A stretch of DNA of 39,264 bases from Acidobacteriota bacterium. Lineage in GTDB: Bacteria; Acidobacteriota; Blastocatellia; RBC074. Under the pieces are notes generated by a model. The model was given only the letters and a program-made list of their open reading frames with translations. It ran no database searches and was not told the origin of the DNA. The first letter of the stretch is position 1. The number at the start of each line of letters is the position of its first letter. This document shows positions 1 through 39,264 of this stretch, piece after piece. The position numbers were made by a program, and so were the translations under genes. The stretch is from positions 1 to 39,264 of the forward strand of contig JACPYM010000052.1 of assembly GCA_016196035.1 (NCBI GenBank), read 5' to 3'.

Positions 1-492
1 CGCGGTGTCCAACTCACGCCGGAGTCAGTCGAGGTGTAAAGCTGGCCGCCATTGACCACCGCGACCAGTTTGTTCCCATCGGCTGAGGAGGCGACTGAAT
101 ACCAGTTTCTGTTGCTTTCGCGCGGCGTCCAAGTCACGCCGGAGTCGGTCGAGGTGTAAATCTGGCCGGCAAAAAAACCACCTACCACCGCGACCAGTTT
201 GCTCCCATCGGCTGAGGAGGCGACTGACCACCAGCTTCTGTTGCTCTCGCGCGGCGTCCAACTCACGCCAGAGTCGGTCGAGGTGTAAATCTTGAAGTTT
301 ACTTCCACCGCGACCAGTTTGTTCCCATCGGCTGAGGAGGCGACTGACTGCCAGAATATGCCGCCGCTATTGCGCGGCGTCCAACTCACGCCGGAGTCGG
401 TCGAGGTGTAGATCTTGTCGCCCTGTTCCACCGCGACCAATTTGCTGCCATCGGCTGAGGAGGCGACTGAATACCAGTTTCTGTTGTTCTCA
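1..492 (-). repeat. In-frame tandem repeat (about 120-129 bp units) encoding Asp-box blades
   Basis: Four units begin near 1, 121, 250 and 373, each opening with CGCGGYGTCCAA and containing CATCGGCTGAGGAGGCGACTG. They are much more alike as DNA than is usual for propeller blades, which suggests recent tandem duplication. Differences concentrate in the loop just before the IYTSTDSG strand, where units also differ in length. A single diverged copy of the same unit lies at about 7860-7975 in the first gene of the cluster. Confidence 0.85.
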
Positions 493-1973
493 CGTGGCGT
501 CCAATTCAAACCAAACGTGCCGATGTTCGTCCCGATGACCGACTGCCCCGCATTCTGCACAATCTTCCAGCCACCTGCTCCTACTCCCGACACCCGCACC
601 AGATCGCCCACGTTGGGGTTCGTCGGTAGAGTGATCGTCACCTGGCTCGCATTGGTGACCACATAACCGGTGTTGGGTTGGGCCTGTTGCGTCGTGCCCG
701 CGACCACCTGCCACTGCAACGTTCCGGGCACGTTGGTCAGTCCCGACCCGTTGCCGGTGAGCGTGCCTGCGGAAAAGCTGCCGCTGGCGTCACGCCTGAC
801 AATGGTGTTCGGGATATTCGCGGCTGTTGCGGCATTGGCGGCCAACGCGCCATTCGCGACGTTGCTCGCGCTCTGGCCGCCCACGGCTGACACCACCGTG
901 GCGCTTTGCGTGCCCGTCACATCGCCTGCCAGTGCGCCGCTGAAACCGCTGGCTGTCGTGGCATTGGTCGCGTTGATTGCATTGGTTGCGTTCGTGGCAT
1001 TGGCCACCGTGCCCGTGACGTTCGCGCCGGGCAGCGTCGCCGTAGTGATCGAGCCGGTGAGCTTGTTGCCGCTCACCGAAACGATCTTCGCATCGGTGAC
1101 GCTGCCATCCGCCAGCTTGGCCGTCGTCACTGCATTGTTGGCGATGACCGTCGCGCCTTGCGTCCCCGTCACCTCGCCCGCCAAGCTCCCGCTGAAATTG
1201 ACGGCACTGGTTGCATTGGGTACCGCACCCGTGACATTCGCGCCGGGCAGGGTGGCAGTCGTGAGCGAACCGGTGATCTTGCTGCCCGCGACATCCACAA
1301 TCTTGGCATCCGTCACGCTGCCATTGGCCAGCTTCGGATTGGTGACGCTGCCATCGGCGAGTTTGGCCGTTGTCACTGCATTGTTAGCGATCGCCGTCGT
1401 GCTTTGTGCGCCCGTGACATCCCCGGCCAGGCTCCCACTGAAATTGACGGCGGTCGTGGCCGTGGTCGCGTTCGTAGCAGTCGCCACCGCGCCGCTGATC
1501 TTGCTGCCTGACACAGCGGCGATCTGCGCATCGGTTAGGCACAGGGTACAGGCTGCCGAAAGACTGTTTGCCGCATTTGCTGTGGCCGCGTTCAGACTCA
1601 TCAGGGCATAAGGCGTCGCGGTGATCGGTTGGAGCGGCGCCAGCGTAGTGAACGCGCCCGTACTGACGCCGGGCCGCACGCTAATTTCCAGCCAGCGGTT
1701 CGCCCCGGCAAAGACTGCCGCGCCGAAATCCAGCGTGACGGTAAAGATCCCGCTGCTCACCGTGACATCTTCGCGCACGATGGTCGAGCCCACTTGATTG
1801 CCGCTCAACAGCGCGTCGAAGAGACGAAACTGCAAATCGTAAGTACCATTGGCAGGATTGCCCGCATCGGTCAGCTTGCCTTGATAAGTGAAGGCAGTGG
1901 TTTGGGCCAAGACCACATTGATTAAACACAAGGCGACCAGCAAGACTGTAGTCAAGAATTTTGGAATGTTCAT
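1..1973 (-). CDS. Exported fibre-like protein with C-terminal Asp-box (BNR/Ycf48-like) blades, 3' end outside window
   Basis: The frame is open from ATG at 1973 to the window edge (657 codons seen, no stop). A signal peptide (residues 1-23, ending VVLAQ) precedes the first domain shared with the next three genes upstream (AQTTAFTYQGKLTDAGNPAN... to ...PITATPYA, about residues 24-130). A CxxC (CTLC) follows, then several repeats built on AKLADGSVTDAKI and GSKITG...TTATLPGANVTG, which resemble phage tail-fibre shaft repeats. From about residue 494 come at least four tandem blades of about 40 residues, each with YSVASSADGSKLVAV and the exact Asp-box STDSGVSW (S-x-D-x-G-x-x-W). Such blades form beta-propellers in sialidase and Ycf48 families. 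The gene starts 12 nt after the stop of the gene upstream, with GGAAG as ribosome-binding site, so the two are very probably co-transcribed. Extracellular location is inferred from the signal peptide; the ligand is unknown. Confidence 0.85.
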   Translation of the reverse strand, partial: MNIPKFLTTVLLVALCLINVVLAQTTAFTYQGKLTDAGNPANGTYDLQFRLFDALLSGNQVGSTIVREDVTVSSGIFTVTLDFGAAVFAGANRWLEISVRPGVSTGAFTTLAPLQPITATPYALMSLNAATANAANSLSAACTLCLTDAQIAAVSGSKISGAVATATNATTATTAVNFSGSLAGDVTGAQSTTAIANNAVTTAKLADGSVTNPKLANGSVTDAKIVDVAGSKITGSLTTATLPGANVTGAVPNATSAVNFSGSLAGEVTGTQGATVIANNAVTTAKLADGSVTDAKIVSVSGNKLTGSITTATLPGANVTGTVANATNATNAINATNATTASGFSGALAGDVTGTQSATVVSAVGGQSASNVANGALAANAATAANIPNTIVRRDASGSFSAGTLTGNGSGLTNVPGTLQWQVVAGTTQQAQPNTGYVVTNASQVTITLPTNPNVGDLVRVSGVGAGGWKIVQNAGQSVIGTNIGTFGLNWTPRENNRNWYSVASSADGSKLVAVEQGDKIYTSTDSGVSWTPRNSGGIFWQSVASSADGNKLVAVEVNFKIYTSTDSGVSWTPRESNRSWWSVASSADGSKLVAVVGGFFAGQIYTSTDSGVTWTPRESNRNWYSVASSADGNKLVAVVNGGQLYTSTDSGVSWTP

Positions 1974-1985
1974 CGTTGCTTCCGT

Positions 1986-4832
1986 TCAACGTTCATTAGG
2001 TTTCTGTTGTAGCCGCTTCTCGCGCTCTGCTTTCTGGCGTTGCATCAAGTCGGGGTGGCGTGCCCACTCGATACCTTTTTCTTCAGGTTGCCCGAAGACT
2101 TCTGGATTCAGGTAATGGCCGCGCTCTTTTTCGGTCTTCGTCTCTTCCACGGCGATGCGGTGCGCATTGGCCCACGCATCCTGCCGGATACCGGTTACCT
2201 GCCATGAGACTTCGACGTTGGGTTTGTCAGTTTTGATGGTGAAGTGGTTGTCCTGAATCTTGCGGGAGACCATCGCTTGAGCGAATTGCCCGATCACGGT
2301 GAGTTGGTAGCGAAAGTCCCGGTTGAGCGCCGTGAAGTAATCCGGCAAGGTGATCGTTGCCTCCCCACTTGCGTCCGTCGCAACGTTGCCGTTGTAGATA
2401 TTCATCATATCTGGCGATTCGACGAAGGAGTGGGACAGGTATTTGTTTTCGGGGTCGAGCGGATGGTCAATTTGGAATGAGCCTCCATTTTTCGTTAGCG
2501 TGCCGTTAACCCGCACACGACCTTCGAACCAGCCAGCCCAGCCACCAGAGTTCGGGTTAACATAACCATAGATGCCTACGCCTGTACCAGTTCCACCGGA
2601 ACCACCATATATGGCAAACAAATTGCTTGTAATACCGCTAATAACGCCAGTCGCATCCATGCGCTCGGTGAAAACTGAAGTTCCATTGACATGAAATGTT
2701 CGTAAGGGCAATGAAGTGCCAATACCTACATCGCCATTTTGTCTAATAACGAGGCGCGGTTGGGATGCGGTACGATCAAAGATCCCGAACAACCCGGGCG
2801 TGCCCAAAACGCCGCTTTCTATCGTCCAGACCTGCTGCTGATTTTGCAAATTGCTTCCCAGGCTCAACACGGCGCGTTCATTGACGCTATTGATATTGGC
2901 TTCGAGTATCCCGCTACTTTGTATGTGCAGCTTGTAACCGGGACTGGTCGTGCCAATGCCGACATTCGTATCAGCGGTCGCTCCATTAACACCGTTGATG
3001 CTGCCTAGGACGAGGCAGTTGCCGCAGTCAACCTGCGCACGTGCACCAATGGCGGTAACATTATTCAGCGAGGCAGTACCAAAATTTGCCAGGTACCCGA
3101 GCGCGGTATTTTCACCACCCGTCGTGTTGGAGTAACCAGCATAAGCACCGGAGAAACTGTTGTTGGAAGCTATCGTGTTGGAGAAACCAGCCGCATACCC
3201 GGAGAAGCTGTTGTTAGAACCCAAGTTGTTGTAACCAGCATAAGCACCAGAGAAACTGTTGCTAAACCCCATTGTGTTGGCCCGCCCCGCGCTATACCCA
3301 GCGAAGGCGTTATGACTGCCCGCGAAAATGGCTGCCCCACCCGGTCCGCAATTGGCACAAAGCAGCGCTCCGCCAGTGGTCGCTTGTCCCGCACCACTGC
3401 CGATGAAGATATTTTCCCGACCATCCGTCAGCGCATTGCCAGCGTTTAACCCAACCAGCAAATTGTTCACGCCAGTGTTTGGCCCCAAATTCAGCACGCG
3501 ATTGCCGCCGAGGTTATATTGCGTCGTCACGTTGACGATGTTGCCGGACAGTGTGCCGCCCGCCGTGCCGTTGCCGCTGATGTTGAAGTTGCTGCTGGCT
3601 TGTTGCGTGGTACTGTTCTGAATGTAGCTCGCGCTACCCGCCGGAACCCCCGCCACCGGGATCGTGCCGGTGATCTTGCTGCCAGCCACTGTCGCAATCT
3701 TGGTGTCTGTCACGCTGCCATCGGCAAGCTTGGCCGTTGTCACGCTGGCATCAGCTAGCTTGGCTGTCGTCACGTTGTTATCGGCTAACTTAGCCGTCGT
3801 CACAGCATTAGCAGCTAATTCGGTCGCGCTGACGCCACTCGCTGCGATACCTACGGTCACATTGCCCGTCGTGCCGCCACCGCTCAGACCCGTGCCAACC
3901 GTCACGCCAGAGATCGTTCCACCGGAAGTCGCCGCCAGTTCAAAGCTGGCTGGATTGACGCCATCATTTTTATAGCGCAAGACCTTCCCGTCATCGGTCT
4001 GCACGGGCGTAGGCAAGGGTAGATTGCGCAGCTTCACTACGGTGGCAGTGTTCTGATTGCCAGTCACATCCCCGGCTAAGGCACCGCTGAAATTAGCCGC
4101 CGTCGTTGCATTCGTTGCACTCACGGCATTCGTGGCATTGGCTGCATTGGTTGCATTGGTTGCATTGGTTGCATTGGCTGCGCTGGTCGCGTTCGTGGCA
4201 TTCGTCGCATTGGCGACCGCGCCCGTGACATTCGCGCCGGGGATGGTGGCGGTGGTAAGCGCACCGGTGATTTTGCTGCCCGCGACATCCACGATCTTTG
4301 CATTGGTGATGCCGCCATCCGCCAGCTTCGCGCCGCTCACGCAACCGTTACAGGCTGCCGACAAGGCATCGGCGCTCGCTGCATTCGTCGCATTCGTGGC
4401 AGTGGTGGCCGTTGCTGCCGCATCAGCGCTCGCCGCGCTCAGGCTCTTGATGGCATAGGGCGTTGAGGTGATCGGTTGCAGCGGGGCCAGCGCGGTGAAC
4501 GCGCCCGTACTGACGCCGGGCCGCACGCCGATTTCCAGCCAGCGGTTCGCGCCCGGAAATGCCGCCGCGCCGAAATCGAGTGTCACACTGAAAATGCCAT
4601 TGCTGACTGGTACGTCTTCACGAATGAGCGTTGAGCCTGCTTGATTGCCCCCTACGAGTGCATCGAAAAGGCGAAACTGCAAATCATAAATGCCGTTGGC
4701 GGGATTGCCCGCGTCGGTCAGCTTGCCTTGATAGGTGAAGGCAGTGGTCTGTGCGTGAGCTACGCTGCCGAGCAAACAGGCCAGCATCAGCGCGATCCAA
4801 CGGGGGTAATGAGTGAGAGCCATCCGATTCAT
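1986..4832 (-). CDS. Exported fibre-like protein with NAT-rich and 17-residue-repeat stalk and conserved DHPLDPENKYL tail domain
   Basis: This is a 948-residue protein. A signal peptide (1-27, ending SVAHAQ) is followed by the shared first domain (about 28-130), a CxxC (CNGC, 161-164), an Asn-Ala-Thr array (about 205-245), AKLADGSVT repeats (340-380), and then a stalk. The stalk (about 505-590) has repeats of about 17 residues of the form NSFSGAYAGYxNTxGxN. A CANC and a CGNC flank it, and one NVGIGTTSP tail-fibre motif follows near 623. The tail (about 783-948) contains IDHPLDPENKYLSHSFVESP and a charged end. I recognise it as a recurrent conserved C-terminal domain of such proteins but cannot give it a function. 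The start has AGGAG seven bases upstream of the ATG and lies 37 nt after the upstream stop. The family resembles YadA-type heads and phage fibres, so a trimeric surface fibre is likely but inferred. Confidence 0.85.
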   Translation of the reverse strand: MNRMALTHYPRWIALMLACLLGSVAHAQTTAFTYQGKLTDAGNPANGIYDLQFRLFDALVGGNQAGSTLIREDVPVSNGIFSVTLDFGAAAFPGANRWLEIGVRPGVSTGAFTALAPLQPITSTPYAIKSLSAASADAAATATTATNATNAASADALSAACNGCVSGAKLADGGITNAKIVDVAGSKITGALTTATIPGANVTGAVANATNATNATSAANATNATNATNAANATNAVSATNATTAANFSGALAGDVTGNQNTATVVKLRNLPLPTPVQTDDGKVLRYKNDGVNPASFELAATSGGTISGVTVGTGLSGGGTTGNVTVGIAASGVSATELAANAVTTAKLADNNVTTAKLADASVTTAKLADGSVTDTKIATVAGSKITGTIPVAGVPAGSASYIQNSTTQQASSNFNISGNGTAGGTLSGNIVNVTTQYNLGGNRVLNLGPNTGVNNLLVGLNAGNALTDGRENIFIGSGAGQATTGGALLCANCGPGGAAIFAGSHNAFAGYSAGRANTMGFSNSFSGAYAGYNNLGSNNSFSGYAAGFSNTIASNNSFSGAYAGYSNTTGGENTALGYLANFGTASLNNVTAIGARAQVDCGNCLVLGSINGVNGATADTNVGIGTTSPGYKLHIQSSGILEANINSVNERAVLSLGSNLQNQQQVWTIESGVLGTPGLFGIFDRTASQPRLVIRQNGDVGIGTSLPLRTFHVNGTSVFTERMDATGVISGITSNLFAIYGGSGGTGTGVGIYGYVNPNSGGWAGWFEGRVRVNGTLTKNGGSFQIDHPLDPENKYLSHSFVESPDMMNIYNGNVATDASGEATITLPDYFTALNRDFRYQLTVIGQFAQAMVSRKIQDNHFTIKTDKPNVEVSWQVTGIRQDAWANAHRIAVEETKTEKERGHYLNPEVFGQPEEKGIEWARHPDLMQRQKAEREKRLQQKPNER
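4099..4215 (-). repeat. 9-bp microsatellite (GCATTGGTT family) encoding Asn-Ala-Thr
   Basis: Near-perfect 9-bp units, best preserved at about 4135-4179, encode the Asn-Ala-Thr array of the 948-residue protein. Because the unit is a multiple of three, slippage would lengthen or shorten the stalk without breaking the frame. Weaker copies of the array lie in the neighbouring paralogs (for example near 955-1000). Confidence 0.8.
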
Positions 4833-4869
4833 GGTTTGTCTCCTGAGAATGATGATTGCTCGTTAATCG

Positions 4870-7494
4870 CTAAGGCTTGCGTGATTGGCAGACCGGAGCG
4901 GCGGGTTGTTGCGCGCAGACGAGTTGTTTCAATTGCTCGATCTGAGCGCTTTGTTGTTGTTGTTGTTCCTGTTGCTGTTTGAGTTGCGTTTGTTGTTGCG
5001 TGATAAGTTCCTGCTGTTCCTTGATCGCGTTGAGCATCGTCCAGAGGATGGGATCGCTATTGAGTTGCAGATAGCCTTGTGGAGTTCGGCTTACGGCTTC
5101 GGGCAGTACCTTTTCGACCGCTTGCGCGCTAAACCCGACTGCCTCGCCGCTGCTTGGCAACCCTAGCGCATTATCCGGTTTGTATTCGTAGCGGATCGGT
5201 TGCAATTGCAGCAACGTGCGGAGGCCGGGCGTGAAGCGCCCTTTGATATTTTTCAAGCGTTCGTCTGAAAAGACGGCCCAGGTTGTCCCGCCAGCGGCTT
5301 TCGAGGCGTTCCCATTGACTGACAAGAGTTGATCGGGAGTTCCCGTGCCAATGCCGACACTGCCGTTTTGAAAAGAGACCGCCCCGCCATTGGGTTGAAT
5401 CGTCAGGCGTGGCACGTTGGCGTCCCAGAGATAGAATTGATCACCATTGAAATTTTGTGAGGTACCCAAGGTCCAAACTTTATTGGTGGTCTTGAAATTG
5501 AGCCGCGCCCAGGCGTTCGTCCCGCCAGTGGTTTCGACTCGGACGTCGGTGGAAACATTGCTGGCGACGTGTAGTTTGGCCAATGGCGTGGTTGTGCCGA
5601 TGCCGACGTTTCCATTGAGCAATGAATCGCCGCGCACGTCTAACCGGGCGAGGGGCGTGGTTGTGCCGATGCCGACGTTTCCACTGACCAACGAATCGCC
5701 GCGTACATCTAGCCGGGTGAGTGGCGTGGTCGTGCCGATGCCGACATTCGTATCGGCAGTTGCGCTGTTGACTCCATTGATGCTGCCTAACACCAGGCAA
5801 TTACTGCAATCCACCTGTGCCCGCGCACCGATGGCGGTGGCAGAATTTACATTATCACTGACAAAAGCGTTATAACCGAAGGCGTTGTTGTTGACACCAT
5901 TCGAACCTAAGGATCCCGCAGATGTCCCTACGAAGGTGTTACAGCAGCCTGTACGGTTTGCCTGACCAGCCTGGTATCCGAAGTAGACATTATTTTCACC
6001 GGTTGTGTTGAGAGAACCCGACTCCGAGCCGAAGAAGGCATTGTTGCTACCAATCGTATTTCCAAAGCCTGCACCACTTCCGAAAAAGGAATTACTCTCG
6101 CCCGTCGTATTTCCAAAACCTGCACCACCTCCGAAAAAGGAATTACCGTCGGCTGTCGTATTTTGAAAACCCGCTTGGGAGCCAAAGAAAGCATTGTTTC
6201 CGCCAACCGTGTTCAAGGCCCCTGCAAAAGCACCGAAGAAGGCGTTGTCACCGCCTGTATTCAAAGCCCCTGCACTGGTGCCAAAGAAGGCATTGGAATT
6301 ACCCGTGATGTTGGCTTTGCCCGCTTCAAAACCGACGAAGGTGTTATGGCTGCCATTGTAAATGTCCCGCCCGTCTGGCCCGCAGCCTGCACAAGATACC
6401 CCGCCGCCGGTAGTCGCTTGTCCCGCGCTGGTGCCGGTGAAGGTGTTTTCGCGGCCATTCGTCAGCGCATTGCCAGTGTTCAAACCAGCCAGCAAATTAT
6501 TCACGCCCATGTTCGGCCCCAGGCTAAGGAGGCGATTGCCGCCGAGGTTATATTGCGTCGTTACATTGACGATGTTGCCCGACAGCGTGCCGCCTGCCGT
6601 GCCGTTACCGCTGATGTTGAAGTTGCTACTGGCTTGTGGCGTCGTGCTGTTTTGCAGGTAGCTCGCACTGCCCGCCGGAATCCCTGCCACTGGAATCGTG
6701 CCAGTGATTTTGCTCCCGGCCACTGCCGCGATCTTGGCATCGGTGACGCTGCCATCCGCCAGCTTGGCCGTCGTCACTGCATTCGTGGCTAACTCAGTCG
6801 AGCTGACGCCACTCGCTGCGATGCCCACGGTCACATTGCCGCTCGCGCCGCCACCACTCAATCCCGTGCCTGCCGTCACGCCCGTGAGCGTGCCGCCGGA
6901 ATTGTTGTCTGCCGCCGGTTCCCACTGATTGGTCGTGCCGTTGTATTTCAGCACCTGCCCCGCAGCCGGTGCCGTGCCAGCCAGCGGTTGGCCACGCAGT
7001 TTGGCGACGGTGGTGGTGGCCTGCGCGCCGGTAACATCACCCGCGAGCGCGCCACTGAAGTTGACGGCAGTCGCCGCAGTGGTGGCAGTGGTTGCGTTCA
7101 AGCTCTGCACCGCATAGGGCGTTGAGGTGATCGGTTGCAGCGGGGCAAGCAAGGTGAATGCGCCCGTACTGACGCCGGGTCGCACGCTGATTTCCAGCCA
7201 GCGGTTCGCGCCGGGAAACGCCGCTGCGCCAAAATCGAGCGTGACGGTAAAAAGCCCGCTGCTCACTGTGACATCTTCGCGCACGAGTGGCGCGCCCACC
7301 TGATTGCCGCTGACCAGCGCGTCAAAGAGGCGAAACTGCAAATCATAAATGCCGTTGGCGGGATTGCCCGCGTCGGCCAGCTTGCCTTGATAGGTGAAGG
7401 CGGTGGTTTGGGCGAAGACCGCAGCCGTTAAGCACCAGATCGCCAGCCAGACTGTAGTCAAAGATTGGCGATAACGTATTGCTGGAATGTTCAT
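4870..7494 (-). CDS. Exported fibre protein with C-terminal peptidase S74 intramolecular chaperone domain
   Basis: This is an 874-residue protein. A signal peptide (1-28) and the shared first domain (about 29-130) are followed by AKLADGSVTDAKI near 243, seven or more 17-residue repeats NxFFGxxAGxxNTTGxx (about 401-540), and three 23-residue repeats of NVGIGTTTPLxRLDVRGDSL (583-643). The last 132 residues are an S74 domain: SDERLK supplies the Ser743/Lys748 dyad of this family, which in phage endosialidases and tail spikes cuts just before that Ser after helping the trimer fold. The domain ends in a Gln-rich predicted coiled coil (about 820-860) and Cys residues at 859 and 868. CxxC motifs occur at CAGC (368) and CSNC (563). 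GGGAG lies just upstream of the ATG. No phage genes are nearby, so a cellular surface fibre is more likely than a prophage tail. Confidence 0.9.
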   Translation of the reverse strand: MNIPAIRYRQSLTTVWLAIWCLTAAVFAQTTAFTYQGKLADAGNPANGIYDLQFRLFDALVSGNQVGAPLVREDVTVSSGLFTVTLDFGAAAFPGANRWLEISVRPGVSTGAFTLLAPLQPITSTPYAVQSLNATTATTAATAVNFSGALAGDVTGAQATTTVAKLRGQPLAGTAPAAGQVLKYNGTTNQWEPAADNNSGGTLTGVTAGTGLSGGGASGNVTVGIAASGVSSTELATNAVTTAKLADGSVTDAKIAAVAGSKITGTIPVAGIPAGSASYLQNSTTPQASSNFNISGNGTAGGTLSGNIVNVTTQYNLGGNRLLSLGPNMGVNNLLAGLNTGNALTNGRENTFTGTSAGQATTGGGVSCAGCGPDGRDIYNGSHNTFVGFEAGKANITGNSNAFFGTSAGALNTGGDNAFFGAFAGALNTVGGNNAFFGSQAGFQNTTADGNSFFGGGAGFGNTTGESNSFFGSGAGFGNTIGSNNAFFGSESGSLNTTGENNVYFGYQAGQANRTGCCNTFVGTSAGSLGSNGVNNNAFGYNAFVSDNVNSATAIGARAQVDCSNCLVLGSINGVNSATADTNVGIGTTTPLTRLDVRGDSLVSGNVGIGTTTPLARLDVRGDSLLNGNVGIGTTTPLAKLHVASNVSTDVRVETTGGTNAWARLNFKTTNKVWTLGTSQNFNGDQFYLWDANVPRLTIQPNGGAVSFQNGSVGIGTGTPDQLLSVNGNASKAAGGTTWAVFSDERLKNIKGRFTPGLRTLLQLQPIRYEYKPDNALGLPSSGEAVGFSAQAVEKVLPEAVSRTPQGYLQLNSDPILWTMLNAIKEQQELITQQQTQLKQQQEQQQQQSAQIEQLKQLVCAQQPAAPVCQSRKP
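5566..5748 (-). repeat. Three 69-bp tandem repeats encoding NVGIGTTTP units
   Basis: Two nearly identical 69-bp copies and a third partly diverged copy encode 23-residue units starting at residues 583, 606 and 629 of the S74 fibre. The paralog at 1986-4832 has a single copy, so the array expanded after the two genes separated. Confidence 0.8.
5875..6294 (-). repeat. Array of 51-bp repeats encoding 17-residue stalk units
   Basis: Units of 17 residues, NAFFGSxAGxxNTTGxN, run from residue 401 to about 540 of the S74 fibre, with occasional 16-residue units. The regular Gly/Asn turns and alternating hydrophobic positions fit a beta-roll or beta-helix shaft like YadA-type heads. A shorter and more diverged array lies in the 948-residue paralog. 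Confidence 0.75.
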
Positions 7495-7506
7495 CGTAGC
7501 TCCCGT

Positions 7507-7720
7507 TCAGCGTTCATTCGGTTTCTGTTGTAGCCGCTTCTCGCGCTCTACTTTCTGGCGTTGCATCAATTCAGGTTGTAGCGCCCGCTCGATACTTTTT
7601 TCTTCCGGCTGTCCGAAGAGTTCTGGATGTAAATAGTGTCCACATTCTTTCTCTGGTTTGTCTTCCTCCACCACGATGCGACATGCGTTAGCACATACGG
7701 CGTGCCCGGTCTGGCGTGAC
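7507..7720 (-). pseudogene. Remnant of a second DHPLDPENKYL-type gene (last about 70 codons only)
   Basis: The last 55-70 codons of this stretch match the end of the 948-residue protein: RIVVEE, HYLHPELFGQPEEKS and QRQKVEREKRLQQKPNER all have close counterparts there. Nothing of the preceding 880 residues remains, and the match fades at the stop codon of the gene that ends at 7721. The frame has no sensible start or ribosome-binding site, so I read it as a relic and not a gene. The spacer after its TGA and the next ATG matches the spacer between the 948-residue gene and the gene starting at 1973. An ancestral gene pair was therefore duplicated and its upstream member later mostly deleted. Confidence 0.75.
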
Positions 7721-8809
7721 TCACCTGACGACCGGTACTCCCACATAACTGAGTGGCAGGAACTGGCCATTGCCGATGTATTGCAGCTCAATCGCCGTGG
7801 ACTGCCCACCAGTCAGAGAGCCTGCTACCCCCACCGTGGTATTGCCGCCCGCTGAGGGTGCCGAGGTGTAAATCTGGCCGTTCCTGACCAGCGCGACCAG
7901 TTTGCTCCCATCGGCTGAGGAGGCGACTGAATACCAGCTTCTGTTGCTCTCGCGCGGTGTCCAACTCACGCCCGCCATGAATAAGTTCGCCCCGATGACC
8001 GACTGGCCGGCGTTCTGCGCGATCTGCCAGCCGCCCGCTCCCGCCCCTGACACCCGCATCGTGTCGCCCACGTTAGGCGCCGCTGGCAACGTAATGGTCA
8101 CCGGGCTGGCATTGGTCGCTATATAGCCGGTATTAGATTGCGCTTGTTGCGACGTGCCTGTGACGACCTGCCACTTAAAAATTCCGGGTACGTTGGTCAG
8201 CCCTGACCCGTTGCCGTTCAAGGTTCCCCCAGTTACCGTAAGACTCCCGCCAACAACGCCGTTGCCGCTGATATTGAAATTGCTGTTGGCCTGGGGCGTA
8301 GACGTGTTTTGAATGTAACTACCGCTGTTCGTGGGCAAACTCCCGATCTGTGTGCCCGACACGCAGCCCATGCAGGCTGGCGAAAGGCTATCAGCGGTCG
8401 CGGTGTTGGCGCTCTTGATGGCATACGGCGTTGCCGTAATGGGTTGGCGTGGGCCCAACGTAGTGAATGTCCCGCTGCTGGGCGGCTCGACCCCGATTTC
8501 CAGAAAGCGGTTCGCGCCTGAAAATACGCCTGCCCCGAAATCCAATTGCACGGTGAAAACACCCGCCGTCACTGTCGTATTCGAGACGACCACGGGCGTA
8601 CCCTGCTGCGTGCCAGTGCCGACAGTCGCCGTATCAAAAAGTTTGAATTGCAAATCATAATTGCCATTCGCCGGGCTGCCCGCATCAATCAATTTACCTT
8701 GGTACGTAAAAGCGGTGGTTTGCGCCCCGGCAAATGGCGCGTAGAGCGCAAAGAAAAAGGTAGCTAAGACAAGCCCGTGCTTGCGCTGCCAAATTGAATG
8801 GATAAGCAT
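7721..8809 (-). CDS. Short exported fibre paralog with a single degenerate Asp-box blade
   Basis: This 362-residue protein is the first gene of the four-gene cluster. It has a signal peptide (1-29, ending PFAGAQ), the shared first domain (about 30-131), a CxxC (CMGC, 146-149), a QANSNFNISGNG linker, and a module of about 60 residues (IFKWQVVTGTSQQAQSNTGY to NAGQSVIG) also found in the gene at 1-1973. One blade (TPRESNRSWYSVASSADGSK) follows, but its Asp-box is lost: IYTSAPSAGG replaces IYTSTDSGVSW. The last 40 residues (GGQSTAIELQYIGNGQFLPL) look like a natural ending of this family. It could be a short fibre or a cap protein. Transcription would start in the 271-bp divergent region shared with R1. 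Confidence 0.8.
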   Translation of the reverse strand: MLIHSIWQRKHGLVLATFFFALYAPFAGAQTTAFTYQGKLIDAGSPANGNYDLQFKLFDTATVGTGTQQGTPVVVSNTTVTAGVFTVQLDFGAGVFSGANRFLEIGVEPPSSGTFTTLGPRQPITATPYAIKSANTATADSLSPACMGCVSGTQIGSLPTNSGSYIQNTSTPQANSNFNISGNGVVGGSLTVTGGTLNGNGSGLTNVPGIFKWQVVTGTSQQAQSNTGYIATNASPVTITLPAAPNVGDTMRVSGAGAGGWQIAQNAGQSVIGANLFMAGVSWTPRESNRSWYSVASSADGSKLVALVRNGQIYTSAPSAGGNTTVGVAGSLTGGQSTAIELQYIGNGQFLPLSYVGVPVVR

Positions 8810-8856
8810 GGCGGCGTTTTCCCGTGATCAATCTTTAGGTTGATAGGTGCGCTTGA

Positions 8857-8899
8857 GCACAAGTCAGGCGAACGTTGTGCTGCTCGTTCTGACTTGAGC
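8857..8899. promoter_or_regulatory. Inverted repeat, possible operator
   Basis: The arms are 11 bp with one mismatch: GCACAAGTCAG at 8857-8867 and CTGACTTGAGC at 8889-8899, separated by 21 bp. It lies 48-90 bp upstream of the fibre operon start. It could be a dimer-binding site or a hairpin in the operon leader. Confidence 0.4.
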
Positions 8900-8939
8900 G
8901 TGGTTTGCTCAGGCAGCAGCACCTCAACTGCCTCGCGGT

Positions 8940-8979
8940 GTCACCCACTCAGGGATAGTGAGGCGCTTGCTTGGGTGAC
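8940..8979. promoter_or_regulatory. Inverted repeat, possible operator
   Basis: Perfect 8-bp arms GTCACCCA (8940-8947) and TGGGTGAC (8972-8979) are separated by 24 bp. The site is near the middle of the divergent region, about 100 bp upstream of R1. No T-run follows either arm, so a terminator is unlikely. Confidence 0.4.
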
Positions 8980-9053
8980 GGTGATTTTGTTGCGTTTGAC
9001 GGTGAAAACTTACGTGGTGGCGGGGGTGGGTGTCTTTCGGCTTGCTTGAAAAG

Positions 9054-9072
9054 TTTATGACCGTTTTATGAC
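9054..9072 (+). promoter_or_regulatory. Direct repeat TTTATGAC x2, 11-bp period, upstream of R1
   Basis: TTTATGAC occurs at 9054-9061 and again at 9065-9072, exactly one helical turn apart, ending eight bases before the R1 start codon. OmpR/PhoB-type winged-helix proteins commonly bind head-to-tail half-sites with this spacing, so an autoregulatory site is plausible. R1 has no clear ribosome-binding site in the same stretch. Confidence 0.4.
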
Positions 9073-9080
9073 TGCGGCTT

Positions 9081-11399
9081 ATGTCTCTTCCTGCAAAGCA
9101 TTTATATGAATTCGGGGAATTCCGGCTTGATCCCGCTGAGCGGTTATTGTTGCGCGCGGGTGAACCTTTGCCGCTGACGCCGAAGGCCTTTGAGATGCTG
9201 GTGGTGCTGGTCAGTCAGAGTGGACGCCTGCTGACCAAAGAGGAACTTATGCGCGCCGTCTGGGGTGAGGCTGTGGTTGAGGAAAACAACCTCAACAAAA
9301 ACATCGCGGCGTTGCGCAAGGCGCTGGGCGAATCTGTGAATGAGGCGGGCGAGGGACGTAAATTTATCGAAACCGTGCGCGGGCACGGCTTCCGCTTTAT
9401 GGCTCCGGTCGCCGAAATTGAAGTCGAGAGCCAGTCTGGAGTACGCCGCGCCGTCGTTTCTGCTATTCCTGCGCCAGAGCTAGAGCATGATCATGACGAT
9501 GCTATTCCACCAGCCGCGACGCGCGCTGCCCTTGCTCCGACGCTCGCAACACCACCGCCCGTCATTGAGCAAAATCACCAACCGCCAACGCTTTGGGCCA
9601 AACTTGGGAAACCAGCAGTGATGCTCAGCCTATGGCTGATTGCTGCTGCTGTAACATTCTGGTGGTTGAAAGAGCGGGTGGTAAAAACGCCTGGCGAAAT
9701 GAAGCTGATGCCACTGATCAGTGGCGGTGATATTTACTGCGCCAGCCTTTCGCCGGACGGTAAATTTTTTGTTTACGTGAACACGGATGAGGGCGGCCAA
9801 AGCTCACACCTCTGGTTGCGGCAGTTGGCAGGCGGGCAGCCCCTCGCGATTGGGCCAGTGCTCACCTTGGATCAATCCGTTCAAGGGACGACCTTTGCGC
9901 CGGATGGACAGTTCGTTTACTTCACGTTGCTCGATGCGCACGAGCCACACGGCGCGCTCTATCGTGTCTCCCTGCTGGGCGGGGCGGCGAACAAAGTGCT
10001 GGCGGAAATCGTCTCGCCCGTGGCTTTTTCACCCGATGGCCAGCGGTTGGCGTTCATTCGACGCGAACGCGCGGGCGCGCCCGCCACCAGCCTGATCATC
10101 GCCGATAGCACGGGGGGCAATGAACGTACTCTGTTGACGCGCAATGGGCCTGAGTTTGTTGGCGGGCCAAGTTGGTCGCCTGATGGCAAAGAGATCGCTT
10201 GTCAATTACTGCACGAAGCCACTCAGACGAGTGAAGCCGTGTGGACAATCATTGGTGTTGACCCGCAAAACGGTGCAACCCGCCTGTTGACGCCACAGGA
10301 ATGGAGAGGTCTTGGACGCTTCGCCTGGTTGAGTGATGGTAGCGGCCTGGTGCTGGCGGGCACCAAACCGGGCGAAGCCGGAACAGCGCGCGACCCACTC
10401 TGGTTGATCGCGCAACCCACTGGAGTTACGCGCCGCCTCACGCCCGATACAAATCGGTATTCCTATGATTCGCTCAGCGTCAGTCAGGACGGTCAAACCC
10501 TGCTGACCATTTCTCTCAATCGCCCGTCGCAAATCTGGTCAGTCCCGGTGCAGGGGCGCGGCCCGCAAACACGCTACGAAGCGCGCGATGCGGCGCCCTT
10601 AACGACCGGCAACCGGGAAGGCCTGGCGGGATTGCTCACCCTGGCTGACGGCCGCATCGTTTATGGCGCCCGCACAGGCGAGCGGATTGCCTTGTGGCAA
10701 ATGGATGCCGCTGGCAAACAGGCCAAAGAATTGACGATTGCTCCGTCTTTTCTGGAGGAAGTTGCCGCGCCGCTGGATGGCAGCTTCTTTGTCTTCGCTT
10801 CAACCTTCGCCGGGCGCGAGCACCTTTTCCGCGTTGAGTCCGATGGCGCGAATCTGCGGCAATTGACCGGTGGTGCGGCTTATGAGGTTGATTCGGATAT
10901 TTCACCCGATGGACGCTGGATCGTCTATGGCTCGCAACCCGCCTCTGGCAAATCCGAAACATCTTATCTCTGGAAAATCCCGGCAGCGGGTGGCACGCCC
11001 CAGCGTCTGACCGATTATGAAGCCGAGACACCGCACGTTTCTCCTGATGGCCAATGGATTTCTTTTCTTTATCAGGATGCTGAGACACATTTGAAATTAG
11101 GCATCATCCCGGCGTCAGTGGGCGGCGCACCTGTCAAAAGCTTCGATTTTCCCAGCCAAGCGGCTTTCAATGTGGGCAGCCAGTGGATGCCCGATGGCCA
11201 AGCCTTAAGCTACATCGTGACGAAAAAATACGTCAGTAATATCTGGGCACAACCACTTGATGGCAGTGCGCCCCACCCGCTGACCAATTTCACTTCCGGG
11301 GTGATTTACCGCTATGCCTTTGAACGCGGTGGCCAACGACTCTATGTGGCACGCGGTAACCCAATCAATGACTTACTCTTGCTCAGAGACTTCAGGTAA
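9081..11399 (+). CDS. R1: membrane-bound winged-helix regulator with PD40/TolB-like propeller
   Basis: This is a 772-residue protein. Residues 8-110 form an OmpR/ToxR-type winged helix (YEFGEFRLDPAERLL, LTPKAFEMLVVLV, the recognition-helix region NNLNKNIAALRKALG, and the wing FIETVRGHGFRFM). A Pro/Ala-rich linker leads to one membrane helix at about 178-196. The rest is a series of PD40 blades marked by SPDGK/SPDGQ/SWSPDG (for example near 225, 270, 315, 360 and in the last third). There is no receiver domain, so this is a one-component regulator of ToxR/CadC layout: DNA-binding domain in the cytoplasm and propeller outside the inner membrane. It is divergent from the fibre operon at 1-8809, its most likely target along with itself. 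The only in-frame start is the ATG at 9081, although no good Shine-Dalgarno precedes it. The signal sensed is unknown. Confidence 0.9.
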   Translation: MSLPAKHLYEFGEFRLDPAERLLLRAGEPLPLTPKAFEMLVVLVSQSGRLLTKEELMRAVWGEAVVEENNLNKNIAALRKALGESVNEAGEGRKFIETVRGHGFRFMAPVAEIEVESQSGVRRAVVSAIPAPELEHDHDDAIPPAATRAALAPTLATPPPVIEQNHQPPTLWAKLGKPAVMLSLWLIAAAVTFWWLKERVVKTPGEMKLMPLISGGDIYCASLSPDGKFFVYVNTDEGGQSSHLWLRQLAGGQPLAIGPVLTLDQSVQGTTFAPDGQFVYFTLLDAHEPHGALYRVSLLGGAANKVLAEIVSPVAFSPDGQRLAFIRRERAGAPATSLIIADSTGGNERTLLTRNGPEFVGGPSWSPDGKEIACQLLHEATQTSEAVWTIIGVDPQNGATRLLTPQEWRGLGRFAWLSDGSGLVLAGTKPGEAGTARDPLWLIAQPTGVTRRLTPDTNRYSYDSLSVSQDGQTLLTISLNRPSQIWSVPVQGRGPQTRYEARDAAPLTTGNREGLAGLLTLADGRIVYGARTGERIALWQMDAAGKQAKELTIAPSFLEEVAAPLDGSFFVFASTFAGREHLFRVESDGANLRQLTGGAAYEVDSDISPDGRWIVYGSQPASGKSETSYLWKIPAAGGTPQRLTDYEAETPHVSPDGQWISFLYQDAETHLKLGIIPASVGGAPVKSFDFPSQAAFNVGSQWMPDGQALSYIVTKKYVSNIWAQPLDGSAPHPLTNFTSGVIYRYAFERGGQRLYVARGNPINDLLLLRDFR

Positions 11400-11429
11400 G
11401 CGCTGACGAATCAGCAGCACTTACCTGAA
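11391..11429. terminator. Strong hairpin overlapping the R1 stop codon, between convergent genes
   Basis: Arms of 15 bp with one mismatch (11391-11405 and 11415-11429) enclose a 9-base loop. The left arm contains the TAA stop of R1 (11397-11399). It lies between R1 and the convergent 2778-residue gene, so it probably ends transcription from one or both sides. Neither flank has a clean T-run, so it may work as an mRNA 3' stabiliser instead. Confidence 0.6.
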
Positions 11430-11466
11430 TAACATACTTTCACCGCAATCCGCCCGATTATCCCAA

Positions 11467-14400
11467 CTATCGCACGCCAAACGCGGGCACAGGTATGTCG
11501 CCGCTTTGTCCCTGATTTTGGATCAGGAACGAACCATCGGTGCTGCGTTTGACGAACCACGTGCCGGAGCGCCGCCACACCGCAATGTCTGCCTTCCCAT
11601 CGCCGTCGTAATCGGCGGGCGCGGGAATATCGAAGTACGGCGCGTAGTTCGCGCCCCAGAATTGCAGGATCGGGCTGCTCGGTGTCGCGCTGGGCCGGAT
11701 GTACCAGATCGAATCCGCCCCGCGCCAAATCGCCAGATCGGCTTTGCCATCCCCGTCATAATCGGCGGGCACGGGTGTGTCGAAATACGGCGCATAACCC
11801 GCGCCCCATTGAATGCTGGTGATGGTATTTGTTGAGCTGTTCAGGATGATCCAGTTCGGTGCAGGCGCAATCGCACCGGGCCGGAAGACGGCTAGATCGG
11901 TCTTGCCATCGCCGTCGTAATCGGCGGGCACTGGAATGTCGTCCTGCTGCCCGTGGTCGACGATCATGTTCTGCCCATCACTGCTGCGCCGCACGAACCA
12001 GGTGCCGCTGCGGCGGAAGACGCCGATGTCCGTCTTGCCATCGCCGTCGTAATCGCCCGGCGTCGGGATGTCGAAATACGGCGCATAGTTCGCGCCCCAG
12101 AATTGCAGGATGGCTTGGCCGTCACTGCTCTTGCGGATGTACCAGATGCTGTCCGCCCCGCGCCAGATGGCATGATCGGCTTTGCCATCGCCGTCGTAAT
12201 CGCCGGGCACGATGTCGTCGAAATATGGCGCATAGCCCGCGCCCCATTGCTGGGTCGCGGTTGCGCCGTTGCCGCTGTTGATGACACTCCAATTCGTCAG
12301 CGGCGGTGCAGCGGTGGGACTGAAAATACTCAGATCAGTTTTGCCATCGTTGTCGAAATCGGCTTTGGCCTTGGGCCTGAAGGTCAGCGTGTAGGCGCGC
12401 GTGCCGCTGCAATTGTTCACATCGGTGGCCTGGAGGGTGAAGTTGAAGACGCCCTTGACCGCTGAGAGACCCGCGAAAAGGCCGGTTGAGCCATTCAGGG
12501 TCAAACCATTCGGCAACGCACCCGCGCTGACGCTCCAACTGATCGCGCCCGCGCCGCCGCTTTGCGTGAAGATTTGGCTATACGGCACGCCCGCGATGCC
12601 CAGCGGCACGGTGGACGGATTCACCGTAATCGTCGGACAAGTGACGGTCAGCGTGAAGCTGGCGTTGGTTTGCGCGCCGCAATCGTCCGTCGCGCGGATG
12701 GTGAGCGTGTGCGTGCCGGCGGGTGCGGCGTTGGTAAGCGTCACGGCACCCGCCGCATTGACCGAAATGGTGCCGGTGTACGTCCCCTGGCCTTGCACGG
12801 CGAGGGTGTTAATCGTGCCGTTGTCGGTGGGGCCGGTCGCTGGATTGACCGTCGTCGCACCGCCGAGGTTGACCGTGGCGTTGGCATAACTCAGCGTGGG
12901 CGGCGTATTCGCCGTGACGTTGACCTGCAAATCGCCCGTGCCGGTCAGACTACCATCCGAAACCTGGAAGCGCACCGTGCCCGCCGTCGCCGTACACGCA
13001 GCGCTCACCAAAGCCGAAATCGTACCGTTGGTATTGGTGATGCCCGTGACCGTGATGCCGGTCGCCGTGCCGCCCGCGATTTGGGTGACCGTCAAACTGC
13101 CCGCCGCTGTTTGTGCATCTGTCACCGTGCCGACTGTGACCGCCGCGCCCGCCGGACTGCCTTGCTGACGGCTGATGGCCGCCGTAGGCGTAAACGTCGG
13201 CGCAGTGTTCGGCGTCAAATTGGTCAAAGCAAAGTTGACCGCCGCTGCCGCACCCGCAGCATTCACCGTCACATTGTACGGCCCGCCAACGGTCGCATTG
13301 GCCACCGCTGTGACACTGGCCTGCCCAGCCGCAATCGTCGCCGGATTCGTGCTCAACGCCGCGCTCGCGCCCGCGCCTGGCGGTGTAAAAGTCACGCTCC
13401 CGCCATTGACCGGCTCGGCATTCGCGCTGCTCACACTGACGACGAGCGGATTGGCAAAGGCTGCGTTGGTAATGGCGGACTGGCCGCTGCCACTCACCAC
13501 GGCCAGCGTGAAGCCGCGCGATTCATACGCGCCGATGTCGGTCGCCGTTTGTTGCGGACGCGCGATGTTGCGTTGATCGGTGGTCAGCGTGCCGCCATTC
13601 ACCAGCGTGCTGGTAGCAACTGTCGCTCCGCCTGCTCCCGTGCCAGTCAACTGGGGTTGATTGGCTACACCCAGCGTCCCGCCGAAAGTCACGGTGAAGA
13701 CATTGCCCGACTGGGTCACACTTACCGAGCCGCCCGCGCCTCCGATGGTTGAGAGCGCATTCAAGGCCGCTTGCACCTGGGCGGCGGTGGCATTGAATGC
13801 CAGTGCTGGGCTGGTGGTCGGGCCATTGAAGGTCAGCGTAAAAGTGCCCGCCGCACCGCTGACCGTGACCGTCTGTATCTCTGCTATTGTGGCAGGCCCG
13901 CCCGTGTTGATGGCCGGACTGCCGGGCAACAGCGCGTGCGTTGGCGTCGGGCCGCCGTAATTGCCCAGCGGCGCCAGCAGCGGATTGGTGTTGATCTGAT
14001 CGCCGGTTCCGTTCAACAAGCCGCCGCCGTTGTCGCTCGCCAGATTATTGCCTTGCGAAACGACGCTGGCGTTCGTGCCGGATTTGAAGAGATTCGACGG
14101 GGAATTATTGGCCACGATGGTGTTCTGCAACGTGGTTGTGGCGGGGCCTCCTTGATCATTCGTCCTGATGCCGCCTACGGACGGGCTGGTGTTGCCGGTG
14201 ACGGTGCAGTTGAGCATGGTGAGCGATGTCGCGGGTCCGCCAAAATTTATATTGGCGATGCCACCGATAACATTTGTTGCGGTATTGCCGCTGATCGTGC
14301 TGTTGGTCAACGTTGCCGTAGCGCCGCCGCCAACACCTTGATTGACCACTGCGCCATCAACTGCGGTATTGCCACTGATCGTGCTGCGGTTAATGGTCAA

Positions 14401-17400
14401 CGTACCGCCGTTGTTCACTACGCCTGCCCCATTGCCCAGCGAAGTGTTGGCGGTGATGGCGCATTCGGTAATGGTCAGGTTACCGGCACTGCGAACCCCG
14501 CCCCCGAAACTAGCTCTGCCGTTGGAGACGGTCAGGCCTTGCAGGCTGACGACGATGCCTGCATTGACATCGAAAACAACATAATCGCCGCCCGTATCGC
14601 GGCGCACGGTCAGATTGTTCGCCCCGCTGGCGTTGACGATGGTGACGTTATCAGCAAGCACGGGCAGCGCGCTCGCCAGATTGATCGTTTGCGGGCCAGC
14701 GGGCAGATTGAAAGTAATGTTGTCCGTGCCCACACTGAGATTGGCGTCCAACAGTGCTTGCCGCAATGAACCCGCGCCTGCGTCGTTGGTATTGATGACG
14801 ACCAGCGGATTCGGCACCAGTTCAAAAGCGCCGATGTCTGTGGCAGCGCCCTGCGGACGCGCGACGCCGCGTTGATCGGTGGCGGGCGCACCTGTGTTGT
14901 TGCCCGCGTTGAGGGCTGGACTGCCCGCAGGCAGCGCATGGGTTTGGGTCGGGCCGCCATTGCTGGCGAGTACGGCCAGCAGCGGGTTGGTGTTGAGCAG
15001 ATCGCCCGCCGCCGCCGTCAGGCTGTTATCGGAGAGCAAATTATTGCCCAATGAAGTGACTGTCCCGCCTACATCCTGCCGCACTTGCGGGTTGCTGTTT
15101 CCGGCGACGATGGTGTTTTTCAGCGTGATGTTGGCATTGCCCGCGCCGAACTTTCCGCTGTAAAGGCCGCCGCCATTGGTATTGTTGGGGACGGTGTTGT
15201 TGGCGATCGTGCAATTGAGCAGGTTGACCGTGGTGTCGAAATCTCCTGAAGAGTTATCAATGCCGCCACCGGTCTGTACGCCATTGGCTGCGGTATTGCC
15301 GCTGATGGTGCAATTGGTCAGGGTGGCGGTCGCTGGGGTGCTGGAGCCCAGGTTCCACAGACCGCCTGTCGCACCTCCCGTCGAACTGTTGCCGCTGATC
15401 GTGCAACCGGTCATCGTCAGTGTCCCGCTGTTGTACATGCCGCCGCCGCCATTGGTGCTTGTGTTGCCAGTAATCACGCAGTTGCTGACGGTCAACGTGC
15501 CAGCGTTGAAAATGCCTCCGCCGTCTACATTGCCATTCGTCATGGTCAGTCCGGAGAGACTGACGGTCGTTCCGCTATTGATGGTGAAGATGCGGTAATT
15601 ACCGCCGGTATCGCGCCGCACGGTCAGCAGGTTTGCGCCGGGGCCGTTGAGGGTCAGGCTGCTCGTAATATCGGGCAAGGCGCTCGCCAGATTGATCGTG
15701 CGCGCCGTGCCGAAAAACACCGACTCGAACTGAATCGTATCCGCGCCCGCGTTGGCATTCGCGTCCAGCAAGGTCTGACGCAGACTGCCCGCGCCAGCGT
15801 CGTTCGCATTGGTCACGATGATCGCCTCATCGTTTTGGATCGTGCCGAGACCTTGCGGATCACCCAGCACGGCATTCGTCGGATTGGTCAAGTTGACGAA
15901 GAAGGTTTCGCTCGGCTCAAACACCGTGTCGCCGTTGATAGTGACGACGATGGGTTGGCTGGTAACGCCGGGATTGAACGTAAGTGTGCCGCTCGTGGTG
16001 ACGTAATCGCTGCCCGCCGTGGCTGTGCCGTTGGCGGTGGCGTATTGCACCGTCACCGTCTGAGCGCTGGCGGCGGAGAGTGTGACGGTGAAGGTCGCCG
16101 TGCTGGTGCCCGCGTTGCCTTCCGCCACTGTTATGTCGTTGATGATGAGGCCGGGCAGGGGCAGGCTTTGCGCTTCAAACGCGCCGATGTCGGAATCGTT
16201 GCCGTTGCTGGCCGGCAGGATGCTGCCGATGTCGAACGGGCGCATCAGTCCGCGTTGGTCGGTGGTGACACCCGCAGCTAAGCTGCCTTTATCCAGTGCC
16301 GGACTGCCCAACAGCAAGGCGTGCGTCGGTGTCCGGCCGCCATTATCAGCCAAAAGGCCGAGCCAGGCGTTGATGGGCGCACCGGCCGTCCCGACGATGT
16401 TCCCATTCACGCCGTTGGTGAAGCCGCTGCTGCCGTCGCTGTCCAGGTTGTTACCCAGCAAGGTGAGTGTGGCGTTGCTGGTAGTGAAATTCGGGCCGGT
16501 GTTGGCCGCGACCAGCGTGTTCTTGAGCTGCGTAGTGGCGCTCACCCCGTTGTTGCTGGTCACGATGTTCCCGATGCCGCTGGTGGTGCTGACATTGCCG
16601 CTGACGGTGCAGTTGGTCAGCGTCAGCGCAGAGGTTTGTCCTGTATTTGTCGCGTTCAGGATAGCGCCCGGATAGGTGCCTGCCGTATTGCCGGAAACCG
16701 TGCAGTTGGTCAGACTGCCCGTGCCGTTCTGAAAATTCAACGCTGCTTGAAATGTCGCCGTGTTATTGCTGACCGTGCTGTTCGACATTATCAGCGTGCC
16801 GCTAGCGGCCACACCGCCGCCATTACCGGCGTTATTACTGGCGATCAGACTGTTGTTAATGGAGAGTGAACCGCCTGAAGAGATTCCCCCACCGAATGCC
16901 ATACCAGAGCTATTGCCTGAGACGATGCAATTCGCCAGGTTGAGCGTGCCGGCATTCAAAATTCCGCCGCCGGGTTGCCCGCTGGGTGATTTGCCATTGC
17001 TGATCGTCAGGTTGCTGAGACTGACAGTTTGACCCGCGTTGATCGTGAAGATGCGGTAATCGCCACCCGTATCGCGGCGCACCGTCAGCAGGTTCGCGCC
17101 GGGGCCGTTGATGTTCATGCTGGTCGTGAGGCTTGGCAAGACGGTTGCCAGATTGATCGTTTGCGCCGTGTTGAAGAGCGCCGAAAAGTTGATCACGTCC
17201 GCGCCCGGCCCCGTGGCGTTGGCGTCGGTGATGGCCTGGCGCAGGCTGCCCGCGCCCGCGTCGTCGGCGGTGGTGACGAGGAAGGCGTCGTCGTTCAGGA
17301 TCGTGCCCAGCCCCTGCCCGTCGGCAATTGTGGCGTTGACCGGACTCGATAAATTGACGAAGAAGGTTTCGTTGACTTCGCCCGTCGTATCGCCGTTGAC

Positions 17401-19803
17401 CTGTATCGTAGCCGTCTTACTCGTCTCGCCCGGATTGAAGGTAAAAGTGGTGCCGATAATCGGTGTGGTGTAATCAGAAGGAGCCGTGGCCGTGCCGTCC
17501 GCCGTGGCGATATTAACCGTCGTGGTCGCGCCGCTCGCCGGGGCAAGCGTGATCGTGAAGGTGAACGCGGTCGTGCCGCTGTTGCCTTCGTTGAGCGTCA
17601 CGTCGTTGATGGACAGGGTCGGCAGGGTATCGTCGTTGGTGATTGTGCCGACGCCCTGATTATCGGCAAGCGTCGCACCGCCGGTCACGTTCGACAAATT
17701 GACGAAGAAGGTTTCGTTCGTTTCAAACAGCGTCTCGCCGACGACGGAAACCGCAATGGTTTTGCTGGTTTCACCCGCGTTGAAGGTCAGCGTGCCGCTG
17801 GTTGCGGTGTAATCGCTGCCCGCCGTGGCCGTGCCGTCCGCCGTGGCGAAATTGACCGTGACGGGCGAACCGGCAGCGGCGGAAAGCGTCACGGTGAACG
17901 TGAAATTCGTCGTGCCCGCAGCGCCTTCAGCTTGCGTCACGTCGTTGATTGAAATGGTCGGAGCCGGCGTGCCGAGCAATTCAACCTCAGAAAACTGCAT
18001 GGAGTTTGCAGTCGCGCCGTCTCGGACGCTCGCCACTATCAAGCGGTATGAGCTAAATGCATTGGTGTTGGAGAAGTTGACCACTGCTCCCAGAGTGTTG
18101 CGCCCCGGATCTGTCGCCAGTCCTGTCACGCCGCTATAAATCGTCGTCCATGTCGAGTTGAGCGTCGTCGTCGGGTTGGCGCTGTTTGTCCCTTCGATCG
18201 TTACGGTCAGAGGGTCTCGCTCGGGTGCGTCGTTAGCCGTATTGAAACGCAACCCGTCAACTACAGTCAGAGGCCCCTGGGTCGGTGCGGTCACGATAAA
18301 CCCGACTCCCGTCTTGCCAAAATTAAGATACTTGCTGGCAGCACTAAAATCGTTATCAATCGCCGCACTGGGCGGCTCAGCGGCCGGGTAGTTGTTTGCT
18401 CCCGCCACTGTTCCAACGGTTGACGCGCTGGAAGTGGGGCTTCCGACAGTCGCCGCGATGCCAACAATGGGATCCCCAGGCGCAGTCACATCGCTGGTGA
18501 ATGCCTCGTATGCACCGATGTCGGAATCGTTGCCGCCGCTGGCCGCAGGAATGCTGCCGATGTTGAACGGGCGCGTCAGCCCACGCTGGTCAGTCGTGAC
18601 ACCCGCGACAGAACTGCCTTTATCCAGCGCCGGACTGCCGCCCAGCAAGGCGTGTGTTGCCGTCGTGCCGCCGTTGTTGGCGAGCGGGCCGAGCAACGGT
18701 GGCGCGGTGATGTCGGTGCCTTGCGTGAGGAAGCCGTTGCCGTTGTCGCTCAGGTTAAAGCCCTGCGAAGTGATCGTGGCGACCCCACCGCTCGCCGTTA
18801 ACGCGACCAGATTCGCGCCGGTGCTGTTGGCAATGATCGTGTTGCGCAATGTGGCCGTAGCCGTCGTTCCCGCGCCGATGGCGCCCACACGAACGCCGCC
18901 GGTATCCGCCGCGCCGGCGTTATTGGCAAACGTGCAATTGGTAATTTGCAGCGCACTGGTTCCGGCAAAGCCGAGGTTGAAAATTCCGCCGCCCGCCCCC
19001 GCGCCGGTCGCCGTGTTGCCGCTCACCGTGCAGTTAGTCAACGTGAGCAACACACTGATGGAGGACCCAGTCTCAAAGGAGATACCGCCGCCGCGATCCT
19101 GCGAAGTATTTCCGCTAATCGTGCAACCTGAGAACGTCCCATTGGCATTGCTGAGTAAGACTCCGCCACCAATATTGCCCACCGACACGTTGCCGCTGAC
19201 ATCGCAATTGGTCAACGTCAAGTTGCTGGCGCTAAAAATACCACCGCCACTCGTCCCGCGCCCGTTGCTGATGGTCATCCCGCTGAGCGTGATATTCAAC
19301 CCGCCGCCCGGAATGTTGAAGATGCGGAAGTCCGCCGCCCCGTCGTTGCGCCGCACCGTGAGCAAGTTTGCGCCGGAGCCGTTGATCGTCAGACCCTGTG
19401 AAATGTCGGGCAGCACGCTGGTCAGATTGATCGTGCCGTTCACGCTGAAGGTGATCGTGTCCGCGCCGCTGCCCGCCACGCAATCGGTCGAGCCGGATTG
19501 ATTGTCGCCGTTGGCATTGAGCAGCGCTTCGCGCAGCGTGCATTGCCCGTTATTGGCCGGCGCGCCGTCCGCCAGACTGTTGACGATGATGGCCGCTGCC
19601 GGAGCGCTGGGAATCAGGGGCTTGGGCGTCCCCAGATTTGCGGAGGACGGATTCGTGGGGGACGGTTTCTGCTGGGCCGCTGGCGGGCTGGCTGGGCCAG
19701 ACGCCGCGCGGACGGCTTGGAAAAGTTGCAAGCTCAGTAATGCGCCGCCGAGTATGAGCAACGTGAGCAATGTCGAAAGCGCCAGTCTACGGATGTACGA
19801 CAT
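11467..19803 (-). CDS. Giant surface protein: CSLREA/beta-helix blocks, Calx-beta, discoidin-like domain, FG-GAP propeller
   Basis: The protein is 2778 residues from the ATG at 19803, chosen because GGAGGA lies just upstream; an in-frame ATG 14 codons earlier has none. A signal or anchor helix spans about 5-30. The CSLREA-type motif CTLREALLNANGD lies near 85. Four right-handed beta-helix blocks follow (about 70-440, 838-1205, 1326-1655, 1663-1975), with CTISGNTA-type rungs and closing motifs SPALDKGS...TDQRG...DIGAFE. Between them lie a discoidin-like segment (about 460-612) and three Calx-beta domains (starting near 614, 729 and 1213, xINDVTxxEG). Ig-like and cadherin-like domains cover about 2100-2470. 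An FG-GAP/VCBS propeller with six D-x-DGDGK-x-D calcium-type loops ends the protein (about 2475-2778, ending PVPAFGVR). It is head-to-head with R2. A role as adhesin or matrix protein is likely; the partner is unknown. Confidence 0.88.
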   Translation of the reverse strand: MSYIRRLALSTLLTLLILGGALLSLQLFQAVRAASGPASPPAAQQKPSPTNPSSANLGTPKPLIPSAPAAAIIVNSLADGAPANNGQCTLREALLNANGDNQSGSTDCVAGSGADTITFSVNGTINLTSVLPDISQGLTINGSGANLLTVRRNDGAADFRIFNIPGGGLNITLSGMTISNGRGTSGGGIFSASNLTLTNCDVSGNVSVGNIGGGVLLSNANGTFSGCTISGNTSQDRGGGISFETGSSISVLLTLTNCTVSGNTATGAGAGGGIFNLGFAGTSALQITNCTFANNAGAADTGGVRVGAIGAGTTATATLRNTIIANSTGANLVALTASGGVATITSQGFNLSDNGNGFLTQGTDITAPPLLGPLANNGGTTATHALLGGSPALDKGSSVAGVTTDQRGLTRPFNIGSIPAASGGNDSDIGAYEAFTSDVTAPGDPIVGIAATVGSPTSSASTVGTVAGANNYPAAEPPSAAIDNDFSAASKYLNFGKTGVGFIVTAPTQGPLTVVDGLRFNTANDAPERDPLTVTIEGTNSANPTTTLNSTWTTIYSGVTGLATDPGRNTLGAVVNFSNTNAFSSYRLIVASVRDGATANSMQFSEVELLGTPAPTISINDVTQAEGAAGTTNFTFTVTLSAAAGSPVTVNFATADGTATAGSDYTATSGTLTFNAGETSKTIAVSVVGETLFETNETFFVNLSNVTGGATLADNQGVGTITNDDTLPTLSINDVTLNEGNSGTTAFTFTITLAPASGATTTVNIATADGTATAPSDYTTPIIGTTFTFNPGETSKTATIQVNGDTTGEVNETFFVNLSSPVNATIADGQGLGTILNDDAFLVTTADDAGAGSLRQAITDANATGPGADVINFSALFNTAQTINLATVLPSLTTSMNINGPGANLLTVRRDTGGDYRIFTINAGQTVSLSNLTISNGKSPSGQPGGGILNAGTLNLANCIVSGNSSGMAFGGGISSGGSLSINNSLIASNNAGNGGGVAASGTLIMSNSTVSNNTATFQAALNFQNGTGSLTNCTVSGNTAGTYPGAILNATNTGQTSALTLTNCTVSGNVSTTSGIGNIVTSNNGVSATTQLKNTLVAANTGPNFTTSNATLTLLGNNLDSDGSSGFTNGVNGNIVGTAGAPINAWLGLLADNGGRTPTHALLLGSPALDKGSLAAGVTTDQRGLMRPFDIGSILPASNGNDSDIGAFEAQSLPLPGLIINDITVAEGNAGTSTATFTVTLSAASAQTVTVQYATANGTATAGSDYVTTSGTLTFNPGVTSQPIVVTINGDTVFEPSETFFVNLTNPTNAVLGDPQGLGTIQNDEAIIVTNANDAGAGSLRQTLLDANANAGADTIQFESVFFGTARTINLASALPDITSSLTLNGPGANLLTVRRDTGGNYRIFTINSGTTVSLSGLTMTNGNVDGGGIFNAGTLTVSNCVITGNTSTNGGGGMYNSGTLTMTGCTISGNSSTGGATGGLWNLGSSTPATATLTNCTISGNTAANGVQTGGGIDNSSGDFDTTVNLLNCTIANNTVPNNTNGGGLYSGKFGAGNANITLKNTIVAGNSNPQVRQDVGGTVTSLGNNLLSDNSLTAAAGDLLNTNPLLAVLASNGGPTQTHALPAGSPALNAGNNTGAPATDQRGVARPQGAATDIGAFELVPNPLVVINTNDAGAGSLRQALLDANLSVGTDNITFNLPAGPQTINLASALPVLADNVTIVNASGANNLTVRRDTGGDYVVFDVNAGIVVSLQGLTVSNGRASFGGGVRSAGNLTITECAITANTSLGNGAGVVNNGGTLTINRSTISGNTAVDGAVVNQGVGGGATATLTNSTISGNTATNVIGGIANINFGGPATSLTMLNCTVTGNTSPSVGGIRTNDQGGPATTTLQNTIVANNSPSNLFKSGTNASVVSQGNNLASDNGGGLLNGTGDQINTNPLLAPLGNYGGPTPTHALLPGSPAINTGGPATIAEIQTVTVSGAAGTFTLTFNGPTTSPALAFNATAAQVQAALNALSTIGGAGGSVSVTQSGNVFTVTFGGTLGVANQPQLTGTGAGGATVATSTLVNGGTLTTDQRNIARPQQTATDIGAYESRGFTLAVVSGSGQSAITNAAFANPLVVSVSSANAEPVNGGSVTFTPPGAGASAALSTNPATIAAGQASVTAVANATVGGPYNVTVNAAGAAAAVNFALTNLTPNTAPTFTPTAAISRQQGSPAGAAVTVGTVTDAQTAAGSLTVTQIAGGTATGITVTGITNTNGTISALVSAACTATAGTVRFQVSDGSLTGTGDLQVNVTANTPPTLSYANATVNLGGATTVNPATGPTDNGTINTLAVQGQGTYTGTISVNAAGAVTLTNAAPAGTHTLTIRATDDCGAQTNASFTLTVTCPTITVNPSTVPLGIAGVPYSQIFTQSGGAGAISWSVSAGALPNGLTLNGSTGLFAGLSAVKGVFNFTLQATDVNNCSGTRAYTLTFRPKAKADFDNDGKTDLSIFSPTAAPPLTNWSVINSGNGATATQQWGAGYAPYFDDIVPGDYDGDGKADHAIWRGADSIWYIRKSSDGQAILQFWGANYAPYFDIPTPGDYDGDGKTDIGVFRRSGTWFVRRSSDGQNMIVDHGQQDDIPVPADYDGDGKTDLAVFRPGAIAPAPNWIILNSSTNTITSIQWGAGYAPYFDTPVPADYDGDGKADLAIWRGADSIWYIRPSATPSSPILQFWGANYAPYFDIPAPADYDGDGKADIAVWRRSGTWFVKRSTDGSFLIQNQGQSGDIPVPAFGVR

Positions 19804-20043
19804 GATTTTTCCTCCTGCGTGGATTGGGAAAGAGAAGGCAGCCATATTTGCCGAAGAGCAGTCCTGTCCGCCGTCCGGTTTGGGATAAAACTTTGACTCA
19901 CACCCGCCGAAAATTCATAATGCCCGGCGAGTCTCATCACTAAGTTGCAACTTGTTACAATTGCCTTCGGATCATTACCGTGTAGCCCCGAAAAAGTCTT
20001 GAATGGCAGTGGAATTTCTCTGGAAAAAATCTGGAATACCGTA
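19804..20043. promoter_or_regulatory. Divergent control region between the 2778-residue gene and R2
   Basis: These 240 bp lie between two genes transcribed away from each other. They contain the GGAGGA ribosome-binding site of the minus-strand gene and the TGGAA repeats before R2. A TTG at 19945 opens the R2 frame 33 codons early, but that stretch does not look like the family and has no ribosome-binding site. Confidence 0.6.
19999..20036 (+). promoter_or_regulatory. TGGAA direct repeats with exact 11-bp period upstream of R2
   Basis: TGGAA occurs at 20010, 20021 and 20032, with a one-mismatch copy TTGAA at 19999, all exactly 11 bp apart. The last two are longer (TCTGGAA). The final copy sits where the ribosome-binding site should be, seven bases before the ATG at 20044. 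The spacing fits head-to-tail binding by an OmpR-type winged-helix protein, and a protein bound here would also block translation start or early transcription. Confidence 0.45.
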
Positions 20044-22392
20044 ATGCAACTTGATGTTAAGTCTGTCTACGAGTTTGGAGCGTTCCGCCTGGATGTCGCT
20101 GATCGGCAACTAAAACGCGCGGGCGAAATCGTGCCGCTCGCACCGAAAGTGTTTGAACTGCTCGTGTTCATGCTCGCCAACCACGGGCGGCCTATCAGCA
20201 AAGAGGAGTTGCTTAGCAACGTTTGGCCGGACAGTTTTGTCACCGATGAGAATCTCAGCCGTCACATCTCGACCCTGCGCAAAACCCTGAACGAGGGCGG
20301 CGACGGGCAAAAATTTATCGAGACGCTGCCGAAATTCGGCTACCGCTTTACCGATCAGGTGCGCGTGCTTGCTTCCACCGGTGAAGCAGTGTGGGCAGCG
20401 ACTGCGCCCGCCGAGACGCCTGCGTCTGCGGTTGAACCGGATGCTTTGCCCGCGCCCTTGCCTGAGCTCTTATTTGAACAAGCTGAGGCGCGCGAAGTGG
20501 CGGTCGCGGCGGGTTGGGTGACGCAAGCCAAACCCAGGTCAAGCGCGCAACCCATCAGCCGGTTTCGCATCCTGGCCCCGCTCGGCGCGGACGGCAAAGG
20601 CGACGTCGTGGTGGCCGAAGACGTCCGTCTTGCCCCTGCTTTCCTGAAACGCCGCGCGCTCGTTTTTTCGTTGGGTCTAGTCGTCATTCTTGGCTTCGTG
20701 TTTGGGCTGTACAACTGGGCCAAACCCAGACCGGGAACACTGGCGCGCGCGAGTCTGCGGGCGAACGTGGCACCGCTCACCAGCTTTCAGGGCCGCGAAA
20801 ATTATCCCGCCTTTTCGCCCGACGACCGGCAAATCGCCTTTACCTGGGATGGTGGGCGGGACGGCACGCCGGGTGACACAACGGATATTTACGTCAAGTT
20901 GCTGGGCACTGAAACGCCGTTGCGGTTGACCACCAATCCGGCGGAGGAAATCAGCCCCGTCTGGTCGCCGGACGGCCTTTCCATCGCGTTTATGCGCATC
21001 ACCACTGGCGGTGCCGGGATTTATCTGGTGCCCGCACTCGGCGGCCCAGAGCGCGAATTGCTCACTGGGTTCTGGTCGGAATGGACCAACATCCCTTCCG
21101 GGCGCTTGTCCTGGTCGCCGGACGGCCGGTTCATTGCGTTTGCGGGCACCGAAAAAGCCGCGCAAACCGACCTGCATCTGTTTCTGCTTTCATTGAATGG
21201 GTTGGAAAAGCGTCAGCTCACGGCGTCCGACGAAGATGATCGCTGTCCGGCCTTTTCGCCCGACGGGCAAACGCTGGCCTTCATACGCGGCTGGGATGAA
21301 ATCTATCTGATGCCTGCTACGGGCGGTGAAGCGCGCCGTCTGACCTTTGATGCCAAACGCATCTTCGGGCTGGCCTGGACACCGGATGGCCGGGAAATCA
21401 TTTTCTCTTCCGCTCGCGGGGGCAGTCCGACGTTATGGAAGATCGCGGCTTCTGGCGGCGCGCCCGAGGCCCTGCAACCCGGCGGCGAACAGGTCAGCAC
21501 TCTGGCCTTGAGCCATCAAGGCAACCGTCTCGCTTACACCCAGAACATTCGCGACTTGAATCTCTGGCAGCTTGAACTGCCCGAACCGCCCAGCAAACCG
21601 CATCCGCCGTCCCTGTTTAATTCCTCCACGCGGCAGGAGTCCCAGCCGCAATTCTCGCCGGATGGAAAAAAAGTGGTCTTCGTTTCCTTGCGCTCCGGCA
21701 ATTGGGAGCTTTGGGTGTGTGATGACAAGGGGCAGAATCCGGTGCAGTTGACCCATTTGAACGGCCCCTTTGTGGGCAGTCCGCGCTGGTCGCCGGATGG
21801 GAATCAGATCGCGTTTGAAAGCCGCGTCAACCAGCAGCAGCCGGACATTTATGCCATCGCCGCCAGCGGCGGAACAGCGCCGCGCCGCCTGACGCTGGAA
21901 GCTGCGGCGGACATTCGGCCCACTTGGTCACACGATGGGCAGTGGCTTTATTTCAGTTCAAACCGCAGCGGCGATTATCAACTCTGGAAACAGCCCAGCG
22001 CGGGCGGCCCCGCCGTGCAATTAACCTGGCAAGGCGGACGCGAAGCATACGAATCACCGGACGGGCAGTTCCTCTATTACACGCGCAGTCCCAACGAGCC
22101 TGGCATCTGGCGCGTCCCCGTGACGGGCGGGGCTGAAACGCGTGTGTTGGAGCATGGCCGGCAAGGCGCCTGGGCCATGCACGCGCAGGGCATTTATCTG
22201 GTCAATGCCGCGACGAAAACACCGGGCACCATCGAGTTTTTCAGTTTCGCCACGGCGCGGAAAACGATCCTTGCCGGGTTTGAGAAAGACGACCTTTATG
22301 GCTTCACCGTCTCAGCCGCTGCCCGCCGCCTGTTGTGGTCGCAGATTGATCGCAACGAAAGCGATCTCGTGCTGCTGGAAAACTTCCGCTAA
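20044..22392 (+). CDS. R2: membrane-bound winged-helix regulator with PD40 propeller and apparent kinase-loop relic
   Basis: The protein is 782 residues from the ATG at 20044; the longer frame from TTG at 19945 is rejected. The winged helix spans 8-104 (YEFGAFRLDVADRQL, LAPKVFELLVFML, ENLSRHISTLRKTL, FIETLPKFGYRF). The linker (105-204) holds a stretch at about 172-206, FRILAPLGADGKGDVVVAED then VRL, that matches subdomain I of Ser/Thr kinases (FxIxxxLGxGGxGxVxxAxD) and leads to FLK where the VAIK lysine would be. No other kinase motif follows. One membrane helix (about 205-223) is followed by PD40 blades with SPDG/SWSPDG (many between 250 and 740). Topology should be as in ToxR: DNA-binding domain inside, propeller outside. 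It is divergent from the 2778-residue gene, its likely target. It ends convergently with the M36 protease gene. Confidence 0.9.
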   Translation: MQLDVKSVYEFGAFRLDVADRQLKRAGEIVPLAPKVFELLVFMLANHGRPISKEELLSNVWPDSFVTDENLSRHISTLRKTLNEGGDGQKFIETLPKFGYRFTDQVRVLASTGEAVWAATAPAETPASAVEPDALPAPLPELLFEQAEAREVAVAAGWVTQAKPRSSAQPISRFRILAPLGADGKGDVVVAEDVRLAPAFLKRRALVFSLGLVVILGFVFGLYNWAKPRPGTLARASLRANVAPLTSFQGRENYPAFSPDDRQIAFTWDGGRDGTPGDTTDIYVKLLGTETPLRLTTNPAEEISPVWSPDGLSIAFMRITTGGAGIYLVPALGGPERELLTGFWSEWTNIPSGRLSWSPDGRFIAFAGTEKAAQTDLHLFLLSLNGLEKRQLTASDEDDRCPAFSPDGQTLAFIRGWDEIYLMPATGGEARRLTFDAKRIFGLAWTPDGREIIFSSARGGSPTLWKIAASGGAPEALQPGGEQVSTLALSHQGNRLAYTQNIRDLNLWQLELPEPPSKPHPPSLFNSSTRQESQPQFSPDGKKVVFVSLRSGNWELWVCDDKGQNPVQLTHLNGPFVGSPRWSPDGNQIAFESRVNQQQPDIYAIAASGGTAPRRLTLEAAADIRPTWSHDGQWLYFSSNRSGDYQLWKQPSAGGPAVQLTWQGGREAYESPDGQFLYYTRSPNEPGIWRVPVTGGAETRVLEHGRQGAWAMHAQGIYLVNAATKTPGTIEFFSFATARKTILAGFEKDDLYGFTVSAAARRLLWSQIDRNESDLVLLENFR

Positions 22393-22428
22393 ACGAGTCT
22401 CGCCGTATTTTCCCCGGGAGAATTCGAT

Positions 22429-22559
22429 AGGACTTACACAAAACGCGAGCGAGATTGCCACAGAGGCATAGAGACACAGAGCTTTTTTACAGTGTTGGTG
22501 GAGTTCTCTGTTTTCCTCTGTGCCGCTGTGCCTCTGTGGCAAATCTTTGCGTAAGTCCT
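22429..22559. mobile_element. MITE-like palindromic element
   Basis: A 131-bp stretch is bounded by 14-bp inverted ends with one mismatch: AGGACTTACACAAA (22429-22442) and TTTGCGTAAGTCCT (22546-22559). Inside are further complementary arms, GATTGCCACAGAGGCA (22453-22468) and TGCCTCTGTGGCAAATC (22529-22545), so the whole element can fold as one long hairpin. It has no coding capacity and lies between two convergent genes. The TGCCACAGAGGCA core resembles dispersed palindromes I know from environmental bacterial genomes. I see no clear target-site duplication. It may also act as a terminator for both neighbours. Confidence 0.65.
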
Positions 22560-22604
22560 GTTCAAATCTGTTAGCCTCCCGCCAAGGCCGCCACAATTGG
22601 GTTG

Positions 22605-25600
22605 TCACCGCACGCCAAACGCCGGCACCGGCACCTCGCCGCTTTGCCCCTGGTTTTTGCCCAGAAACGAACCGTCCGAACTGAGTTTGACAAACCACGT
22701 GCCCGAGCGCCGCCAGACCGCAATATCCGCCTTGCCATCGCCATCGAAATCGCCCGGCGTTGGAATATCGAAGTATGGCGCATAGTTCGCGCCCCATAAC
22801 GCCAGCACCGGACTGGTTGGGTTAGCACTGGGCCGGATGTACCAGATCGAATCTGCGCCGCGCCAGATCGCCAAGTCCGCCTTGCCATCCCCGTCGTAGT
22901 CCGCTGGCACGGGCGTATCGAAATATGGCGCATACCCTGCCCCCCATTGAATGCTCGTCATCGTATTCGTCGAGCTGTTTAAGATCAACCAGTTCGGTGC
23001 GGGCGCAATCGCGTTGGGCCGAAAGACCGCCAAGTCGGTTTTGCCATCGCCATCATAATCGGCGGGTACTGGAATGTCGCCATTTTGGCCGTGCGTCTGA
23101 ATCAGGAAGGAGCCATTGGAACTGCGTTTGACGTACCAAGTGCCCGTCGCGGGCCGGAAGACCGCCAGATCGGTTTTGCCATCGCCGTCGTAATCGCCCG
23201 GCGCTGGAATATCGAAATACGGCGCATAGCTCGCTCCCCACAGATCGAGGATGGCCGCGCCATCGGATGATTTGCGGATGTACCAGATCGAATCGGCCCC
23301 GCGCCAGATGGCCTGATCGGCTTTGCCGTCGCCATCGTAATCACCGGGCACGATGACGTCGTTGTAAGGCGCATAGCCCGCGCCCCATTGCATGGTTTGC
23401 AAGCTGTTGCTGGCGCTATTGAGCGTATACCAGGTGCCATTGCTGCCGCGCCAGGTGCTGAGGTCGGTTTTACCGTCACCGTCGAAATCCGCTTTGACCG
23501 TGCGCGCCCCGGCTTGCGCAACAGCGAACGTCTGGCCGCCAATCGTCAGCGTGCCGGTGCGCGAGAATGTGCCGGGGTTGGCGGTGACGTTGTAGGTCAG
23601 CGTGGCGTTGCCATTGCCGTTGGTCGCGCCGGTCAGCGTGATCCAGTTGTCATTGCTGACGGCTGTCCAGACACAGCCGGTGCCGGCGGTCAGGTTGATC
23701 GAACCGCTGCCGCCCGCGCGCGCATAGGCCTGACCGGTGGGCGCGAGCGTATAGGTGCAGCCGTTCGCCTGATTGACCGTGAAAGTTTGCCCGGCCACGG
23801 TCAGTGTGCCGGAACGCGCGGGGCCGCTATTGGCCGCCGCAGTGAAGCCAACCGGGCCATTGCCGCTGCCGGTTGCGCCGCTGGTGATGCTCAGCCAGTT
23901 GTCGTTGCTTGTGGCTGTCCACGCGCAACCCGCGCCCGCTGTGACATTGACAGTGCCGTTTGTAAGGCTGGCGGCAATAGTTTGATTGGTGGGCGCGATG
24001 CTGAAAGCGCAACCATCAGCTTGGGTGAGGGTGAAGGTCTGACCCGCGACAGTGATTGTGCCGCTACGTTGCGGGCCGGAGTTGGCGGCTACGGTGAAAT
24101 TGACCGGGCCGGGGCCGGTGCCATTGGTCGCGCCGTTGATCGTCAACCAGTTGACATTGCTGAGCGCCGTCCAAGTGCAATTCGCGTTGGTTTGCACGTT
24201 GAAGGAACTGGCGCCGCCCGCCGCCGCACTGGTTTGGCTGGCCGGATTGAGCGTGTAGCTGCAATTGGAGCCTTGCGTCACGGTGAAAGTCAGGCCCGCG
24301 ACGGTGAGTGTGCCGGTGCGCGGCGGGCCGTTGAGATTGGCGTCCCCGGCAAATTGCGTCGTGCCGTTGCCCGTGCCGGTCGCGCCGCTGGTGATGTTGA
24401 TCCAAGTGGCATTGCTGACGGCGGCCCAGTTGCAAGTGGCGGCGCTGGCCGTGATGGCTACGCTGCCGTTGCCGCCAGCGGGCACGAAGTTTTGACTGGT
24501 CGGATTGATGGTGATGGTGCAAGGCACTACGCAGGTGGTGCAAAGCACGCTGCCGACGAGGCTGACCGAATCAAGCCACCAACCCGAATTGGCGATGCCG
24601 CAATCGAAACCGGCGCGCCAGCGGAATTGCACGTTCTGTCCGGCGGCGGTATTCGGCAACACCACCGTCGTCGTGAGATACCCACTGGAATCGCCCGTCC
24701 AGGCGTTGCGTCCGGCCAGTGGATTGGCGCAGGTCGAATCGTTTGCCAGCGCTTGAATATAGCCGCCTTCGATAAAGCTGCCGCCCGCCGTGAGGATGTC
24801 GGTGAAGCTGCCGCCGCCGATTTTGATTTCCAGCACGCCACCGTCAAAGCCGCTTTCCAAACTGTAACGTTGCCGGAACGCCAGCCGCGTGCCAACGTTG
24901 CTGATGAGGAAGGTTGACGAGGTCAGTTGGCTTTCACCCGTGGTGCTTTGATTCGGCGTAAAGACGGCGTTTGGCGTGCTGTCAGCGTTGCCGGTCACGG
25001 TGGCCCAATTGCTGCCGCTGCCGGTGACCGCGCTGGCCCAGCCGTTGGGCAGTGCGGGCGCAGTCACGCCGTCAAAGTTTTGCGCGGCTGTGACCAGCGG
25101 TTGGCCCACATTGATGGTGAAGGTGCGCGTGACGGGGCCGAGTCCGCTGTTGAGATTCACCGTCACCGTCAACGGCGCGCCACACGTGGCATTGCCGGGC
25201 ACGGTGAAGCTGACGTTTTGCGTGGCCGTCGCGCCCGCGTTGATCGCGCCATAAGTGGCGCTGCCGCCGCCCACGACATTGAGCGTGGCGTTGGACGCAT
25301 TGGTGGCGCAGAGCGGATTGGTCAGCGCCACGGCCAGCGTGATCGTTTCGCCCGGATCAGCCGCGCCATTGTTGCTGCAAGGCAGCGCTCCGGCATCGGT
25401 GAAGGTCACTGTGCCGACTTTGAGATTGGGCGTGGCAAACGATTCGGTCACGGCGGTTGAGGTGTTGTAACGCGCGCCATCGCCCATGCCGCGCGTGGCG
25501 AAGCCGTTCCAAATGTCCAACTCATCCGCGCCGCCAAAGCTCGCGCAATCGGCTGCGAGCAGGGAATTGCGCCCGCTGAGAAAATCGGGATTCGCCGGGT

Positions 25601-27632
25601 CGAGCTTCATGGCGTCGGTGACCAACTGCAACGCACGCGCATTGCCCGCCGCATAACCCAGCCGCGTGATCAGCCGCGCGCGGACTTCGAGCAAGGTCAG
25701 GCACCAGATTTCGCCCAGGTTGTGCACTTCATTGGCGGTCGAGGAGCCAATCGGGCCACGCGGGAAGGCCCCATCGGTCACGTTGATTTGCGCCGGGTCA
25801 GCATCGGCAAAGGTCAGCGGATTGTGCGGGCGTCCATTCGCGCCAAGATTGGTTTTGACGGCGTAAGGGAAACGGCGGATGCCGTAGTAATAGTTGTCGG
25901 TGAAGTTGGTAGTGATGCCCAGTGTTGCATACGGCCCGGCGGCGTAAATGCCGTTGACGTTCTCGCTGGCCGACGAGAGCAACGCGCGGGCATAAAAATC
26001 CGACCAGCCTTCGCCCATGCCACCCGCTGTCGTCGAACCCAAACCGGCGGAATTGTTGTGCAGCCGGTTCGACAAACCGTGCGTCAATTCGTGCAACACG
26101 ATGTCGTGATCCAGATCGCCATCGCGGTCGGGATTCGGCCCGCTGAAAATGTACATCTGCATGCGCGGCAGCGAGCCATCCGCCGGTGCTGAAAAATTCG
26201 CATTGCTCGTGCCCGATGAATCCTGCGCTTCGGCGCGCACATAATCGTTGCCCAGGCCGCCGCGCCCAAAGTTGTTCGCCTGGTAATTACGCGCGCCCTC
26301 GGTGAAGCCGTATTGATAAAGAATGTCGTGGTAGCGGTTCGACCAGAAAAACAGATCGGTCACGATGCCGTTGCGATAGGCCGCACCCGTCGGCGCATCA
26401 CTGCCCAGCGGCGGCGGGTTGTAGCTGAAATCAAACACGCGATTGACGCCCACCGCGCGCCCATTGGCGTCAATGCCATTGACGCCGTCAACGTCCAAGC
26501 CCGCGTCCACGTTATTGCCCGTCGTCGTGTTGCCGCCGTCGGTGATCCAGCCCAGGTTGTCAAAGGCGGGCAGTTCGCTGGTGAGCGTGAGGGTCGAGCG
26601 GCTGATGCCTACGCCCTGAATGCCGCTGCCCGGCGTGGCGTTGCTGGGCGAAAGCGGCGCGGGGCTGTCATCGTTGTAAACGGAGAAGGTCGCGCTTTGC
26701 GTTTGCCGCGACGTGATGTTTTTGCGCCAGAGCACTTCGCCATTGCCCTCGGCATTCACGACGAAGTAATAGGCCGCGTCTTTCGTCCACAGCGTTAAGG
26801 TCCAGCCCAGATTGGCGAGGCCGGTTTCGAGCGGAAAGTAAACCTGCTGTGCACGTGTCTCATCCTCAAAGGGGCCGCGTTCAAAAATGAAGCTGTGGCC
26901 GTCTTCGCCTTTGCTTTTGATTTTGAGTGTGACCGGATCGAGTTTGAGGCCGATGGTCGCGGCGGCATTGGCGATGGCCTGCGCCGCTTCGAGATTGGGC
27001 GTGGCGGCGAGTTCGCTGGGCGTGATGCCGGCGGCCAGCGTGTTGACCAACCGCACGACTTCACCCTGTGGCGTCAGGCAGGCGCGCACCTCACCGGCAA
27101 AGACCGGAATGCCGTTGAACTGCTGTTCCAACGTCAGCCAACTCAGATTGCCCGCCGGGTTGGCGTAATCAGCCGTGTTGGTCAACTCCGCGACTTGTTT
27201 TTGCGTCAAGCCGAAGAGCGCCGCATTGCGCGACAGGAAGCCTTTGACGATCAATTCCCGCGTATGGGTCGCAGGCGCCGTCAACAAAGCCGGGCCGCGC
27301 AAATCCGTGCCCACAATTTCAGGCGCGCCGGTCGCCGGACTCAACAACACTTGCAACGTCGGCACGCCGGCTTGCAAATCGGCCTGTGCGCCGCGCATGT
27401 CAAAAACCGTGGCGGCATTGCGCGCCGCCTGTTGCGGCGACAGCTTCAACCGCAACTGCGCGCGCGCGGCAGAAGCCGCTTTCGATTCGTCGGTGCGTAC
27501 ATCGTAGTTGGCGATTTCGTCAGCGGTTTCGCCGAAGCTGCGTTGTGATTGTGCGGCCTTCAGCGGCAGGTTCCAGAGGGTAATTGAACAGGTGAGGGTA
27601 AAAAGGAGAACGAACAGGGCCAGACGTTTCAT
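22605..27632 (-). CDS. Secreted M36 (fungalysin-type) zinc metalloprotease with four BACON domains and FG-GAP propeller
   Basis: The protein is 1675 residues from the ATG at 27632, chosen for AAGGAA just upstream and the signal peptide MKRLALFVLLF (1-27); the frame extends 51 codons further without signal-like sequence. An FTP/PepSY-like propeptide covers about 30-310. The M36 catalytic domain (about 315-728) has zinc motif HELTH at 514-518, the third ligand in GEGWSDF (Glu541), and the family motif EVHNLGEIW. A beta-rich segment resembling peptidase-associated jelly rolls spans 728-1030. Four BACON domains follow (about 1036-1380, each with CxWxAxSNxxWxxI), then a propeller with six DGDGK-x-D loops (1382-1675), ending PVPAFGVR. 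It cleaves proteins outside the cell after propeptide removal. BACON and FG-GAP probably bind substrate or surface. A 6-bp hairpin (27669-27687) lies in its leader. Confidence 0.92.
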   Translation of the reverse strand: MKRLALFVLLFTLTCSITLWNLPLKAAQSQRSFGETADEIANYDVRTDESKAASAARAQLRLKLSPQQAARNAATVFDMRGAQADLQAGVPTLQVLLSPATGAPEIVGTDLRGPALLTAPATHTRELIVKGFLSRNAALFGLTQKQVAELTNTADYANPAGNLSWLTLEQQFNGIPVFAGEVRACLTPQGEVVRLVNTLAAGITPSELAATPNLEAAQAIANAAATIGLKLDPVTLKIKSKGEDGHSFIFERGPFEDETRAQQVYFPLETGLANLGWTLTLWTKDAAYYFVVNAEGNGEVLWRKNITSRQTQSATFSVYNDDSPAPLSPSNATPGSGIQGVGISRSTLTLTSELPAFDNLGWITDGGNTTTGNNVDAGLDVDGVNGIDANGRAVGVNRVFDFSYNPPPLGSDAPTGAAYRNGIVTDLFFWSNRYHDILYQYGFTEGARNYQANNFGRGGLGNDYVRAEAQDSSGTSNANFSAPADGSLPRMQMYIFSGPNPDRDGDLDHDIVLHELTHGLSNRLHNNSAGLGSTTAGGMGEGWSDFYARALLSSASENVNGIYAAGPYATLGITTNFTDNYYYGIRRFPYAVKTNLGANGRPHNPLTFADADPAQINVTDGAFPRGPIGSSTANEVHNLGEIWCLTLLEVRARLITRLGYAAGNARALQLVTDAMKLDPANPDFLSGRNSLLAADCASFGGADELDIWNGFATRGMGDGARYNTSTAVTESFATPNLKVGTVTFTDAGALPCSNNGAADPGETITLAVALTNPLCATNASNATLNVVGGGSATYGAINAGATATQNVSFTVPGNATCGAPLTVTVNLNSGLGPVTRTFTINVGQPLVTAAQNFDGVTAPALPNGWASAVTGSGSNWATVTGNADSTPNAVFTPNQSTTGESQLTSSTFLISNVGTRLAFRQRYSLESGFDGGVLEIKIGGGSFTDILTAGGSFIEGGYIQALANDSTCANPLAGRNAWTGDSSGYLTTTVVLPNTAAGQNVQFRWRAGFDCGIANSGWWLDSVSLVGSVLCTTCVVPCTITINPTSQNFVPAGGNGSVAITASAATCNWAAVSNATWINITSGATGTGNGTTQFAGDANLNGPPRTGTLTVAGLTFTVTQGSNCSYTLNPASQTSAAAGGASSFNVQTNANCTWTALSNVNWLTINGATNGTGPGPVNFTVAANSGPQRSGTITVAGQTFTLTQADGCAFSIAPTNQTIAASLTNGTVNVTAGAGCAWTATSNDNWLSITSGATGSGNGPVGFTAAANSGPARSGTLTVAGQTFTVNQANGCTYTLAPTGQAYARAGGSGSINLTAGTGCVWTAVSNDNWITLTGATNGNGNATLTYNVTANPGTFSRTGTLTIGGQTFAVAQAGARTVKADFDGDGKTDLSTWRGSNGTWYTLNSASNSLQTMQWGAGYAPYNDVIVPGDYDGDGKADQAIWRGADSIWYIRKSSDGAAILDLWGASYAPYFDIPAPGDYDGDGKTDLAVFRPATGTWYVKRSSNGSFLIQTHGQNGDIPVPADYDGDGKTDLAVFRPNAIAPAPNWLILNSSTNTMTSIQWGAGYAPYFDTPVPADYDGDGKADLAIWRGADSIWYIRPSANPTSPVLALWGANYAPYFDIPTPGDFDGDGKADIAVWRRSGTWFVKLSSDGSFLGKNQGQSGEVPVPAFGVR

Positions 27633-27749
27633 CAAATTTCCTTTCAGCACGGTCAGCGGCTGTTGTGGCAAGCCTCGGGGTGGCTTGGGGCAAACGAAGT
27701 TGCGGGGCATTCCAGTGAATAAATTCGGAAACAGATTGTCGCGTGTCTG

Positions 27750-27768
27750 GCTGGAGGGTGTCCAGCCT
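27750..27768. terminator. Short hairpin between R3 and the M36 gene
   Basis: A perfect 7-bp stem (GGCTGGA 27750-27756, TCCAGCC 27762-27768) has a 5-base loop. Both neighbours are on the minus strand, where no T-run follows; the TTTAAT lies on the other side. It could attenuate R3 transcription before the protease gene or be a leader element. Support is weak. Confidence 0.3.
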
Positions 27769-27847
27769 TTAATAATTCGCGGCAAAAGATGTGGCGGGCT
27801 GAGCGCGCGTTGCTTGGCAAAGGGGATTGACTGACAAATAGGTAGTT

Positions 27848-29608
27848 CTACGGGGCCAGCGTGGCGTCCCTTTGCGGCGCGTCAACATGCCCCGCTTGCG
27901 CCAGGATGGCTTGATAGCGCGCGTCATTGCGTAAGGAGCGCAAGCGGTGATCGAGGGGGAGATGCGAAATCCATTCCGAGCGTTCCTTGACCGCTTCTTC
28001 AAGAAATTGCAGCGCCGCGGCACGGTCGCCCAGTCCGGTATGCACGACTGCCGAGTGATAGGGCGAAACGTAATGCTGTTGGCGGCGCGCTTCGAATTCA
28101 TGCAGCACCTGCTCGGCTTCGGCCCGCTGCCCCAGGCGCCCGTACAAAAAACCGAGCGTGGCGAAGCTGACGAGATTTTCACCGCGTGCAATGGCGGCCT
28201 GTGCGCTTTCTACCGCTGCTTCGAGTTCGCCCTGCGCTTCACAGATAAACGCCTGAATCGCATAGGTCACGGGAAAATATGGAAACTGAGCAAGCAACTC
28301 CCGGCAAAACGCGGCGGCTTCGTCCTGGCGGTCAGCAAAGTAATAAACCCAAGCGAGCAAGGTGCCGGGGTAGGCGAGGTGCGGCCCCAGTTCCCACGCC
28401 CGTTCGGCTAGTCTGACCCCTTCGTCAACTTTCCCCCGAATCAGCATCAAGCGACCCAGCCAGTTATGCGCAAAAACGTTGTCCGGCCCGTACTTGATCG
28501 CCTCCCGCAAATGCTGGTCAGCCAAATCCCAATTCCATTCCCAGAGCAGCAGCGGCGCCGCGCGGCTGGCGTGCGCGTGCGAAGAGCACGGATCGAGTTC
28601 CAGCGCGCGTAACGCGGCGGCCAGCGCCTTGGGCATACCTTCATTGGGCGCGTACACGGCCGGCCCAAACGCACACCGCACTGCCCAGATGTCGGAAATG
28701 CCCACCCAGGGTTCGGCGTAGTTCGGATCAAGCGAGAGCGCGTAGGTGTATTCATCCAACGCCTCATTCAAGACGCCGTATTGCGTACCGAAAAGGTAAG
28801 CGCCCCGGCGATAGCACGCCACCGCTTCCGGATGCGGTTGCCGGATGGGGCGCTGGGCATAATCGGCGGGCAAGCTGAGACCGAGTTTTTCAACCAACTG
28901 CCGCGCGATCTCTTGTTCGATTGCGGCGGAATCAGCCGCGTTCACACTGAACTTGCCTGACCACAAAACGCTGGCCGATTGCGCTTCGATCAACTGGACG
29001 CGCAAGTCATCCAATTGGCCCGCTTGCCCGGTCGCCGTTAAATGCCCGGTCAAGACCAGGCCGGTGCGTTGCTCGCGGGCGATTTGCACCGCGTTCGGCT
29101 GCCAGCCCGGTTGTAAATACTGAGGCGCAATCTCTCTGAGTTCCAGGCGTGTGAGCGTGCGCAGGTGATGAATGATCCCCAAGGCCAAATGATACCCCGC
29201 CAGCCGCAACCGCTCCGCAGCGTGAAAGAAGCCAGGTGGGCTGACAAACGGCAGGATGGAGCGCGCGCGCCAGCGCGTGGCCGCCAACCCGCCCGCCAAG
29301 CGCACCGGCAAGGTCAATTGATAGCTGCGCGGCCCGCTGGTCGAAACAAGCACGCCCGCGCCCAGCGCCTTGCGCAAACGGATGATTTGCTGGTGCAGGT
29401 TGTTGTTCTCCACGACGCGCCCCGGCCAGGCTTTGCTTCTGAGTTCGGCGCTGCTGAGCACGGCTGGGCCGTGTTTGAGCGTGTGTTCGAGCAAGACCCG
29501 CAACACCTTGATGGCCTGCTCCGGCAGTTCAAGCTGTCGGTTCCGGCTGTCATAAACAATCGCGTTCTCCAAGCGGAACGGCCCGAATTCAATAACCTTG
29601 TCCTGCAT
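27848..29608 (-). CDS. R3: soluble winged-helix regulator with FlgO/TolB-N-like domain and TPRs
   Basis: This is a 586-residue protein. The winged helix spans 5-101 (EFGPFRLENAIVYD, NNLHQQIIRLRKALG, SYQLTL wing). Residues about 115-245 (RSILPFVSP..., AREQRTGLVLTGHL, DLRVQLIEAQSASVLWSGKF, IEQEIARQLVEKL) match the FlgO/TolB-N-like domain that links winged helices to TPRs in CadC- and cyclase-type regulators. From about 261 to the end are TPR-like helical repeats (NEALDEYTYALSLDPNYAEP, AALRALELDPCSSHAHA). I see no membrane helix, unlike R1 and R2, so it is probably cytoplasmic. GGGAG precedes the ATG. The M36 gene follows on the same strand after 215 bp, and the giant gene at 30034 is divergent. 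Either or both may be its targets. The signal is unknown. Confidence 0.88.
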   Translation of the reverse strand: MQDKVIEFGPFRLENAIVYDSRNRQLELPEQAIKVLRVLLEHTLKHGPAVLSSAELRSKAWPGRVVENNNLHQQIIRLRKALGAGVLVSTSGPRSYQLTLPVRLAGGLAATRWRARSILPFVSPPGFFHAAERLRLAGYHLALGIIHHLRTLTRLELREIAPQYLQPGWQPNAVQIAREQRTGLVLTGHLTATGQAGQLDDLRVQLIEAQSASVLWSGKFSVNAADSAAIEQEIARQLVEKLGLSLPADYAQRPIRQPHPEAVACYRRGAYLFGTQYGVLNEALDEYTYALSLDPNYAEPWVGISDIWAVRCAFGPAVYAPNEGMPKALAAALRALELDPCSSHAHASRAAPLLLWEWNWDLADQHLREAIKYGPDNVFAHNWLGRLMLIRGKVDEGVRLAERAWELGPHLAYPGTLLAWVYYFADRQDEAAAFCRELLAQFPYFPVTYAIQAFICEAQGELEAAVESAQAAIARGENLVSFATLGFLYGRLGQRAEAEQVLHEFEARRQQHYVSPYHSAVVHTGLGDRAAALQFLEEAVKERSEWISHLPLDHRLRSLRNDARYQAILAQAGHVDAPQRDATLAP

Positions 29609-29652
29609 CGTGATGCTCCCTTGATATAGGCAGGCAGAAATTTTTTGCGCTG

Positions 29653-29668
29653 TTCAGCAGTTATTCAG
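29653..29668 (-). promoter_or_regulatory. CTGAA direct repeat, 11-bp period, upstream of R3
   Basis: Read in the R3 direction, CTGAA occurs twice at exactly 11-bp spacing (complement TTCAG at 29653-29657 and 29664-29668), 45-60 bp upstream of the R3 start. It is short and would mean little alone. Its interest is that R1 and R2 also carry 11-bp-spaced direct repeats. Confidence 0.3.
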
Positions 29669-29867
29669 GATTTTTCTGATTAAAGGGTACCGGCAATTTT
29701 TTCGAATCCGCACAAGCGCCCGTTTGGACGGTGTTGTAGGGAACCAACCAACGGCGCTCCGGAATTTAGAATAGGCGGCGCGCGCCGTCAATCGAATGCT
29801 CAACCCATGCCCTAAGGCTTCCGAAACTCACACGGTCATGGGGTCCGAAGGCATTTAGTTTAAGACT

Positions 29868-29923
29868 GCCGATTCAGCCGCCCGGTATTTGCGACGGGCG
29901 ACCCACATGCAGGGTGAATCGGC
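29868..29923 (+). promoter_or_regulatory. Nested inverted repeat, possible structured leader or operator
   Basis: Perfect outer arms GCCGATTCA (29868-29876) and TGAATCGGC (29915-29923) enclose a second perfect pair CGCCCG (29879-29884) and CGGGCG (29895-29900) with a 10-base loop. Together they could fold as one stem with an internal bulge on the 3' side, 110 bp upstream of the giant gene. I do not recognise a known riboswitch. A regulator-binding palindrome is the alternative. Confidence 0.45.
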
Positions 29924-30033
29924 CGCCGGCAATTCGCACAAGTCTTCAACCAAAACAACCTGCGGCGGACGTGGCGGGCAGGGCGGCCAGCGGTGTGTCC
30001 GCGCTTCAGTGACAGCGCAAAGGAGAAGTCATC

Positions 30034-33000
30034 ATGCAGCACCAAACCAGCTTTCAATCTTCTTACAGTCAGCCTTCCCGTGGCAGTCAGCCTTCGCGGG
30101 GGCCGCGTTGCAGCAGCCAATTGTGGCGCACGGTGCGGCGTTGGTGTGTTTACCTGTTGGTGGCGGGGGCGTTTGGCTGTGCGGCGCAATTGCTGTTGTG
30201 GGGCGTTGGCGCGCAGCATTTGGCGGCGGCTGATGCCATGCGCCCAGGCGCAAGGCAGGCGTTGGCGGCAGACGTGACCGCGCGTGATTATCGCAGGCTC
30301 TTCGATTTTGGCACGCGGCATGACTTGGATTGGTTGCTTGGCAGCTACGCCATGCCCGCGACTGTCTTTACCGACTACATCGTCACCACCAACGCCGACA
30401 GCGGGCCGGGCAGCTTGCGGCAGGCGATTATGGACGCCAACGTCCATTCGGGCCCAGACCTCATCAAGTTCAATATCCCTGACAACCTGCCCAAAACCAT
30501 CGCGCTACAGTCCGCGTTGCCGGCGCTCTTCAGCCCGGTGACGATAGACGGGACGACGCAGCCCGGTTACCGCGGCGCGCCGATAATTGAACTCAATGGC
30601 ACAAACGCGGGCCTGAACGTGGATGGGCTGGGCATCACGGCGAGCGGCAGCACGATTCGCGGATTGGTGATTAACCGTTTCAATCGTAACGGCATCGGCG
30701 TCGGCTACTTTCTGAGTAACATCCTGATTGAAGGAAACTACATCGGCACGGACGTCACTGGTGACCAAGATTTTGGCAATGCGGGCGCAGGCATCCATCT
30801 GGATTCGCCCGCGACTGTGGACGGCACGGCGGCAGCCGGGCGCAATGTGATTTCGGGCAACAACGGCAACGGCATCACGATCAACGGTTCTTATGGCGGT
30901 GGCGGTTCAATCATCAAGGGGAATTACATTGGTCTGAATGCCGCGGGGACGAGCGATCTCGGCAATACGCTGACGGGCATTTCGATCGTCAATTTTTCTG
31001 CCAATAACGTAATTGGTGGCACGGCAACCGGCGCGGGCAACGTCATCTCAGGTAATGATGTAGACGGCATTTGCGTCTGCACCAGCGGCACGACGAACAC
31101 GACCATTCAGGGCAATAAGATCGGCACGGATGCGGCAGGCACGCAGCCCCTCGGCAATACGCGCAACGGGATTGCCGCGATTGGCTCCGGCATCATCATC
31201 GGCGGCACGAGCAACACAACGCCCGGTGGCCTTTGCACGGGCGCGTGCAATCTGATCTCCGGCAATGGCGGCGACGGCATCGGCGACCCGCCGTCCAATG
31301 TTATTGGTGGTCACGGCGCGCTGACCATCAAGGGCAATTACATCGGCACTGACATCAATGGCACGGTGCGGCTGGGGAATGGCGTCAACGGCATTCGCCT
31401 CTCGGGTGGTCAAGGCACGTTTATCGGCGGCACTGCGGCGGGCGAGGGCAACTTGATCTCGGCCAATGGCGGCAACGGTCTCGACCTGGAAGGCGGCACG
31501 ACCAACGGCCCAACCGTGCAAGGTAACCTGATCGGCACGGACAAGAACGGTCAGCCCGGTAACCCAACAAGCTTGGGGAATACCGCCAACGGCATCAAAG
31601 TTGTGCAAAGCAACGTGACGATTGGCGGCACAACCGCAGCGGAACGCAATGTCATTACCAGCAATGGCGAAAACGGCATACAAGTCAGTGGCAGTTCCAC
31701 CATTCGGGTGGCGCTGCGTGGCAATGCGATTTCCGGCAATACCAAACTCGGCATTGACCTCGCGCCCGCGCTGCCTGGCGGCACGGTCACGCCCAACGAC
31801 GCAACCGACAATGATAGCGGCCCGAATCTGTTGCAGAATTTCCCGGTGCTTGATGCGCTGACGCAACCCTGTATTGTGACCGGTACGCTGCCCGGCGGCG
31901 TGCTGTCATCACAGGTCACGCTCGATTTTTACGCGAACCCCACGTGCGACGCCTCAGGCAATGGCGAAGGTGAGGTACCTCTCGGCTCAACGCAAATCAC
32001 GTTGACCTCAGCCAATACCGCTTTTAGCTTTGCCATCCCCTCGGAAAAGTTAATGGGCCAGTCTGTCATTACGGCGACGGCGACGGATGCTAACGGCAAT
32101 ACCTCAGAGTTTTCCGCCTGTCGCACGATTCCCACGCCATTGATTACGACCCAACCGGCCAGCCAAAGCGTTTGCCCCGGCGCGAACGTCAGCTTTACCG
32201 TCGCGGCCAACAACGCAGTGAGTTATCAATGGCGCAAAGATAACGTAGACATCAGCAACGCAACGAGCGCGACGTTGACGTTGAACAGCGCGACGGCCGC
32301 GAATGCGGGCGCTTATACTGTCGTTGTCATAGGGCTTTGCGATACCTCGACGACATCCAATAGCGTTTTGCTCAGCCTCAAGACGCCAGTCGGCATTGCC
32401 ACGCCACCTGCCGCAGAGACGGTTTGCAGCAGCGAGCCAGTGACGTTTTCCGTCACGCCCAACGGCGACGGACCTTACACCTATCAATGGCGCAAAGGTG
32501 GCGTGAACATCGGCGGTGCGACGAGCGTGAGTTACACCATTGCGGCCACGACCGTCGCCGCGGCCGGCTCCTATGACGTAATTGTGGGCGGGGCGTGCGG
32601 CAGTCCGGTGACTTCGTTGGCGGCGGCGTTGACGGTCAACACCGCTCCGCTGGTCACGACGCCGCCAACGAATCAATCTGTGATGGCAGGCGCGAATGCG
32701 ACCTTCGCCGCCGCCGTCAATGGCACGCCCGCCCCGGCAGTGCAATGGGAAGCCGCGCCGCCCGATTCCAGTTTCAGCGAAATTCCCGGTGCGACCAGCC
32801 CGACGCTGACCTTGAGCAATGTGATAATGACGCTCAACGGTTACCGTTATCGCGCCGTGTTCACCAACGATTGCGGTCAGGTAAACAGCAACGCCGCCAC
32901 GCTGACTGTCACGCCCGCCGGGCCACAAACCATTATCGTCAGCACGACAGCGGATGAGGACAACACCGGACCAGCGACCTGTTCATTACGCGAAGCGCTC

Positions 33001-36000
33001 ATTTCCGCTAACAGCAATACGGCTTATGGCGGTTGCACGACGGGGGCGGTGGGACTGGATACGATTGAATTCAATTTGAGCGCGGGGACGCCGGTCATCA
33101 CGATTGCCACCGATTCGACGATGTTCATTACCGAGCCGGTGTGCATCAACGGGCACACGGGTTTGTCTACGCGCATTGAATTGAACGGTGCGGCAGCGAC
33201 GTCGGGCGGTAATGTCGGGCTGGATTTCATTGGCGGCGCGGATGGCAGCACGGTCAAAAGTCTGGTCATCAATCGTTTCCCCTACGGCCTCGCCATCATC
33301 AATGCCAACCACGTGACGATTCAGGATTGTTACGTCGGCACGAATGCGAGTGGCGTGATCGTGCCGGGCTACGGCAACACCGTCGCCGGGATTAGCCTGA
33401 TCCAAGCAGCTTCTGGCAACCTCATCGGCGGCAGTGGGCCGGGGCAGGGCAACATCATCGCCGGGAATGGAACGGGGATTTCAACTTACCGCGACAGTTT
33501 CGGCACGCCCATACAAAATCGCATTTGGGGCAACGCGATTTTCGGCAACAATGGATTGGGGATTGATTTGGATGGCGATTTTATTACGCCAAACGACAAT
33601 CAAGACGGCGACACAGGTTCAAACAACCTGCAAAACTTCCCCGTGTTGACCTCTGTCACGAATGGTGGCCTTGTTACCGGCATACTCAACAGTACGCCGA
33701 ATCGAATGTTCCGCATCGAATACTTCAAAAATAGTACCTGCGATTCGTCCGGCAATGGCGAGGGCCAAGAATTTCTCGATTTCCAAACTGTCACCACTGA
33801 CGGCAGCGGCAATGCGTCATTGAGTTTCAGCTTTACCTACGACACGGCCAAACCGTTCATCACCGCGACAGCGACGGATTTGACGACCGGCGACACGTCG
33901 GAGTTTTCAGCCTGCGTGCGCTTCTGCCCAACGATTACGCTGGCCTCGAATCCGGCGCCCGTGCCCGCTGCCGCCATCGTGGGTTCGGCTTATCCGACGG
34001 TGACGTTTAGCGGCAGCGGCGGGACAGGGCCGTATTCATTCAGCTACAGCGGCACGCTGCCGGCTGGGTTGAATCTGACCGGCGCGACGCTGGCGGGCAC
34101 GCCGAGCGCGGCTGGGACATTCAATTTCACAGTGAAAGCAACTGATGCGGGCGGCTGCATAGGCACACAGGCATACAGCATCGTCGTGAGTTGCCCAACC
34201 TACACGATTACGCCGTCCACCTTACCCAGCGGCACGGCCAACGTCGCTTATAACCAGCAACTGACAGCCAGCGGCGGCGCAGGCGGGCCTTATCAATTCG
34301 GCTTTATCAGTGGGCTGCCGTCCGGTATGTTCATCACCACCACAGGGCAGCTCTTCGGCACGCCGACCGCGGCGGGCACGTACAATTTCAGCGTGCCGGT
34401 GTTTGAAACGTTCAGTTGCATTACGTCGCAGCCATACACGCTCACGATCAATCCGCCTGCCTGCCCAACGCTCAACGTTTCACCCAACACCCCGCTGGTT
34501 TTTGGTGTCGCGGGCAACGCCTATCCGAACACGACGATTTCCGTCACTGGCGGTGCGCCGCCTTACATCTTCAGCGCCACGGGGCTGCCAGCCAACCTGA
34601 GCTTGACCGGTACCCAGGCAACCAATCGAGTGCTGGGCGGCACCCCGACGACGCCGGGCGTTTACAACGCGACCATCAGCGTCACCGATGCTAACGGTTG
34701 CCCTGGTTCGCGCAGCTACACCATCGTCGTGCATACCTCCACGCCGACGATCATCGTGAATACGGCGGCGGACGAAAACGGAACCGGGCCGGATTGCTCG
34801 TTGCGCGAGGCCATCATTGCCGCGAACAGCAACGCAATGTATGGCGGTTGCAGCGCGGGGCAAGCCGGTTATGACACCATCGGTTTTGCGGCGGCTTATT
34901 CGATTAATCTGACGGCGGGTTTGCCGGGGCCGAGCGAGCCGGTGTTTATCAACGGGCTGGTCGGCAGCGCGCGCGTGGAATTGAACGGCGCGGGGGCAGG
35001 AGCCGCAACGCAAGCGATCCTGCTTGAGAGCGGCTACCACTATCTCAAGAGCCTCGTCATCAACCGGCTGGCGGGCGGCAATGCGCTCAACATCAGCGGC
35101 GCGAACGCCGTCCGCAACGCCGTCGAGGATTGTTATCTGGGGACGAATACGGCGGGCACAGCGGCGCTGCCCAGTGGCGGCGGCCTTGGCTTTTTCAATG
35201 GTGCGCTGCTCAATCGCGTCGGCGGCACGGCGGCCACGGCCAATGTGATCGCGGGCAACCACGGTGCAGGCGTGAATATCGTGGATGCGCCGGGCAATAC
35301 GATCTCGTTCAATAATATCGGGGTACGAGCCGATGGCGTCAGCCCGCTCGGTAACGGCGGCAATGGCATCAGCGTGCGCAACACCATTACGCCCGGCAGT
35401 ACCGTTTTCGTGACGAGCATTGTCAACAACAAGATCGCCTACAACGCGACGGGCATCAGCATCACCGACACGGTCAATGGTCAGCGCACCGGCATCAGCG
35501 GCAACAGCATTTTCAATAACACGCAACTAGGCATTGACCTTGGCGGCGACGGCGTGACGGCCAACGATAATGGTGACGCCGACAGCGGGCCGAATCGGTT
35601 GCAAAACTATCCCGTGTTGACCGGGATTACACCGACAGGCACAGGCGGCACAGTCAACGCTATGCTCGATACCACGGCAGCGAATGCCAGCTTCAACTTT
35701 ACCGTGCAGTTCTTTGCCAGCAGCGCCTGCGACCCCTCGGGCTTTGGCGAAGGCGAAAGTTTACTCGGCCAAGTCACAGGCATCACGGCGGCGACAGCGG
35801 CCAGCGGCTTCTCGTTCAACTACACGACAGCGCAAGTCTTCGGCAAACCGTTCATCACGGCGGTGGCGATTGACGCGGTGGGCAACACCTCGGAATTTTC
35901 GCGCTGCCTTGCCGTGCCAAACGATCTACCCACGATCAGCGCCGCCGCGCCAATCAGTCTGACACAAAGCAACAGCCTCACGGGGCAAGCGATTGCGACG

Positions 36001-39000
36001 GTCAGCGACGCAAATCAGCCAGCCAATACGTTGAGCGTCACGGCCACGCCTGTGACGGGCAGCGGCGTCACGCTCAGCAACATCGCCGTTACGGCGGCGG
36101 GCCAGGTCACCGCCAATGTGAGCGCCAACTGCACGGCGATCAATTCAACTTTCAGACTGACGGTAACGGATCAGCAGAACGCCACGGCCACGGCTACGTT
36201 GACCGCCAACGTCACGCTCGCCACACCGGTGAGCGTGACACCGCTCAGCAATGCGACCGTTACTGAAGGACAAACCGCAACCTTCACGACAACCGCGTCG
36301 GGCACGGGGCCATTCACCTTTATGTGGAAAAAAGGCACAACCGTACTGACGAGCGGCGGCACGCGCACCATTGCTTCAACCGCGACGGCGAGCACGCTGA
36401 CGATCAATCCAGCGGCGCTCGGCGACATGGGCAGTTACAGTGTCGAAGCCGCGGGCGCGTGCGGCCTGCCGCCTGTCACGCAATCTGCGACATTGACGGT
36501 CAATCCGGCCTGCACGCCGCCCGCGCTGAGTGCCGCGCCCGCGTCGCAGTTGGCGTTGCTCGGCTCAACGCCCAATTTCAGCGCGGCGGCGAGCGGCAAT
36601 CCCGCGCCCACGGTGTTGTGGCAATACAGCACCGACAACGGCGTGACGTTCGGTTCCATTCCCGCCGCAGTCGCCGTGAATGCCACGGCAAACCCGCTGG
36701 TCTTGCTGCCCATCACGCAGCCACAAAATGGGCAGCGCTTCCGCGCCGTCTTCACCAACGCTTGTGGCAGCGTCACCACATCCGCCGCCACGTTGACCGT
36801 CGTCAACACCGGCGGCGGTCACGACATCACGCCGGTGTTGCCGCCCGGCAACCCGCTGATCGTTTTCGCCAATGTCGTCACGCCTGGCGACACGACCGTC
36901 ACGCAACTCGATCCAAACAGCCTGGCGCCGTTGCCGTCGGGCTACGTCTTGCCGAATCCCACCGTGGCGTGGGGGTTTCAGACAAATTGCGCGGCTATTG
37001 GCTCCATCATTCAAACCTTCTTCGCCCCAGCCTCGTTGACGGCGGCGGAATTCATGCAACTGCGCGTGCTGCACATCGAACCGGTCGTGAATCAGGGGCT
37101 GGTGTGGCGCGACCGCACGATCATCACGGTCAACGGCGATTGCCAAAATCAAAATGGTCTGCCGCCGTGGGACTTCCAAAACATTCCGTTCTGCACGCCG
37201 CAGCCGAATCCCAATTCCACTCCCCGCAGGCTCAGCGCCCGCTTCTCGACGGATTCGCTGGTGCTCAATGTAAGGACGGATGAAACAGGCAACGCCCGCA
37301 CGGTCAATGCGACGACGGCAACTCCTTCGCCGTTTGTCGTCGCCGGGTTGCAGACCGTGCCCGCCATCGCGCTCAACGCCAATCCCGCCGCGCCCGCTTT
37401 CGGCCAAAGCGTCACCTTGACCGCGACGATCACCAACAGCGGTGTGTCCGTCACGTTGGGCACGGTGACTTTCAAAGAAGGCGCGACCACACTGGCTGGC
37501 CCGTTGCCACTCGATGCCAGCGGGCAGGCCAGCTTCACCACCAGCAGCCTGACCATTGGCGCGCATGCGCTCACGGCGCAATACAGCGGCAGCGGCGTGT
37601 TCCTGGCAGGCAGCGGCAACGGCACCGTCACCATCGTTTGCCCGGCGATTACCGTAAATCCGGCGAGTCTGCCGGACGCGCCGATCAACACGGCATATTC
37701 GCAAACCATCAGCGCCAGTCCGGCGGGCGGCAATTACACGTTCACGGTGACCAGTGGCCTGTTGCCAGCGGGGTTGACGCTCAATGCGAATGGCAGCTTC
37801 AGCGGCGCGCCGACGCAGAGCGGCACGTTCAACTTCCGCGTGACGGCGACGGGCTTTGGCGGTTGCACAAGCTCACGCGATTACACGTTGGTGATGGCTT
37901 GCCCGGCCATCACGCTTGCGCCTGCCAGCTTGCCGGGCGGGACGTTGGGGACAGCCTATAGCCAGACCGTCAGTGCGACGCCCGCCGGAGCCTATGTTTA
38001 CAGTGTGAGCAGCGGCGCGTTGCCAGCCGGTTTGACGCTCAATGCCGCGACCGGCGCGCTCACAGGAACGCCGGCGGCGTCGGGGAGCTTCACGTTTACG
38101 CTTCGTGCGACGGCGGGCAGTTGCGTGGGTTCGCAGAGTTACACGGTGACGATTGCCTGCGCCACTCCCACGCTGGGTGCGCTGACGAACGGGCAGGCCG
38201 GGGTGGCTTATTCGCAAACGGTGAGCGTGACGCCCGCGGGCAGCTACACGTTCAACCTTATCACGGGCAATTTGCCGAGCGGTTTGAGTCTGAACACGAC
38301 GACCGGCGTCATTAGCGGCTTGCCGTTGGTGACGGGCACATACAGCTTTACGCTGCGAGCGCAAACGGCGAGCGGATGCGGCGGCACGCAAGCCTATACA
38401 CTGACGATTAGCTGTCCGACCGTAACGTTGTCTCCGGCCGGTCTGCCGAATGGCACGGTGGGCACGGCCTATAGTCAAAGCCTCGCGGCCAGCCCGGCGG
38501 GTGGCAATTACAGCTATGCCGTGAGCAGCGGCGCGCTGCCGATTGGTTTATCGCTCTATCCGGCGACCGGGCTGCTGAGCGGGACGCCAGCGACGAACGG
38601 TAGCTTCAACTTCACCATCACCGCGACGGGCTTTGGGGGCTGCGCGGGCAGCAAATCGTACAGCCTCGTCATCGGCGGCGGCTGTTCGACCATCACCCTG
38701 CCCGCCAGCCTGCCGAATGGCCGCGTGGGACAGTTGTACAACAATTCGGCGGCGGCCACGCCTGTCGGCAGTTACACCTATACGGCAGTGGGCGCCTTGC
38801 CGCCGGGCGTGACGCTGTTTGGCAGCATCGGCTTGCTCTTTGGCCACCCGACGGCGGCGGGGACGTATACCTTCACAGTCACGGCGGCACAAGGCGCTTG
38901 CACCGGTTCACGAAGCTACACGGTGGTGATCAGCGCCGGATTTTTGGCCGCCCTGGCGCAGCAAGCTGATTACAACGGGGACGGGAAGAGCGATTTCGCA

Positions 39001-39264
39001 CTGCGCGCAAACAACGGCACCTGGCACTTGCTCTTGAGCAATGGCGAAGGCGTCAACCGCATCGCCCAAACCCAAAGCTGGGGCACGGCGGGCGATCTGT
39101 CCTTGCTCGGCGATTACGACGGGGACGGCCAGACCGACCTGGCTGTCTTCCGCCCCAGCGAAGGCAACTGGTACGTCAAGCGCAGCAGCGACGGCGGCTT
39201 CCTGATCAAAGCCTGGGGGACGGCGGGCGATGTGCCGGTGCCGGGCGATTACGACGGGGACGGC
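30034..39264 (+). CDS. Giant surface protein with beta-helices, Ig-like and putative-Ig domains and FG-GAP start; 3' end outside window
   Basis: The frame is open for 3077 codons from the ATG at 30034 (AGGAGA eight bases upstream) to the window edge. An N-terminal basic stretch of about 35 residues precedes a hydrophobic helix (about 37-58). The first beta-helix block (about 116-582) has repeats of GNVISGNxxxGI and IxGNYIGTD. Three Ig-like domains (about 705-965) follow. Two CSLREA motifs open further beta-helix blocks near 970 (CSLREALISANSN) and 1575 (CSLREAIIAANSN). He_PIG domains lie between these, and five more run in tandem from about 2535 to 2970, most with a Cys near each end. An unassigned domain covers about 2260-2420 and a Big_3-like domain 2430-2535. 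The window ends in FG-GAP loops (DYNGDGKSD, DYDGDGQTD). It is divergent from R3. A giant adhesin or matrix protein is the likely role. Confidence 0.87.
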   Translation, partial: MQHQTSFQSSYSQPSRGSQPSRGPRCSSQLWRTVRRWCVYLLVAGAFGCAAQLLLWGVGAQHLAAADAMRPGARQALAADVTARDYRRLFDFGTRHDLDWLLGSYAMPATVFTDYIVTTNADSGPGSLRQAIMDANVHSGPDLIKFNIPDNLPKTIALQSALPALFSPVTIDGTTQPGYRGAPIIELNGTNAGLNVDGLGITASGSTIRGLVINRFNRNGIGVGYFLSNILIEGNYIGTDVTGDQDFGNAGAGIHLDSPATVDGTAAAGRNVISGNNGNGITINGSYGGGGSIIKGNYIGLNAAGTSDLGNTLTGISIVNFSANNVIGGTATGAGNVISGNDVDGICVCTSGTTNTTIQGNKIGTDAAGTQPLGNTRNGIAAIGSGIIIGGTSNTTPGGLCTGACNLISGNGGDGIGDPPSNVIGGHGALTIKGNYIGTDINGTVRLGNGVNGIRLSGGQGTFIGGTAAGEGNLISANGGNGLDLEGGTTNGPTVQGNLIGTDKNGQPGNPTSLGNTANGIKVVQSNVTIGGTTAAERNVITSNGENGIQVSGSSTIRVALRGNAISGNTKLGIDLAPALPGGTVTPNDATDNDSGPNLLQNFPVLDALTQPCIVTGTLPGGVLSSQVTLDFYANPTCDASGNGEGEVPLGSTQITLTSANTAFSFAIPSEKLMGQSVITATATDANGNTSEFSACRTIPTPLITTQPASQSVCPGANVSFTVAANNAVSYQWRKDNVDISNATSATLTLNSATAANAGAYTVVVIGLCDTSTTSNSVLLSLKTPVGIATPPAAETVCSSEPVTFSVTPNGDGPYTYQWRKGGVNIGGATSVSYTIAATTVAAAGSYDVIVGGACGSPVTSLAAALTVNTAPLVTTPPTNQSVMAGANATFAAAVNGTPAPAVQWEAAPPDSSFSEIPGATSPTLTLSNVIMTLNGYRYRAVFTNDCGQVNSNAATLTVTPAGPQTIIVSTTADEDNTGPATCSLREALISANSNTAYGGCTTGAVGLDTIEFNLSAGTPVITIATDSTMFITEPVCINGHTGLSTRIELNGAAATSGGNVGLDFIGGADGSTVKSLVINRFPYGLAIINANHVTIQDCYVGTNASGVIVPGYGNTVAGISLIQAASGNLIGGSGPGQGNIIAGNGTGISTYRDSFGTPIQNRIWGNAIFGNNGLGIDLDGDFITPNDNQDGDTGSNNLQNFPVLTSVTNGGLVTGILNSTPNRMFRIEYFKNSTCDSSGNGEGQEFLDFQTVTTDGSGNASLSFSFTYDTAKPFITATATDLTTGDTSEFSACVRFCPTITLASNPAPVPAAAIVGSAYPTVTFSGSGGTGPYSFSYSGTLPAGLNLTGATLAGTPSAAGTFNFTVKATDAGGCIGTQAYSIVVSCPTYTITPSTLPSGTANVAYNQQLTASGGAGGPYQFGFISGLPSGMFITTTGQLFGTPTAAGTYNFSVPVFETFSCITSQPYTLTINPPACPTLNVSPNTPLVFGVAGNAYPNTTISVTGGAPPYIFSATGLPANLSLTGTQATNRVLGGTPTTPGVYNATISVTDANGCPGSRSYTIVVHTSTPTIIVNTAADENGTGPDCSLREAIIAANSNAMYGGCSAGQAGYDTIGFAAAYSINLTAGLPGPSEPVFINGLVGSARVELNGAGAGAATQAILLESGYHYLKSLVINRLAGGNALNISGANAVRNAVEDCYLGTNTAGTAALPSGGGLGFFNGALLNRVGGTAATANVIAGNHGAGVNIVDAPGNTISFNNIGVRADGVSPLGNGGNGISVRNTITPGSTVFVTSIVNNKIAYNATGISITDTVNGQRTGISGNSIFNNTQLGIDLGGDGVTANDNGDADSGPNRLQNYPVLTGITPTGTGGTVNAMLDTTAANASFNFTVQFFASSACDPSGFGEGESLLGQVTGITAATAASGFSFNYTTAQVFGKPFITAVAIDAVGNTSEFSRCLAVPNDLPTISAAAPISLTQSNSLTGQAIATVSDANQPANTLSVTATPVTGSGVTLSNIAVTAAGQVTANVSANCTAINSTFRLTVTDQQNATATATLTANVTLATPVSVTPLSNATVTEGQTATFTTTASGTGPFTFMWKKGTTVLTSGGTRTIASTATASTLTINPAALGDMGSYSVEAAGACGLPPVTQSATLTVNPACTPPALSAAPASQLALLGSTPNFSAAASGNPAPTVLWQYSTDNGVTFGSIPAAVAVNATANPLVLLPITQPQNGQRFRAVFTNACGSVTTSAATLTVVNTGGGHDITPVLPPGNPLIVFANVVTPGDTTVTQLDPNSLAPLPSGYVLPNPTVAWGFQTNCAAIGSIIQTFFAPASLTAAEFMQLRVLHIEPVVNQGLVWRDRTIITVNGDCQNQNGLPPWDFQNIPFCTPQPNPNSTPRRLSARFSTDSLVLNVRTDETGNARTVNATTATPSPFVVAGLQTVPAIALNANPAAPAFGQSVTLTATITNSGVSVTLGTVTFKEGATTLAGPLPLDASGQASFTTSSLTIGAHALTAQYSGSGVFLAGSGNGTVTIVCPAITVNPASLPDAPINTAYSQTISASPAGGNYTFTVTSGLLPAGLTLNANGSFSGAPTQSGTFNFRVTATGFGGCTSSRDYTLVMACPAITLAPASLPGGTLGTAYSQTVSATPAGAYVYSVSSGALPAGLTLNAATGALTGTPAASGSFTFTLRATAGSCVGSQSYTVTIACATPTLGALTNGQAGVAYSQTVSVTPAGSYTFNLITGNLPSGLSLNTTTGVISGLPLVTGTYSFTLRAQTASGCGGTQAYTLTISCPTVTLSPAGLPNGTVGTAYSQSLAASPAGGNYSYAVSSGALPIGLSLYPATGLLSGTPATNGSFNFTITATGFGGCAGSKSYSLVIGGGCSTITLPASLPNGRVGQLYNNSAAATPVGSYTYTAVGALPPGVTLFGSIGLLFGHPTAAGTYTFTVTAAQGACTGSRSYTVVISAGFLAALAQQADYNGDGKSDFALRANNGTWHLLLSNGEGVNRIAQTQSWGTAGDLSLLGDYDGDGQTDLAVFRPSEGNWYVKRSSDGGFLIKAWGTAGDVPVPGDYDGDG

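Follow-up and report, generated by a model that had tools for sequence, protein, structure and literature searches.

Many sensor-type regulators of Acidobacteriota adjoin, back to back, an exported-protein gene that they probably control

Why should three winged-helix (wHTH) regulator genes lying within one contig each stand head-to-head with a gene for a secreted protein? The window, that is, the whole stretch of DNA analysed, is contig JACPYM010000052.1 (C52; 39,264 nt) of an Acidobacteriota bacterium (GCA_016196035.1). An earlier note had proposed, from the letters alone, that it carries a repeated regulator-exoprotein module. The starts and strands bear out the layout. R1 (772 aa; 9081..11399, + strand) is separated by 271 nt from a gene starting at 8809, R2 (782 aa; 20044..22392, +) by 240 nt from one starting at 19803, and R3 (586 aa; 27848..29608, -) by 425 nt from one starting at 30034. 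The R1 partner (362 aa; 7721..8809, -) is the first gene of a fibre operon that reaches the contig end and includes at least four fibre-type genes, all sharing the N-terminal module TTAFTYQGKL. The others, also on the - strand, encode a protein of 874 aa with an S74 chaperone domain (PF13884; 4870..7494), one of 948 aa that matched no Pfam family (1986..4832) and one of at least 657 aa that continues past the contig end (3..1973). The R2 partner (2778 aa; 11467..19803, -) carries CSLREA, choice-of-anchor Q and Calx-beta signatures and an FG-GAP C-terminus. The R3 partner (at least 3077 aa, the gene being cut by the contig end; 30034..39264, +) carries CSLREA, Ig-like and FG-GAP signatures. With 362 aa in the gene adjoining R1, the partner is not, as had been claimed, always a very large protein.

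The window also contains an M36 fungalysin-type secreted peptidase gene (22605 to about 27632, -; PF02128, 311.5 bits; ATG start preceded by AAGGAAA), which is large but has no head-to-head regulator: R3 precedes it on the same strand, and with R2 it is arranged tail-to-tail. Taken by itself, the window is weak evidence because all seven non-regulator genes are of secreted type by reading, so that any divergent partner is necessarily one of them (a crude test flagged five of the seven; the starts of the other two had been called too far downstream). The case rests on genome-wide and phylum-wide counts rather than on the window.

R1 and R2 have the PF00486 winged helix at 63-64 bits, above the cutoff (63.2 bits in R1), and PD40 repeats (55.6 bits in R1). 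A single transmembrane (TM) helix is placed between winged helix and sensor by a hydropathy count in R1 (one segment) and by an AlphaFold2 model in R2. The latter (mean pLDDT 79.5) includes the winged helix at about residues 1-110, a low-confidence stretch at 112-203, a helix at 201-225 and then propellers (beta strands 242-779). This order fits a C-terminal sensor predicted to lie outside the cytoplasmic membrane. Both proteins match the TolB equivalog TIGR02800 (R2 246 bits, R1 98 bits), below its cutoff of 343. R3 is different: it has TPRs, a PF00486 score of 22.2 bits, just below the cutoff of 26.2 (26.6 bits when scanned with its neighbours in frame), and no transmembrane segment by the hydropathy count. 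A ToxR-like anchor with a propeller fits R1 and R2, by Pfam, hydropathy and the R2 model, but not R3. A Pfam scan found no match to the receiver domain family in any of the three.

What is new here is the candidate element between the genes: tandem repeats with 10-11-bp spacing beside the regulator start codon. The R1 array (9033..9072, +), defined by eye, has four units spaced by 11 bp (TCTTTCG at 9033, GCTTGAA at 9044, TTATGAC at 9055 and again at 9066) and ends 8 nt ahead of the R1 start. The R2 array (19997..20036, +), likewise by eye, has four units with the same spacing (TCTTGAA at 19997, AGTGGAA at 20008, TCTGGAA at 20019 and 20030) and ends 7 nt ahead of the R2 start. The exact tandems TTATGACN4TTATGAC and TCTGGAAN4TCTGGAA each occur once in the 9.6 Mb genome. 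The half-sites of both deviate from the consensus TTTCTCAAA, and the motif-model scores are low (R1 4.3, R2 7.5) compared with 11.9 for R3 and a threshold of 10.6 taken from a model trained on half of the data. R3 has a relaxed tandem (29652..29678, -; TCCTGAA/TGCTGAA, 6/7, period 11, with a third CAGAA), which is further from its start codon and includes no unit 1 (the distal unit discussed below). R1-R3 are not one uniform module, because in R3 no TM segment is called and there is only this relaxed tandem; it shares the layout and may work alike through a different site.

Similar arrays recur among relatives. Of 99 divergent sensors, 39 have exact 7-mer repeats of period 11 in the upstream region, compared with a mean of 2.0 and a maximum of 5 in 40 dinucleotide shuffles. 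With the criterion relaxed to 6/7 or better within a 75-nt slot, tandems are present at 78/125 sensors (shuffles 9.0 +/- 3.5, maximum 17). At first, exact repeats seemed confined to divergent sensors (39/99 vs 0/26), but this was dropped, as the motif model finds the array in 14/26 same-strand sensors vs 29/49 held-out divergent ones. The array is therefore not specific to divergence: same-strand sensors carry it nearly as often, and six of the eight that have unit 1 also have an outward -10 (at two of the eight, a divergent ORF had escaped the caller). No excess of a second array was found near the partner (11 sequences with repeats, 25.7 kb of far part).

Does the adjacent regulator itself grip the repeats? 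The pair of positions that covaries most strongly is wHTH alignment position 73 with half-site position 5 (z 11.4; the next pair reaches 6.4). When residue 73 is Q, base 5 is C in 27/37 cases, against 1/26 for other residues (p 1.6e-8; 6.6e-7 with one sequence per 70% cluster). Matched nearest relatives give 11 to 0 with 8 ties. In this test 15 of the 78 tandem sites have no clear register, including that of R1, whose score is below the register cutoff, and R3 contradicts the code (Q with G). Binding of the arrays by R1 and R2 is supported by the sequence, through the repeats, their position and this helix-base covariation across relatives.

The distal unit, unit 1, is a further repeat unit at the -35 of a predicted partner promoter. 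It is present at 45 of 99 divergent sensors vs 1 of 138 background intergenic regions, a comparison that is not independent because the pattern was written after seeing the same sequences. The distance from the tandem to a partner-strand TA...T peaks at 40-44 nt (15 cases against a mean of 2.6 per bin; 56 sites). From unit 1, TA...T is found at a spacer of 18-19 in 21 of 45 cases and at any other spacer in at most one. A2 and T6 of the -10 coincide at one register in 33/45 (0-9 at other registers); among non-redundant elements the figure is 28 of 40. For these pooled tests identical upstream regions were removed; some near-identical pairs stay. The -10 is visible only after lining up relatives, and a sigma-70 scan with standard hexamers gave no site in the R1-fibre gap. 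Placed in this way, the predicted -10 of the fibre operon is TAAGTT (9007..9012, -), placed upstream of unit 1 in the register that relatives show, and that of the 2778-aa gene is AATGAT (19971..19976, -), in which A2 and T6 are kept and the first base is A. The predicted position of the distal unit at the partner -35, with the -10 at a fixed distance, is thus shown statistically across relatives. Unit 1 could also be a plain -35 box.

From these results we consider it likely that R1 and R2 act locally as one-component regulators of ToxR/CadC type, with PhoB-like tandem sites, and that they probably activate the adjacent exported-protein operon. An outer beta-propeller, which probably reports the state of the envelope or the extracellular medium, would be connected to a cytoplasmic OmpR/PhoB-type winged helix through one TM helix and a long linker that is probably flexible. 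Each regulator would bind up to four half-sites of the same orientation, 10-11 bp apart, in the shared gap. The distal unit would coincide with the -35 of the partner-directed promoter, at a fixed distance from its -10, and the bound regulator would most likely switch the operon on, given a geometry of the PhoB activation type. Autoregulation is probable too, since the array adjoins the start codon of the regulator.

The same geometry would serve a repressor as well as an activator. Unit 1 overlaps the -35 position, and the regulator might cover the -35 of the divergent operon until a signal releases it. Sites of PhoB-type activators continue upstream of the promoter, on the far side from the -10, and the arrays run in this direction, which argues against repression; we regard it as unlikely. 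Slightly less likely again is that the array controls the regulator alone and that the divergent neighbour is no target. The array is indeed fixed to the regulator start (median 8 nt from the tandem end in 37 scored cases) and not to the partner boundary (interquartile range 163-461 nt), and same-strand sensors also have it. Against pure autoregulation are the partner-strand -10 at a fixed distance from the array and the co-inheritance of partners: 14 of 31 regulator pairs more than 50% identical have homologous partner operons, compared with 3% of all pairs (the other 17 close pairs do not). The partner of an R1 paralogue on contig C72 is 53% identical to the R1 partner over a 157-column stretch; 9 of 11 R1-like relatives examined are not opposite fibre genes.

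Another reading is that the pairing is simply a result of C52 being crowded with large secreted genes. The seven secreted-type genes of the window, among them the unpaired M36 gene, would fit such an effect of local composition. Without the window, 17 of 18 filtered sensor wHTH genes in the genome are still divergent, their partners are of exported type in 14/17 cases vs 26/65 in the background and of at least 1000 aa in 5/17 vs 2/65, and there is also enrichment phylum-wide (best 79 of 140 matches); as a full explanation, local composition is refuted and we give it very little weight. Equally improbable is a general habit of transcription factors in this genome: TetR and LysR genes are divergent in 7/13 cases, but sensor wHTH genes are so in 20/21, with an exported-type partner in 16/20 vs 2/7 for TetR/LysR (a small control), and response-regulator-type genes in 1/12 after hopping small genes (2/12 by nearest neighbour).

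The filter behind these figures was a hit with the A2 model near the N-terminus and a length of at least 330 aa. Three genes that fail it (L051, L062 and L063) are not divergent, and including them turns 20/21 into 20/24; the background is 65/300. Contig-edge genes, duplicates and gaps above 1500 nt were excluded. Among the best 79 of 140 matches in the phylum, which represent one sub-type of winged helix, 57/75 sensor genes are divergent vs 178/571 in the background, and the divergent ones are enriched in exported partners. Together with the arrays in the R1 and R2 gaps, this supports the repeated module. In relatives of the same class, a strict signal-peptide rule gave 3/22 vs 4/55, which is not a significant excess. 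Partners of at least 1000 aa are over-represented in the source genome (7/20 vs 2/65) and in class relatives (6/22 vs 3/55), but not phylum-wide (1/57 vs 2/178 among the best 79 of 140 matches). Across the phylum set the enrichment concerns divergence and exported partners; the giant partner was rejected as a defining feature and is restricted to this genome and its class relatives. Some stretches, such as L096 and L175, seem to come from identical records, so that the phylum and class-relative sets overlap.

Leaving aside the partners of R1-R3, 85 of 92 listed partners were scanned with Pfam and NCBIfam, and no single protein class emerged; carboxypeptidase-regulatory-like domains and TPR, each in seven members, were the most frequent Pfam signatures.

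Acidobacteriota dominate many soils and, to our knowledge, few of their transcriptional switches have been described. If our reading is right, the regulator, its binding site, the half-site code, the target promoter and the target gene would be readable from sequence at many loci, so that regulatory links could be predicted and tested singly. The array is most likely what the regulator would grip, and the predicted partner promoter is often legible in the same way. This would also suggest how about twenty paralogous regulators stay apart in one bacterium and would provide a handle on the timing of very large surface protein production.

The earlier note knew of no described system of this kind, and we found none in the open-licence literature. 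In the pho box, 7-bp direct repeats with 11-bp spacing occupy the -35 of the target promoter, and the predicted R1 and R2 sites have repeats of the same kind, spacing and position. Unlike PhoB and OmpR, R1-R3 have no receiver domain and are not two-component regulators; unlike the pho box, the array adjoins the regulator's own start codon and the exact R1 and R2 tandems are unique in the genome. Tandem DNA binding is reported for PhoB, PmrA and OmpR. The predicted architecture of R1 and R2, with an OmpR-type winged helix at the N-terminus, a single TM helix and an outer sensor at the C-terminus, is that of the ToxR/CadC-like transmembrane transcription regulators (TTRs; PMC10269533). R1 and R2 differ in their TolB/WD40-like propellers and in the systematic, phylum-wide pairing with exported-protein genes. 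Their predicted sites are tandem and in one orientation, whereas CadC is reported to have two sites head-to-head (PMC5430869). R3 resembles the soluble wHTH-TPR regulators of HilA/CadC type in its N-terminal wHTH and TPR region, but its winged helix is weak, it has no unit 1, and NCBIfam PRK12370 matches residues 278-560 with only 48.9 bits (cutoff 589).

In other genomes a small Zn-ribbon/BldC-like gene (ZR), absent from the window, is often first in the partner operon (neighbours were examined at 35 of 77 places, mostly the best matches of each genome). A much bolder scheme, which we think improbable as a whole, is one of private switches throughout the phylum. A membrane-anchored regulator would be dedicated to each exported protein or operon, with a one-residue/one-base code keeping it insulated; the propeller would watch the envelope fate of the cognate product and feed back to the shared array; and ZR, where present, would be made first and compete on the same repeats as a brake. 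BldC is reported to bind direct repeats (PMC5859096). The top structural matches of the predicted ZR winged helix include BldC and phage Xis, both of them small and MerR-like (Foldseek E 0.006, a weak match), and at E 0.01 ZR members match HTH_17 (8/16), an excisionase model (4/16) and BldC (3/16), consistent with a MerR-like HTH. Unlike BldC and Xis, ZR adds an invariant Cys-Cys-His-Cys and is tied to wHTH sensor genes.

The coordinates and strands of the window's three winged-helix regulators (R1, R2 and R3), and the head-to-head position of each with its partner, as described in an earlier note, were confirmed by ORF identification and translation. The window is one whole contig (C52) of the 139 in this 9.59 Mb genome. 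R1 (9081-11399, + strand) is separated by 271 nt from a fibre gene (7721-8809, -), R2 (20044-22392, +) by 240 nt from the gene for a 2778-aa protein (11467-19803, -) and R3 (27848-29608, -) by 425 nt from an open gene beginning at 30034 (+). PF00486 and PD40 are present in R1 and R2, whereas in R3 there are TPRs and a PF00486 match of borderline strength. By itself, the window provides little proof because its remaining genes all look to be of the secreted type, and its M36 peptidase gene encodes a large secreted protein with no divergent regulator. This peptidase and the 2778-aa protein share a C-terminal FG-GAP module (22605-23700 and 11467-12700; 65% identity in a 411-column alignment, both ending PVPAFGVR). 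The gene truncated at the right contig edge likewise has FG-GAP repeats at its end. Position 1 lies inside a fibre gene and position 39264 inside an FG-GAP repeat region; the breaks at both ends are probably an assembly limit.

The genome includes 36 PF00486 genes, of which, by size, 24 are of the sensor type and 12 of the response-regulator type. The 33 that lie elsewhere in the genome were each taken with surrounding sequence, at most 20 kb in all, and genes were called with a purpose-written script. Twenty of the 24 sensor-type genes are divergent from their upstream neighbour (the exceptions are L051, L059, L062 and L063), L061 being counted here by skipping a 61-aa ORF antisense to a copy of ZR (a small Zn-ribbon/BldC-like gene). 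When the sensor set was filtered, genes shorter than 130 aa were hopped and 300 genes of the same loci served as background, divergence was found for 20/21 sensors versus 65/300, and for 1 of the 12 response-regulator-type genes. The partner is of the exported type in 16/20 cases (background 26/65, p = 0.002) and at least 1000 aa long in 7/20 (background 2/65, p = 4e-4). Without R1-R3, these values are 17/18 divergent, 14/17 exported-type (p = 0.002) and 5/17 of at least 1000 aa (p = 0.004). A stricter signal-peptide rule retains 10/20 sensor partners versus 7/63 in the background and 2/32 in eight arbitrarily picked regions of the genome. For TetR and LysR genes, 7/13 are divergent, with an exported-type partner in 2/7.

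The earlier note had suggested a repeated module in which such a regulator faces a giant exoprotein gene, and had proposed tabulating divergent neighbours across Acidobacteriota against a background. For the phylum, contigs were scanned with a two-sequence winged-helix alignment and the best 79 loci of 140 matches were used. These come from Acidobacteria or from a group that we take to be part of it, except for one labelled just 'bacterium'. Sensors are divergent in 57/75 cases versus 178/571 (p = 1e-13), with exported-type partners in 41/57 versus 64/178 (p = 3e-6; 22/57 versus 22/178 by the strict rule), but partners of at least 1000 aa occur in 1/57 versus 2/178. In 32 stretches from class relatives, selected around R1-, R2- or R3-like genes, the corresponding values are 22/31 versus 55/242 divergent, 17/22 versus 20/55 exported-type by the loose rule and 6/22 versus 3/55 of at least 1000 aa (p = 0.014); the strict rule gives no significant excess in this set (3/22 versus 4/55, p = 0.4). 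Divergence from exported-type genes is therefore general, while giant partners characterize this genome and class relatives and do not extend across the phylum.

Individual pairs also recur. Homologous partner operons were found in 14 of 31 regulator pairs more than 50% identical, compared with 3% of all pairs among 95 regulators. A fibre operon lies opposite an R1 paralogue (56%) on contig C72 and opposite R1 relatives in G008 (55%) and, in another family, G035 (39%); there is none opposite in the remaining 9 of 11 R1-like stretches fetched. The whole of C72 (10.6 kb, L042) is a diverged copy of the left half of the window and also keeps the convergent FG-GAP gene end. The closest R2 relative (G006, 56%) faces a homologous 1347-aa gene.

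The divergent intergenic regions of sensors carry tandem arrays of direct-repeat half-sites. Exact 7-mer repeats with a period of 11 occur in 35/96 of these regions versus 11/158 background divergent regions, with a smaller excess at periods 10 and 22. A count anchored on the winged helix gave 39/99 (shuffle mean 2.0) and a relaxed test 78/125 sensors (9.0 +/- 3.5 in shuffles). The exact tandems stop a median of 8 nt ahead of the start codon (37 cases), and a Shine-Dalgarno-like 4-mer is absent from the last 20 nt in 31 of these 37; it is present in 442/1099 other genes. A motif model learnt the half-site TTTCTCAAA, with held-out matches at 29/49 divergent sensors, 14/26 same-strand sensors and 4/138 background regions.

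In 56 divergent sites, sigma-70-like -10 sequences (TA...T) on the partner strand are most frequent at a distance of 40-44 nt from the tandem, with 15 in this bin versus a mean of 2.6 per bin. Alignment of the sites revealed one more unit, unit 1 (GTC[CT]T[TCG][AC][GA]), upstream of the tandem at 45/99 divergent sensors, 8/26 same-strand sensors and 1/138 background regions, the pattern having been derived from these very sequences. TA...T follows unit 1 by 18 or 19 nt in 21/45 cases and at most once at every other spacer. A2 and T6 of the -10 hexamer are conserved at a single register in 33/45 (0-9 at other registers; 28/40 among non-redundant elements). With this fixed spacing, unit 1 occupies the place of the -35 in a predicted promoter pointing at the partner. 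Of the eight same-strand sensors with unit 1 (L097, L105, L109, L116, L133, L155, L160 and L164), six have TA...T at spacer 18-19. L097 and L160 do have a divergent ORF, missed in gene calling; the remaining six may drive an unannotated transcript.

Covariation was scored for every pair of variable winged-helix column and half-site position. The highest score joined position 5 to column 73, which falls in the recognition-helix segment NLTQNIS (z = 11.4; next 6.4). With the register picked blind to position 5 (63 of 78 sites used), C is found with Q in 27/37 cases and with non-Q residues in 1/26; G accompanies R in 7/7, H in 2/2 and K in 3/4, and A accompanies V in 6/8. The Q/C association persists with one sequence per 70% cluster (p = 6.6e-7) and in matched nearest relatives (11 to 0, 8 ties). 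We take this covariation as evidence for the prediction that sensors bind their own arrays. R2 (R, G) conforms to the code, as does R1 (K, G), which a low register score kept out of the count; R3 (Q, G) contradicts it.

Read by eye, the R1 array has units at 9033, 9044, 9055 and 9066, with a predicted -10, TAAGTT, at 9012-9007 on the partner strand; for R2 the units are at 19997, 20008, 20019 and 20030 and the predicted -10, AATGAT, at 19976-19971, also on the partner strand. Each exact tandem occurs once in 9.6 Mb. Allowing one mismatch adds one place per tandem, between convergent genes or inside a gene, and these look like chance (the reversed patterns, used as controls, matched 1 and 0 times). 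For R3 the tandem is of the relaxed kind (6 of 7) and more distant from the start codon, and unit 1 was not found there.

The first gene opposite many sensors is ZR, which encodes about 90 residues with an invariant Cys-Cys-His-Cys set and a MerR-like HTH. It has no match within the window. All seven matches in the genome (C5, C10, C11, C18 and C33) are head-to-head with a sensor, two having an internal stop codon. ZR was found at 77 places in 23 of the 38 genomes searched. A divergent winged-helix gene lies within about 600 nt at 28 of 35 places examined, those of this genome included; the others comprise one at a contig edge, one with the gene about 940 nt away and five without. The ZR model is of high confidence (pLDDT 89), with BldC and phage Xis as top folds (E = 0.006), and Pfam and NCBIfam matches in the family (L213-L247 and these copies) are to HTH models, for part of the members.

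As to published systems, TTRs are reported to be widespread and slightly enriched in Acidobacteriae (PMC10269533); 'divergent', 'PD40' and 'propeller' do not appear in the available portion of that main text. CadC has two binding sites, head-to-head (PMC5430869), the available part of the Solibacter genome paper (PMC3174227) describes no such regulator-partner system, and PMC9214523, from what is accessible of it, concerns enteric co-component systems.

In the R2 model, the winged helix leads into some 90 residues of low confidence, followed by a helix (201-225) and, from 242 to 779, beta strands. Foldseek returned double propellers such as LRP6, and also TolB, with low query TM-scores (0.2-0.3). 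The linker would let the membrane-bound protein reach DNA. ORFs of about 900-1070 aa on four other contigs (C23, C55, C90 and C113) and in relatives match R1 in the propeller part only (from about residue 174), and the same kind of sensor therefore also sits on another N-terminal part. Many larger ORFs in relatives, often of 800-950 aa, match R3 over the TPR part only.
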